Assembly: GCF_000732725.1 (NCBI RefSeq)
Contig: NZ_JPNB01000002.1
Coordinates: forward strand, 682,001 to 746,000
Direction of reading: 5' to 3'
DNA from: Kineothrix alysoides
GTDB lineage: Bacteria > Bacillota > Clostridia > Lachnospirales > Lachnospiraceae
DNA: 64,000 nucleotides
Positions 1 to 64,000 of the stretch are shown here, one piece after another; the first letter of the stretch is position 1; every line of letters begins with the position of its first letter. The translations under genes and the position numbers were made by a program. The notes beneath the pieces were generated by a model, which worked only from the letters and a program-made list of their open reading frames with translations, did no database searches and had not been told where the DNA came from.

Positions 1-1126
1 CACAGTAATTTTTCACGATTTCCGGCAATAAATTCTGCTCGGAAAGCGTGCGGAACATGGATACCAGATATTTTCTCGTATCCTCATAATTTCCATTGCT
101 GATGGCGATAGCTGCATGCTCCATTTCTTCCGGATAGAACCGGATAAAGTTCTGTTCATATTTAGATTCATTATTGTCCTGATAAACCTGAACTCTGTAT
201 TCTCCAAGATAAAAATTATTCTGGATCGATTTCTTTGCCTGGCTGAAGGACTTGGCTATATGGTGAATGGACGGATAGCTTAGGCCAATCCCTATCGTGT
301 ACGGCACTGCCACATGTTTGAACAGACAATTATGGATGCTGTCGCTAATGCTTTCCAGGCAGGGTACCATGAGCTCATCCTGCTTTTCCTTTGACGGGAA
401 GCAGAATACAAAGTTAATTCTATCACAGTCCTCCACAATATAATAAACATCATCGATATCGCACAATTCCTCATTTATAATGTTCCGATAGGCAAAGGTA
501 AGCAACCGCTTGTCTGTGCCCCAATTGGATTCCAATTCCTCAAAGATGCTCTTTCTATCGAATTTTATCGTTGCCGCCGCAAAGTAATGCCCGGTGAAAT
601 CCAGTTCCAAAGATGCTGTCTTCTCCTCAAAATCATTAAAAAGGCTGATATCTCCATCCAGCATGGACTGGAGGAATTCATTCCTGAGAGTTTCGTATCC
701 CGCATTCAAATAAATATTGCTGTGATATATTTCTTCCTTAATTTCCCTTTTCCGATCCATGTTCTCCTTCAGAGAGGTAAAGGTATCCAGTAATTTTTGT
801 TTATTGACAGGCTTAACTAAATAATCAAATGTTCTGAAATTAATTGCCTGACGGGCGTATTCAAATTCCGCAAACCCGCTTAAAATAATAATTTCGATAT
901 CAGGATACCTCTGCCTCGCTATTCTGGCCAGCTCCATACCTCCCATGACCGGCATCTTAATATCTGTCAATAAGACATCCACCTGAACTTTCTCCAGTTG
1001 TTCCAAAGCCGCCTTTCCATTCGAACTTTCCGCCACGACTACAAATCCCAAGGATTTCCAGAGGATGCTGTTCACGATACCCTTACGTATCATATTTTCA
1101 TCTTCCACTACCATCAGTCTATACAT
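1..1126 (-). CDS. response regulator, YesN/AraC type (partial, runs off the left edge)
   Basis: The frame is open to base 2, giving 375 visible residues; the C-terminal part lies outside the window. Residues 1-120 are a receiver domain: acidic pair D8/E9, phospho-acceptor D55 in LLTDIKMPVMGG, and K105 in DYLVKP. The long middle region is like the ligand-independent middle domain of YesN-type regulators, so an AraC-type HTH output is expected beyond the edge (inference). The start ATG is preceded by AAGGAG, 7 nt away. It begins 3 nt after the stop of the upstream kinase gene, so the two are surely co-transcribed. It probably receives phosphate from the kinase at 1130-2806 and controls the adjacent sugar/polyol transport genes. 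Confidence 0.9.
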   Translation of the reverse strand, partial: MYRLMVVEDENMIRKGIVNSILWKSLGFVVVAESSNGKAALEQLEKVQVDVLLTDIKMPVMGGMELARIARQRYPDIEIIILSGFAEFEYARQAINFRTFDYLVKPVNKQKLLDTFTSLKENMDRKREIKEEIYHSNIYLNAGYETLRNEFLQSMLDGDISLFNDFEEKTASLELDFTGHYFAAATIKFDRKSIFEELESNWGTDKRLLTFAYRNIINEELCDIDDVYYIVEDCDRINFVFCFPSKEKQDELMVPCLESISDSIHNCLFKHVAVPYTIGIGLSYPSIHHIAKSFSQAKKSIQNNFYLGEYRVQVYQDNNESKYEQNFIRFYPEEMEHAAIAISNGNYEDTRKYLVSMFRTLSEQNLLPEIVKNYC

Positions 1127-1129
1127 AGC

Positions 1130-2806
1130 TCACTCCTTAACCGGGATACACAGACTTACTGTTGTACCTTCCGTTATTTTTGATTTAATATTTATGCCAT
1201 AAGGTTCGCCAAAGTATATCTTAATTCTTTGATTCACGTTTCTCATACCGATGCTATCCCCTACTCCAAGAATAGAATCGTTCATTGCCAGCGTTATCCC
1301 GTCACAAACATCCTTCTCCATGCCTCTCCCGTTATCCTGTATCTCGAAGATAATGGTATCCGCTTCTTTCTTACCTGTAATATGAATGATTCCGCCTCCT
1401 TCTATCCCTTCAAATCCATGAGAAATACAATTCTCAATGATAGGCTGAAGAATGAGCTTTACCGTTTTATAATGGACGATTCCCGGATCTATTTTCCATA
1501 TGACATCGAACTGATTCTTATGCATAATCTTTTGCAGGCATACATAGCTTTTAACATTTTCAATCTCCGTATTGATGGATACAAAAGCTCCTTTTTCCGA
1601 CACGCTCGTTTTAAAGAATTCACCGAGAGCCGATACCATCTCCCCAATCTCTTCATAGTTATTCATCTGTGCAATCCAAAATATATTATCCAGAAGATTA
1701 TACAGGAAATGAGGATTTATCCGCTGCTGTAAGGCTACCAGTTCCAGCTCCTTGATTCTTGTCCTGAGCTGCGTCTCATTTATATTTGTAGTATAGGTTT
1801 CCTCCAATACTTCGTTTAACTTGTTGAGCATGGAAGTAAATACTCTGTTTAGAATCTCATTTTCGTCCTGAGAGTTTATATCTGCTTCTTCCTCCGGCTC
1901 AATAAAGATATCTCCCTCTTCAATCCGTTCCATTCTCCCAAGCAGCCGGTTCAACGGAATCTTAATACTTTCATGCACCAGATATGAGGTACTTCCGGTG
2001 CCGGCCACTACGAGCAGGAATATCACAGTTACCGTTATTAACCCGCGAAGATCATATTTTGTCCGGATAAAGGTATTATTTATGTTAAGTCCCGTATCCA
2101 AGATCGGAACTGTCACCTCGTAAAATAATTCCGGTTTTTCAAAGCGGGAACCGGCAACAACTCTGTCCTGGATGTCAGTAATTGCGATTTTCTGCTTTGC
2201 GGAACCTGCTGCATTATCAAGCACTTCCTTTACCGCATTCAAATTGATAAGTATCACATACCTCGCTTTCAATCCGCTGGTATAGTCTACTTCAACCATT
2301 TCCGTTCTGCATAGCGCAGGCTGCTGTCCGTAATCCACATAGCTCCAGCTCGGACCATCCTCCAGTCCTTTACTGATTTCTTTTGCATCGACTAATATTT
2401 TCATATAGGAAAAGGATGTTCCGTCTTCAAGAATAATTGCCGCATAGCTTATTTCCTCCTGATTGGAAACAATACTCGCTATCGTATTTTCAATCCGGTT
2501 GCTTACCTCTTCGGTCTGGTATATAGGCGAGATTGCATACAAATATATATCTGTCAGGATATCGTTGTTTTCTTTCAAATATTTGAACTTTAACTCCAGC
2601 TGGTCAAACATATCATTGACCCTTATATCGGACTCATACGTGAAATTATCATAATTACGCTTAATATTATCGTTATAATATAGAAATTCGATTGCTCCGC
2701 TAATAATGATCATGATCGAAATCGGAATAACGCATAAAATAATAAAGGCATAAAGAAGGCGTCTGCGTATCGAAATTTTTCTGAGATATCCTACAAACTT
2801 ATCCAT
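1130..2806 (-). CDS. sensor histidine kinase, YesM/LytS type (catalytically intact)
   Basis: 558 aa. TM1 is at about 17-40, an extracytoplasmic sensor at 41-250, TM2 at about 253-277, then a HAMP-like linker. The His_kinase motif INPHFLYN places the phospho-acceptor at H366. The HATPase domain is complete: N-box IIENCISHG at 457-464, G1 DNGRGM at 491-496 and a GMRNVNQR G2-type segment near 520. This is the intact partner of a kinase pair; the gene overlaps the upstream kinase gene by 8 bp. By context it senses a sugar or polyol, perhaps through the lipoprotein encoded at 4562-5692, and phosphorylates the regulator at 1-1126. Confidence 0.9.
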   Translation of the reverse strand: MDKFVGYLRKISIRRRLLYAFIILCVIPISIMIIISGAIEFLYYNDNIKRNYDNFTYESDIRVNDMFDQLELKFKYLKENNDILTDIYLYAISPIYQTEEVSNRIENTIASIVSNQEEISYAAIILEDGTSFSYMKILVDAKEISKGLEDGPSWSYVDYGQQPALCRTEMVEVDYTSGLKARYVILINLNAVKEVLDNAAGSAKQKIAITDIQDRVVAGSRFEKPELFYEVTVPILDTGLNINNTFIRTKYDLRGLITVTVIFLLVVAGTGSTSYLVHESIKIPLNRLLGRMERIEEGDIFIEPEEEADINSQDENEILNRVFTSMLNKLNEVLEETYTTNINETQLRTRIKELELVALQQRINPHFLYNLLDNIFWIAQMNNYEEIGEMVSALGEFFKTSVSEKGAFVSINTEIENVKSYVCLQKIMHKNQFDVIWKIDPGIVHYKTVKLILQPIIENCISHGFEGIEGGGIIHITGKKEADTIIFEIQDNGRGMEKDVCDGITLAMNDSILGVGDSIGMRNVNQRIKIYFGEPYGINIKSKITEGTTVSLCIPVKE

Positions 2807-4526
2807 ATTGTTTTTTACCTTCGCTTCCGTTGTCCTTATAGACAGGCATTGTTACCCTGATCTTCTCCGATTCTTTATCCATAACAACCCCGAACGCATC
2901 TCCATAGTAAAGCCTCAGCCGTTCGTCCACACTGTTAATGCCTCTTGTATTTACCTGTGTTTTATCAAGCCGGCCTAAGAAATATTCCACCGCATTTCCT
3001 GTCATAGTCACCTGAATGGTATCAAGTTCCCCTGCAATGGATATGCCGATATCAATCTGACTTTCGAGATCGTCCAGATTAGCTGAAATCACATCTTCTA
3101 CAATAGGGTGAATCGCCAGCTTTATAATCTTTGTATGCCTCATGGATATGGATACATCCCAATAGTTTACAATCCGATTCTCAAAGCGCTTATTTTGTAA
3201 AAAAATGTAATTGTTTACGCTTTCGACCTCATTTTCAATGGTAATGTATTCCCTCCCCTTTATGATAATGACCCTTAAATAATTGCCAAGTGCATTAACG
3301 ATCTCACTGATTTCCTCATCGCCCTCCAATTGCCCGTTCCAATAGATGGATTCCAACGTATTGTATAGAAAATGAGGATTTATCTGCTGCTGCAGTGCAG
3401 AAAGTTCCGCTTCCCTGCGAAGCTCCCTCAGCTTTGTCTCCTGCAGCTTAATTTCATATTGCTTTTGCAGGGCCTCCACAAGATTGCTGCTCATTTTATT
3501 AAAGCCTTCTATTACGGCATGATATTCATCGTTCCCGGCATCCTCTACAAACTTCTCCACCTTGGGTTTCTTCATTTCTTCCATTAGACGGTTAATCGGT
3601 TCCGTAATGCTTCTTGTAAACAATATGGCAAATATAAAAGCCAGTACAGCAAATAAAACGGCTGTAAATACGGTAATTCCAAACTGAATAAAAGCTGACT
3701 TAAGAAGCGTCTGTATATCTATTAGATTAACGATGGTAAGGTTCGTATTGGAAATGGGTTCTGAAACGGATATGGAAAGCATCTTATCTGCGCCAAAGAC
3801 AGAACCTACCTGTTCTTCATTAGAAGCACTGATAACAATATTGTTCTCATCGATAATCATTACCTCATTTAAGAGATTGGTCACGTTTTCATAACATACT
3901 TTATTAAAATAGGATAGGTCCAAGGCTGCGACAATATTCCCGACGCACCCTTCATTGCTGTATATACTCCTGGTAAGTATTACATAGCTGTTCTGGTCGC
4001 TTGGAACCTCCTTGGGACTTACCTTCATAAGCACCTGTCTCGCTGACCTGGAAAGCAGCTTGCTCGTCTTGAAATCGCCGTTGGACACCGGAGACGGATA
4101 ATAGAAATAAGAACGATTCACAGAAACTATCTCACAGGCATTCACTGCACCGCTGGCGCCAAACGTACTTCCTAAAACGAGACGTATGTGATTTTCAATA
4201 TCACTTTTCTGATTCCAGTCCACTTGATGATAAATCATAAGTTCATTCACAATCTCCGGATTCATTGCGACCTCTTCCAGCAGATTCATATGAGAAAACA
4301 TATAATAAGAGATGTTGTTGGCAATCTGAGAAGAAGATTCCTGCAAGAACATTTTCGCTTCCCGTTCGTTTTTCGAAAAAGAATATACCGCATTATAACC
4401 GCCGATCAGCAGTATCGGTAACACAGACATATAAACAAAACACCAGATCAGCCTTCTGTAAATACTGTATTTGTATAGGCTATTTAAACCCCATTCTTTT
4501 ATCATGCCAAAACATCTGTTAACCAT
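2799..4526 (-). CDS. YesM-type sensor histidine kinase with degenerate ATPase domain
   Basis: About 575 aa from the ATG at 4526, which has GGAG 5 nt upstream. A GTG at 4565 overlapping the previous stop (GTGA) would give 588 aa but has no clear ribosome binding site. Numbering below is for the 588-aa form. There are two TM segments (about 39-60 and 295-317) around an extracytoplasmic sensor, and a kept INPHFLYN motif (H398). The ATP-binding region is eroded: the N-box reads IVEDVISANLD (Asn and His lost) and the G1 box DNGxG is replaced by TGNAVEY. It probably cannot bind ATP normally. It may be a pseudokinase that heterodimerises with its downstream neighbour (inference). Confidence 0.85.
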   Translation of the reverse strand: MVNRCFGMIKEWGLNSLYKYSIYRRLIWCFVYMSVLPILLIGGYNAVYSFSKNEREAKMFLQESSSQIANNISYYMFSHMNLLEEVAMNPEIVNELMIYHQVDWNQKSDIENHIRLVLGSTFGASGAVNACEIVSVNRSYFYYPSPVSNGDFKTSKLLSRSARQVLMKVSPKEVPSDQNSYVILTRSIYSNEGCVGNIVAALDLSYFNKVCYENVTNLLNEVMIIDENNIVISASNEEQVGSVFGADKMLSISVSEPISNTNLTIVNLIDIQTLLKSAFIQFGITVFTAVLFAVLAFIFAILFTRSITEPINRLMEEMKKPKVEKFVEDAGNDEYHAVIEGFNKMSSNLVEALQKQYEIKLQETKLRELRREAELSALQQQINPHFLYNTLESIYWNGQLEGDEEISEIVNALGNYLRVIIIKGREYITIENEVESVNNYIFLQNKRFENRIVNYWDVSISMRHTKIIKLAIHPIVEDVISANLDDLESQIDIGISIAGELDTIQVTMTGNAVEYFLGRLDKTQVNTRGINSVDERLRLYYGDAFGVVMDKESEKIRVTMPVYKDNGSEGKKQYG

Positions 4527-4561
4527 TAACGCTCCCATACGCCGCTCGATCAGACGCCCAT

Positions 4562-5692
4562 TCACTTATTGTATTGAAATCCCCACAATTTTTCCGCGAT
4601 GTACGACCAGTGCCTGATATCATTGCTGTTATCGGCATCGATAATATATGGCGGAATCGTTACCTTCGCCTGCTTGCCGGTAATGCTGATGTCACAGGTC
4701 TGCCAATAAGTTCCCTCACAAAAATACTCCCCTTCCGGAATCTCTTTCCCGGCCAATACATAATCTTCCAATAAATCCACCGTAATATTTCCATATGCAA
4801 TTACATCTTGGGCGATAGCAGCATCTACATATCCCTTGTTGATCAAGCTTACAAAATATGGCTCGGCATCGATCGTCACAAGAATAACATATCCGTCCTT
4901 CCAAAAAGGATACCAATGTCCTGATTCCTGAAGAGCTTCCACCAGCCCCCTCCCCGGATGCTCACTGGAGCAATGAACTGCATCAATTTCCATTCCTTCT
5001 TCAAAAGCTTTGGTAAGCTCTTCCTTCACAAGCTCAGGCATCCCTTCCGTTGCCCTCGGTACATAAGTAATATCGGGATACCGATTGATTACTTCTTCAA
5101 AACCTTCTTTCCGGAGGCGCCATGCATTGCTTGTTAATTTCCCGTAAGCATTGAACACAGTTCCCCTCGCTTCCCCATATTTCTCAATCAACTGCTCCAC
5201 AATAACTTCCGCCGCCAGCTGTCCGGCCTTATAATTATCAAAGCTTACATCGATTGCCAATGTTCCTCCTACTGCGTTGGTATCAATGGTACACATAGGT
5301 ATTCCTGCCTCATTCCCGCGGCGGATTACTTCTTCGATAGAAATGCTGTCAATTGCAGTAGTAATGATCGCATCCGGTTTCTGCTTTATAAAATTTATAA
5401 TCTGCTGGTTCTGCCTCATAGGGTCATAATCAGCAACAGAGTTTTGAAAAATCCATCCTCTTTCCTCTACCGCTTTCTTGACCGATTCATTCATAATGGC
5501 ATAAAAATAGGAATTAAAGCTTTTGTGTGCAAATGCAATTGTAACCGGTTGTTCCTCGGTATCAGCAGCTTCTTCCGCCCTCATGCTGTCGGATTCCATG
5601 CCGGTACATGAAGCGAAGAGCATCATGCACAATATAATACCTATTAATATCTTACTGCGCCGCATTCTATCCCTTTGCCGCTTTATTCCCAT
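4562..5692 (-). CDS. sugar-binding lipoprotein (RbsB-like, Peripla_BP_4), sensory set
   Basis: 376 aa. The signal peptide is basic then hydrophobic and ends in lipobox FASC near residue 29, so it should be a lipoprotein on the outer face of the membrane. The rest is a type I periplasmic-binding fold (VTIAFAHKSFNSYF..., DAIITTAIDS..., PMCTIDTN). It is the first gene of a set with two kinases and a regulator, not of the transporter genes, and the ABC importer has its own binding protein at 10935-11999. It therefore probably presents ligand to the kinases, as a sensory binding protein. AAGGATGG lies upstream of the start. The ligand is unknown; a sugar or polyol is likely. Confidence 0.85.
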   Translation of the reverse strand: MGIKRQRDRMRRSKILIGIILCMMLFASCTGMESDSMRAEEAADTEEQPVTIAFAHKSFNSYFYAIMNESVKKAVEERGWIFQNSVADYDPMRQNQQIINFIKQKPDAIITTAIDSISIEEVIRRGNEAGIPMCTIDTNAVGGTLAIDVSFDNYKAGQLAAEVIVEQLIEKYGEARGTVFNAYGKLTSNAWRLRKEGFEEVINRYPDITYVPRATEGMPELVKEELTKAFEEGMEIDAVHCSSEHPGRGLVEALQESGHWYPFWKDGYVILVTIDAEPYFVSLINKGYVDAAIAQDVIAYGNITVDLLEDYVLAGKEIPEGEYFCEGTYWQTCDISITGKQAKVTIPPYIIDADNSNDIRHWSYIAEKLWGFQYNK

Positions 5693-5793
5693 ATCTATAC
5701 CATCCTTATATTGCCGATTGGAATCTGTTACTTTGTGTAAAAATTATAACATATTTTCCGTTGCTTGTGGATTTCATCCCTCTTATATTTTCC

Positions 5794-5834
5794 AAAATGG
5801 GATGCCCCTATAAGCAGGAACACCCCAACATTTT
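5794..5834 (-). terminator. possible intrinsic terminator after araB
   Basis: On the minus strand AAAAT...GGGGTG pairs with CATCCC...ATTTT (a 3-nt bulge on one side), starting at the ribulokinase stop codon. The U-tract is short and interrupted, so read-through into the sensory genes is possible. A TATAAT box on the minus strand at 5743-5748 with no good -35 could start the sensory set separately. Confidence 0.35.
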
Positions 5835-7512
5835 ACATTCTGGTCCTCATTGCATCACTTTTAATGCTCCTGAGGCGTTTCATAACATCATTTCCGCCTT
5901 TTCCGAAATAATCGTGCAAAATTTTATATTCCTGAAACAGCTTATCGTATCTTCTCACATTGTCGGCATTGGGTATATATACTTTGTCCTGAAGACGGGA
6001 CATATGCTCGGATGCTTCCTCAATAGTATCATAACCGCCGCTTTTACTGCCTGCTGCAACCGCTCCGAACAGGGCTGCTCCAAGAGCCGGTGCCTGCCTG
6101 GATGCGGAAATATGAATTTCCTTATTGGTTACATCCGCATAAATCTGCATCATCAGCTCACTCTTACGAGCAATGCCTCCTGCTGCATAAAGCTCCTCAA
6201 TAGGGACTCCTCCTTCTTCAAAGGCTTCTATAATAATTCTTGTACCATAAGCAGTTGCTTCAATCAAAGCCCGGTAAATCTCTTCCGGCTTCGTCTGCAG
6301 GGTAGCCCCTAACAGCATTCCGCTTAAGGATGCATCCGTCAATATGCTGCGGTTTCCATTCCACCAATCCAGTGCGATCAGTCCGCTTTCTCCCGGAAGC
6401 TGTTCTTTTACTTTACTCTCAAGAAACTGATGGATACTGATTCCTTTTTCGGCCGCTTCTTTCTCGTAGCTTCCCGCCACACAATTTCTGACCAGCCAAT
6501 CAAAATGATCTCCTACACAAGCCTGCCCTGCCTCATAAGCATAATATCCCGGAACAACGCCGTCTTCCACCACACCGCCGACTCCCGGAATAAAATGCTC
6601 CTCCTCGCTCATCATAATATGGCAGGTACTTGTTCCCATAATCATAAGCATCTTACCCGGCCCTGTAATCCTGACTGCCGGTAAGGCCACATGTGCATCG
6701 ATGTTTGCCACCGCCACAGGAGTTCCTTCCACAAGTCCGGTTAGTTCCGCCGCATCCTTTGTAAGATATCCGGCAAGGTCCGTTGTCGCATATATGTGAT
6801 TACTCAATTTCTCTTCTACAAAGTTCTCCATTCTGGAGTCCAGCTCTGCAAAAAATTCTTTGCACGGGTACCCGTCCCTTTTAGACCATACCGCCTTATA
6901 GCCAGCCTGACATAAGCTTCTCTTTTCTTCTCCGACGAGCATCATGACCACCCAGTCCCCGGCTTCCATAAAGCGGTCCATCGCCTCGTAAATTTCCTCA
7001 TCCTCATGAAGTATTTGCATCGCCTTGGGAACTACCCACTCGGAAGACATTTTTCCGCCGTAACGAGCCATGAACTTTTCACCTCTGCGATGGGCAACCT
7101 TGTTGAACAGGTCTGCCTCCCTCTGTGCCGCATGGTGCTTCCAAAGCTTTACATAGGCATGAGGCCTATCCTTGAATTCCTCCTTAAAACAAAGCGGTGT
7201 GCCGTCTTTATCCACCGGAAGTACCGTACAGGACGTAAAATCAACACCGATTCCAATAATATCTTCTTTGCTCACATTGCCCTTCCTAAGTACTTCAGGC
7301 ACTGTTATTTGTAAGACATCCAAGTAATCCTGCGGATGCTGCAATGCGGTTTCACTTGGAAGACGTTTCGTGGAATCCGGCAAATATTTATCCATAACGG
7401 CGTGTTTGTATTCCAATACGGAATCACAGACTTCCTCGCCATTTTCAACATCCACCAGCACTGCCCGCCCGGACAGCGTTCCATAATCGATACCAATGGT
7501 ATATTTTTTCAT
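5833..7512 (-). CDS. araB: ribulokinase, FGGY family
   Basis: 559 aa, the normal AraB length. The N-terminal actin-like lobe starts with [48 protein letters not shown] and [19 protein letters not shown] match the Bacillus-type AraB pattern. It phosphorylates a ribulose-type ketopentose (L-ribulose, possibly D-ribulose or ribitol) with ATP in the cytoplasm. It follows two dehydrogenases and an ABC importer, and no isomerase is nearby. This suggests that a pentitol or related sugar is oxidised to a ketose and then phosphorylated here. The exact substrate cannot be read from the sequence. Confidence 0.88.
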
Positions 7513-7554
7513 TATCCTTCTCCTAGCATCTAAAACTAATAAAAGTTATCCGAA

Positions 7555-8331
7555 TTAGAAACAGCTGAATGCTCCGTCAATCACAAAGTCTGAACCGGTG
7601 GTGAAATCACTCGTATCACCTGCAAGATAAACAGCGATCGCCTGTAATTCATCCGTATGTCCCAGTCTGCCCATAGGTGCCATTGCGTTCCATTGTTCGA
7701 TTAAGGCTTTCAGATGCGGTGCGTTCAGAACGAGTTCGGTACCCATATATCCCGGGCTGATACTATTCACCCTTACACCGCGCTTTGCGAATTCAACTGC
7801 CATGGATTTCGTCAATTGGATGACGCCTGCCTTGGAAGCATTGTAGGAGCATTGAGGCTGGGGCACGTTAACAATATGCCCGGACATAGAGGCCGTGTTA
7901 ATAATCGAACCCTTGCCCTGCTTTAGCATAACCTTGGCTGCTGCCTGTGAGGTTAAGAATACCCCAGTCAAGTTAATATCAATTACTTTTTTAAACTGAT
8001 CCAAAGTCATCTCCTCCGCCGGAATATTCATACAAATCCCAGCATTGCAGAAAGCAACATCCAATTTACCGAATTCTTTCAGAATAGCGGCAATCATTTG
8101 ATCGACATCCGTCTGGTTCGTAACATCCGTCTTAATTGCCATTGTTTTAACTCCTGTAGCGTCAGCAATTTCCTTTGCCGTCTTTTCCGATTCTTCTATA
8201 TCTACATCGACAATTGCCACATCACTTCCTGCCTCAGCAAGCGCAACAGCTATCGCCTTACCAATTCCCCTCGCGCCTCCCGTGACAAATGATGCCTTCC
8301 CGTCTAATCTCATTCTTTCCATAATACCCAT
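7555..8331 (-). CDS. SDR-family oxidoreductase (probable polyol/sugar dehydrogenase)
   Basis: 258 aa classical short-chain dehydrogenase. The nucleotide-binding GGARGIGKAIA is at about 18-28, CNAG is present, and the catalytic Ser-Tyr-Lys is seen as NTASMSG and YNASK. AAGGAG lies 8 nt before the ATG. It sits between the permease gene and the ribulokinase gene, with 72 bp and 42 bp gaps, in the same transcript. Likely role: NAD(P)-dependent interconversion of a polyol and ketose feeding the kinase. The family is promiscuous, so the substrate is inferred from context only. Confidence 0.85.
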   Translation of the reverse strand: MGIMERMRLDGKASFVTGGARGIGKAIAVALAEAGSDVAIVDVDIEESEKTAKEIADATGVKTMAIKTDVTNQTDVDQMIAAILKEFGKLDVAFCNAGICMNIPAEEMTLDQFKKVIDINLTGVFLTSQAAAKVMLKQGKGSIINTASMSGHIVNVPQPQCSYNASKAGVIQLTKSMAVEFAKRGVRVNSISPGYMGTELVLNAPHLKALIEQWNAMAPMGRLGHTDELQAIAVYLAGDTSDFTTGSDFVIDGAFSCF

Positions 8332-8403
8332 ATGAATTTTCTCCTTTATCCTATATTTAATCTAAACCGCTTTCCACTCTTGCCAACTTAAGTTCCACAA
8401 ACC

Positions 8404-9351
8404 TTAGGTAAGCGCTCTCTTCTTCTGTAAACTGTCAAAGCCTACCGCAAGCACAAGCACGATACCTTTTACAACCATCTGCATATAAGTGCTTACATTC
8501 ATAAGAACCATGCCGTTGGTAAGAATTCCTATAATCAATACACCGGCTATTACGTTTGACATTTTACCGTAGCCGCCGGTAATGGATACTCCGCCGAGCA
8601 CAACACAGGTGATCACATCGAATTCATATCCCAGACCTGCCGTAGGTTGTGCAGAATTCGTTCGGGATAACATAACAATGCCTGCAAGACCTGCAAATAA
8701 ACCGGATAGTGCATATACCAGATACTTCGTAACTCCTACTCTGATACCGGAAAGCTTGGATGCCTCCTCATTGCCGCCCACCGCATAGAAATAACGTCCG
8801 AAATAGCTCTTATTCAAAATAAAAGATCCGATTGCAAAGCAGACAATCATAATGATTACCGGGACAGGCACCGGACCTAAATACCCCTGCCCTATTACTT
8901 TAAATCTTTCATCAAATCCATAAATCGGTGTACCTCCGCTAATAAGATAGGAAGCGCCCTCAAAAACGATCTGTGTCGCAAAAGTAGCGATAATTGCAGG
9001 AATTCCGATTGTCGATATAAGGCAGCCATTTAAAACGCCGACGAGTATCGATAATATCAAAGATAAGATAATGGCAGTTACCATGCCAAATCCCATATTT
9101 ACCATTAAGAATGCGGCAACGATATTAACAAAGGTAATAATCGAGCCGGTAGAAAGGTCAATGCCTGAAATCAGGATGACAAACGTCATGCCTATGGACG
9201 CAATGCCTAACATAGATACCTGGCGCGCTATGGTAAATAAATTGCTCGAAGATAGAAACCGTGGGTTTGCCAGTGAAAATGCTACAAACAGAATGATAAA
9301 TACCATCCAGATAGCTTTTTCCTTTAATATTTTTATGATTGTGCTCTTCAT
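8404..9351 (-). CDS. sugar ABC transporter permease, RbsC type
   Basis: 315 aa, about 8-10 hydrophobic segments, BPD_transp_2 family. Recognisable parts are IASIGMTFVILISGIDLSTGSI near residue 50, SGIRVGVTKYLVYALSG and VVLGGVSITGGYG, all hallmarks of ribose/xylose-type permeases. TAGGAGG precedes the start, which is 9 bp after the RbsA-type gene. It forms the membrane channel for the sugar or polyol bound by the lipoprotein at 10935-11999. Confidence 0.93.
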   Translation of the reverse strand: MKSTIIKILKEKAIWMVFIILFVAFSLANPRFLSSSNLFTIARQVSMLGIASIGMTFVILISGIDLSTGSIITFVNIVAAFLMVNMGFGMVTAIILSLILSILVGVLNGCLISTIGIPAIIATFATQIVFEGASYLISGGTPIYGFDERFKVIGQGYLGPVPVPVIIMIVCFAIGSFILNKSYFGRYFYAVGGNEEASKLSGIRVGVTKYLVYALSGLFAGLAGIVMLSRTNSAQPTAGLGYEFDVITCVVLGGVSITGGYGKMSNVIAGVLIIGILTNGMVLMNVSTYMQMVVKGIVLVLAVGFDSLQKKRALT

Positions 9352-9360
9352 CTTTACCTC

Positions 9361-10851
9361 CTAAACGGCAGATGCCATTTTCATTATAGTTTCTTGATTA
9401 AAGTCTTCTTTGCCCAGCTCTCCGGTAATCCGGCCTTCCGCCAAAACTATAATCCTATCTGACATTCCCATTAATTCTTCCATTTCTGATGAAATTAATA
9501 AAATTGTTTTGCCACTTGCGATTACTTCGTTCATCAGCTTATAAATCTCAGCTTTAGCACCTACATCAATTCCACGGGTGGGTTCATCAAAGATAAGCAA
9601 TTCCGAGTTTGCAGCAAGCCATTTACCGATAATGACCTTCTGCTGGTTGCCGCCGCTTAGGTTCTTTACTATTTGATGCAGTGTGGGAGTTTTAATTAAT
9701 AATTCCTCCTCACATTTCTTCGCTATTTCCAGTTCCTTTTTATTGTTAATTACCGACGCTCTGGATATCTTCTTGTAAATCGGCATATTGATATTGTTTT
9801 TTATGGATATGCCGAGCAAAACGCCATGACGTTTGCGATCCTCAGGTACCAGCGCAATGCCGAGGTCAATCGCCTCCCTTGGAGACTTCGGATTGATTTC
9901 TTCCCCTTTAAATATCATCTTTCCTTCCGTCTTCTTCGCCGCACCGAAAATCATCTGTACCAGTTCCGTCCGGCCGGCACCTACCAGCCCACCCAGTCCA
10001 AGAATTTCACCTTTACGAACCTGTAAATTAATATTCCTATCTCCATTGCCGCTTACATTTTGTAATTCCAGGATAATTTCATCCTTCTTATATGTTTCCT
10101 CCCGCGGAGGAAATGTCTCACTCAAAGAACGACCCACCATTAACTGAATCAGCTCATCTACATGGGAATCCTTTGTAATCAGCGTCTTGATATATTCACC
10201 GTCACGCAATACTACGATGCGGTCGGACAGCCTGTATATTTCTTCAAGCCGATGGGATATATATATAATGGATACTCCTTTTTGTCTTAGCAATTCACAT
10301 ACTTTGAACATGCTTTCAACCTCAGCGGTGGTAAGAGGTGCAGACGGTTCATCCATAATAAGCACCTTTGCATCCTGTAGAATTGCCTTGGCAATCTCAA
10401 TCATCTGCTGATAGCCAACGGTAAGATCTCCGACCAAAGTCTTGGGATCAATCTTAATATTTAACTGTGCAAATGCCTTTTCCGCTTCTTTTTCCATCGC
10501 TTTTTTATCGACGACGATTCCTTTCCTGATCGGATTTCCCAGAAAAAGGTTCTCCGCGGCTGAAAGCCCTTTAACGTTATTAAATTCCTGATAAATAATT
10601 GCTATCCCATTCTCTGCCGCAAGCTGAGGGGACATGTGGGTGAATTCCTTCCCATTAATCACTATCTTACCTGAAGTAGGAATAACCGCACCGGAACAAG
10701 TCTTGATCAACGTGGATTTTCCGGCGCCGTTTTCTCCGATCAGTGCAAGAATCTCGCCTTTTTTTACTTCCAGAGAAACATCCTTTAATGCAACTACACC
10801 CGGATATTCTTTTCTAATATGTTGTAGTTCCAAAATATAGTCATCTTTCAT
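9361..10851 (-). CDS. sugar ABC transporter ATP-binding protein, RbsA type (two ATPase domains)
   Basis: 496 aa with two tandem ABC domains as usual for the family. The first has Walker A GENGAGKST (near 38) and DEPSAPLT; the second has a less typical P-loop (GLVGAGRTEL), signature LSGGNQQKV and DEPTRGIDVGAK. It powers carbohydrate import through the RbsC-type permease. It is separated from the binding-protein gene by 83 bp that hold a perfect hairpin. Confidence 0.95.
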   Translation of the reverse strand: MKDDYILELQHIRKEYPGVVALKDVSLEVKKGEILALIGENGAGKSTLIKTCSGAVIPTSGKIVINGKEFTHMSPQLAAENGIAIIYQEFNNVKGLSAAENLFLGNPIRKGIVVDKKAMEKEAEKAFAQLNIKIDPKTLVGDLTVGYQQMIEIAKAILQDAKVLIMDEPSAPLTTAEVESMFKVCELLRQKGVSIIYISHRLEEIYRLSDRIVVLRDGEYIKTLITKDSHVDELIQLMVGRSLSETFPPREETYKKDEIILELQNVSGNGDRNINLQVRKGEILGLGGLVGAGRTELVQMIFGAAKKTEGKMIFKGEEINPKSPREAIDLGIALVPEDRKRHGVLLGISIKNNINMPIYKKISRASVINNKKELEIAKKCEEELLIKTPTLHQIVKNLSGGNQQKVIIGKWLAANSELLIFDEPTRGIDVGAKAEIYKLMNEVIASGKTILLISSEMEELMGMSDRIIVLAEGRITGELGKEDFNQETIMKMASAV

Positions 10852-10879
10852 TATTTACACCACGCATTCTTGTTTTTGA

Positions 10880-10909
10880 ATGTGGAGTTATTCTAAAATA
10901 ACTCCACAT
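10880..10909 (-). other. intercistronic hairpin after binding-protein gene
   Basis: A perfect 13-bp inverted repeat (ATGTGGAGTTATT, 4-nt loop) lies between the binding-protein and ATPase genes. No U-run follows on the minus strand, so it is more likely an mRNA 3'-end stabiliser than a terminator. This would allow excess of binding protein over transporter (inference). Confidence 0.6.
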
Positions 10910-10934
10910 CCATAATTTGTACTACTGTCTTCTA

Positions 10935-11999
10935 TTATTTATAGTCTGCCAAGTATTCCGCTGCATTTGAGCTGTCGATAACAAGAAGCGGTCTTACTAA
11001 ATTCTGCTCTGCAAAGGTCTCACCATTAAGAAGTCTCTCATAAAGATCGACAACTGCTGCCGCTGTTTTCTTATTGGAGCCTTCAAAGCCTACGGATGCT
11101 CTTGTTGCTTCACCGTTCACGATTGCCTCTAACTGCTGCTGTGTAGCATCTGCCGAGAAGATACCCATATCGTCGGGAATATTTCCTTCCATCTTTGTCA
11201 TAAATGCTTCGTTAGCGCCGATGTCACCGCCTGCACCGATGGAGCAGACAATCTTAGTATCGGGGTTAGCCTGAAGAATCGTTTCCATATTGGTGATTGC
11301 CGCCTGAGCATCAAGTGCCGGCTGCTGTGCTACAACCTTATATTTGCCGTTTGCTATCTCTTCAAGAGCACTCAGAATACCTGTTTCTCTTTCAAGAAGA
11401 ATAGGAGTCTGAGGATAGTTCATAATTGCTACTTCCGCTATGCTTCCATCCGTGTAATGCTCGTTAATGAAATTAGCTGCTTCCTGTCCGATTACATATC
11501 CCAACTTGGTATTATCGAGAATCCAGTTAAGATCGGTATTTGTCATCGCATCATCCCAGCACATTACCTTAATGCCTGCATCTCTCGCCTGTTTTAAATA
11601 GTCTTCAATTGCATTAGGATCAGACGGATGAACCATGATCAGATCTACCTGATTGGTTATGAAGTTTTCAATCTGCTGAATCTGTGTCGCTGAGTTATCG
11701 TTACATGCAAGAATGGTGTATTCCCATCCCTTTTCCTTCAAAAGCTTTTCTACTTCTCCAAATACTCCTGCCCAGTAGCTGTTCTCAAGCGACTGAAGAG
11801 TAATTCCAACCTTGAAGTTCTCAGCCTCTGCTGTATCAGCAGCTTCTTCTTTTGCAGGTTCTGCCACGGCTTCTGTCTCCTTGACTTCTTCCGTCTTCGG
11901 GGCTGCCGCTTCTTGTGTAGGTGCCTTTGTACCGCATCCTACCAATCCGGAGAATGCCATAACTCCAACCAGTAACAAGCTAATGATTCTTTTTTTCAT
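10935..11999 (-). CDS. sugar ABC transporter substrate-binding lipoprotein (RbsB type)
   Basis: 354 aa. The signal peptide ends with lipobox LVGC at about residue 22, followed by a Glu/Ala-rich tether to about 60. Then comes a type I binding-protein fold (FKVGITLQSLENSYW, DLIMVHPSDPNAIEDYL, GIKVMCWDDA, TKIVCSIGAGGDIGANEAF). It delivers the sugar or polyol to the RbsA/RbsC pair. It lies second in the apparent operon, 92 bp after the dehydrogenase. Confidence 0.93.
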   Translation of the reverse strand: MKKRIISLLLVGVMAFSGLVGCGTKAPTQEAAAPKTEEVKETEAVAEPAKEEAADTAEAENFKVGITLQSLENSYWAGVFGEVEKLLKEKGWEYTILACNDNSATQIQQIENFITNQVDLIMVHPSDPNAIEDYLKQARDAGIKVMCWDDAMTNTDLNWILDNTKLGYVIGQEAANFINEHYTDGSIAEVAIMNYPQTPILLERETGILSALEEIANGKYKVVAQQPALDAQAAITNMETILQANPDTKIVCSIGAGGDIGANEAFMTKMEGNIPDDMGIFSADATQQQLEAIVNGEATRASVGFEGSNKKTAAAVVDLYERLLNGETFAEQNLVRPLLVIDSSNAAEYLADYK

Positions 12000-12091
12000 T
12001 TACTTTCCTCCTAATAAATTTTATAGTTTCTATATCATAAACAGCTTTGGCCTTAAGCTGCCTATTTCACAGTAGTTCGACAGGCCTTTGG

Positions 12092-13120
12092 CTAGTCGTT
12101 CAATCGAATAACAACCTTCCCTTTTCTTCGATAGTTCTCATCTTCGAAAGCTTTCACACAATCTTCGAGAGGAATGACATCGCTGATCATATCTGTCACA
12201 TTCAGTTTCCCGGACTCTAAGATTGCAATAGAACGTTCAAAGGTATAAGGATTGATGAAGGATGAGGTAAGCTTTAATTCCTTCTTAAATACCATCTCCG
12301 GATCAACAGATACGATTGTATTCGGTCCGGTCAGACCGAACATCATAACGGTTGCCGCTTTTCCGGCACACTTTATGGCTGTTTCAATAGTCCGGATACT
12401 GCCAACGCATTCGATTACTACGTTAACATTCTTGCAATTTTCCTTCAACACAGCTTTTATGTCTTCTTCCAGGGGATTGATCGTAATATCCGCTCCGAGC
12501 TTGATTCCCATTTCCCTTTTTTCAAGTACCGGCTCTGAAAGAACAATTTTGCTGGCCCCGGCCATTCTCGCAAGCTGCAGCATAATAAGACCAATAGGTC
12601 CGCCGCCGATTACCAGCACCTCATCTCCAAGCTTAATATTGCATAAATCAATACCATGAAGACAGCAGGATACCGGCTCGGCCATGGCAGCAGTTAACGC
12701 ATCCATGCCCTCTTTAAATTTGAATACCTGTTTCTCGCAAACAACACAATATTGTGCAAAGCCACCGTCACAGGTTGTTCCGATTCCAATTACATTTTCA
12801 CAGAATTGCTCCATCGCATTCTTGCAATAGTAACACTCGCCGCACATATTGTTAGGGTCTACTGTTACCAAATCTCCAACCTTTACTTTGCTTACCTTCG
12901 CCCCGGTTCTTTCTACAATTCCGGAGAATTCATGCCCCATAATAAGCGGAGGTGCGGCTTCAAAGGCTCCCCCGTCTCCGCTGTATATATGGATATCGGT
13001 ACCACATACCCCACAATATTTAAGCTTAATTAAGACATCCGTATCACCGACTTCAGAAACTTTCACATCCTCCACTCGAATATCCTTCGGTCCGTTATAG
13101 ATTAGTGCCCTCATGTTCAT
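12092..13120 (-). CDS. zinc-dependent medium-chain alcohol dehydrogenase (polyol dehydrogenase type)
   Basis: 342 aa, sorbitol/threonine-dehydrogenase type. Catalytic zinc ligands are seen in GVCGTD and GHEFSG. Structural zinc cysteines appear as CGECYYC...C in residues about 94-108, and the NAD-binding fold as VIGGGPIGLIMLQLA. The start ATG is 7 nt after a GGGGG ribosome binding site. As first gene of the transport operon it probably oxidises the imported polyol to a ketose for the downstream kinase. Substrate is unproven; xylitol, ribitol, arabitol and sorbitol are candidates. Confidence 0.88.
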   Translation of the reverse strand: MNMRALIYNGPKDIRVEDVKVSEVGDTDVLIKLKYCGVCGTDIHIYSGDGGAFEAAPPLIMGHEFSGIVERTGAKVSKVKVGDLVTVDPNNMCGECYYCKNAMEQFCENVIGIGTTCDGGFAQYCVVCEKQVFKFKEGMDALTAAMAEPVSCCLHGIDLCNIKLGDEVLVIGGGPIGLIMLQLARMAGASKIVLSEPVLEKREMGIKLGADITINPLEEDIKAVLKENCKNVNVVIECVGSIRTIETAIKCAGKAATVMMFGLTGPNTIVSVDPEMVFKKELKLTSSFINPYTFERSIAILESGKLNVTDMISDVIPLEDCVKAFEDENYRRKGKVVIRLND

Positions 13121-13514
13121 GGCAGTACCCCCTTCGATCTTTCAATAGGAAACTCTCTTTTGAATATCTATAGCTTCCTTAGGCATCCGTGTATCATTAA
13201 GATATTATTAGCTTATCTAATTTTCCAACTAATTAATATCCCATTAGATTTCTAATTATCCAAGTATCTTATGAAGTTGTTTTTCTGCCCTGACAGACAG
13301 ATCAAACACGAGTTAAAAGTATTTGATTTCATTTGTCATATGAATTATCATATTATTAATAAGGTTCCTGAAGGCTATAACGAAGCATTCAGAACGCCTG
13401 TCACATATTTATAAGGGAAAGGTTCTTCTAAGAAAATAATCCGAAGAGGAATTGTAATAAAATCAATAAGGAATTTAGAATAAGTAATCTAATTATTCTA
13501 GAAGGAGGTTCACT
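13121..13514. promoter_or_regulatory. divergent intergenic region; inverted repeat near 13476-13500
   Basis: 394 bp separate the minus-strand polyol operon from the plus-strand small gene, so both promoters must lie here. I could not pick a convincing -35/-10 pair for either. An 8-bp inverted repeat (TAGAATAA, 9-nt gap, TTATTCTA) ends just before the ribosome binding site at 13501 and could be an operator or an mRNA hairpin. The rest is AT-rich with no gene that I can support. Confidence 0.3.
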
Positions 13515-13727
13515 ATGAAAAAAGTAAAGGTATGTAAACATTGCTCTAATTTTGATACAAAGGAAATCAAGGAACAGGCAGAGAACATGAATTGTAAATT
13601 AAAGTTCGACTGCATAGGCAAGTGCCGTAAGAAATGCCCTGAACTAAAGGATAAATACTATGGAAAGATCGATGGTAAGCTCGTCGTATGTTCCTCTAAA
13701 AAAGAATTCTTTGAAATGATGAAATAA
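13515..13727 (+). CDS. small Cys-rich protein, DUF1450-like
   Basis: 70 aa, basic, with seven cysteines (VCKHCSNF, MNC, DCIGKCRKKCPEL, VVC). The order of an N-terminal Cys pair, a CxxxCxxxC block and a final GKIDGKLVVCSSKKEFFEMM segment resembles the DUF1450/YuzB family or a thioredoxin-like ferredoxin fold. Metal or Fe-S binding is possible but not proven. A strong AGAAGGAGG site precedes the ATG, and a strong terminator follows 40 bp after the stop, so this is a monocistronic unit. Confidence 0.7.
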   Translation: MKKVKVCKHCSNFDTKEIKEQAENMNCKLKFDCIGKCRKKCPELKDKYYGKIDGKLVVCSSKKEFFEMMK

Positions 13728-13767
13728 TTACCGGAAGGATTTGATTTGTTTTTATCATAATATTGTT

Positions 13768-13815
13768 AAATAGAACGTTTGCATCTACTCATTGGGATGC
13801 AAACGTTCTATTTTT
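13768..13815 (+). terminator. strong intrinsic terminator, possibly bidirectional
   Basis: A perfect 18-bp stem (AAATAGAACGTTTGCATC and its complement, 10-nt loop) is followed by TTTTT on the plus strand. It ends the small Cys-rich gene. It also lies 45 bp beyond the stop of the convergent 3663-aa gene, so it may stop that long operon too, although the U-run is poorer on the minus strand. Confidence 0.85.
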
Positions 13816-13859
13816 ACTTAACTTAATGATATTGATCATGAGAGGAGCATATCAGATTG

Positions 13860-16800
13860 TTATCCTCCATACCTCTGTTTTTTACGATATCTGATAGTAA
13901 GCCCCACTCCCGCAGATATAGCAATTGAAATAAGAATATAGAGCACCAGACCATTGGCATGCTTTTTCTCTTCTTTTTCCTGGGCATATCCCGAGTAAGC
14001 ACTCATATCACGAATCGCAAGCTTCACATTTTCCGATTGGTAAGCCGGTGCGCTGAAATACTGTTTCATATCTACAATTTCATAAGTGCCCGTTGCCTGA
14101 TTGTAAACGGTAATAAGATCTCCGCTATTTGTGCTCTTTTCTTCCGTTCCTCTATTGTCCTGATCTGTGTCCTCCTGCCCGTTTGAGGATTTTATTTGCG
14201 GCGGCTTTTGCCCGTTGTCTATTCCTGCTCCTTCATCCGATACGGAAGTTCCCGCGGTGGATGACTTCGACGCTTTTGAAGCATTCCCCGCTTTCTCCTC
14301 TTTTTCCTGATCCGCTTCCGGCTTCGCTTCTTTTATTTTACCGCTATTTTGTATTTCTTCCGCAAGCTCGTCATCGTTGTCCGTGGTACTTAAGGCTTTT
14401 CGGGTCCCGCCATCCGGCTCTTTCCCTGCAGAACCCTGTTCCGCAAGGCTTGACTCAGTCTCTACATCAGGACTTAGAACTTCACCAATGCTTCCGTCTG
14501 TTCCCGGCTCCGCACCATTACCAAGCGCGGTTCCGGAAGCAACCAAGTCACCATTGCCCATGCCTTCCCCAACAATACCTGCTGATTCTGCCGGCGGATT
14601 CCCTGCAGAACCGTCATCCTCTCCTGAAGCCATCGGTCCATTCTGCGCATCATTACCACCTTCCGCAACTCCTGATTGTCCGGCAGTATTGGTATCCGTT
14701 CCAAACGCGCTTCCGTTCCCGCCGCTTCCCTGCGACTCTTCAGAATCCAAAATGACATTGGAGGAGTCCGCTTTTCCACCTGCCGGAATTTCTTCTGCCC
14801 GGCTGCTTTTTATCCCATCGGAATCGCCTTCTGACATCGCTGTTACACCCGATGTCTTAGCGCCTTCTTCTGCCGCTCCCGTTTTTTCATGTTCGCTCTT
14901 TGTGCCGTCTCCGGTACTATTCTCATCATTTTCTTCTCCTGAACTGTTGCCTTCTACCATTGTAAAAAGACGGTCAGCAGTACCTGCAATTTCCGCAACC
15001 TTATGATTCGCCGCATAGCTGTTGCTCATTTGGGCATACATGGACTTGTCCCCCATAAAATATACCTTAATATAATCCAATAAGCTTATCTCATCGGCAA
15101 ATGAGTAGTCAAACAAATATTCCCCTGTCATATAGTTATATCCGACAATTCCTCCATTGGAATACTCCACTAAGACAAATGGAGCCGAACAATCCAGATT
15201 GTTTGTCATATAGACGATTCCGCTTCTTTTAAAGTCTTCCGGCGCGTTGATATTCTCTCCCTGCTGCATATCTACCATAATGCCATCATCACCTAAAATC
15301 GTCTGGTAACTGTCTCCGGCCTTCACGTAAAGTAAAATGGAGTCTTTCACATTCTCAATCATACCGTCAACAAATCCCATTACTCCTGTGCTTCCCTTCA
15401 GTATTTGGGTTTCTCTCTGCACAATATCTGAACCTATGATTTCTGTAAACTTCGAATATGTTTCTACTTTATAGCCGTCATAATCAAAGGTTTGCAGAGG
15501 TATCGGATGTTCGATGGCTCCGATGCCCTCTACGCTGCCAAGTACCGTTCCGCTTTCTATCTCTATAACCTGTCCGTCTTTCGTCAGCGCTTTCCCATTA
15601 TAGATGGTGATATAAGAGCCTGCCATTGTCTGAGCGCTCGGATCTTTTCTCGTCCCCTTTGATTGCTCTGTACTCTCTTCTCCTGACTCCGTTTGCTCCT
15701 CCGCTTCTTCTTTCACCGTTGAACCCGTTCCCGATACGATACCTGCCTCATCAATATAATAATACTTTGTTCCGTACGTCATGACATGCCTTGCCAACGC
15801 AGATGATTTATAATAAATCGGTTCACCATCTTCCCAATAATACTCCTCCGGATAGTCAAAGATATCTTCCAGCATATAATCGGTTCCATACACCTGTCCG
15901 TCTGCTTCCATATCTATTACAAACTGGTCAGGATTCGCAACGCCTAATTGAAGCTTAAGTCCCGCCCGGTAATCATAGGTGTAGGTATATACACGTTTTG
16001 TTATCAGTTGCTTATCTACTGTCTGATTCCCATATGACAGCATAAAGCAACCGTTTCCGTCTACAAAGTTCTGGCTGAATTCTATATTTACCTTATCCAC
16101 ATCAACCGGATAAATAATAGCATATGTATTATTAAGACTTCTCAGCATAAACGGGGAAGCATCGATACGCTGGGCAGATGGTGTCCATACGGGTATGGGC
16201 AATGCCAATCTGTGCGCCGACTGATAGCTTACCAAATAATCCGATATTATATTTGATTTTTCATTAATACGGATATGCGGCAAATAATCTTTGTCCTTAT
16301 ACATACTTGCATCAAGCAACGCATCCCACACTGCTGTACTTGTAATACCCGAATGAATAAACCTGTGGTAGTCTCCTTTTACGTTAAGGCCATTATAGGT
16401 CCCGTTCGCCTCTTTCCATTCCGTTTCATGACCTGACTGACTGCTTGTCCATGTAAGCCATCCAAGAGCCCGGAACATCTGTAAATTTCTAATATCTGAT
16501 GCCGATACGATACGGACATTATATGCATCACTAGGTGCATTTTCACTGGCAATACTGCTATACTCATTTTTGTTCCAGCGCTTAAAGCGATAGGTACCGC
16601 TGTTCTTTGCATAATCCGGAGCATCTGCATTTTTTGCCAAATACAATGTATCATTTTCTGTCGTTCCTCCGACCCTCATCCCATCCCAGAAGTAAGTACG
16701 TCTCGCTTTATCTGCCGACGTATTATCTTTTGATATTGATATCCCATTTGCTTTCCCTTCAAATCCATCCTGATAACCGGAAAAAGCATGTGCAGTCCCT

Positions 16801-19800
16801 GCCATATCGGAGGTAACTGATTTGGCAAGTATTAAATTCATATATGTGTACTCATTTTCATTCGAGGCTCCGCTCTTATATCCGCTTTGATCTGCCTTGC
16901 TGCTTCTTCCGCCGCTCGCCTTATGCGATGCCGCTACGGAATTACTATAGGCCATTTCATTGCGTCCGATAGCTCCTCCCGCCCATTTATTGGCATGAAC
17001 CGTTCCCGCAAAATAATTATACCTCATCCCTACTCCTGAATAGGAGTATACCGGATTACCGTTTATCGTAGCCGTAGTATAAGAGTTCTGATAGATTCCT
17101 GATATTCCGCCTGCGGAATGCCCCTTGCCTGCCACGTTTGCATTAGAATAGCTGACAACTATCGCTCCTGCATTGTGGAAACCCACAATACCTCCTGTCC
17201 CGTTATATCCTACAATCTGATATTGCTGCTTAGCCGCAGGAGATATCGTGTTTTCCGGTTCCGCATAATAAAAGCTGCGATTTACACCATTTGAACAGTA
17301 TCCTACTACGCCTCCTACATAATCAAAGCCGGAATCAGCAATCGCTGAACTTGTAAGTATATTCGTATTCATAACGCCGCTGTAAGAAACGGTAGCTTCA
17401 CTTTTTCCAACTAATCCGCCGACAGATTCAAAGCTTCCGGCAATCGTTTTTTCCGCCTTGATTGAGGAAGTATTAACATAGCAGTAATTAACCGCTCCAT
17501 TATTTGCTTTGAAACCATCGAGCAAGCCTATGTTTGAATGGTTTTTGACATCGATCGTCGTATTTTCCACTACATTATAGTTATCGCTATAATCATGGTA
17601 ACCACTGATTCCTCCGACATAATAATACAAAGATGCCGGTGTCTTACTTGTAGTGACTAAAGTATTCTTTACTGTCGTATTGCTGGCGTCATAGCATCTG
17701 CCGAACGCTCCTCCAATATAGCTGCCATGCCCTTTTACTATAATGCCGTCTACCACTAATGGCCTTGCATTAACCGCCGAGTTGCCGGCAGAACCTTCCC
17801 AGCCATTCGCATATCCATACAGCAGACCTGCCAGACCTCCGACGTAATTACCATTGGTACCTGACAGCATAGTCTCCTGTACACCGATCACAGTAGTAGA
17901 AGCAATAATATTACCGCTGCCGTCATAAGTTGGCGTGCCCGTCAATGTAATATTCCTGAAACAAGGAGCATTTACCGTTGTTCTCGGACTTGCATTTACG
18001 CCGACGATTCCTCCGACATAATCATTTCCCGCACCGGTAACAATAATGTCTTTAAAGCTTATATTATCAAAGCCTGATTTCTCGGTTCTTCCAACCAGAC
18101 CTCCGACACTTCCGCTTCCTTTAACGGAAATATTCTCTCCTGTAATATCCTCATATAGGGTGCCTCCTGTCGAGAATCCGACAAAGCTGCCTACCTGAAT
18201 TTGTTTTGTTCCATTCAGACCGACTTCGATATTTTTCAATTTGATATCTGACAGCTTACCGCTGATCTGGTATCCTATAATTCCCACATTATTTTTATCC
18301 GCTGTCCTGTTATCAATCTTAATCCCTTCAAATTCCACATCTGTTATCATTCCGGCCGAGGTTCCAATAATTCCTGTACCATCACGCAGAGCAGAATTTA
18401 CCGAGCAGTTCTTAAATGCAATATTGCTCAATTCGGTATTCAACCGGAAAATAAAATTTTCATTATTTCCCTGGAGACTTCCCTTGCCGGGTCCGATATT
18501 CACATTGGAAAGAACCGCCTTCCCGGAACTTACTCCCCCCCTTAAACGTCCAATCTTGGCGTTCGTTGTAGGATTAACACCGGTAAATGAAATATCATTA
18601 ACAATTCGGTAGTTTTCATAATTTCCATAATTGTTTGTTAGATTAATATATTTATTCCATGTATCTACATCTTTGATATCACAAAACATGGTGAGCGGAA
18701 CTCTGACAGGATTATCAGAAAAATCTGCCTTCCCAATCGTGATACTGTTATCATCCGCTACTTTCTGGTATGTAATTTCCGTCAATAAATAGCTGTCCTG
18801 CCAATGTTCTTGCTTGGATTCCTGCAGGTAATCCGCATATATCCTGTTTTTCCCGCTGCTTATATCGTCAAACGTATATTTCAGATTTTCTATTTTAACC
18901 CCGGTAATTTTATATCCATTAGGATTATTCAAATCCATATAAATATATCTTTGGTCTTTATTAATCCCTACATCCCTTACTTCCAAATCATTATTTTGAA
19001 CATGGACCAAACTAAGAGGGGTGTCGGTCTGAAACGGCAAAGGAAGCGTAGTTCCGACATAGTACAATACGGGCATGACTCCACGCGTTACCACCGAATA
19101 ATCATATACTTTATCCATCTGAGCTATTGTTGTATAGGTATCCGGATTCTGCAGTTGGTCATAAGTTAATAAATCCAATGTGTTATCATCTTTAGGCTGA
19201 CCGCTCATACCGTTAAGAAGCTGCACTTGCGAACCATAAAAAGAAACTATGCTGCCGGCATAACTTCCAATCGTATAGGATACATATTCCGCATTTGGAT
19301 TGGAGCCAAATACGCTGCCCAGCGCAATACCGCTCATATTGTTTCGTGAATTAAGTACGGAGACCAATGCTGCTTCACCTATAATTCCACCCATTTTATC
19401 CTGATAACCGGTTACATTTACCCTTGAAATTACATTAGTCATACCATTATCTGTTGTGTTGGCGACATAATAACCTGCAATTCCGCCAACATTCATACCG
19501 CGGACGGACATATCCCCCGTAGCATAAGCGCCGTCTATAATACAATAATTATTAAAACCGATGATTCCTCCGGCACCTTCGCAGTTTCTAATATCTTCTA
19601 CCGCCATGTTCAATTCACGAACATAACAATTACTGATACGGGCTTCCGTACCATATCCTACCATTCCGCCGATACGGCCTGTTGTATTGGTATTTTTAGG
19701 TTCCAGATATTTTATATTAATACCTGAGATACTGCTGTCCTGAATTTCAGAAATCGCATAGCTGTAAGCCGCGATTCCGCCCATATATCCATATCCGGTC

Positions 19801-22800
19801 AAAGAAACCTGTTTTAAATGAACATTGCTGATCACTCCATAAAAAAGTCTGATCAAGCTCGCATCAGCACCGGTTGTTCCCGCTGTTCCAAGCGTGATAT
19901 TTTCGACGCACAAATTCTTAATCTCACCGCTCACATTTGCAAAAAGGTTAGGATAACTGCTTGTAATCGTTATATTCTTTATGGAATACCCGGCCGGATT
20001 GTCCGATGTGTTGCCACGGTACTTATTACCATCCAGCTTACCTTTATATTCCTTCGCTACATTAATACGATTGGCGGCAATTCCCGTAAAATCAATATCT
20101 GCTTGTAATTTGGCGTTTTCCGTCGGCGCACATACTACGTAATCATACCAATCCTGCGCATTGTAAATATTTCGGTAAAAATCTACAAGGAGAATAGGAT
20201 TCGGGTTAAATGTTACGCTCTGTATCCTCCCGTTTATATAACACTCGACCGTTGTAATTTCATACGCTGAACAAAAACGGACGGCACCTGATACCTTAGC
20301 CCGCAAAGTCGTAAAGCCATCTTCCGACACAACAGAGGCGGAATCTATTTCTGTTGTAAGATTATCGATGACGATTTCCCTGATATCCGCATTTCTTGGA
20401 TTGCTCAGACGAAATTCCACAACAGCCGCCTGCTCATTATCTGTATATTCAATCACCGTCGAAGATAAAATCTCAACCAACCGATTATTGATTCTGCTCG
20501 GCAGCGGTATATATGGCTGCTCCGGCATCTCAGCAGACATCTTAACGTGCGGATAATATCCGACTTCAACATTGGAAGTGATAAATTGATCTCCTAAAAC
20601 CGATGCCTGCCAGCTGAAATCATTTAATGATTCCAAACCAATTCTATTTTGATATACAGATTTGGTATATGTAATATTATTCTCATTCCAATAGTAGACA
20701 TTGCTTGTCCTGGAATTATTGGTTCCAAGAACAGGCCCTATATCTGCATCATAACTACTGTTATTGTATACGGAACTATAATATGACTGGCCTATTCCGT
20801 AAATACTGGTGATTCTTCCCCCTGCATTTCCTGCTACGGAGCCATACTCTGTTACAGCAGCAGTTCCTTTGTCAGGGCTGGGAACCACCACATTTACCAG
20901 GCTAAAAACATTATAAATCCTGCCGTTAGAGCCTTGCGCCCCCGCTATTGCACCAATGCGGATAGCACCGCTCTGTGACGGAGTTCCCACATCTGCATAG
21001 ATATCAACACCGTAAGCATATCCATATCTTATAATCCCTTTATTATAACCGCACAGCAATCCGCATTCATATCTGGCAGTAAAAGGCATCATTCCATCCT
21101 CAGGATCATTGCTGATTGCAAAGTTCTCAATAATTCCCGATACTGTATTAATGCGGCATAATAATCCGAAATATCTATTTGCTACAGCCGCCCCCCCTTT
21201 AAATCTTACATGCACATCATGTATGCGGCCGTAATTGTTATAGCACAGCACTCCTGTATCATAAGCTGCCGATGTATAATTATCCATCTTTACATCAAAC
21301 ACCATATTACATATTTCGCCCTTAGGGCCAATATTGGAAAATAACGAACTGCCATTGGTTTTATAATTATAGGATAACGTATATCCTTGAAAATCAATAA
21401 TTCCATTAAATATTGATGCCAGATTAACAGGTCTTACAGATTGTCCCGCATTATCAGGGTTCTCATAGTAAATATCACTTTCCAAACTAATGTCGCCCGT
21501 GATTATATATTTCCCGGTACCGCCGCCATTTTTTATTTTCCATACGAATTCCTTCGCATTATCGATATTTTCTGCAATCTGATCTGCGGTAAAGGTTAAT
21601 GTATCCAATTCCAGTATCTGTCCGTTAATAATTACGTACAGTACCAGCGTATATGTATTATCCCCTTTATCTACAAGAAAAGATTTATTATGTATCACTC
21701 TGTTTGAAGCATCATAATCACCGGTTCCTATTGTATACGCTGCCGGATAGCCGGCGCTTCCCGTAATATCCACCCCGTTTTTCTTCACTTGAATAAAATA
21801 AGGAAGGTTTTGAAGAACTTTATCCTTATCATCTAATGTCACCTTCGTATTTGCACAAAGTCTTTTACTGTCATATCCCGCAATATTATACAGCTTAATC
21901 GTTCCCGACAAGTTAATAGAATCGCTTAACAGCAACTCCTTCAGAATCTTATTGGACTCAAAAGTTGCATTGGTATAGCCTTCATTATATTCAACAGCAA
22001 TAAAAGTAAGCTTAAACTTCGCTTTAGGATCTAAATTCTTGATTTCAACCGGAACCGCGTCGTCTGTATTCTTAGGAATACGAAGCGCTTTCACAAAAGT
22101 ACCGTCCTGCTGGTACAGATTCATTACTACTTTATGACCTGAATTGCCGATAATTGCTTCATCCGTATCCGTTACCTTCACATTAAAGCGCAGTGTTCCC
22201 GCAGCAAGTAATAAATCAGTCACTTCCACCTGAGCCGGTTCTCTTAACGTCTTGAAAGTGGATTGCGTAAGAGTTACGTTCATAGGGTATTTAATTCCGT
22301 TATAGGTAGCCCATATGGTCGGTTCGATTATATAATCGGTCATACTTTTCAGCGGATTCTGCCCTTCCTTTTGACCGGAAAAGAACGAGGCATCCATGGA
22401 TACCGAACCATTCTGCACCTTGTTCGGCGGATCTGTTAAATGGTCATACCCGCTAAATGTAGCCATTGCCGTAGGATCAAATTGAATAAAGGAATCCGTT
22501 ATCGCTTCCGCTCCGTTTCCCCTGATAATTTCAAATTTAACATCCGATAATAATGATTCCAGGACATCATTCGTACGCTCGGTATTCAAAGTATACATGA
22601 TAACCGTACTGTGTGCCGTAATATTGGAAATATCAGCATTCACATAAATATTTCCCAAAGATGACAAGGAGGCAGCCGTAAATGCCAGATTTGTGATTTC
22701 GCCAAACAAGGTATTACCTGCTCCATTATTTAAGTTATAATCGCAGAATAAATAAGCATAATATTTCCGGTTTAACTCCAGACTATTGACTGAAATAACT

Positions 22801-24851
22801 TTACCGTCAATACTTATTTCATATTCCGTATCGGAACCGCTTATATACTTTTTATACTCCTCCTGCGTAAATTTATATGCATAATAAATTCTTCCGCCGT
22901 CAACTTTTCCGCCGTTCTCTATGTATTTGTCACATTCCTGCTTCGTAATCGGTGATGTTTCCATATTTTTCTCGGAAGAGAAAACAAGATAAATATTATA
23001 ATTTCCGCTATTATCCCCTAAAATCGCGGATTTATCAGGATCTGACATTGTTACCTTCATCTTAAAATCACCGATTTTGTTTTGAACAATTTCCAGTTCT
23101 CCGACAGGACGCGATTTACAAGTAATAAATTCGCCCGTATTGTTGATCAACTCTATTTTCTTGCCAAAGTAGTCAATCGCTTCAATCTTATAGGAATACT
23201 CGCTGTTCGCTTTTAAATTAGGCATAGATTTCAGCAGTACATCCATACCGTTTTTAAAATTACGAATTTCCAATGCATCAATATTGGTAGTCGCATGAAA
23301 ACCAAGCTGTGTACCTTTTCCACTTACGGTTAATAGCAAACCGCCGGAACGATTAATTCCGTACACCGCTTCTTCATCGGAAATTCCCTTCAAATATTCC
23401 ACATGGGGAAGCTCCAATCTATTATCATAAAATACCTCAATATCCCTGTCATCTAACGCAACAGAACCTAATGCATCATAAGATTTCGTATGTAATGTTG
23501 TGTCCAATAAGGATTCCACCACTGTTTGATCGTATTCATCGTAATAGGTAAAATAAGCATTTACTCTGTATCTGGTATCCGGCTTAATCGCTCCGTTTCC
23601 TGCTGTAATGGTTTGTGATGAGCCGGTATATGTACGAAGAGCCAAAGTCTCTTTTCCACTGCTATCCACTTCATAAATCTCAAACTGCACTTTTCTGAGA
23701 GGATGTAATCTTCTGGCCGGGTCGCTTATCTTTACCGTTACCATTAAACGATATACTCCTTCTTCCATAGAAGTTATTTTTACAGAAGGCTTCTGATATT
23801 CCGGATCGGGCTGTTTCGTATCGTCTGTGGAGGGCTGCTTGTCAGGACGCATCGAATCCGGGCGCACTCCCATACTGCCTCCCCCCTGATTAGCCGAACC
23901 GCCGCTTTCTGAACGAGGCGGTCTGGAGGGCTGCTTTGCTTTTTCGCCGGAAGGCGTCTTCTGCTGAGACGAGGATGCCTCCGGCTGCTTTGCTTTCTGA
24001 ACATCCCTTTTTTCTTTTTTTACAGTTTCTTTGTCTTCTTCTTTATCTTTCTCTGTTTTGTTCTGCTCTTCGGAGACTTCGGTCTGTTCCCTTGGACTAT
24101 CGTCCACTACTGTTTCCGGAATCAGGAACTCCGTCTCTCCTTCTTTTTTCTCACTCTTTTCCTTTTTTTCAGTAATAACATGCAGCTTTAATAAAAGGTC
24201 ATGGTAAGTATAAGGGGTATTATTTATCGTAATGATATCGTTGTCATCTATTTGACGGCATACCTGATAAACACCTGCTCCATCATTTGGTTCACAATAG
24301 GTAAAATAACCTTCTTTAAAATAAATAATGCTGTTCATAGCTATTTCGCGCTGTTCATTCCTGTCCTGATAAGCGACTTGATCCAAATTGATAAAAAGAC
24401 CGTTTGTAAGCCTGCAAAAAAGATATTCTGTTGCATCAGCCCGCTCGCCTCCCGGATTGTATGAAATTCTCTCACTGACTGTCAGGCCTTGATAAGTATC
24501 GTTTTCTTTGAATTCCAAATCAAAAAGCTTTCCGGAATTCTCCATAAAGATAATTCCCGCATCACCATTGATATAAAAAGGAAAAGATAGGTCCACCTCC
24601 GTCTTCTTGTTTTCCCCCATATAAAAAGAGCTTCCCCGTTTGTAAATATAATCAAGCGCGTCAAAACGGTAATAAGGAATTGTTTCCGCATCTTTTCTCT
24701 CTTCTATGTCGGCCATGAGCATTTCTTTTATGGCATTACCGGAAATAGCATATCCGCTATCTTCCACTCTCAAATATGTATTAAACTTCGTTTGCAGAAG
24801 CAATAGTATAATGATAACTGCCGCTCCAATGCCTAACCAAATTTTCTTCAT
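13860..24851 (-). CDS. giant GLUG/beta-helix surface protein, membrane-anchored at both ends
   Basis: 3663 aa. An N-terminal signal-anchor (about 4-20) is followed by a beta-rich head to about 225 and a charged, disordered Glu/Lys/Pro/Ser linker at about 228-352. FN3-like beta domains run from about 355 to 1100. At about 1110-2640 there are many GLUG-type repeats (GGIVGYN, GGLVGKS, GGIAGYY, GGMVGYG forms), the pattern of stacked right-handed beta-helix adhesins. A further globular region is followed by an acidic Ser/Gly/Glu-rich stretch (about 3295-3580). A C-terminal TM (about 3632-3653) has a basic tail RYRKKQRYGG. There is no LPXTG motif. GAGGAAA lies before the ATG and the gene starts 3 nt after the 240-aa gene. 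As last gene of the F1-like ATPase operon it is probably the main surface part of that machine (inference); exact function unknown. Confidence 0.88.
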   Translation of the reverse strand: MKKIWLGIGAAVIIILLLLQTKFNTYLRVEDSGYAISGNAIKEMLMADIEERKDAETIPYYRFDALDYIYKRGSSFYMGENKKTEVDLSFPFYINGDAGIIFMENSGKLFDLEFKENDTYQGLTVSERISYNPGGERADATEYLFCRLTNGLFINLDQVAYQDRNEQREIAMNSIIYFKEGYFTYCEPNDGAGVYQVCRQIDDNDIITINNTPYTYHDLLLKLHVITEKKEKSEKKEGETEFLIPETVVDDSPREQTEVSEEQNKTEKDKEEDKETVKKEKRDVQKAKQPEASSSQQKTPSGEKAKQPSRPPRSESGGSANQGGGSMGVRPDSMRPDKQPSTDDTKQPDPEYQKPSVKITSMEEGVYRLMVTVKISDPARRLHPLRKVQFEIYEVDSSGKETLALRTYTGSSQTITAGNGAIKPDTRYRVNAYFTYYDEYDQTVVESLLDTTLHTKSYDALGSVALDDRDIEVFYDNRLELPHVEYLKGISDEEAVYGINRSGGLLLTVSGKGTQLGFHATTNIDALEIRNFKNGMDVLLKSMPNLKANSEYSYKIEAIDYFGKKIELINNTGEFITCKSRPVGELEIVQNKIGDFKMKVTMSDPDKSAILGDNSGNYNIYLVFSSEKNMETSPITKQECDKYIENGGKVDGGRIYYAYKFTQEEYKKYISGSDTEYEISIDGKVISVNSLELNRKYYAYLFCDYNLNNGAGNTLFGEITNLAFTAASLSSLGNIYVNADISNITAHSTVIMYTLNTERTNDVLESLLSDVKFEIIRGNGAEAITDSFIQFDPTAMATFSGYDHLTDPPNKVQNGSVSMDASFFSGQKEGQNPLKSMTDYIIEPTIWATYNGIKYPMNVTLTQSTFKTLREPAQVEVTDLLLAAGTLRFNVKVTDTDEAIIGNSGHKVVMNLYQQDGTFVKALRIPKNTDDAVPVEIKNLDPKAKFKLTFIAVEYNEGYTNATFESNKILKELLLSDSINLSGTIKLYNIAGYDSKRLCANTKVTLDDKDKVLQNLPYFIQVKKNGVDITGSAGYPAAYTIGTGDYDASNRVIHNKSFLVDKGDNTYTLVLYVIINGQILELDTLTFTADQIAENIDNAKEFVWKIKNGGGTGKYIITGDISLESDIYYENPDNAGQSVRPVNLASIFNGIIDFQGYTLSYNYKTNGSSLFSNIGPKGEICNMVFDVKMDNYTSAAYDTGVLCYNNYGRIHDVHVRFKGGAAVANRYFGLLCRINTVSGIIENFAISNDPEDGMMPFTARYECGLLCGYNKGIIRYGYAYGVDIYADVGTPSQSGAIRIGAIAGAQGSNGRIYNVFSLVNVVVPSPDKGTAAVTEYGSVAGNAGGRITSIYGIGQSYYSSVYNNSSYDADIGPVLGTNNSRTSNVYYWNENNITYTKSVYQNRIGLESLNDFSWQASVLGDQFITSNVEVGYYPHVKMSAEMPEQPYIPLPSRINNRLVEILSSTVIEYTDNEQAAVVEFRLSNPRNADIREIVIDNLTTEIDSASVVSEDGFTTLRAKVSGAVRFCSAYEITTVECYINGRIQSVTFNPNPILLVDFYRNIYNAQDWYDYVVCAPTENAKLQADIDFTGIAANRINVAKEYKGKLDGNKYRGNTSDNPAGYSIKNITITSSYPNLFANVSGEIKNLCVENITLGTAGTTGADASLIRLFYGVISNVHLKQVSLTGYGYMGGIAAYSYAISEIQDSSISGINIKYLEPKNTNTTGRIGGMVGYGTEARISNCYVRELNMAVEDIRNCEGAGGIIGFNNYCIIDGAYATGDMSVRGMNVGGIAGYYVANTTDNGMTNVISRVNVTGYQDKMGGIIGEAALVSVLNSRNNMSGIALGSVFGSNPNAEYVSYTIGSYAGSIVSFYGSQVQLLNGMSGQPKDDNTLDLLTYDQLQNPDTYTTIAQMDKVYDYSVVTRGVMPVLYYVGTTLPLPFQTDTPLSLVHVQNNDLEVRDVGINKDQRYIYMDLNNPNGYKITGVKIENLKYTFDDISSGKNRIYADYLQESKQEHWQDSYLLTEITYQKVADDNSITIGKADFSDNPVRVPLTMFCDIKDVDTWNKYINLTNNYGNYENYRIVNDISFTGVNPTTNAKIGRLRGGVSSGKAVLSNVNIGPGKGSLQGNNENFIFRLNTELSNIAFKNCSVNSALRDGTGIIGTSAGMITDVEFEGIKIDNRTADKNNVGIIGYQISGKLSDIKLKNIEVGLNGTKQIQVGSFVGFSTGGTLYEDITGENISVKGSGSVGGLVGRTEKSGFDNISFKDIIVTGAGNDYVGGIVGVNASPRTTVNAPCFRNITLTGTPTYDGSGNIIASTTVIGVQETMLSGTNGNYVGGLAGLLYGYANGWEGSAGNSAVNARPLVVDGIIVKGHGSYIGGAFGRCYDASNTTVKNTLVTTSKTPASLYYYVGGISGYHDYSDNYNVVENTTIDVKNHSNIGLLDGFKANNGAVNYCYVNTSSIKAEKTIAGSFESVGGLVGKSEATVSYSGVMNTNILTSSAIADSGFDYVGGVVGYCSNGVNRSFYYAEPENTISPAAKQQYQIVGYNGTGGIVGFHNAGAIVVSYSNANVAGKGHSAGGISGIYQNSYTTATINGNPVYSYSGVGMRYNYFAGTVHANKWAGGAIGRNEMAYSNSVAASHKASGGRSSKADQSGYKSGASNENEYTYMNLILAKSVTSDMAGTAHAFSGYQDGFEGKANGISISKDNTSADKARRTYFWDGMRVGGTTENDTLYLAKNADAPDYAKNSGTYRFKRWNKNEYSSIASENAPSDAYNVRIVSASDIRNLQMFRALGWLTWTSSQSGHETEWKEANGTYNGLNVKGDYHRFIHSGITSTAVWDALLDASMYKDKDYLPHIRINEKSNIISDYLVSYQSAHRLALPIPVWTPSAQRIDASPFMLRSLNNTYAIIYPVDVDKVNIEFSQNFVDGNGCFMLSYGNQTVDKQLITKRVYTYTYDYRAGLKLQLGVANPDQFVIDMEADGQVYGTDYMLEDIFDYPEEYYWEDGEPIYYKSSALARHVMTYGTKYYYIDEAGIVSGTGSTVKEEAEEQTESGEESTEQSKGTRKDPSAQTMAGSYITIYNGKALTKDGQVIEIESGTVLGSVEGIGAIEHPIPLQTFDYDGYKVETYSKFTEIIGSDIVQRETQILKGSTGVMGFVDGMIENVKDSILLYVKAGDSYQTILGDDGIMVDMQQGENINAPEDFKRSGIVYMTNNLDCSAPFVLVEYSNGGIVGYNYMTGEYLFDYSFADEISLLDYIKVYFMGDKSMYAQMSNSYAANHKVAEIAGTADRLFTMVEGNSSGEENDENSTGDGTKSEHEKTGAAEEGAKTSGVTAMSEGDSDGIKSSRAEEIPAGGKADSSNVILDSEESQGSGGNGSAFGTDTNTAGQSGVAEGGNDAQNGPMASGEDDGSAGNPPAESAGIVGEGMGNGDLVASGTALGNGAEPGTDGSIGEVLSPDVETESSLAEQGSAGKEPDGGTRKALSTTDNDDELAEEIQNSGKIKEAKPEADQEKEEKAGNASKASKSSTAGTSVSDEGAGIDNGQKPPQIKSSNGQEDTDQDNRGTEEKSTNSGDLITVYNQATGTYEIVDMKQYFSAPAYQSENVKLAIRDMSAYSGYAQEKEEKKHANGLVLYILISIAISAGVGLTIRYRKKQRYGG

Positions 24852-24854
24852 ATG

Positions 24855-25577
24855 TTATTTCCTCATTGTAATAACCGGAAGGGAATCTACCGCTGAATAA
24901 ATTAAGGCCTCACCATCCCCCATATCAATAATATCTTTGCCTAAATCGATGACGTATCCGGTTTCCGATTCCGCCTTTATATCCGTGCTCTCAATTCCAA
25001 TCCATTCATAGGATTCATCCGCACTATTGTAATATTCAACAAACTGGCGGTATATCACCCTTACATATGACAATGGCTCCATCTGGACTTCTTGCTTTCC
25101 TATGCTCAATACCATCTTTTCCAAAAACACATACGTATTTTCCCCATCATATAAAAATCCGCCGAATACTTTCGCCTTTTTCTTATCATTCTCCAAAGTA
25201 ACAACGCCATCTTGTTCTTTCAGCGTTGTAAAATAATTCACTCTTTTTACACTCTGCCCCTGGGCAGGTGTCATTATGAGCATATTTTTAGGCAAAGTCA
25301 TCTTTCTCGTTCCGGGATAGAGAATCGGTATGGAATCAACCACATTTTCTTCAGAACCTTCCCTTATACTGACCATCCCCTCTTTGTTTCTATAAGTAGC
25401 ATCTTCTGAATATTCCACTTTAATGCCCGCTACATATTGAAATGTAGCTTCATCCGGCTTATAACTGCTCAAACCGTCCCCATACCATACAACAAGAAGA
25501 ACTAATAATATAAGTAATATACCTGCAATTCCAATTTGAATCAGCATTCCTGCCGTAGGCTGTCTTCTGCGTCTCAT
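24855..25577 (-). CDS. single-pass membrane protein of the F1-like operon (unknown family)
   Basis: 240 aa. MRRRRQ and a strong hydrophobic segment (about 12-31) form an uncleaved anchor with the N-terminus inside. The rest is beta-rich and outside: short strands with Gly turns, such as KVFGGFLYDGENTYVFLEKMVLSIG. The layout matches the N-terminal 230 residues of the three large proteins in the operon (anchor plus beta head), so it looks like a head domain without an arm. I do not recognise a named family. It sits between the five-TM gene (15-bp gap) and the 3663-aa gene. Confidence 0.8.
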   Translation of the reverse strand: MRRRRQPTAGMLIQIGIAGILLILLVLLVVWYGDGLSSYKPDEATFQYVAGIKVEYSEDATYRNKEGMVSIREGSEENVVDSIPILYPGTRKMTLPKNMLIMTPAQGQSVKRVNYFTTLKEQDGVVTLENDKKKAKVFGGFLYDGENTYVFLEKMVLSIGKQEVQMEPLSYVRVIYRQFVEYYNSADESYEWIGIESTDIKAESETGYVIDLGKDIIDMGDGEALIYSAVDSLPVITMRK

Positions 25578-25592
25578 TCTTTCATCCGCTCC

Positions 25593-26129
25593 TTATTTCT
25601 TCATCCCTTTTCTTCTTTCTGCGCTGTCCACAATAGAAAGAATACAATATCCTACATCATATACCGCATACAATACTAAGAAAACAGCAAGAAAGGCCAA
25701 TGCTGCCGCAATTTTTATATCGAACAGAACCTCCCGCAAATACGACAGCAGCAGATTGGATACAAAAAGAACCGCCATGATTACTGTCCCGTTAAAGAGG
25801 CTGACTGCCGCATCCTTTATTTTACGCCGGGATAAGTTATAAATAAGTACCAATACTCCAAAAAAGGCAATGTGAACAATCTCAATCCTGCCTTTATTGA
25901 AAAGTAAGGAAACTACCAAAAACAATTTCAGCATACAAACCGCTAATACAAATGTATCAGACATATTCATGTCATATAAGAAACCAATAAGTTTCATGTT
26001 TGAACTTTCCCAGCTGAATCTGCGGCAATACACAAAACATAGTATTGTAAGTATTATAGTACTTACTGCCGTCACTATTATCATGGATTTCAGCAATATC
26101 ATCTGCTCAACAATCGCTTCAATCATCAC
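25593..26129 (-). CDS. five-TM membrane protein of the F1-like operon (unknown; possible stator)
   Basis: 178 aa with about five hydrophobic segments (near 15-34, 57-77, 83-98, 110-130, 138-160) and a basic C-terminus (ERRKGMKK). It is the only polytopic protein in the operon besides c. It shows none of the a-subunit hallmarks of F-ATPases: length, and the Arg inside a membrane helix with its surrounding motif. R132 lies between the fourth and fifth segments, not clearly within a helix. It may be a replacement stator or an anchor for the surface proteins (inference). It is 24 bp downstream of the epsilon-like gene. Confidence 0.8.
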   Translation of the reverse strand: MMIEAIVEQMILLKSMIIVTAVSTIILTILCFVYCRRFSWESSNMKLIGFLYDMNMSDTFVLAVCMLKLFLVVSLLFNKGRIEIVHIAFFGVLVLIYNLSRRKIKDAAVSLFNGTVIMAVLFVSNLLLSYLREVLFDIKIAAALAFLAVFLVLYAVYDVGYCILSIVDSAERRKGMKK

Positions 26130-26153
26130 TATACCCTCATTTTATCTTTTGTT

Positions 26154-28621
<2,468 letters not shown>

Positions 28622-28625
<4 letters not shown>

Positions 28626-29947
28626 AATTGGCTTCCCACAACTTCCATAAAGTGCTCTTTGATCTCTACCGGATTTCTCGGTGAGAATTTATATTGCAGC
28701 AATCTTTCCTGCAATGCTTGACCTTCTTTGAGGTTATGCTGCATTTCCTGACTCATTTCATCGACATTGACAAACTGATATACTTCTTTCGTTTCCAGAT
28801 AACTCAAAAAATTACGTCTGACTACCGCACCTAATTTTTTCATCTCCGGTTCCTGCACGGCACCGCCCAAACGGGAAACGCTGAGTCCATAATCGATGGC
28901 TGGTTTTAAACCTTTCTCAAAGTTTTTCTTCGACAACACAAGCTGTCCATCCGTTATGGATATAATATTGGTAGAAATATAATCCGTAATATCGCCGCCC
29001 CTTGTTTCAACGATAGGCAAGATCGTAATGGAACCGCCGTCCTTATGCTGGCAGCCTTTCTCGAGAAGTCTGGAATGCGTATAAAAAATATCCGGCGGAT
29101 ATGCATCTCTTCCAGGCACTTTTCCCGCTAATAAACTAATTTCCCGATGAATATCCGCATGGGATTTCAGATCATCAATGACTACCAGAACATCATTGCC
29201 TTCTCTCATATATCCTTCTGCTATAGAAAGTCCCGCATAAGGCGTGAAGAAAGAAACCGGCGGTTCATCATCATTAAAAGCCGCAAGAATTAACGTATAT
29301 TCCATTGCCCCTTTTTTCATAAGACTATCGTACAGCTCTCTTATATTCTTTTTCGTTTTATTGATTGCTATGTAAATACAAATTACGTTATGGTCTTTCT
29401 GATTAATAATTGTGTCCATAGCTATCTGGGTCTTTCCTGTCTTTTTATCCCCGATAATCAGCTGCCTCTGTCCATATCCTATCGGATAAATCATGTCAAT
29501 GCCTGAGATTCCTGTGTAAAACGGGCGTTTCACTTCTCCTCTTTCCATAATAGGAATTGCCGGAGTCTCTATCATGTATGGAATCAAGTTCTCAAATTTT
29601 TCACCTATCAGACGGTCTTCTCCAAAAATATCAACAATATGCCCCATTGCTGATTTCGAATACATAGCGCAAAAGTCCAGATCAGTCGTTACCACTTCGT
29701 CGCCTACATAGATGACATTCGTTCTTTGCAGCATAGCTATCATAACAGAGTTTTTTCCAATAGAAGTTACATATCCTACCGAATGATTGGCAATGACCAC
29801 ACGTTCATAGAATCCTACGGATTCCAATCCCACAACTTCCAGGATATAGTCTTTCACCTTTGACACATAACCTACTTCATATACATTATTCATGGTTTTC
29901 ATATTCTTTAATTTTGTATTGACCAGATTTTCAATAAATGTACTCAT
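28622..29947 (-). CDS. F1-ATPase alpha subunit paralogue
   Basis: 441 aa from the ATG at 29947, which has GAGGAGAAGAA just upstream; an upstream in-frame ATG at 30031 lies inside the previous gene and is less likely. P-loop GDKKTGKT is at 166-173, with VVIDDL and GRDAYPPDIFYTHSRLLE. The arginine finger is R359 in SVSRLGG. Normal alpha is about 500 aa; the shortfall is mostly in the C-terminal helical domain. The arginine finger should complete the beta active sites, so the ring looks ATPase-competent. Confidence 0.92.
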
Positions 29948-30746
29948 TTCTTCTCCTCGATTCGTAGACACTGTAATCATATAGCCTGTTTTGATAAACA
30001 ATTCTGATACCTTCACATACATTGCTGTCAAATTGACATATCACATTGTCCGCTATATAAGAATAATCTTCATCCTTTTCCCCTAAATAAGCCATTAGTA
30101 TGGGGCTTTCTTTCGTTATGACCTCATTGATCCAGTTCAGAAATCCTAATAGATTAAACTCCTTTGCTTCACGCAAAGGTTCCAGATATTCTTTCAGCAA
30201 CTTTTTTTCTTCTCGTTTCAATTCCTCATCCAGTAATTTCAGCTGTGTTTCTTCCGGGAGGCTGCTCAAGTCATAAACAGCTTCAAAATTAAGAGTTTGC
30301 AGAATGCTTTTTGCTGCATTATATCTTTTTTTATCGCCTGCATAAGGAAATTTATCCAGAATCGTGCGAATAATCTCTTCTTTATCTATAATGAGCAGAT
30401 TCTTTACTAATTTATAATCTTCAAAAAATACGTTATCAATATATCTGGCCGTAGGAATAAAAATATCTCTTTCAACCGGACGCGGCCGGTAAAATCTTGA
30501 AGTTCCCAAAGAGTTATGATCCATTTGAAGCATTCTTATTTCCTGCTTCAGCTCTTCTTTGCTAAACTCCAGATTCTGTATCTCGTCTATCTTTTTTTGA
30601 AAATCATCATCATATTCGCTTAATTTTGATAAAAAATAAGCGTTCACTTTCTTTGTCGCATTTTCAATAACGAGCCTCAAGGATATGATGATAAAATAAA
30701 TCATGACACCCATTACCAAAAATATAGAGATAAAAACCGCAGTCAT
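29931..30746 (-). CDS. b-delta fusion stalk protein, F-ATPase-like
   Basis: 271 aa. The N-terminal TM (about 4-28) is followed by a charged helical, coiled-coil-like stretch (about 30-80) like AtpF. The C-terminal half is helical and ends with NVCEGIRIVYQNRLYDYSVYESRR, close to the AtpH ending (GG-x-I-x-I-x-D-x-x-x-D-x-S). It occupies exactly the place of atpF-atpH between c and alpha. It should form a peripheral stalk holding the hexamer to the membrane. GGAGG precedes the start; the end overlaps alpha by 17 bp. Fusion of b and delta also occurs in mycobacteria, but this looks independently arranged. Confidence 0.7.
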   Translation of the reverse strand: MTAVFISIFLVMGVMIYFIIISLRLVIENATKKVNAYFLSKLSEYDDDFQKKIDEIQNLEFSKEELKQEIRMLQMDHNSLGTSRFYRPRPVERDIFIPTARYIDNVFFEDYKLVKNLLIIDKEEIIRTILDKFPYAGDKKRYNAAKSILQTLNFEAVYDLSSLPEETQLKLLDEELKREEKKLLKEYLEPLREAKEFNLLGFLNWINEVITKESPILMAYLGEKDEDYSYIADNVICQFDSNVCEGIRIVYQNRLYDYSVYESRRRNEYIY

Positions 30747-30769
30747 CTTTATGCCTCCACCGCTTTTTC

Positions 30770-32714
<1,945 letters not shown>

Positions 32715-32782
32715 AGTATTCCTTCCTCACTATAAGTAAGAGTTGCAGTTCGGCCTTCGGCTGAACTGTTACAGGTAAGCAC

Positions 32783-35700
32783 TTATTCCGCTGGAGCAGT
32801 ATTGCTGTTTGTATCCGAAGCATTATTGGTTCCGTTTGTCTGGGGGCTCGTATTGTCGGCTGTCCCTGTCTGAACCGTATTGCTGCCTGTTGTCTGGCCC
32901 GTTGTCTGACCTGTTGTCTGGCCTGTTGTCTGGCCTGTTGTCTGGCCTGTTTCTGCACTATTTCCAGCCTCCGGCGCCGGCGCACTTTCGGCGCCGTTTT
33001 CTTCTATGAGAGACGGATCTGTTGTACTTTTATTATTCTGAGATGCCTCCGAGTTAAACAGAGAAAAATTTCCTGTTCCCGATACTTTAACTGTAATGAC
33101 ATCATTTCCCAGCATTTCGCCGGAACCTGTCTGATATTGGACCTGTATTTCATAAGTTCCTGCAGGTATATCGCTCTGGGAACCCCAATTTAAAACCATT
33201 TCATATGTTGTCTGGGAACCATCATACCCTGTATCCGTCGTGTTATAAAGCTTCACTCCGTCTTTATAAGCAGTTACCAGAATCTTTCTGACACCGGAAA
33301 AGTTTTTCAGATTAGACAATGTTAATGTCAGTTCTTTCGCTGTTCCCGCTGCTCCCAAAGTTGCAGAAGCTCCGCCGGAAGTAGTAATCGTCATTTTCTT
33401 TTCAACGAGCTCATAGGTTGATGATGTTGCATTGTTCAAAACATCCGCATTTGCTTTCACGGAAACAGTATATAAAGATTCTTGGCTTAAATCTGAAAAT
33501 ACCACTGTCTGTACTTTTTTATCGCTCTGTTTTGTCACTGTCATAGTCTCAATCGGCGAACCTGTTGTTGTATTCCCCTTATAAATTTCTACCACATACA
33601 TGTTGTCAACAGCACTGAACTGCGAATCCGTACAGACGATATTCGCGGTAACTTTTGCAGTATCCTCTCCTGTAGTCTCCTGGCTTAACTGGATATAAAA
33701 ATCAGGGATATCTAATTTAGCAGGTGTTGTAAATATAACTTCCTTAGTTCCCACTATTGAATTTTGCAGCTTGTCAAAGACTTCAACTTTAAGCTTATAT
33801 TCCGTTCCCAGTTTTAATATATTGCCGCTTGCACTAGGATTCATCAAAATCGTCATTTTATTATTCTCTTCTATTTTCTGAGAATAATATGACTTATCCC
33901 CTGACCCAAGAGGTGCAAGGTCCGTCGGACCATATACGACATTGCCATTGCTGTCTATGATAGAATATTTTACTATCATTCCTGTACCTTCATCTCCGGG
34001 AATCGCAAATCCGAAGGATGCCCGTTTATCGCTATACGAATTATAAATATAGTCCGGTCCATTGGTATTTATCGTAATCTGATTTTTAGTTTTAATCTCA
34101 TAAGCATAAGGGCTGGTTTCTCCGTCAAGGGAATACAGATCCTTCCTGTTGCCTGCGGTATCATAAGCAAACATGATAATACGATATTCCGTATTAGCTT
34201 TAAGTCCCCTGACACGAAGCGGCAGTGTTATTTTTCCATCCTTTGGAATGACTGGAATGGTGTTGTCCTTATAGTTGCCTTGGCTATAATAATCTGCTGC
34301 ATCCGTATACCTGTCACTGTCATCCGTTATATAATAGTATATCGTTTCACTGTCGCGCACTTCATTATCTACGGCTACCTTCAAATTCTTATAGCTGCCA
34401 TCCGACTGCCGCTCCATAATCTGAGCATAAAGCTTACTGTCGTTTGTCGCACCTGTTCCCAGCACTTCAAAGTTAAGAAGTACACTCATAACGCCTTGGC
34501 TGGAATTGATTAATTTTACCGCCGGAAGAATATCTCCCAAATTAACATGATAGGATGTATCATTGCCTCCAAAGTTAAGTGCCCCGGACAATGCCAGTTT
34601 CTCTGCCGTATAGTAGGACGCATTTACCGCCGCCTTTTCCTTCATACCGCTTTGGTCGCACTCAATGCTTACCGTCTTACTTTGTAAATAATTTCCAGAC
34701 AGCAGCACCAGGGGAATCCCTGCGTATCTTTGAGACAACTCGTTTTCCGTAAAACCATTGCCTTGTACCGCTCCCGGTACAAAAAGAGATTTGTTCAATT
34801 GAGAACTTCCGTCTTCCCTTTTCGCCGTATCAACGAAAATATTATTCGAAAAATAGATATATTTAGGTTTACCGGTTTGGTCATAGCTCTTTAACGCATA
34901 AAGGGTTTCATCCACAAGTTCCTTTTTTGAGTCTCCAATCGCCTGTGTAGAGGCATAACCGGACATACCTGTTTCAAATGTGCTGTAATATCCCTGTACA
35001 ATAACGTCCACCGCGGAAATGTCCGCATTCTCCTTCATTGCTTTAAGCGGCGAGGTGTCCATATACGCATAACCGTACGGATATTGAGTCCCTCCCTGCG
35101 TATCCTGCATCGTTCCCTGCTGGATATCGAGATATACGGGGTCATACACCACTCTCTCCTTTTCGTTATTACTTGCATCTTTTCCTATAAATGTGACACG
35201 TAAGGCCGCATATTTATAAATATCGCTGCCGCGAAGGGTCAAACGATACAGATATCCCCCCTGATTAATCAGCGCCATCTCATGACCGTCCGGCGTTCTG
35301 TTTTCACTTGCAACGCTTTCATCCGCCACTTTTCCCCGGGCCTCAATATTAGAAGGAGCCGTGTCTACAGATGCAATAAACTGAACCGGTGCAGAAATAA
35401 TCTCTTGCTCTGTCGTTTCACTTGTCAGCAGTTTATAGGGAACTGTAACCGTATAATAATATCCGTTTGTAAGAGTCTTTAACTGCAGTTGTGTAAAGTC
35501 AGTAAGATAATTTGCTAATTCTGCTTCAACAGTAGCTATTGATGTTGCTGCAGCCCCAATAGACGCATAGCTCTTTAGCTTCAACTGAGCTTTCGTACCG
35601 CCTGCATCCAAGGTTATCGCTTTGTCGGGATCTTCCATCTTGTACTTCCATGTCATCGAAGTTTTATCGCTTGTCCATGGATAGCGTTGTACTTTCGGTG

Positions 35701-38700
35701 TCTGTTTTACTACCGATACCACTTTGGAACGGTAATAAGGTACTGGTTCACCTGCATTATATGTACAGTAAGGATAAATATCGGGATTGCCATCATCATC
35801 ACAATCATAGCCAAATACAGGATCTTTCGATGCCTTCACCTGATAAGCAACATAATATCTTCCGCCTCTTGTTATTACCTGATTTGCAGGATTACCTGTT
35901 TTATTTTCCCATGTAAGGTCGTTATTAGCTTCTGCCAGATCACTAAAATAGAGTGTGATCGGCTCTGCTTTTCCGTTCCCCACGTTACCCTGTAAATTCT
36001 TCAGGGTAAGTTCACAGACTAATTCTCCAAGGCCTACCGTTCCGCCATCTGTAATGGAAGCCGGATCCGTTCCTCCCGGATAAATATTTTTGCTGGTGCC
36101 GGTACCGCTTCCGTCCGGTGAAACTTCATTATCCTTGAGTTTATATATTTGGTATGTAATTTCCAACGCATCCGCATAAGGATAGTTCGCCTGAAGCAGC
36201 AATCCTACCGGTGTATCTTCTCTCAGGTTCGCATCCTTATGCTCCGCATCCGCATCCTTATTCAAGATGACGGAAGAACTTACCTGACTTGTTGGATCGG
36301 CTGCCTGAATATGCTTTTTCTTAATTTTGAATTCCATTAAATTTTCTTTATCTGTAAATGGAATGACATTTTGATGAGGATTCGTATAGTCAGTTGCTGT
36401 TACAACCCGAATAATAAATGTTCCGCCGCCAAAGAATACGGAATCATTATCATCCAATCCGAAAGATGCCGGAGAGATCAAAAGCTTATTTTCTCCGGTT
36501 TTAGGATTAGCTGTAGTTAGACCGTTTGTACCGTCCGCAGTCACCACACCGCGGTCAACCCATCCCCCGCTGAAGAAGATACTTCCATGCGTATCTGCAT
36601 CACTATCTTTGATGATATATGGATTCCCGATTACTTTTTCAACTCCATCATCCGTCCTGTGCACCAACTCCAGTTTCAGAGTCTCCATCGTTTTGGTTTC
36701 ATACTTATAAAAATCTGTTGGAATACTTCCTGACGCGCTTGAAGTAAAGTTTATAAGTTTTTTAAACGCAGTCGTTGCATCCGAAACAGTTGTGAAAACC
36801 GCACTCAGTCCGTATGTGTCCGTTGTTTCGGCTCTGATGCCCACCAGATAAGTAAACTTCTCCGCGTCGCTTATCGAGCTGTTATTATCCGTATCTACAG
36901 GACCGCTCACCGATAGCGCATAAGCAGTTTTCGCTCTGAGCCCTGTCTGCTTAAAATAATAATAAACTGCCTTTCCCGGGTTTGTCTCAGGTGCATTTAC
37001 CGTATTTACCAGCTTTATACTATAAACATCTTCATACTCACTCGATATGGTAAGTACAAGAGGATATGTATCTGAAATATATTGAGTCAGCATATTTCCT
37101 GCATCGACCACTCTTACATATCCGTCTATTGTCTCATGAAAGCCTCCGGTCTCCGGTGTCTTATTTACCTGGATAATTTCCACTGCTGGAAACGTTGCAT
37201 CGGACAAGCCGGCTCCTGTGGAAAACAGTGTAGAATATTCTACTTCCTTCTCATTATCATCAAAAATGATAACTACTCTGGCCACATAATTTTCCTTGTC
37301 ATCTGTTGGAAGATTGAACGTCTGTACCTTTAAGGTAGAGGATTCTAAAGTATATGCCGGTGTCAGGTTAGTCAGTGAATTACTGTCAATTGCCGCCGTA
37401 ACATCGGAAGCTTTATATAGTTCATAGCGATATCCTTGAATTCCATTATCCTTGTCTGTCAGCGCATCCAGCGTGACTGTAAGCGTACGGAATTTATCAT
37501 TTGCAGTTAAGGTTGGGGCCATTGCAGAAATTAATACCTTATTATTCTCATCACTGCCCGCCTTATAGGGTTTCTTCTTTAATGTTTTAACTTTAATCTC
37601 AGTTCCGTCTGTTGCAATAACCGCACCGCTGCCGGCTGTTGTCACATTAGTAAGCGCAGCATAATATGCAGTATTGCTTTCTATTACGAAATTCCTGATT
37701 CTATTGCTGTCGCTTGGAGTATTTTCGTTAAATAATAAGTCGGATTTGCTGCTTGATAATGCCGGATATTTCGCCAGTTCTACTTTATTTCCATCATTAT
37801 CATACCGATAAAGCAGTACATCATAATTTCCAATAGATGTAGATGTCATTATTGTTCTTAAAGTCAGAGAAGCATCTGTTACGCTTTGTTTCTCAAGCGT
37901 TAATCCCAATGCATCCGTTTTAAACACTTTTGTAAACAGATTAGCCTCTTTTCCTTCTAAATCAGACTCTTCTGATACGTACTTGCCGGAAACAATCAAT
38001 ATATATTCTTTATCCGACGAAAGCGTATTCATATTTATTTGAAAGCTGCCATTCTGCTCTAAACTGGTTCCCCAGCCATTATTTGGCGGCGATACTTCCT
38101 GCATCGTTGCTCTATCATAAATCTTTACTTCAGTGGAACCTTGTAACAGAGAGTTATCCGAATCGGACATATTGAGCTTCATTTGCACACCGCCCGGAGT
38201 AATGTCAAAGCTACTGCTATCCATAGTTACAATAGGGCGTGACAGCACTTCTACTCCGACAATTCCAGATAAATCTTCCTTTCTTTTTCCATCTTTTCCA
38301 TCGACTCCATTCGCACCGTCATATCCCATAACGCCGCTGTCGCCTTCGAGTCCGTCCAAACCATCTGCGCCGTTTATACCATTGCTTCCTTGCGCTCCTG
38401 CTGCACCTTCTGCTCCTTCACTTCCTTCTTCTCCTGCTTCTCCTGCTTCTCCTACTTCTCCCTCTTCACCTTCTTCGCCTTCTTCGCCTTCTGCTCCCTC
38501 TGTTCCGGCGGCGCCATCCTTGCCGTTTACGACATTAAATGTAGGTATTTTCAACACAGGAGAATCGGCATTCTCATCCAGTTCGATATAACTGTCATCA
38601 TCAATTGACATAGAATCCAAGGACACCGCAGGCTCTCCGTTTATATAGAAACTTTTTCCAACTAAATTAAGCTCAGCGCCATTCTGGGTACTGAGAAAAG

Positions 38701-39325
38701 TGTCTGCCGAAACCGTTTGATAAGTACCTTGCTGGTGCACGATTCGAACGATTCCGTTATCTACATATTTAATTTGGGCATAGCCAGGTAATGTGATTTC
38801 AGTAGATTCACTTAAGCGCAATGTTACCTCAGGAGAAGTGATCATATAATCTGTGTCTGAGATTTTCCATATGAATTCCGACAGGCTCATCGATTCGCCT
38901 CTGCTGCTCATCTCATATGAGTTGCCGTTTTTTACAAGAATTGTATTTTTTGTAAGACTGTAATATCCAAACTGGCCTTCCTTTATATCGCTCAGGCTCA
39001 TAATTACGCCTTTGGTAAACGAACCTAACGATCCGTCGGCATAGTGCAAAAATTGTTCGGCATCGAGAGCAACATCCGTCCCCGTTTTATCTTTAAACAG
39101 GACTTTTTCTCCATATCTTTCTTTATATTTTGCTCCTTGGCTGAAATAATACTGTTCATTCACTTCCATTGTTACATTAACTTGCTCGGAAGGTTTTAAT
39201 ATGAAACCATCTGCCGGAAACTCTTTTGTATTTTTCCGGTAATTAACAGTGCTTAATGAAATAAGCCCGGTAGCTAATAACAATACAGCTACCACGATAA
39301 TCAAGATGCCTCTTTTTACTTTCAT
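32783..39325 (-). CDS. giant membrane-anchored surface protein with collagen-like rod and FN3-like array
   Basis: 2180 aa. A signal-anchor (about 6-25) is followed by a beta-rich head (about 45-260). There are 27 uninterrupted Gly-X-Y collagen-like triplets (268-348), very acidic in the first half (GEE, GEA). A long series of FN3/Ig-like beta domains follows to about 2090, and a TTGQ-repeat low-complexity C-terminus. There is no LPXTG and no C-terminal TM. GGGGGAG lies before the ATG. It is the first gene of the ~25.5 kb F1-like ATPase operon. The collagen triplets could trimerise the protein. Role inferred as an extracellular arm or adhesin; function unknown. Confidence 0.88.
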   Translation of the reverse strand: MKVKRGILIIVVAVLLLATGLISLSTVNYRKNTKEFPADGFILKPSEQVNVTMEVNEQYYFSQGAKYKERYGEKVLFKDKTGTDVALDAEQFLHYADGSLGSFTKGVIMSLSDIKEGQFGYYSLTKNTILVKNGNSYEMSSRGESMSLSEFIWKISDTDYMITSPEVTLRLSESTEITLPGYAQIKYVDNGIVRIVHQQGTYQTVSADTFLSTQNGAELNLVGKSFYINGEPAVSLDSMSIDDDSYIELDENADSPVLKIPTFNVVNGKDGAAGTEGAEGEEGEEGEEGEVGEAGEAGEEGSEGAEGAAGAQGSNGINGADGLDGLEGDSGVMGYDGANGVDGKDGKRKEDLSGIVGVEVLSRPIVTMDSSSFDITPGGVQMKLNMSDSDNSLLQGSTEVKIYDRATMQEVSPPNNGWGTSLEQNGSFQINMNTLSSDKEYILIVSGKYVSEESDLEGKEANLFTKVFKTDALGLTLEKQSVTDASLTLRTIMTSTSIGNYDVLLYRYDNDGNKVELAKYPALSSSKSDLLFNENTPSDSNRIRNFVIESNTAYYAALTNVTTAGSGAVIATDGTEIKVKTLKKKPYKAGSDENNKVLISAMAPTLTANDKFRTLTVTLDALTDKDNGIQGYRYELYKASDVTAAIDSNSLTNLTPAYTLESSTLKVQTFNLPTDDKENYVARVVIIFDDNEKEVEYSTLFSTGAGLSDATFPAVEIIQVNKTPETGGFHETIDGYVRVVDAGNMLTQYISDTYPLVLTISSEYEDVYSIKLVNTVNAPETNPGKAVYYYFKQTGLRAKTAYALSVSGPVDTDNNSSISDAEKFTYLVGIRAETTDTYGLSAVFTTVSDATTAFKKLINFTSSASGSIPTDFYKYETKTMETLKLELVHRTDDGVEKVIGNPYIIKDSDADTHGSIFFSGGWVDRGVVTADGTNGLTTANPKTGENKLLISPASFGLDDNDSVFFGGGTFIIRVVTATDYTNPHQNVIPFTDKENLMEFKIKKKHIQAADPTSQVSSSVILNKDADAEHKDANLREDTPVGLLLQANYPYADALEITYQIYKLKDNEVSPDGSGTGTSKNIYPGGTDPASITDGGTVGLGELVCELTLKNLQGNVGNGKAEPITLYFSDLAEANNDLTWENKTGNPANQVITRGGRYYVAYQVKASKDPVFGYDCDDDGNPDIYPYCTYNAGEPVPYYRSKVVSVVKQTPKVQRYPWTSDKTSMTWKYKMEDPDKAITLDAGGTKAQLKLKSYASIGAAATSIATVEAELANYLTDFTQLQLKTLTNGYYYTVTVPYKLLTSETTEQEIISAPVQFIASVDTAPSNIEARGKVADESVASENRTPDGHEMALINQGGYLYRLTLRGSDIYKYAALRVTFIGKDASNNEKERVVYDPVYLDIQQGTMQDTQGGTQYPYGYAYMDTSPLKAMKENADISAVDVIVQGYYSTFETGMSGYASTQAIGDSKKELVDETLYALKSYDQTGKPKYIYFSNNIFVDTAKREDGSSQLNKSLFVPGAVQGNGFTENELSQRYAGIPLVLLSGNYLQSKTVSIECDQSGMKEKAAVNASYYTAEKLALSGALNFGGNDTSYHVNLGDILPAVKLINSSQGVMSVLLNFEVLGTGATNDSKLYAQIMERQSDGSYKNLKVAVDNEVRDSETIYYYITDDSDRYTDAADYYSQGNYKDNTIPVIPKDGKITLPLRVRGLKANTEYRIIMFAYDTAGNRKDLYSLDGETSPYAYEIKTKNQITINTNGPDYIYNSYSDKRASFGFAIPGDEGTGMIVKYSIIDSNGNVVYGPTDLAPLGSGDKSYYSQKIEENNKMTILMNPSASGNILKLGTEYKLKVEVFDKLQNSIVGTKEVIFTTPAKLDIPDFYIQLSQETTGEDTAKVTANIVCTDSQFSAVDNMYVVEIYKGNTTTGSPIETMTVTKQSDKKVQTVVFSDLSQESLYTVSVKANADVLNNATSSTYELVEKKMTITTSGGASATLGAAGTAKELTLTLSNLKNFSGVRKILVTAYKDGVKLYNTTDTGYDGSQTTYEMVLNWGSQSDIPAGTYEIQVQYQTGSGEMLGNDVITVKVSGTGNFSLFNSEASQNNKSTTDPSLIEENGAESAPAPEAGNSAETGQTTGQTTGQTTGQTTGQTTGSNTVQTGTADNTSPQTNGTNNASDTNSNTAPAE
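32886..32945 (-). repeat. 5 x 12-bp tandem repeat encoding TTGQ
   Basis: Five head-to-tail 12-bp units (plus strand CCTGTTGTCTGG with one variant) lie near the 3' end of the 2180-aa gene and encode in-frame TTGQ tetrapeptides. Copy-number change would keep the frame. Confidence 0.85.
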
Positions 39326-39465
39326 TCAGTTATCTCCCCCGCCCTTTGCGTTCTTTTGTATGGACTTTCTTTCGTATATTACATATCTATTATTTTTGTC
39401 ATTTCACACTAATATTCGACTTTTTGCAACAATATTCCTGTTATTTTGCCTAATATGCCTATGAT

Positions 39466-39494
39466 ATTATATAATATAATTAAAATTTGTACAA
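39466..39494 (-). promoter_or_regulatory. candidate promoter of the F1-like ATPase operon
   Basis: On the minus strand TTGTAC (39489-39494), 17-bp spacer, TATAAT (39466-39471), in an AT-rich tract about 140 bp upstream of the 2180-aa start. The -10 is perfect; the -35 matches at only three positions. The remaining 39326-39932 region holds the hairpin at 39700 and a short palindrome (ACACCGAATCGGTGT, 39620-39634) but no supportable gene. Confidence 0.35.
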
Positions 39495-39699
39495 GAAAAA
39501 ATTAAAATTTCTATTTAATTCTTATTTAATATGTCTTCGAGTTATCTGTACCAAATAATAAATTATTTGATATTCCTATCTCTTTCTAATAAAGTACTCA
39601 TATCAAACGGAAGTAGTTGACACCGAATCGGTGTTTACGATGGCATCAATACGATTATGTTTTACATGTTCAAATATTCTATAATCTGCTTCGTAACTA

Positions 39700-39754
39700 A
39701 ATAACAAGACTTTTGCTGCAAGTAATGATTACAACAAAAGTCTTGTTATTTTTT
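39700..39754. terminator. hairpin terminator between HisC-like gene and F1-like operon
   Basis: A perfect 16-bp stem (AATAACAAGACTTTTG / complement) with 19-nt loop. The plus-strand side is followed by TTTTTT; on the minus strand the run is only TTATTT. By position it should end the minus-strand amino-acid cluster and insulate the F1-like operon; it may work in both directions. Confidence 0.65.
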
Positions 39755-39932
39755 ATTAATAAATTAATATTGGTACCATGAGAATAAAATGGACCGGGGT
39801 TTTTTATGCTATAAAAATGCTATTTGGGCTCTAAATATAAGCATACTCTCTAACAGCCATAGTTTTAGAAATTGTTACGAAATCTCCATAAAGCAAAAAA
39901 TTTTAACTCCTGCTTTTATTTCATAACTCTTT

Positions 39933-41012
39933 CTATGCAACCAGCTTCATTACTTCTTTCATAGCTCGAATAAAAATTCTATTCTCTTCCATCGTGCCGA
40001 CTGACACTCTGCAAAGCATAGGAGTATTAATTATGATGCCGCGGTTCATTATTTCTGTTTTTACCATCAATGGATCTATATGAGGATCAAACATAATAAA
40101 ATTCGTTTGAGAATGATATACGGTACATCCCATTGCCTCTAATTCCTGCTCCAAATAAATCATTCCCTCTACTACTTTTTCTTTTGCTCTTTTATAATAT
40201 TCCCGGTCTTTTAATGCACTGATTGCGCCTGCCTGCCCCGCTTTACTTACTATTGTGTTCGGACATTTTGCCATTGCCTGTATAATTTCCTTATTAGCCA
40301 GTGCATAACCAACTCTGACACCTGCCATTCCATAGTACTTGGAGAATGTCTTTAACACAACAATCGGTTTCTCCGGCATTTCATTGATAAGCGGATACAT
40401 ACTGCAGCAATCTTTTGCGGTGGCAAACTCAAGGTATGCTTCATCCATTAGAATAACAATATTATCAGGAACCTTTTTAATAAATTCGATTAACTTTTGC
40501 CTTCCAACGTAAGTTCCTGTTGGATTATTTGGGTTACAAATAATAATCATTTTTGTTTTGTCTGTAATTGCTTTATACAAACCGTCTAAGTCATAGGTTT
40601 TATCTTCCTTCAACTCAACAATTACCGGTATTGCCTGACGAATGCCTGCCATATCCAAAAATGCTGCAAATGTAGGGCACATCAAGACTTCATCTCCAGG
40701 ATTTAAAAATGCTGTGCCTGTTACTTCTATCAAGGAGCTTGATCCTGATCCTGTTAATACATTTTCAATTTCAAGATCATAAAATTTAGCGATTTCTTGT
40801 TTAAGACCTATCGCCATGAAATCACCATAGAAATTAGCCTTTGTATTTGCAATTTCCATCGATTCCATAACTTTAGGAGACATTCCAAAAGGATGTTCAT
40901 TAAATCCCATGCGGATAAGTCTCGAAATATCCGTACCCGGTGCCAGTCTGCTGGCCCTTTTGCTTTCTTCTTTTTTTAGCACTGCTTCACTTAATAATTT
41001 TTCTAGATTCAT
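39933..41012 (-). CDS. HisC-like pyridoxal-phosphate aminotransferase
   Basis: 359 aa, fold type I aminotransferase of the histidinol-phosphate aminotransferase family. Motifs: GFNEHPFG near 37, GSGSSSLIE, CNPNNPTGTY, DEAYLEF, and the Schiff-base lysine in LKTFSKYYGMAGVRVGY. No other his genes are near, and it is the last gene of an amino-acid uptake cluster. A broad amino-acid aminotransferase role is therefore as likely as histidine synthesis. Its start codon directly follows the MATE stop (TGAATG), with AGAGAGG upstream. Confidence 0.85.
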   Translation of the reverse strand: MNLEKLLSEAVLKKEESKRASRLAPGTDISRLIRMGFNEHPFGMSPKVMESMEIANTKANFYGDFMAIGLKQEIAKFYDLEIENVLTGSGSSSLIEVTGTAFLNPGDEVLMCPTFAAFLDMAGIRQAIPVIVELKEDKTYDLDGLYKAITDKTKMIIICNPNNPTGTYVGRQKLIEFIKKVPDNIVILMDEAYLEFATAKDCCSMYPLINEMPEKPIVVLKTFSKYYGMAGVRVGYALANKEIIQAMAKCPNTIVSKAGQAGAISALKDREYYKRAKEKVVEGMIYLEQELEAMGCTVYHSQTNFIMFDPHIDPLMVKTEIMNRGIIINTPMLCRVSVGTMEENRIFIRAMKEVMKLVA

Positions 41013-42437
41013 TCATATTACCTCTCTTTTCTCATTATAATTTACGATACGTCCCAGCCTGCTCATTTCATAAATATACATTATAGTAACAACTATCAAA
41101 GAACAGCCATCTGAAAATGCATTGGCATATAACACTCCTTTTAAGCCAAAGAATCTTGGAAGAATGTATAGTGCCGGAATAAGAAAAACTCCATTTCTGG
41201 AAAAAGACACCAATGTTGCGATTTGCGGCTTTCCTATTGCCGAAAAGTACATACTGACCAACATCTGGAACCCACCAAACAAAGCAAAAATCTTACATAT
41301 TCTCATGGCCATGGCCCCGTATTTAATAAGCGCTTCATCACCGTTACTAAAAAGATTCACAACAAATTCAGGAACAATCATCATGAAAACCCAAATTAAA
41401 AATGCGATGGAAAATGCCATTGCCTGTGCTGTCAGTGATGCTTTTTTCACCCTGCCATATTTTTGTGCTCCATAGTTATAGCTGATGATTGGTGACACTG
41501 CCTGATTTACACCTGCTGTTGCAGATACAATAAAATTATCTACTGTATTAACAATTGCTACTGCTGAAATACATAATTCTCCACCGCCAATCAAAGAAAA
41601 TACCGGATCTAAATCTCCGTAATGCTGCAATGCTTTGTTAAGCATAATATTGGTGACGAAAGAAAGCATCTGAAAAATAGATGGGGCAATTCCCATTTTA
41701 GCAATATATAGCATTTGTTTAAAATCTACTACTTTGAAACCTTCCCAACGTAAATTGCTTTTGCCTCCAAAGAAATATAAGATACTAAATGCTGCTCCTA
41801 TGAACTGGCTTATAACCGTAGCAACTGCTGAACCTTCAATCCCCATCTTAAATACAATTAAAAACAGTGCATTGAAAGCAACATTACAGACCGCTCCAAT
41901 CATATTGACAAACATGGAATATTTAGCATTTCCTTCAGTTCTTATTATTGCTGCCAGCCCTTGATTGAGCATATTAAATACCTGCCCAAATGTTACTATT
42001 TTTAAATATGTAACCGCGTAATCATAGACTTCTGTTCCTTCTTTTGCTCCGCATAGACTTACAAACGGCTTTGCAAACACGAAAAAGAGGGAAGAAACAA
42101 TAAGTGACATACCAATTGACTGTATTACAATATTAGTAAATAATTTATTTGCTTTTTCATAATCATTTCTTCCCATTGTCAAGGAAAGAATGGATGCGCC
42201 TCCCACTGTTATAAACAGGGAGAGCGCAATGATGACATTATTAAATGGCGCTAATACTGAAATACCTCCTAACGCATTTCTACCGACATAATTTCCAACG
42301 AAAATTTGGTCTACTGTGCGATACAAATACGTTGTCATGGTTCCAAGAAGTCCTGGGATTGCCATTGATAAAAGCATAGGAAATATAGGGGCAGTTCCCA
42401 TTCTTTTTGTACTCTCATTAACCTCCATAGGATTCAT
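41013..42437 (-). CDS. MATE-family efflux transporter
   Basis: 474 aa with about 12 TM segments in two related halves. Typical MATE parts are MAIPGLLGTMTTYLYRTVDQIFVGNYVG at the N-terminus and AVSPIISYNYGAQKYGRVKKA in the second half. It exports cationic or amino-acid-like small molecules using an ion gradient. It is placed 4 bp after the D-2-hydroxyacid dehydrogenase gene and directly before the HisC-like gene, so it may export a product of this pathway (inference). Confidence 0.9.
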   Translation of the reverse strand: MNPMEVNESTKRMGTAPIFPMLLSMAIPGLLGTMTTYLYRTVDQIFVGNYVGRNALGGISVLAPFNNVIIALSLFITVGGASILSLTMGRNDYEKANKLFTNIVIQSIGMSLIVSSLFFVFAKPFVSLCGAKEGTEVYDYAVTYLKIVTFGQVFNMLNQGLAAIIRTEGNAKYSMFVNMIGAVCNVAFNALFLIVFKMGIEGSAVATVISQFIGAAFSILYFFGGKSNLRWEGFKVVDFKQMLYIAKMGIAPSIFQMLSFVTNIMLNKALQHYGDLDPVFSLIGGGELCISAVAIVNTVDNFIVSATAGVNQAVSPIISYNYGAQKYGRVKKASLTAQAMAFSIAFLIWVFMMIVPEFVVNLFSNGDEALIKYGAMAMRICKIFALFGGFQMLVSMYFSAIGKPQIATLVSFSRNGVFLIPALYILPRFFGLKGVLYANAFSDGCSLIVVTIMYIYEMSRLGRIVNYNEKREVI

Positions 42438-42441
42438 CGCC

Positions 42442-43446
42442 TCAACTTATTACACTGGTAGGAGTACCTTGCAGCCAATTTTGTAAATTCAAAGTTGCAA
42501 CTCTAACGGTTCGATACGTTGCTTCTTCCGGCGCCCACGCAATATGTGGTGTAATAACTGCATTTTTACAATACATTAACGCACATCTTTCACTGATTGG
42601 TTCATTTGCTACCACATCAAGTCCTGCTGCATAAATCTTGCCTGAATTTAATGCTTCAACCAGATCTGCCTCATTAATTAAATCTCCTCTTGCAGTATTG
42701 ACGAGTATGACTCCATCTTTCATTTTCGAAATGGATTCTTTATTAATCATCTGCTTTGTTTCATCCGTCAATGGACAATGCAGGGAAATCACATCACTTC
42801 TTTCAAGAAGTTCTTCCATAGAAACCTGTTCTACAAAGTCATATTCTGCACCAGTCTTTTTACTTCTGTTATGGGAAATGACCTTCATACCAAATCCGGC
42901 AGCCATTCTTGCTGTCCATATTCCAATACTGCCAAGTCCAATAATTCCAATCGTTTTTTCATATAATTCAATCTGCTTTGTCTTTACTCTTACGTTGGAA
43001 CCCCTGGCTACAGTAATATGATTATCCATGGCTTCTTTGTAATGCTGATCCTGAAGTCTGACATTGTGGCAGATATCAAGAAGCAATGCCATTGCAAACT
43101 GGGCAATTGTTACATCTCCGTATATGGTATTTGTAATGATAACCCCATACTTTCTTGCGGCTGCCTTATCAAATCTTCCGTATCCATGTGCATAGGTAGC
43201 TATATATTTGAGTTTTGGATATTTTTTAAAAAATTCTTCATTATAATAATCATCTTTAATATAGGTTCCGACCAAAGCATCTGCGTCTTTTACTATTTCA
43301 TCCATTTTCTCGTAATTAAATCCACCGCGAAATATAATTTCATTTTCTTTTTTTAAAGGTTTTAATTGTTCATTCCAATAATTCAACAATGCCTCTCTCG
43401 ACGGAGAACCTCCTATAGGCTCTCCCTGACATATTACGATTTTCAT
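42442..43446 (-). CDS. D-isomer-specific 2-hydroxyacid dehydrogenase
   Basis: 334 aa. NAD-binding GIIGLGSIG, catalytic Arg in NTARGDLINEADL, Glu in DVVANEPIS and His in TPHIAWAPEEA give the full D-2-hydroxyacid dehydrogenase triad. It reduces a 2-keto acid or oxidises a D-2-hydroxyacid, e.g. the keto acids made by the flanking aminotransferases or C-S lyase. GGAGG lies 6 nt before the ATG. Exact substrate unknown. Confidence 0.9.
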   Translation of the reverse strand: MKIVICQGEPIGGSPSREALLNYWNEQLKPLKKENEIIFRGGFNYEKMDEIVKDADALVGTYIKDDYYNEEFFKKYPKLKYIATYAHGYGRFDKAAARKYGVIITNTIYGDVTIAQFAMALLLDICHNVRLQDQHYKEAMDNHITVARGSNVRVKTKQIELYEKTIGIIGLGSIGIWTARMAAGFGMKVISHNRSKKTGAEYDFVEQVSMEELLERSDVISLHCPLTDETKQMINKESISKMKDGVILVNTARGDLINEADLVEALNSGKIYAAGLDVVANEPISERCALMYCKNAVITPHIAWAPEEATYRTVRVATLNLQNWLQGTPTSVIS

Positions 43447-43539
43447 AATGTACCTCCTCGAATGCTGTTTGACCCATATATTTAATCTTAACTGTAAATT
43501 CTATAATTTACTGTTGCTTATACACCGTAGTTTATATCA

Positions 43540-45261
43540 TTAATCAATTTTTTCTTCAATTCCCTGCATTGCATCATATCCCGTTTCTCCGGTACGTACT
43601 TTCATGGCATCCCTGACATCATAGATGAAAATCTTACCATCTCCGATATGCCCTGTATAAAGAACCTTCCTTGCTGTGGCCACAACGCGCTCTACCGGTA
43701 CTTTTGCAACTACAATTTCAACACGAACTTTTGGCAAAAGCTGCACATCTACCGGTACGCCTCTGTAATACTCCGTTGCACCTTTTTGTATACCACATCC
43801 AAGGACTTGTGTAACTGTCATGCCTGTAACCCCGATCTGATTCATCGCTGTTTTTAGCTCTTCAAATTTGGATTGCTTCGTAATAATATCCACCTTGGTT
43901 AATACCGAACCTGCACCGCCATAATTTATTTCTGCATGTTTCTTAATCGGTATCGCTACATCCACAGGGATATCATTTACAACCGGCAGGACACCCAGTA
44001 CCTGATCAATTTCTTCTACAAGGCTGTCAACCGGAACAGTCGGTAAGAAGTCCGCATAAGCGTTGGATAAACCATGCTCACTTGTATCAAGACCTTCAAT
44101 TTCTTCTCTTCTGCTTACTCTGAGACCTATGGTTTTATCAATTGCCTTAAATGTCAAAAATGCCATCAATGCTACCCATATCGCGATACTGGTCACTCCT
44201 AAGAATTGAACTCCTAATAAGTGAAAACCACCGCCGTAAAATAATCCATTCTCTCTTGCAAATAAACCTACCATAATTGTTCCGAGGGCACCGCATGCAC
44301 CATGTACCCCTATCGCACCTACAGGATCGTCAATTTTGAACTTATTATCCACCATCTCAATAACCAAAACGACTACAATTCCTGCACAAGCACCTATGAC
44401 AGCCGCTCCGGCCTGTGATACCACGTCACATCCTGCTGTAATTGCTACAAGACCTGCAAGTGCACCGTTTAACGTCATTGATACATCTGGTTTTTTATAT
44501 CGATAAAAGGTAAAAAGCATTGTAACGATTACAGACATTGATGCCGACAAATTGGTATTCATAAAAATTAAACCCGGTGTAGTCATGTCATTTCCAATTC
44601 CCAGAGCAGAACATCCATTAAATCCAAACCAGCTAAACCACAAAATGAATACACCCAATGCACCTAACGTAATACTATGTCCCGGAATTGCTTTCGATTT
44701 TCCATCCTCTGTGTATTTGCCGATTCTGGCGCCAAGCATTACTGCTCCTACTATAGCGGTCACGCCACCAAGCATATGTATGATACTTGAGCCTGCGAAA
44801 TCGTGAAAACCTAAGCCCGAAAGCCATCCGCCTCCCCTGACCCAGTGTCCGGCCACAGGATAGATTACCAAAGAAATAACCACACTATAAATACAATATG
44901 CAGAAAATTTCGTTCTCTCTGCCATCGCTCCTGAAACAATAGTTGATGCGGTAATACAAAATACTGTTTGAAATATTACAAATGTCCATTTTGATATTCC
45001 GTCGGATAAAAATGGGGTATAGTCACCTAAAATGAAAAAATCAATTTTTCCAAATATGCTATTTCCAGAACCAAACATGACCCCAAATCCCAGAAACCAA
45101 AAAACAACTGATCCAATACACAGATTCAATATATTCTTCATAATAATATTTCCGGAATTTTTAGCCCGTGTAAATCCGGTTTCTACCATTGTAAAACCAG
45201 CTTGCATAAAGAAAACCAAAGCCGTACCAAGCAAAACCCATATTGTATTAATTGCCGACAT
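43540..45261 (-). CDS. ammonium transporter fused to a PII signalling domain (Amt-PII)
   Basis: 573 aa from ATG 45261 (GAGGG 7 nt upstream; ATG 45267 also possible). Residues about 1-405 are an 11-TM Amt channel with twin histidines in SSIIHMLGG and AIGVHGACG. A linker leads to a full PII domain (about 460-565): GMTVTQVLGCG, T-loop QKGATEYYRGVPVDVQLLPK, and ATP-site GHIGDGKIF and VRTGE. In most bacteria GlnK is a separate protein that blocks Amt from the cytoplasm; here gate and sensor are one chain. The 5' end overlaps the PatB-like gene. It probably manages ammonium released by the neighbouring C-S lyase. Confidence 0.92.
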   Translation of the reverse strand: MSAINTIWVLLGTALVFFMQAGFTMVETGFTRAKNSGNIIMKNILNLCIGSVVFWFLGFGVMFGSGNSIFGKIDFFILGDYTPFLSDGISKWTFVIFQTVFCITASTIVSGAMAERTKFSAYCIYSVVISLVIYPVAGHWVRGGGWLSGLGFHDFAGSSIIHMLGGVTAIVGAVMLGARIGKYTEDGKSKAIPGHSITLGALGVFILWFSWFGFNGCSALGIGNDMTTPGLIFMNTNLSASMSVIVTMLFTFYRYKKPDVSMTLNGALAGLVAITAGCDVVSQAGAAVIGACAGIVVVLVIEMVDNKFKIDDPVGAIGVHGACGALGTIMVGLFARENGLFYGGGFHLLGVQFLGVTSIAIWVALMAFLTFKAIDKTIGLRVSRREEIEGLDTSEHGLSNAYADFLPTVPVDSLVEEIDQVLGVLPVVNDIPVDVAIPIKKHAEINYGGAGSVLTKVDIITKQSKFEELKTAMNQIGVTGMTVTQVLGCGIQKGATEYYRGVPVDVQLLPKVRVEIVVAKVPVERVVATARKVLYTGHIGDGKIFIYDVRDAMKVRTGETGYDAMQGIEEKID

Positions 45262-46450
45262 ACGCATTCCCTCTTTTCTTTACATTATTTACTGCTGACA
45301 GCAGCCTCTCCATTGCCTCTTCTAAAACATTCTTCGGGCAGGCAAGATTGATTCTCTCAAATCCTCTTCCGCCTTCTCCAAATAAATATCCTTCATCAAA
45401 AAATATTTCCGCTTCGAGTTTCATGAATTTTTCTAATTCTTTCGTTTCCATACCGAGAAAGCGAAAATCCATCCACTGTAAATAAGTACCCTGCAATTCG
45501 TAAACTTTTACTTCAGGAATATTTATTTTCATGAAATTTTCCACATAGTCCTTATTATCCCGAATTAATATAAGTAATTGAGCTAACCACTCTTCGCACT
45601 TTGTATACGCTATTTCACATGCTTTCATCCCCATAATATTAAGTAATGAAAATCCCAATTTCTGTCTGAGCATTTCTCTTTTCGTGAAGTCTGAAATAAA
45701 AATATTTGACACCTGCATACCTGCCAGATTAAAAGTTTTGCTCGGTGCAGTGCAAATAGCACAATTATCTATATATTTTTTTTCAAATCTCCCCATGGAT
45801 ATATGTTGATATTCAGGCATGATTAAATCAAAATGAATTTCATCATCCAGAATAAAAACGTCATTCTCCAGACAAATATCCGCTATTTTCATTAATTCTT
45901 CTTCGGTCCAGACTCTTCCGACAGGATTGTGGGGACTGCATAAAATCAATAATTTTACGTCCGGTTGTTTTATCTTGTTTTCAAAATCTTCAAAATCAAT
46001 CTCGTATTTATCATCGTTCGGTATTAGTTCTGTTGATACAACCCGCCTTCCATTTTTTTCAATTACCATTTTAAAAGGATAATAAACAGGAGTCATAATC
46101 ATAACGCCATCTCCTGGATCAGTATACAACGGAACCATCAAATCAAGTGCCGGTACCACGCCTGCTGTTTCAACGCACCACTCTTTTCTCGGGCGGAATC
46201 CATGCTTTTTTTCCATCCAATTCAATACACTTTGATAGTAGGCATCGTATGTTTCTGTATAACCCAAAACTGTTTCATCTAAAAATTTTTTTAAACCTTC
46301 TATTATTTCAGGAGGATTTCTTAATTCCATATCAGCTACAGAGAAAGGAACAATATCGGCAGAAACATCGGGATTCATTTGCTGCATAAGATTCCATTTT
46401 ATTGATCCTGCATTTTTTCGATTAATTACTGTTTCAAAATCATATATCAT
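45248..46450 (-). CDS. MalY/PatB-type aminotransferase / cystathionine beta-lyase
   Basis: 400 aa. The hallmark FSVADMELRNPPEI, SPHNPVGRVW, and PLP lysine in APSKTFNLAGMQVSN place it in the MalY/PatB class I subgroup, which cleaves C-S bonds of cysteine or cystathionine to pyruvate, ammonia and a thiol. AAGGAG precedes the ATG. Next to a polar amino-acid ABC importer and an Amt-PII protein, this suggests uptake and breakdown of a sulfur amino acid (inference). Confidence 0.88.
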   Translation of the reverse strand: MIYDFETVINRKNAGSIKWNLMQQMNPDVSADIVPFSVADMELRNPPEIIEGLKKFLDETVLGYTETYDAYYQSVLNWMEKKHGFRPRKEWCVETAGVVPALDLMVPLYTDPGDGVMIMTPVYYPFKMVIEKNGRRVVSTELIPNDDKYEIDFEDFENKIKQPDVKLLILCSPHNPVGRVWTEEELMKIADICLENDVFILDDEIHFDLIMPEYQHISMGRFEKKYIDNCAICTAPSKTFNLAGMQVSNIFISDFTKREMLRQKLGFSLLNIMGMKACEIAYTKCEEWLAQLLILIRDNKDYVENFMKINIPEVKVYELQGTYLQWMDFRFLGMETKELEKFMKLEAEIFFDEGYLFGEGGRGFERINLACPKNVLEEAMERLLSAVNNVKKRGNAYVGN

Positions 46451-46501
46451 CGTTTTCTCCTTCCAGATTAATCACGTATCCTGCTTTCAGGCAGTTTCTT
46501 C

Positions 46502-46634
46502 GTTACTGTTCACTCCGTTCTCAGTAACGCATGATTTCTGCATTTAAATTCGCTCCGCGAAGCAGAAATCATCTCTTGCATCACGTTCTTACGCAGCTTA
46601 ACAGCAAGCGTTAAGCTACTGTGTGAACAGTAAC
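46502..46634. mobile_element. 133-bp MITE-like element, copy 1
   Basis: It starts GTTACTGTTCAC and ends with the complement GTGAACAGTAAC (12-bp terminal inverted repeats). Flanks GTTTCTTC (46494-46501) and GTTTCCTC (46635-46642) are an 8-bp target duplication with one change. It is the reverse complement of 59306-59438 with only a few differences. It has no coding capacity, and an internal hairpin (GCTTAACAGCAAGCGTTAAGC). It supplies the last residues and stop of the ABC ATPase gene. Confidence 0.85.
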
Positions 46635-47398
46635 GTTTCCTCCTCTTTGTTATCAGGATTAGTAATACGTTGCAGAAACTGCTGTGTTCTGGCTTCTTTT
46701 GGATTGACCAGTATTTCTGACGGAGGTCCTTCTTCTACTACAACTCCTCCTTCCATGAATATGACTCTTGATGCAACTTCTCTTGCAAAAGATATTTCAT
46801 GGGTAACAACAATCATTGTAATACCTGTCTTTGCCACTACTTTGATTGTTTTTAATACTTCACCAACTAATTCCGGATCAAGTGCGGACGTTGGTTCATC
46901 AAATAATATTACATCCGGATCCAGAATCAGAGCCCTTGCAATTCCTGCTCTTTGCTGCTGACCGCCTGATAACTGGGATGGATAAAAGTCGCATCTTTCA
47001 GAAAGCCCTACCTTTTCCAGAATTTTTCTACTGTTTACCTCCGCGTCCGCTTTTTTATATTTTTTAACAGTAACCAGGCCTTCCATAACATTTTGTAAAA
47101 TAGTTTTATTTTGAAATAAATTATAATTTTGGAAAACCATTGCCGTTTTTCTTCTAAGTTCAATTACCTGGGATTTGGTATGTTTTTTACATTTTACTTT
47201 AAAATCATGAACAGATACGCTTCCGTCATCTGCTGAATCCAAGAAGTTAATTGTTCTTAGAAGTGTGGTTTTTCCCGAGCCGCTTGGACCAAGAATTACG
47301 ACTACCTCTCCCTTTTTAATCTTCATATCAACCCCTTTTAAAATGTGATTTTCGCCAAAAGATTTGTGAATGTTTTTCAGTTCGACCATGCTTTCCAT
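46616..47398 (-). CDS. polar amino-acid ABC transporter ATP-binding protein (GlnQ type)
   Basis: 260 aa. Walker A GPSGSGKT, signature [15 protein letters not shown], Walker [15 protein letters not shown] and the H-loop VTHE are all intact. AGGAGG precedes the start. The final residues LLFTQ and the stop are encoded by the MITE at 46502-46634; removing the element and one target copy gives an ancestral end ...EEETA-stop. The change is only a short tail, so function should be kept. It energises the two permeases upstream. Confidence 0.95.
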
Positions 47399-47429
47399 AC
47401 TATTAATCCTCCTTATATCACATTTTGCT

Positions 47430-48137
47430 TTATACTGTCATACCTGCTCGAAATCGTTTCAACCTATTTTCACTATAGCGGAATAATTTGTTAATGATAA
47501 AACTAATTACCTCGTACACTATCGTTGTCATAATATAAGATTCAATAAAATTAAGGGCTGGCATTGCTAATAAGTTTGCTGTTGCTGTTATTTCATATAC
47601 ACCTACATAATAAGCAAGTGAAGTTCCTTTTACTAAACCTAAGAATAATCCGCCTAAATTGGGAATGGCAATCGCAAAAGCCTGCGGAAAAATAATTCGT
47701 ACCAATGCTTGCGTTTTTGTCATTCCCACACTATAAGCTGCTTCCATTTGTCCTTCATCTACAGCTGATAGTGCGGATCGAAAAATTTCCGATGAATATG
47801 CTGCCTGATCAAGTAATAGTGCGGAAATTGCATATATTACCGGAGGTACAGCATTTACATCAATTTCAACTCCTATGCTCAATCCATAGTTATATATCAA
47901 AATGGGTAATGCATAGTAAGCAATATATAACAGGATAACCATTGGCACCCCTCTCATGAAGGATACAAATACGGCACATACCTGTGCAACAATAGCTATA
48001 TTCGCCTTTCGGATTAATGCAATACCCAGTCCAAGTATCCATCCAATGATTGCTGATGAAAAAGCCATTAGGAGCGTAATCGGAATTGCTTTTATAATTG
48101 CCGGTGTTGATTCCAATATAAATCCAAGATTTATCAC
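47430..48137 (-). CDS. polar amino-acid ABC transporter permease 1
   Basis: 235 aa, about five TM segments, His/Glu/Gln/opine permease family. The EAA loop is [31 protein letters not shown]. It starts at a GTG with AGGAGG about 8 nt upstream. It pairs with the permease at 48149-48853 to form a heterodimeric channel. Confidence 0.93.
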
Positions 48138-48148
48138 ATTACCACCTC

Positions 48149-48853
48149 CTAACTAGTTGCTTGTTTTCTTCCTTTTGTATAAACTTTTTCAACCGCTTTA
48201 CTTATGTATTCCATTAAAATACAAATAATCCAAAACACGATTCCTGTTGCAATGTATACTTCCAAGCGATTTGTTCCGTAGCTTGCAGAGCTTATTGCCC
48301 TTGCCTTACCCAGAAGATCAATAACTCCTACAGTAAATGCCAGCGACGTTTCTTTAAATAACATAATTATGTTATTTCCTAATGTCGGAATTGCAATTCC
48401 AACTGCCTGGGGTAAAATAATTCTTCGAAATGCAGTAAATCCTTTCATTCCAACACTGTATGCCGCTTCTCTTTGTCCCTTATCAACCGCTAAGTAAGAG
48501 GCTCGCATCATTTCTGCCATATTTGCTGAAGATCCCAAAGATAAACATGCAATAATATATTTTGTTTTAGTGATTGCTGATAAATCAATTCCGATTCCAA
48601 CCATGAGCTGCGGTAAACCCAGATACAGCAAGAAAATCAGAACTAAAGTCGGTATTCCCCGCATAAAAGATATATATCCATTGGATATGATTCTCACCAT
48701 TTTGTTTTTACCAAGTGCTCCCATCGTAACCAATGCACCTAACAGCAATCCGAACAAAAGAGAAAAAATTAAGATTTCTGCCGTCACAGGAAGAGCCTTC
48801 AGTATTTTAGGTATATAGCTTGGAACCGTACTTAAATCGTATGTGTTTTCCAA
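48149..48853 (-). CDS. polar amino-acid ABC transporter permease 2
   Basis: 234 aa, HisM/GlnP-type permease with [31 protein letters not shown] as EAA loop. The start codon appears to be TTG, with GGAG 9 nt upstream. It follows the binding-protein gene after an 89-bp gap that contains a perfect hairpin. Confidence 0.92.
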   Translation of the reverse strand: MENTYDLSTVPSYIPKILKALPVTAEILIFSLLFGLLLGALVTMGALGKNKMVRIISNGYISFMRGIPTLVLIFLLYLGLPQLMVGIGIDLSAITKTKYIIACLSLGSSANMAEMMRASYLAVDKGQREAAYSVGMKGFTAFRRIILPQAVGIAIPTLGNNIIMLFKETSLAFTVGVIDLLGKARAISSASYGTNRLEVYIATGIVFWIICILMEYISKAVEKVYTKGRKQATS

Positions 48854-48878
48854 TTCAACTCACTCCTTTTTTATGAAT

Positions 48879-48903
48879 GCACCAGTTCTTCATGAACTGG
48901 TGC
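48879..48903 (-). other. intercistronic hairpin after binding-protein gene
   Basis: A perfect 10-bp stem (GCACCAGTTC / GAACTGGTGC, 5-nt loop) lies between the binding-protein and permease genes, with no U-run on the minus strand. It mirrors the arrangement at 10880-10909 and probably lets binding protein be made in excess. Confidence 0.55.
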
Positions 48904-48942
48904 GTTATATTTGGGCGAAACATAAAGCTCTTATCTTACTCC

Positions 48943-49863
48943 TTATTCGGCAACAATTGTCACTATATCCGCATATTTTGAAAATACATCTTCTTTAAAC
49001 CACTTATTGGAAATTTCTGAAAGCGTGCCATCTTCCAGCATCTCTTTTAAAGCAGAATCTACTGCCGCACACAATTCCGGCTGATTCTTTCCAAACATCA
49101 TATAAGTGTCTTCACACATAACAACATCTGTTAAAACTAAGTTATCAATTCCAAGTTCCTTCACGACACTGTCATAAGTTGCCTGATAAGTTAATGATGC
49201 ATCTACCTGCCCATTGGATACTTTCTTATATCCATCTGCGGTCGTCTGGTCGCTTACTGCATTAATTACAACTTCTTTTCCCGGATGTGCTGTATTATAC
49301 GCTAACAACATCTGATATTCATAAGCACTTGGATTCTGATCCAGTGTTTTGCCTGCCATATCTGCCATAGATGTAATACCACTGTCATTTTTAACACATA
49401 AACTCATAGGAGATAAGCAATAATACTGTTCCGGAAATAGATATTTTTCTTTTCTTGCATCGCTCTTAACTAACTGATGTGAAATCATATCAATCGCTCC
49501 GGAATCAATCGAAACAATTAAAGTAGAAAAATCCATGGCCTCAATATCAAATTCATACTGTTCAAGTCTCTTATCCAATTCTGCCAACACATCCAAGTCA
49601 TAACCAACGGAATCTCCATTTTCATCCAGATAGCAAAACGGAGCCGCTCCATTACCAGTTCCTACTTTTACCTTTGTAACTGCTGTGCTGTCAGAAGCAG
49701 TATCAGTTGCTGATGCATTTTCATTTGTTGAAGCTGCCTCCTTTGTTGGAGTTGCCTCATCAGACGAAGCAGTTTTACTACCTGAACAACCCGTCATGCC
49801 AATAATCATCGTGGCTACCATTAGTAAACAACATGCTTTTTTTAATACCTTTTCTTTTTTCAT
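48943..49863 (-). CDS. polar amino-acid ABC transporter substrate-binding lipoprotein
   Basis: 306 aa from ATG 49863, chosen because GGAGGT lies just upstream and the signal peptide starts there (MKKEKVLKKACCLL); ATG 49896 would put 11 extra residues before it. Lipobox GMTGC is followed by a Thr/Ser/Ala/Glu-rich tether, then an SBP_bac_3 fold (VKVGTGNGAAPFCYLDENGDSVGYDLDVL, DMISHQLVKSDARKEKYLFPEQYY). The family binds polar amino acids, including cystine. It is the first structural gene after a promoter and attenuator-like leader. Confidence 0.93.
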   Translation of the reverse strand: MKKEKVLKKACCLLMVATMIIGMTGCSGSKTASSDEATPTKEAASTNENASATDTASDSTAVTKVKVGTGNGAAPFCYLDENGDSVGYDLDVLAELDKRLEQYEFDIEAMDFSTLIVSIDSGAIDMISHQLVKSDARKEKYLFPEQYYCLSPMSLCVKNDSGITSMADMAGKTLDQNPSAYEYQMLLAYNTAHPGKEVVINAVSDQTTADGYKKVSNGQVDASLTYQATYDSVVKELGIDNLVLTDVVMCEDTYMMFGKNQPELCAAVDSALKEMLEDGTLSEISNKWFKEDVFSKYADIVTIVAE

Positions 49864-49998
49864 AATGACCTCCATCTGTGCGTTTGCCGCACTCACAATC
49901 CGGTAGATGCAAAAAGCTAACTTTTACAAATTCCTACCCCGCTTTCATCAGTTACATCTCTAGATATATAGCTCCTTATTTCTTTGCACTGCCAATAC

Positions 49999-50035
49999 AA
50001 AAAAGCGTTTGCTGCCTGAATCAGGTAGTAAACGC
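49999..50035 (-). terminator. intrinsic terminator in the leader of the amino-acid operon (attenuator-like)
   Basis: On the minus strand GCGTTTACTACCTG pairs with CAGGCAGCAAACGC (14 positions, two A-C mismatches, 3-nt loop) and is followed directly by TTTTTT. It lies about 60-95 nt downstream of the predicted start of transcription and about 135 nt before the first gene. Transcription of the operon must read through it, so it may be a regulated attenuator. Confidence 0.75.
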
Positions 50036-50053
50036 CTTCGTTCATAAGGTTTT

Positions 50054-50074
50054 ATTTATCTAACATAGATAAAT
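50054..50074. promoter_or_regulatory. inverted repeat, candidate operator
   Basis: ATTTATCTA-ACA-TAGATAAAT is a perfect 9-bp inverted repeat just downstream of the start of transcription, and another TTATCTATG half-site overlaps that start (50086-50094). It is a good candidate binding site for the divergent TetR-family protein. In RNA the half-sites could also form a hairpin. Confidence 0.5.
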
Positions 50075-50099
50075 CAAATTTAAAGTTATCTATGCGAGT

Positions 50100-50127
50100 A
50101 TTATACATTGTATAATTTTTATGTCAA
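50100..50127 (-). promoter_or_regulatory. consensus sigma-A promoter of the amino-acid cluster
   Basis: On the minus strand TTGACA (50122-50127), 16-bp spacer, TATAAT (50100-50105): both boxes are perfect. Predicted start near 50093, giving a leader of about 230 nt before the binding-protein gene. Confidence 0.8.
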
Positions 50128-50284
50128 TGGTTTTTTCTATTTTTAGTAATTAATTCTATTAAAAGCGAATTTTAAACTTGTTTTATATACAAAATATTTA
50201 CTTCAATTTTCTGATAATTCCAATAAATTTATACAAGTATAATTTTTACAGTTACATAATATGCCTTTTGCTCTCTCGCTGTCC

Positions 50285-50313
50285 TTTTCATATCACTTAT
50301 TCTATGATATACT
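50285..50313 (+). promoter_or_regulatory. candidate promoter of the TetR-family gene
   Basis: TTTTCA, 17-bp spacer, TATACT, about 70 bp before the start codon. Four of six bases fit the -35 and five of six the -10. The stretch 50128-50284 is AT-rich and holds nothing else that I can support. Confidence 0.4.
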
Positions 50314-50382
50314 TTCCACATATCTGTTAAGAGGACTATTCTACCAATTTGTGCTTTACAAACTGCATAAATGGAGGGGTTA

Positions 50383-51030
50383 ATGAAAAATCAAAGTAAG
50401 GGGCAGGACACAAAAGAACATATCATTAAATGCAGTCGGGAATTGTTTTATGAATATGGATATCATGCTACAACAGCCCGCATGATTTCAAATCATTCGA
50501 ATACAAATCTAGGTTTATTAAATTATTATTTTAAGGGAAAAATTGAAATCGGTGCTACCGTTTATTATGATATAAGGAATACATTTGACAAATTAATTTT
50601 ACAAAACGAACCTGATTTATCTGAGATAGATTTGTTTTTATTTTCTAGTGCAGTTGAATTATACCTTTGTTTGGAAAATTCCAATTATGGTCGTTTTTTC
50701 CATGAAATTATATTTGAACCAACTGTACATTTTAGAACTCTTAACTATATTATCGGTGTGTTTACAAAACATGCTATCTATGAGGGAAGCGATGACTATC
50801 CTTATCTTGCCGGTGTAAGTGTTTCGGCAGTTAAGCCTGCTTTGGTTGAATCTTCCCTTTCTTTAGATAAGAAAGTGAAGATAGATACTTATATTGATTA
50901 TTATTTACAACAACAATTACACTATTTTGGAATAGATACCGATTTATCTATCAACTACTTAAATATGTTAAAAAAGTATTATATCAATATTGCAGGTAAT
51001 TTCACTCCAATTTTGGCTAAATTATTATAA
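50383..51030 (+). CDS. TetR/AcrR-family transcriptional regulator
   Basis: 215 aa from ATG 50383 (GGAGGGG just upstream; an ATG at 50371 is within that site). The N-terminal HTH is typical: KEHIIKCSRELFYEYGYHATTARMISNHSNTNLGLLNYYFKGK. The C-terminal ligand domain is not recognised. It is divergent from the amino-acid cluster and probably acts at the inverted repeats near 50054-50094. The 222 bp after its stop hold no gene that I can support. Confidence 0.88.
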   Translation: MKNQSKGQDTKEHIIKCSRELFYEYGYHATTARMISNHSNTNLGLLNYYFKGKIEIGATVYYDIRNTFDKLILQNEPDLSEIDLFLFSSAVELYLCLENSNYGRFFHEIIFEPTVHFRTLNYIIGVFTKHAIYEGSDDYPYLAGVSVSAVKPALVESSLSLDKKVKIDTYIDYYLQQQLHYFGIDTDLSINYLNMLKKYYINIAGNFTPILAKLL

Positions 51031-51252
51031 AAATAGTTGGTGTCGGAATTATTCTCCACGCATGTCCGGATTTGCCATAATGTATTTAAGGTTGTTATCA
51101 AGACATACCTTGTCCGCAAGCGGCCAAAGTATGTTTATGCACACTCGCGCTGCTCGGCGCAGGATAGTATTGTTAAAATATTATACCTACATACAGGCGG
51201 AGATGGAAAAGAACGGATATATATGTATAAATGTATAATAACATTTTTGAAC

Positions 51253-51289
51253 AAAAAAAATCCCCGTAAAATGAACATTTTCGGGGATT
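51253..51289 (-). terminator. terminator of the rRNA-tRNA operon
   Basis: On the minus strand AATCCCCG-AAAATG pairs with CATTTT-(A)-CGGGGATT, followed by eight Ts, 8 bp beyond the tRNA-Cys gene. A strong intrinsic terminator. Confidence 0.9.
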
Positions 51290-51296
51290 ATAGGAG

Positions 51297-51367
51297 AGGC
51301 GTCTAACGGATTTGAACCGATGATCAGGGAGTTGCAGTCCCATGCCTTACCACTTGGCTAAGACGCC
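51297..51367 (-). tRNA. tRNA-Cys (GCA)
   Basis: 71 nt cloverleaf with acceptor GGCGTCT/AGACGCC, U73 discriminator (as Cys tRNAs have), anticodon loop CTGCAAC and T-loop GGTTCAAATCC. CCA is not encoded. Last gene of the rRNA operon. Confidence 0.95.
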
Positions 51368-51459
51368 ATACAATGTCTAATTATAACAAATCGATAAACC
51401 ACAGTCAATTAACATCAACAAAAAATCGCATTGATTTGCTGTAACTTATCGACTAAAAA

Positions 51460-51531
51460 TGACTCCGACGGGAATCGAACCCGTGTTACCGCCGTGAAAG
51501 GGCGGTGTCTTGACCGCTTGACCACGGAGCC
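51460..51531 (-). tRNA. tRNA-Glu (TTC)
   Basis: 72 nt with acceptor GGCTCCG/CGGAGTC, anticodon loop CTTTCAC and T-loop GGGTTCGATTCCC. CCA is not encoded. It lies between tRNA-Asn and tRNA-Cys. Confidence 0.95.
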
Positions 51532-51572
51532 TTATCTCTTTCCTATGGACTTTGCCACGGTCAGGTATTTCT

Positions 51573-51611
51573 ACAAGTGTTCTTTACTTGTTACAGGTGT
51601 CTTCTACCTGT
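51573..51611 (-). repeat. two spacer hairpins of the rRNA-operon repeat family
   Basis: ACAAGTGTTCTTTACTTGT (51573-51591) and ACAGGTGTCTTCTACCTGT (51593-51611) are variants of the ACGAGTGTTCTCTACTCGT hairpin. They lie between tRNA-Asn and tRNA-Glu. The stem bases covary between copies. Confidence 0.75.
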
Positions 51612-51613
51612 TA

Positions 51614-51685
51614 CTCCCCGAGTAGGGCTCGAACCTACAACCCCGCGGTTAACAGCCGCGTGCTCTACCATTGAGCTATCGAGGA
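51614..51685 (-). tRNA. tRNA-Asn (GTT)
   Basis: 72 nt with acceptor TCCTCGA/TCGGGGA (one U-G pair), G73, anticodon loop CTGTTAA and T-loop GGTTCGAGCCC. It follows 23S directly; no 5S gene lies in the 168-bp gap. Confidence 0.95.
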
Positions 51686-51800
51686 ATCTGTTTCTTTAAG
51701 GGGCCATACCCTCAAAACCGAATACCAATGAGCTTCTTCCCTTTCAGGAATCCACCCTTACTTTCTCATATCTCTTTCATCCGTTTCTTTCTTGTCTCTT

Positions 51801-51839
51801 ATGAGTGCTCTCTACTCACTAGGAGTATTTCCCACTCAT
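51801..51839 (-). repeat. spacer hairpins downstream of 23S
   Basis: ATGAGTGCTCTCTACTCAC and AGGAGTATTTCCCACTCAT, two degenerate members of the ~20-nt hairpin family, lie 15 bp beyond the 23S 3' end. Confidence 0.55.
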
Positions 51840-51853
51840 CACCAGCCTTACAA

Positions 51854-54776
<2,923 letters not shown>

Positions 54777-54839
54777 TCTTCTCGTCCCTCTAGCGTGAGG
54801 AACGCAGGCTGGTCTGCTTCTGCGAGCAGTCCCACTCTT

Positions 54840-54858
54840 ACGAGTGTTCTTTACTCGT
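54840..54858 (-). repeat. spacer hairpin upstream of 23S
   Basis: ACGAGTGTTCTTTACTCGT, a member of the rRNA-spacer hairpin family, 63 bp upstream of the 23S 5' end. A further palindrome, ACAAGTGTAATACACTTGT, lies at about 54906-54924. Confidence 0.7.
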
Positions 54859-54976
54859 TCAGCGCCTGACTTTCGTCAGGCTTGTTGTCTCTAACATTTA
54901 TAAATACAAGTGTAATACACTTGTTGGTCATCCTTTCGGATGGACCTCGGATGTCTTTGATACTTGATTGTTTTTC

Positions 54977-54989
54977 GGTATTCGGTTTT
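54977..54989 (-). other. 23S processing stem, 5' arm
   Basis: GGTATTCGGTTTT (plus strand) is perfectly complementary to 51714-51726, on the other side of 23S. The two arms would form the long base-paired stalk cut by RNase III or Mini-III during 23S maturation. Confidence 0.7.
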
Positions 54990-55118
54990 CAAGGTACGGT
55001 TCTTTTCCGGCAAGGAACAATGCTTGCTTCCTTCCCTTTTTCCGTCGCTTTCCTGTAACGATTGCAAGTATTCCTTACTCCGAAAGAGTCGTTCTTACTT
55101 GTTACAGTCCTTCGACGA

Positions 55119-55191
55119 TGGAGACAGAGAGATTCGAACTCTCGACCCCCTGCTTGCAAGGCAGGTGCTCTCCCAACTGAGCTATGCCCCC
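55119..55191 (-). tRNA. tRNA-Ala (TGC)
   Basis: 73 nt with acceptor GGGGGCA/TGTCTCC, A73, anticodon loop CTTGCAA and T-loop GAGTTCGAATCTC. It lies in the spacer between 5S and 23S. Confidence 0.95.
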
Positions 55192-55196
55192 GTAAA

Positions 55197-55313
55197 TCTG
55201 GCAGCCACCTGCTCTCCCATGCCGTCTCCAGCATAGTACCATCGGCCGCTTAAGTCTTAACCTTCGTGTTCGGGATGAGAACGGGTGTCTCCCCTAAGCG
55301 CATCGCCACCAGA
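55197..55313 (-). rRNA. rrf: 5S ribosomal RNA
   Basis: About 117 nt. The minus strand shows TCTGGTGGCGATGCG, ACACCCGTTCTCATCCCGAAC and GGGAGAGCAGGTGGCTGCCAGA, the standard 5S blocks with paired ends. It lies between 16S and tRNA-Ala rather than after 23S. Confidence 0.93.
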
Positions 55314-55394
55314 ATCTTTTCTTAGCTTCCTTGACTTCTTCCCTTAAGCTCTCGCCCTCCAGGATATCATCTTTCTTAAGTGTCCTGAGTGTCC

Positions 55395-55494
55395 TATGAG
55401 TATTTTTTACTCATTACGAGTGTTCTCTACTCATTACGAGTGTTCTCTACTCGTTACGAGTGTTCTCTACTCGTTACGAGTGTTCTCTACTCGT
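55395..55494 (-). repeat. 5 x 20-bp tandem hairpin repeat between 16S and 5S
   Basis: Five contiguous 20-nt units TACGAGTGTTCTCTACTCGT (first two degenerate). Each unit is an inverted repeat that can fold as a hairpin. The same unit recurs singly elsewhere in the operon leader and spacers. Confidence 0.9.
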
Positions 55495-55548
55495 TACTCA
55501 TTCCACTTCCTTAACAGCTAAACAGTAATACAACCCTTACTTCTTCTT

Positions 55549-57086
<1,538 letters not shown>

Positions 57087-57164
57087 AAAAGTTCTCTCCG
57101 ATCCAAGATTAACATTGGCTAATCTTTTCCCGTAGTCATCATCTTTGTTCCTTGCGGACTCCGA

Positions 57165-57184
57165 TGCGAGTGTTCTCTACTCGT
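57165..57184 (-). repeat. spacer hairpin in the 16S leader
   Basis: TGCGAGTGTTCTCTACTCGT, nearly identical to the units in the array at 55395-55494, lies 79 bp upstream of the 16S 5' end. Confidence 0.75.
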
Positions 57185-57297
57185 TACGACTTCTTTACTG
57201 TTTTTTTAGGTTGCATCCTTTCGGATGCCGTTCTCTGAATTTTCATTCATTTCCTGCTTCTTGCTCTTTCGAGCTGTGCAGGTATTTCAGAATTTTC

Positions 57298-57316
57298 AGG
57301 GTTGTATTACTGTTTA
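57298..57316 (-). other. 16S processing stem, 5' arm
   Basis: AGGGTTGTATTACTGTTTA is a perfect 19-nt complement of 55519-55537 just beyond the 16S 3' end. Together they form the RNase III processing stalk of pre-16S. Confidence 0.8.
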
Positions 57317-57371
57317 CTTGTCAAGGTTCTGCTCGCTGCCGCTCTGTCATTCTTTGTCGGCAACGAAGATG

Positions 57372-57401
57372 AGTATATCATTACTGATATGGGATTGTCA
57401 A
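57372..57401 (-). promoter_or_regulatory. rRNA operon promoter
   Basis: On the minus strand TTGACA (57396-57401), 18-bp spacer, TATACT (57372-57377), preceded by an A/T-rich UP-element-like tract. Leader of about 280 nt to 16S. Confidence 0.8.
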
Positions 57402-57490
57402 CACATTTTTGGAAAAATCTTTAAGGATTTTTTACCGACTGTTTTTCTTCTATATATAATGGGTACAAAGCCCGGATTAAAGCCTATTAA

Positions 57491-57964
57491 CTATAACGTG
57501 GCAATCCAATTGGCGATGTAATTTTTATTGTATACATTTATGAGGATTGTACTCTGGTGAGTCCATTCCATAACCTTTTCACCGAACTGTCCCGTCGGGA
57601 AGCTTCCGATAACGACATATAATATCCAGAACACTGCCAATACCTCTAAAGCACCCGCTGCCATTCCCAATAGTTTATTGATAAGATTAATGACCGGAAG
57701 CTTTGCAATGGTTTCCAGCGATTTCATCAATACACCTATTAGACGATACAGCATGCTAACCACAACTAACAGGACAATAGAAATTATTGTGGTCTTTGTA
57801 TTTTTCTGCATAACGCTAGCAAAAAGCAGAAGTGCCATGGAAAGTACGACTAAAGCCATAAATAACGATACCAAACTGTTCACTTCTTTTGCAAATCCGT
57901 TTTTAAATCCCTTTAAAGCACGCCACAGCGCAAAAGCAATAAAAATTATTACTAATAAATTCAC
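57491..57964 (-). CDS. CvpA family membrane protein
   Basis: 157 aa with about four TM segments and the CvpA pattern LWRALKGFKNGFAKEVNSLVSL at the N-terminus. It starts at a GTG with AGGAGCG upstream, 11 bp after the DUF5711-type gene. The family is linked to colicin V production and envelope functions; its precise role in Firmicutes is unclear. Confidence 0.82.
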   Translation of the reverse strand: MNLLVIIFIAFALWRALKGFKNGFAKEVNSLVSLFMALVVLSMALLLFASVMQKNTKTTIISIVLLVVVSMLYRLIGVLMKSLETIAKLPVINLINKLLGMAAGALEVLAVFWILYVVIGSFPTGQFGEKVMEWTHQSTILINVYNKNYIANWIATL

Positions 57965-57975
57965 GTATTTCGCTC

Positions 57976-59181
57976 CTATTTCATTTCGATTATGTTCATC
58001 GCATCCTGAGTCATCATAATAAAGCGGTTCGTTTTTTCCGTAGGCGCAAATAAATAGGCTGTTTCTTCAAAAGGTGCCTTGAAGCGTTCCACTCCCTGCA
58101 TATTGCTTACACTGTATTCCGTCTCGCCGTAAATAACAATATCACCCTTATCAAAAATAATGTCCTTGTATTCCATATCGAACTTTTTAGAGGTTACAAG
58201 CCTTCCTTCCGCATTGTAGACGTCCAATCGATATTTCGCATCGCCTTCCGTATCCAGAAACACTAAGCCCACGTATTGGTCACTGTAAAAAATACTCTGT
58301 ACCTCTTCACCAAGGAGGTTCTCCGCCGCGCTTGTGGGCTTCTGATTCCCGGTAAAAAACATGATTCTATCATCTGCTACCGCAAAAACAGTACTTGAAT
58401 TTATAAATTTGATAAAAGGCACCACCGTCCCCTGATAATCATAACCGCTGACAAACCGGTCTGAGGATTGGTTCTGTCCCACCTCTCCAAAATTGTGGAA
58501 TGCTATAGAAGTCTTCATCATGCCGCTGTCCACATAAAAATAAGAAATGGCAAGCAGTTCTCCATTAGGGGAAATGCTCATGTCTATGGGATATCCCGAC
58601 TTGTCCATAGTCGTTTCTGCCTTCACCAATATATTTCCCGCCGTATCGAACAGGTTAATTCTTGTAATATCCGCATCGTCCAATATCGCGGCAACCACAC
58701 CGTTTCTTGCAACACAGAAATTCCGGATGGGCATATTGGTAGTTATTTCTCCCATGCTCCCCGTTTCGTTCATTACATATATTGTCCTGCCATTGTAATC
58801 TCCTATCGCAACTACAGAGCCATTCACATCCACCATGGGATTCTGCATCTCATAGGTCTGGTTCCACTGTACATTTCCTTTGCTGTTCATACAGTTAGCA
58901 CCGTCCTTACTATAAGTAAGGATGCTCGTCCCCAAGGAGCAATAATAAGAACCTTCCACTTTTGAAATTGGAACAGAGCTGGTCACTATGCTCTCGCTGT
59001 AGGATCTGTTCTGCCAGCTTACCAAAAGAATCGCGGCAATGGCAGCTACCAGCAGGACTCCCAATAGAACTCTATAAAAAGTCGTCAGCTTATGGCTTCT
59101 TATTCTCTCTTTATAATTAATATTGCGGTTTCCGCTCTTTCTTTTTTCCTTGGAGCGCAAATATTCCCTGACATTTGCCAT
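57976..59181 (-). CDS. DUF5711-type membrane-anchored beta-propeller-like protein
   Basis: 401 aa. A basic cytoplasmic head (about 1-35), one TM (about 37-55), then an extracytoplasmic domain with repeated short strands ending in aromatic/Asp turns (SILTYSKDGANCMNSKGNVQW, RTIYVMNETG, RINLFDTAGN), as in WD40/PQQ-like propellers. The pairing with CvpA is familiar in Lachnospiraceae. Function unknown. Confidence 0.75.
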   Translation of the reverse strand: MANVREYLRSKEKRKSGNRNINYKERIRSHKLTTFYRVLLGVLLVAAIAAILLVSWQNRSYSESIVTSSVPISKVEGSYYCSLGTSILTYSKDGANCMNSKGNVQWNQTYEMQNPMVDVNGSVVAIGDYNGRTIYVMNETGSMGEITTNMPIRNFCVARNGVVAAILDDADITRINLFDTAGNILVKAETTMDKSGYPIDMSISPNGELLAISYFYVDSGMMKTSIAFHNFGEVGQNQSSDRFVSGYDYQGTVVPFIKFINSSTVFAVADDRIMFFTGNQKPTSAAENLLGEEVQSIFYSDQYVGLVFLDTEGDAKYRLDVYNAEGRLVTSKKFDMEYKDIIFDKGDIVIYGETEYSVSNMQGVERFKAPFEETAYLFAPTEKTNRFIMMTQDAMNIIEMK

Positions 59182-59305
59182 TATTATAACGATGCCCCTT
59201 TGCTGCTATTATTTGGAAACACTAAACCATGTGCTTTTTATTTTATCACACTTGCAGGACGGCTTCAATTATTTTAGTTTCCATATATCTTAACGGTTAC
59301 GGTTC

Positions 59306-59438
59306 GTTACTGTTCACACAGTAGCTTAACACTTGCTGTTAAGCTACGTAAGAACGTGATGCAAGAGATGATTTCTGCTTCGCGAAGCGAATTTAAATGC
59401 AGAAATCATGCGTTACTGAGAACGGAGTGAACAGTAAC
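59306..59438. mobile_element. 133-bp MITE-like element, copy 2
   Basis: Reverse complement of copy 1 at 46502-46634 apart from a few bases, with the same 12-bp terminal repeats GTTACTGTTCAC. A perfect 8-bp target duplication TACGGTTC flanks it (59298-59305 and 59439-59446). It abuts the stop codon of the upstream hypothetical gene: the stop TAG takes its G from the element, where the uninterrupted site would read TAA. Confidence 0.9.
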
Positions 59439-60109
59439 TACGGTTCCTCCAGCGCTTCATTCATCTCTACCGCCGCTTCTTTGAACTCTTCCATCTTCTC
59501 AAAATTGTTGACCGTAGTTATCGCCATCGCGCATATGATAATAAAAATGCATATGACTACTGCACGGATAATATCATATACCGGCGATTCCGGCAATACC
59601 TCGGTCTGACTTAGTGCCACTAGCTCCGCCTGCGAAGAAGCGGCCTTCTCCTCTTCTTCTTTCTTTCCACTTTGTCTCGCATATGGCACCCTTTTCACTT
59701 CTTCTTCATAAGTAAGACCCAGATATTTTCCCATGACAGGTTCTTTCTCATAAAAAATATAATAACCCTCGATAGGTTGTCCTCCGTTGCCATCGCCGAT
59801 CAGTATCCCCTCACACATACCTTCTGTATGCTTCCACATATCCGTATTCAGACAGCCAACCTCTTCGCATTCTGAAAAAAAGCTTTCTTTTTCAGCATTT
59901 CCCCTCATATCCCTTTTTTCTGCACCATATATGATATAAGTTTCCTCACAGGAATTTCTTTCTCTTTTTCCATATAAAACGATTCGCTCGTTTCCTTCCG
60001 TCTCCTCAATCTTGAACCGCTCTAAATAAGAGAGCACATAATCTTCTATATAAATTTTTCTTTTACCGTCTATTTTCCCAATTCTTTTGACAATTTCCGG
60101 CACTTTCAT
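59438..60109 (-). CDS. hypothetical protein with C-terminal membrane anchor
   Basis: 223 aa. Residues about 1-150 are an acidic soluble domain (IYIEDYVLSYLERF, YGKRERNSCEETYIIYGA, CEGILIGDGNGGQPIEGYYIFYEKEPVMGKYLG). Then a charged linker, a TM at about 181-200 and a short tail. GAGGAGG precedes the ATG. I do not recognise a named family; the IEGYYIFYE and GDG parts are a little like JAB-domain proteins, but the metal motif is absent. Confidence 0.7.
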   Translation of the reverse strand: MKVPEIVKRIGKIDGKRKIYIEDYVLSYLERFKIEETEGNERIVLYGKRERNSCEETYIIYGAEKRDMRGNAEKESFFSECEEVGCLNTDMWKHTEGMCEGILIGDGNGGQPIEGYYIFYEKEPVMGKYLGLTYEEEVKRVPYARQSGKKEEEEKAASSQAELVALSQTEVLPESPVYDIIRAVVICIFIIICAMAITTVNNFEKMEEFKEAAVEMNEALEEP

Positions 60110-60138
60110 GGGCGCACCTCCTCATACTGGATGCGCCC

Positions 60139-60147
60139 ATTATAGCA
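60139..60147 (-). promoter_or_regulatory. extended -10 promoter candidate
   Basis: TGCTATAAT on the minus strand, 30 bp upstream of the hypothetical gene at 59438-60109, without a clear -35. The rest of the 288-bp gap to the hydrolase gene holds nothing else I can support. Confidence 0.4.
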
Positions 60148-60397
60148 CTGCCTTGCTCATATTTTTATCGGAATATGTCACGGTTTTTGAGACTTTTATC
60201 GACAAAGAACAGCACTAAATTTTCTATATTATCCTCTCCGCTTAAAAATGCCAGTAGTATTACAGAAATAACATCCGAGGTTAATATATCAATACCAGTT
60301 GTCAGATGACGAATTATCATAAAAATTCAACGGCAAATTGAGAAAATGGTGCGTTTAAATTACAGCAATTCCTCCCTATCAAATTGAAATTTAAAAA

Positions 60398-61318
60398 CTA
60401 CCATTTTACTATCGCTTTTGATAATTTTGCATCAATATCCATTCTTGTTTTCTTGCATTCGCTCGGATTTTGCCTCCCGGATTTAAATGCAAATCTAATT
60501 AACAAGCCGGAAACCAGTGGTATGATAGACTCAAGCATAGTCTGTGGAAAAACAAAATGTGTTCCGTACTTATAAAGCAACGATTGATATTGACTGTCAT
60601 GGGCATAGGCTTCAAGTCTTTTTTCCATTCTTTTAATGTACTTACAGGTGTCCCACAGCACGTCGTCTTCAGCGCCTACAAAGATAATTTTGCCTTTAAT
60701 ATTCTCAACTTTTATTTTTTCTTCCTCGCTTACAGGATGCAGTCTTTCTGATTCACGAAACATTTCTCTGCTTGCAATAAAATTCCCACTCTCTTTTGAT
60801 TCCTTTTTAATCATTTGCCAATATGTAGGATGACGATAGGCATACGGAAGATACGGCAAAGGCTTTCCTTTATATGAAACACTTGATTCATTTATACCCG
60901 GCCTTTCATGGGCACCATCAAGCCTATCCTGATAAAAGCCTTCCATAATAAAATCGCTCGGCGTTATAGCAATCGTTAATGTAATATCATGATAATATGA
61001 CGCGGCAACCAAAGCCAGCATACCGGTAGTGGAGGCTCCGGCAATGCCAATTTTATTGTTCTCTTGTGTTTTAAGATATTGAATGGCTGCCTCGAATCTC
61101 TCTAAAGGATAATTATGATGACCATAGTCCTTCTTCGCAGGAGACATGGCCAATACATTACATCCCTGCTTCTGAAACCATTTCACACCTGAAACAGCCA
61201 TTCTGTCATCAACAGCATCACCAAGCATCAGGATGATCGCTTTGTTGCTTTTTTCAATGTTAGGATAATATGCTCCATAAAACCCGTCTTTCTCTGTATC
61301 TAAAAATATTCTTTTCAT
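60398..61318 (-). CDS. alpha/beta hydrolase, BAAT/acyl-CoA thioesterase C-terminal type
   Basis: 306 aa from ATG 61318 (AAAGGGG upstream; an ATG at 61339 would add 7 residues). Nucleophile-elbow-like GIAGASTTG, acid region IIFVGAEDDVLWDT and late His in YGTHFVFPQ suggest a Ser-Asp-His triad. The layout fits the acyl-CoA thioester hydrolase C-terminal family. The elbow GASTTG keeps G-x-S but departs from the usual G-x-S-x-G. Substrate unknown. Confidence 0.75.
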   Translation of the reverse strand: MKRIFLDTEKDGFYGAYYPNIEKSNKAIILMLGDAVDDRMAVSGVKWFQKQGCNVLAMSPAKKDYGHHNYPLERFEAAIQYLKTQENNKIGIAGASTTGMLALVAASYYHDITLTIAITPSDFIMEGFYQDRLDGAHERPGINESSVSYKGKPLPYLPYAYRHPTYWQMIKKESKESGNFIASREMFRESERLHPVSEEEKIKVENIKGKIIFVGAEDDVLWDTCKYIKRMEKRLEAYAHDSQYQSLLYKYGTHFVFPQTMLESIIPLVSGLLIRFAFKSGRQNPSECKKTRMDIDAKLSKAIVKW

Positions 61319-61408
61319 GTTATCCCCTTTCAAATTCATATTTTCCTATGTGCAAGTCTTTGCTTCATAAATATAATGAGCAGTTACATGATCTGCGCAG
61401 TTTGCTCA

Positions 61409-62281
61409 TCATGAACCAGACAGCCATATCGGAAATAAAGAGGAAATCCATTCCGATGCTTTGCGTCCGGTTTCAAAACCTATATAGCCTTTATAGCTGT
61501 AATGATAATCGATCTTCCATTGGTTTTCACCTATTTGTTTTTCCCGGAGAAGATATAGCAGATACGAGGTGTTTTCATGTGCCGCCAGCCGCCTTTTCCC
61601 CGCGATATAAATTAAGTCTGTAAGGGAAAGTGCATAGCTCTGGGGAAACATGATGTCCGTAATATGAGGACTGATTGGTCTGCCGTTCGATAGTCGCTGA
61701 AACATGTTATGCGCAAGCATATATCCTGTTCCCTGCATAAGGAGTCTTTCCACCTTCTGATTTTCGTGCTTAATACATTCCGAATAAGTTACTAGCGCAC
61801 GGACCGTTTTGCCGATTCCGATATAGCATGGCGTTTTTCCAAGACAGCCGCCATGCTTGCAAACCTCTTTATAAGACCATGAAGTAGTTTGATTACGCTC
61901 AAAAAGCTGATATTGTTCTATCCAGCTTAAAGCTGCCTGTGCTTCTTTACTGGCAGCAAGCCCAAGCCGGCAATAGGCTTCTAACAGCATGGCATTGTAG
62001 CAGGGAACTATTTCTTCCACTCCACCTAGGCATGAAAAACCTTCTGCCGTGGCAATACTCCGATCTATATAGGCAATCATTTTTTGCATATAAGGCAGTC
62101 TTTCAATATGTGGGATTTCGCTCAGACCCATAATCCGAAAGGCAGCAAACAGAGGATGCTCTACAAAATCCGCTGTCAGCTTCCCGACTAATTTCGATTG
62201 ACTCAGCAGACTCAAGATTTCTTCAGTCTTCAAATATTCGTTTTTTTCAGAAGCAATCCTCAAAACTAATGCGGAATCCAT
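61409..62281 (-). CDS. hypothetical protein, prenyltransferase/squalene-cyclase-like helical repeat
   Basis: 290 aa, mostly helical, with repeated segments of the type found in alpha/alpha toroids (EIVPCYNAMLLEAYCRLG, GKTPCYIGIGKTVRALVTYSE, WIEQYQLFE). Catalytic motifs of true terpene cyclases are absent. Cys/His-containing VCKHGGCLGKTPC could bind a metal. Function unknown. Confidence 0.6.
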   Translation of the reverse strand: MDSALVLRIASEKNEYLKTEEILSLLSQSKLVGKLTADFVEHPLFAAFRIMGLSEIPHIERLPYMQKMIAYIDRSIATAEGFSCLGGVEEIVPCYNAMLLEAYCRLGLAASKEAQAALSWIEQYQLFERNQTTSWSYKEVCKHGGCLGKTPCYIGIGKTVRALVTYSECIKHENQKVERLLMQGTGYMLAHNMFQRLSNGRPISPHITDIMFPQSYALSLTDLIYIAGKRRLAAHENTSYLLYLLREKQIGENQWKIDYHYSYKGYIGFETGRKASEWISSLFPIWLSGS

Positions 62282-62335
62282 GTTACACCTCCTGGAAATT
62301 CGTTACTGAACATAATCATTATTATCTTATCAATA

Positions 62336-62965
62336 TTAAAACCTGTTTAAGTAATTCTGTAAACCATCGACCAGCCTTCCAATATGTATCCCATCTACAA
62401 AGGAATGATGTACCTGAACAGAAAAAGGAAGAATCCATTTCTTATCCCTTTGAAAAAATTTCCCCCAATCAAACAGAGGTGTCGCATTATCTTTTTTCCC
62501 AGAGTTTGTATGCGAAATATGAGTATATGATACCCATGGAAGGGGAGAAAACTGAAACACATTATTACCTAATGGTCCAGTAAAATATTCCTTTTGATTT
62601 TCAGCTTTTTCTATGGCGGACATCATGTATTCTTCTAATGTATCCTGCATTTCTACATTAACGACCTTAAAAAGCTCGGTGTCTTTGTTCATATACGTAA
62701 AAGCCGTATCAATCTTATCATATAGTACTATCTGACCATCTACAAAGCGATATCGGAACTCTTCGATTTCGTTTGCGCATTTAGAAACAGCAAAAATTAA
62801 CGCTATTGTAAACGAATACTCTAGTTCTTTAATTTTCTCTAAGAAGTTGCTTATATCCAACTCAAAAGTGACACAGTATGAGGGCTCAACGCTGTTCCTA
62901 AATATTTGACAATGCAATGCTCGTTTCCAGTTATTTTCATCAACTACTTCATAATTATCAGCCAT
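62336..62965 (-). CDS. CatA-like acetyltransferase (chloramphenicol acetyltransferase family)
   Basis: 209 aa, normal CAT length. The catalytic motif is VQVHHSFVDGIHIGRLVDGLQ (canonical HHxxxDG), with DWGKFF and a PLPWVSYTH segment as in the family. It is divergent from resistance enzymes, so chloramphenicol acetylation is possible but a housekeeping O-acetyltransferase role is as likely. GAGGAGAG precedes the ATG. Confidence 0.85.
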   Translation of the reverse strand: MADNYEVVDENNWKRALHCQIFRNSVEPSYCVTFELDISNFLEKIKELEYSFTIALIFAVSKCANEIEEFRYRFVDGQIVLYDKIDTAFTYMNKDTELFKVVNVEMQDTLEEYMMSAIEKAENQKEYFTGPLGNNVFQFSPLPWVSYTHISHTNSGKKDNATPLFDWGKFFQRDKKWILPFSVQVHHSFVDGIHIGRLVDGLQNYLNRF

Positions 62966-63040
62966 TGATCATCTCTCCTCAATAAATGATTTCAATATTA
63001 CTCATCAAGCAATTATTTAACTTCCAAAACGAAATAAATC

Positions 63041-63128
63041 CTCCAATAAAGATTATTTACAATTCATCAGTAATCGTTTGGCTATGCGCTAAACATCTAT
63101 GATTTTCGTAAACATCCTTATTGGAGGA
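63041..63128. repeat. separated inverted repeat between CAT and mutarotase genes
   Basis: CCTCCAATAAAGAT (63041-63054) and ATCCTTATTGGAGG (63115-63128) pair with one mismatch across a 60-bp loop. It lies just beyond the mutarotase stop. It could be a long stem-loop in the transcript; no classical terminator is evident. Confidence 0.45.
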
Positions 63129-63139
63129 CCAAGTTTGTA

Positions 63140-64000
63140 TTATACTTCGAATTTGTAAACAGTGGTGGTATCGTATTCCCTGTCCGGCCCGAAAACCGCT
63201 GACGGGAAGGAGGGTTCGTTTGCCGTATCGGGATAATATTGAGTCTCCAGACATAAGCCATATCTTCTATTGTAAGTAATGCCGCCCTTTCCGGTATCCT
63301 TTGTCATAAAGTTGCCTGCATAGAATTGAACGCCCGGCAGATCTGTATAGGTTTCCATAATTCTTCCGCTGGAAGGCTCTTCCACGGTGGCAATATGACG
63401 CATAGTACCTTCTTCTCCACCCAATACCCAGTTGTGGTCATAACCGCCCGTAAGCTTAAGCTGTTCAAAATCGTCGTCGATTCTGTCTCCGATACGTCTG
63501 GGACTTGTGAAGTCCATAGGGGTTCCTGCCACGGGTGCGATTTCACCAGTGGGAATTGCTCCCTCCACTACCGGTGTATAATTGCCCGCATTTATGGTAA
63601 GCACATGGTCATAGATTTCGCCTGCGCCATGTCCGGCCAGGTTAAAATATGTATGATTCGTCATATTTATAATCGTATTCTTATCGCTGGTCGCATGATA
63701 GTGAATCCGCAGCTCGTTATCATCGGTAAGCGTATAGGTTACCGTTATCTTCTTATTTCCTGGAAATCCCAACTCTCCGTCCTTGGTCTCCAAAGATAAA
63801 GCAATACTGGTTTCTGTAGCCTCTGTCACATCCCACACTTTTTTATGATATCCCAGACTCGCATGGCTGTGCAGGTTATTCGGCCCGTCATTCATATCCA
63901 GCTTATAGGTCACACCCTCTAGTACGAAGGACGCTCCCGCTATACGGTTGGCATTCGGTCCTATCGTCGCTCCGTGATTGGGAGCATTGACAAAATAGCC
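63140..64000 (-). CDS. galM: galactose mutarotase / aldose 1-epimerase (partial, runs off the right edge)
   Basis: 287 residues visible. The frame stays open to base 64000 (NAPNHGATIGPNANRIAGASF is upstream of an internal GTG at 63913), so the start lies outside. Hallmarks: ANRIAG, NDGPNNLHSHASLG, TNHTYFNLAGHG (catalytic His), and LCLETQYYPD (catalytic Glu). It interconverts alpha and beta anomers of aldoses in the cytoplasm. Confidence 0.92.
   Translation of the reverse strand, partial: GYFVNAPNHGATIGPNANRIAGASFVLEGVTYKLDMNDGPNNLHSHASLGYHKKVWDVTEATETSIALSLETKDGELGFPGNKKITVTYTLTDDNELRIHYHATSDKNTIINMTNHTYFNLAGHGAGEIYDHVLTINAGNYTPVVEGAIPTGEIAPVAGTPMDFTSPRRIGDRIDDDFEQLKLTGGYDHNWVLGGEEGTMRHIATVEEPSSGRIMETYTDLPGVQFYAGNFMTKDTGKGGITYNRRYGLCLETQYYPDTANEPSFPSAVFGPDREYDTTTVYKFEV

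Follow-up and report, generated by a model that had tools for sequence, protein, structure and literature searches.

What does a rotary ATPase do when its genes lie between those of giant surface proteins? In textbooks, rotary ATPases pump ions or act as synthases. Such exceptions as we found described (PMC3369863, PMC12994834, PMC11864180) are the mycoplasma F1-like ATPases of wall-less cells. The window analysed here, a 64,000-nucleotide stretch from Kineothrix alysoides, holds an F1-like gene set in just such surroundings. An initial annotation had proposed that ATP-driven rotation or conformational work passes through a non-pumping c-like ring to extracellular arms.

Layout of the cluster

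Eleven consecutive minus-strand genes with small gaps or overlaps had been described, and an ORF check found each of them between 39325 and 13860 with the expected coordinates, strand and length. They are tightly packed, with intergenic gaps of at most 68 bases and three overlaps:

32783 to 39325, minus strand: 2180-aa surface giant with an N-terminal TM segment (residues 6-24), a juxtamembrane domain, a collagen-like GXY stretch (268-348) and Ig/FN3-like domains
31044 to 32714, minus strand: 556-aa GGX-rod protein with an N-terminal TM segment (16-34), a GGX stretch (251-334) and weak FN3
30770 to 31027, minus strand: c-like ring subunit (PF00137, 3e-9, and family alignment)
29931 to 30746, minus strand: b-delta protein resembling peripheral stalks (AF2 model and structural neighbours)
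28622 to 30031, minus strand: alpha-like subunit (PF00006, 2.8e-71)
27834 to 28625, minus strand: gamma-like central shaft (PF00231, 5.9e-24)
26458 to 27822, minus strand: beta-like catalytic subunit (Pfam, 6.4e-67, and conserved residues)
26154 to 26468, minus strand: 104-aa epsilon-like subunit
25593 to 26129, minus strand: 178-aa protein with five predicted TM segments (hydropathy)
24855 to 25577, minus strand: 240-aa anchor protein with one TM segment and an all-beta domain (AF2)
13860 to 24851, minus strand: 3663-aa GLUG-type surface giant with TM segments at both ends and no LPxTG

The b-delta, epsilon, five-TM and 240-aa proteins had no Pfam match above cut-off. Family alignment suggests that two annotated starts are probably misplaced: c would begin at 31015, giving 81 aa, and alpha at 29947, giving 441 aa against 503 aa for its housekeeping counterpart. 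The atp order is canonical apart from the missing subunit a, as first described; PF00119 was not found inside the cluster, and its single match in the genome lies in a complete, ordinary F1Fo operon elsewhere. The cluster is thus not the genome's only F-type ATPase.

Catalytic head, stalk and ring

By sequence, the catalytic residues of F1 are intact. Alpha retains the Walker A lysine K200 and the Arg finger R387, the latter present in 75/75 ungapped family rows, and its N-terminal helix-like stretch seems to be kept as well. In beta, the Walker A Lys and Thr, the catalytic Glu182 and Asp244 are each retained in all 81 ungapped rows. Epsilon is identified from a weak NCBIfam match (E 0.022) together with its position and family conservation; at 104 aa against 135 aa for the housekeeping protein, it is probably the beta-sandwich part only. 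The assignment of b-delta is based on its predicted structure (mean pLDDT 85, pTM 0.53), in which a TM segment and a helix of ~80 residues lead into a helical delta-like domain and a beta C-terminal part. The nearest structures to this model are mostly peripheral stalks. The top match (Z 7.3, rmsd 8.7, 157 aligned) is chain d of the mycobacterial ATP synthase, followed by V-ATPase and delta/OSCP chains.

The c-like protein keeps its Gly-rich TM1 and a conserved FFNP-type C-terminus and has lost the ion-binding carboxylate of TM2. That residue is absent from the aligned column in 69/69 sequences. No acid occurs in TM2 of 68 of them, two of which have Asp only as the last residue; the exception, from locus L068, carries an Asp one residue ahead of the aligned position. 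A non-pumping ring had been suspected from the outset, and this one indeed looks unable to pump ions. Subunit a gave no PF00119 match in 25 of the 50 system-bearing genomes examined, a count that missing sequence could partly explain, as the loci are mostly titled MAG; the remaining 25, and the window's own genome, do encode one.

How does this ATPase relate to known ones? In trees against housekeeping AtpA/AtpD, a check proposed by the initial annotation, the cluster's alpha and beta each form a clade of their own, apart from AtpA/AtpD and from mycoplasma Type 3, with support values of 97 (alpha) and 84 (beta) in one analysis and of 96 (beta) in another. These trees have long branches and contain no Type 2 sequence. 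We rejected descent from Type 3 because of these separate clades, though the branching order among the clades is weakly supported (62 and 31). Family cut-offs place the proteins similarly outside. Beta closely misses the NCBIfam AtpD equivalog (447.6 against 462.85 bits), and alpha falls below that for AtpA (375.4 against 484.45 bits). Scores are also under the cut-offs for Type 3 (NF045934, beta, 385.5 vs 570; NF045936, alpha, 295.8 vs 520 bits) and Type 2 gliding (NF045858, beta, 376.1 vs 850; NF045863, alpha, 379 vs 600 bits), and far below those of the alternate F1F0 or N-ATPase (TIGR03305, 408.6 vs 752; TIGR03324, 346.1 vs 750.5 bits). The last is likewise a second F-type ATPase in its genome, but differs in that our cluster has no subunit a. 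With the canonical F1Fo ATP synthase the cluster shares the gene order c, b, delta, alpha, gamma, beta, epsilon, the catalytic residues, a peripheral stalk in the predicted model, and scores above the Pfam cut-offs for PF00006, PF00231 and PF00137. In contrast to it, the cluster lacks a subunit a, the c carboxylate and AtpD/AtpA equivalog scores, fuses b with delta, and includes surface proteins.

The closest parallels in idea come from mycoplasmas. The Type 3 F1-like X0 ATPase of the MIB-MIP neighbourhood, as described in PMC3369863 and PMC12994834, is an extra, non-synthase F1 (alpha, beta, gamma, epsilon) linked with surface proteins in wall-less cells, for which mechanical work has been proposed; these papers name a 12-TM protein and an 87-kDa protein and describe no recognised c or b homologue. 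According to PMC12994834, a mycoplasma loses its protection from agglutination when a comparable F1-like ATPase is deleted or the Walker A lysine of its beta is replaced. Our cluster is likewise an extra F1-like ATPase tied to surface proteins; unlike Type 3, it retains c and b-delta, adds the five-TM protein, the anchor and two giants, and occurs in cells with wall enzymes. The Type 3 markers given in those papers, the 12-TM protein and the 87-kDa two-TM protein, are absent among its eleven ORFs. In the Type 2 G1-ATPase of Mycoplasma mobile, the gliding twin motor, surface proteins are thought to receive force through the membrane, GliD has been suggested to stem from b plus delta, and the motor has an extended beta and forms chains inside the cell (PMC11864180, PMC12994834). 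According to PMC11864180 its alpha has no N-terminal helix, whereas the helix seems retained here, and the seven genes given for it in PMC12994834 include no c, whereas the cluster has one. The best reading is that the system works like the mycoplasma F1-like X0 ATPases yet is no member of them.

Surface proteins and conservation of the gene set

Hydropathy gives one N-terminal TM segment in each of the collagen, GGX and 240-aa proteins. The 2180-aa giant matches a collagen family in Pfam at 1e-12. For the 3663-aa protein Pfam returned no family at E <= 0.01; a home-made GLUG-like core pattern occurs in it 16 times, against a mean of 1.1 and a maximum of 6 in shuffled sequence, and its homologue in locus L061 scores above the PF07581 cut-off. 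The all-beta domain of the anchor, confidently modelled (mean pLDDT 94), is taken to be extracytoplasmic. Foldseek found no match for it in the PDB at E <= 0.001, and the best VIA score was Z 4.2, which does not prove a new fold; a profile search of its own genome recovered the anchor itself as sole match.

It was tempting to attribute one juxtamembrane domain to all four anchored proteins. In profile-profile comparison, five of their six pairs reached 35-95% probability (GGX/GLUG, 15.5%), against at most 10% for every pairing with the b-delta or five-TM controls. With the TM segment stripped, only GGX/collagen stays strong (84%, 0/100 shuffles). Anchor/GGX and anchor/GLUG outscore all 100 shuffles, yet at 5-7% probability; for anchor/collagen and for collagen/GLUG, 1/100 shuffles scores as high, and GGX/GLUG fails (13/100). 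HMM tests of the N-termini, run with bias filters off and the TM included, gave at E < 1e-3 the following matches: for the anchor HMM, GGX 14/61, collagen 1/11, GLUG N-termini 0/57 and control segments 0/171; for the GGX HMM, collagen 1/11 and anchor 1/61; for the GLUG HMM, anchor 1/61; and for the collagen HMM, GGX 4/61, GLUG 1/57 and controls 1/171. The one GLUG-position match of the collagen HMM is in locus L111 (E 5.4e-33), where a collagen-type giant occupies that position. We therefore rejected a domain common to all four, the case being weak for the GLUG giant, and retain a relationship between the juxtamembrane domains of the GGX-rod protein and the collagen giant.

The gene set is conserved among gut bacteria. 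Using beta alone as query, we retrieved 80 loci (beta identity 61-88%) from Lachnospiraceae, other Clostridia, Bacilli and one Bifidobacterium, and most of those with enough DNA hold the same set. Counted over loci whose contig is long enough, beta is accompanied by gamma in 77/77, alpha in 70/70, b-delta in 68/68, c in 66/67 and epsilon in 78/78. The anchor is present in 68 of 73 loci and missing in five. A separate five-TM gene occurs in 66/77, the other 11 having five-TM/anchor fusions. An ORF of at least 1000 aa lies downstream in 54/60 loci (missing in six) and upstream in 50/57. By phmmer (E < 1e-3; in most cases the giant runs off the end of the locus), relatives of the GLUG giant are found downstream in 50/60 loci and of the collagen giant upstream in 32/57, the rest having no detectable similarity to the window's giant. 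The surface genes are thus syntenic with the alpha/beta paralogues in other genomes, as the initial annotation had required. It had also counted the GGX-rod protein as part of the set: the protein belongs there, with a relative upstream of c in 62/64 loci by the same phmmer test, while the rod itself comes and goes, a Gly-rich rod (scored as a GXX run of 30 residues or more) occurring in 29 of the 64 loci that hold c plus 1.7 kb upstream. PF00905 transpeptidases were found in all 50 system-bearing genomes examined, so the carrier cells are probably walled. The idea that Gly-rich rods occur only where a wall exists was dropped, as the wall enzymes are in every one of these genomes and the rod in fewer than half of the loci.

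A candidate mechanical motor and its rivals

We consider it likely, from sequence and predicted structure, that the cluster encodes a rotary motor that uses ATP without pumping ions and has been repurposed to act mechanically on the surface proteins of walled bacteria. As its ring seems to have lost ion pumping and it is made along with giant surface proteins, its task is probably a mechanical one at the cell surface. In this machine, alpha3beta3 would rotate gamma, epsilon and the c ring, and b-delta, with the five-TM and anchor proteins, would stand in for subunit a as the stationary part in the membrane. Either the outward-facing conserved end of the c ring or a strained stator would then move one or more anchor-domain proteins, which would bear the rods and the giant arms, rich in beta structure, that pass through the wall or over it. 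The mycoplasma systems suggest, as a first guess, that the arms bind and then pull or release a large substrate, possibly mucus, plant fibre, a host glycoprotein or antibody, or neighbouring cells. Of the initial proposal, the F1-like ATPase, the seemingly non-pumping ring and the conserved synteny with giants stand, in cells with wall enzymes; transmission of torque to extracellular arms is what we infer.

Could the system instead still pump ions or make ATP, its five-TM protein being a subunit a that has diverged strongly, and the ion being bound by some other residue? The canonical order from c to epsilon with the five-TM gene nearby would fit, as would the TM2 Asp of the L068 c. So would a basic residue (Arg or Lys) at position 68 of the five-TM protein, inside a predicted TM helix, in 44/67 ungapped rows, possibly an echo of subunit a's essential Arg. 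However, that residue is absent in the other 23 rows, the five-TM profile matches AtpB at 0.6% probability (control, half against half, 100%), nearly all c sequences have no TM2 acid, and the co-encoded giants would be left unexplained; we regard this as unlikely. We judge unlikely, too, that the ATPase serves to secrete or assemble the giants, in the manner of FliI/SctN, rather than motion of finished arms. Type III export is driven by homologous ATPases, and the giants are encoded with this one, but the N-terminal TM segments of the surface proteins should suffice for Sec export, and the ATPase still has its shaft, c ring and peripheral stalk.

The surface genes might also merely adjoin an accessory F-type ATPase, their synteny reflecting common descent or transfer as one piece and no shared function. 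The distribution is patchy (4/299 family genomes and 3/398 phylum genomes, our own counted in both, and 1/112 in the genus Bifidobacterium), which suggests block transfer. Against this, the set is retained over deep divergence, with relatives of the anchor mostly 19-30% identical to the window's, while the flanking genes, compared by eye, are not the same in the window as in three other genomes. Where the order has changed (loci L118 and L122), the ATPase genes are still grouped, and the five-TM and anchor genes are fused in 11 loci; we give mere adjacency little credence. A scan of viral contigs with beta, for signs of phage carriage, found no relative, and a PADLOC defence scan of nine of the eleven proteins (both giants omitted) returned a single marginal hit, to beta (6.9e-4).

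We found no description of this gene set in the open-access PMC literature, with preprints outside the scope of that search. If it is the mechanical motor we favour, it would be a counterpart of the mycoplasma F1-like ATPases in several walled lineages, with c ring and peripheral stalk retained and ion transport seemingly lost, and could show a stage between ion pump and mechanical motor. More tentatively, and with rather less confidence, it could be a third, independent kind of rotary ATPase, whose c ring is a pure mechanical rotor driving a family of wall-crossing, anchored rods and giant arms; Gram-positive gut bacteria would then have an ATP-driven extracellular rotary or cranking machine. 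Carriers whose records are not titled metagenome bins include Lachnospiraceae bacterium G11 and Bifidobacterium colobi LC6.

An ATPase distinct from the housekeeping enzyme

The eleven consecutive minus-strand genes proposed in the initial annotation are all present in the window as ORFs on a single strand, with three overlaps and gaps of at most 68 bases. Among the window proteins, Pfam matches cover alpha, beta, gamma, c and the collagen stretch, and comparison across the family places the starts of c and alpha probably at 31015 and 29947. LPxTG is absent from window proteins longer than 200 aa.

The cluster is not the only F-type ATPase of the cell. The Kineothrix alysoides genome (4.68 Mb, three contigs, stated completeness 100) contains six loci matching PF00006 (alpha/beta). 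One PF00006 pair lies in a canonical operon, a-c-b-delta-alpha-gamma-beta-epsilon, at C2:383-389 kb, in which b, delta and epsilon were named by position and by eye. This operon also holds the sole PF00119 (subunit a) match of the genome and one of its two c genes, the other being in the window cluster. The window beta is 42% identical to the beta of the canonical operon. The window ATPase is not the cell's ATP synthase.

Trees built against housekeeping AtpA and AtpD, as had been proposed, place the window-type alpha and beta in their own clades, separate from these and from mycoplasma Type 3, with low support for the order in which the clades branch. The window alpha and beta pass Pfam domain cut-offs and miss the NCBIfam cut-offs for AtpA, AtpD (narrowly), N-ATPase, and mycoplasma Type 2 and Type 3 alpha/beta.

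Conservation and distribution of the cluster

In the family, 4/299 genomes (own included) have a match to the window beta far above the rest, at 68-100% identity; further matches reach at most 46% among the matches listed. With the same query, 3/398 genomes of the phylum, own included, stand out likewise. A GTDB contig scan yielded 91 confirmed stretches; 80 of them, at 61-88% identity, were retained. This is a pattern scan that requires close peptides, and distant relatives may escape it. The 80 loci are titled Lachnospiraceae, other Clostridia, Oscillospiraceae, Peptococcaceae, Bacilli, Erysipelotrichaceae, Mollicutes and Bifidobacterium colobi, and rumen, rectum, colon, cecum or feces appear in many of these titles. 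In the B. colobi genus 1/112 genomes has the system, a distribution suggestive of transfer. Grouping by contig-name prefix, we also noticed two or three loci in single metagenome-bin genomes (L078/L085/L090, L058/L077 and L062/L072).

Because loci were selected by beta alone, their neighbours are independent evidence, each counted only where the DNA on its side suffices. The ATPase genes are nearly always present (gamma 77/77, alpha 70/70, b-delta 68/68, c 66/67, epsilon 78/78), and they are accompanied by a free five-TM gene in 66/77 loci and an anchor gene in 68/73. All 11 loci lacking the free five-TM gene have a five-TM/anchor fusion instead (24 long anchor-type ORFs tested). ORFs of at least 1000 aa occur downstream in 54/60 loci and upstream in 50/57. 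The expected synteny with surface genes was borne out in other genomes: by single-sequence phmmer against the window proteins, a GGX-protein relative lies 5' of c in 62/64 loci, a GLUG-giant relative in at least 50/60 and a collagen-giant relative in at least 32/57, the last two being lower bounds since most giants run off the end of the locus. Of all the parts, the upstream giant clearly varies most. Two loci have an altered gene order with the ATPase genes still together; L118 has no giant downstream, and L122 (short contig) is missing both the anchor and any detectable relative of the GGX protein. By eye, flanking genes differ among the window and three other genomes (G290, G019, G134), which suggests that the cassette ends at the giants.

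In L065, L067 and L077 a collagen-type giant follows the five-TM gene, in two pieces in L065; L067 and L077 continue beyond this giant with a GGX-type ORF and after it c, resembling a permuted or tandem cluster.

Catalytic head, stalk-like b-delta and putative c ring

The head retains its catalytic residues: the beta Walker A Lys and Thr, catalytic Glu and Asp244 are kept in 81/81 ungapped rows, and in the alpha family alignment the Arg finger is kept in 75/75 rows and the Walker A Lys in 74/74. The alpha N-terminal helix-like stretch is also retained, and epsilon is short (family median 93 aa vs 135 for the housekeeping protein). Six alpha ORFs from some Bacilli-type loci (L068, L083, L084, L086, L092, L119) are 562-890 aa long, each extended at the C-terminus by a long low-complexity tail rich in Pro, Val, Glu or Thr.

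In the b-delta model (60 sequences, mean pLDDT 85, pTM 0.53), one ~80-residue helix is accompanied by a helical bundle plus a beta part. Structural comparison ranks mycobacterial ATP synthase chain d first (Z 7.3, rmsd 8.7, 157 aligned), with V-ATPase and delta/OSCP chains after it. The Z values alone are unconvincing, but rotary-ATPase stalk chains fill most top rows.

The 69 c sequences retain the Gly-rich TM1, the RNPE loop and the conserved C-terminal NP. At the aligned column, 69/69 have another residue in place of the ion-binding acid, with TM2 aligned to the organism's own AtpE by eye, ungapped, and the profile comparison spanning TM1 and the loop only. An Asp lies one residue before this column in L068, and only as the last residue in two rows. 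This loss supports the earlier proposal that the c-like ring would be non-pumping. A PF00119 match is absent in 25/50 system-bearing genomes (from 50 loci among the 80) and present in the other 25. The 25 genomes without it are mostly metagenome bins; their sizes are 1.0-1.9 Mb in 24 cases and 3.0 Mb in one. Compared with AtpB, the five-TM profile shows no match (0.6% probability; control 100%). At residue 68 of the five-TM protein (window 25593-26129), 44/67 ungapped rows have Arg or Lys within a predicted TM helix.

Envelope proteins and a putative motor

The 240-aa anchor is modelled as a TM helix and an all-beta domain (mean pLDDT 94), with no PDB match at E <= 0.001. The GGX and collagen proteins have, with fair to good support, an anchor-related domain after their TM; for the GLUG giant such a domain is weakly suggested. 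Ten loci (L059, L060, L070, L078, L085, L087, L089, L091, L097, L112) encode an extra 451-549 aa protein in which one anchor domain is clear and a second faint; its gene separates the five-TM/anchor fusion from the GLUG giant. The window GLUG giant has a TM at each end, and three complete homologues have a hydrophobic stretch then basic residues in the last 60 residues. Transpeptidases (PF00905) occur in 50/50 system-bearing genomes, and the hosts are therefore probably walled.

Starting from what is established (the parts list and its conservation, the ion-site loss and the five-TM/anchor fusion), the ATPase would rotate, b-delta, the five-TM protein and the anchor would form the static unit, and motion would be passed on to the rods and giants. 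We consider it likely that the system is a non-pumping mechanical motor. The stronger reading, a rotor driving extracellular arms, is more tentative, and we lean slightly against it. The mycoplasma systems, whose descriptions include no recognised c or b homologues, demonstrate that an F1-like ATPase can work for a surface machine. Gliding is one such machine (PMC11864180) and MIB-MIP another, in which a Walker A mutant lost agglutination protection (PMC12994834).

Other features of the window are as follows.

5833-10851, near the system: genes for ribulokinase and a sugar ABC transporter
43540-45267: P-II regulatory domain fused to an ammonium transporter
51297-57086, minus strand: rRNA operon with 16S, 5S, tRNA, 23S, then tRNAs; the 5S placement between 16S and 23S is an unusual order
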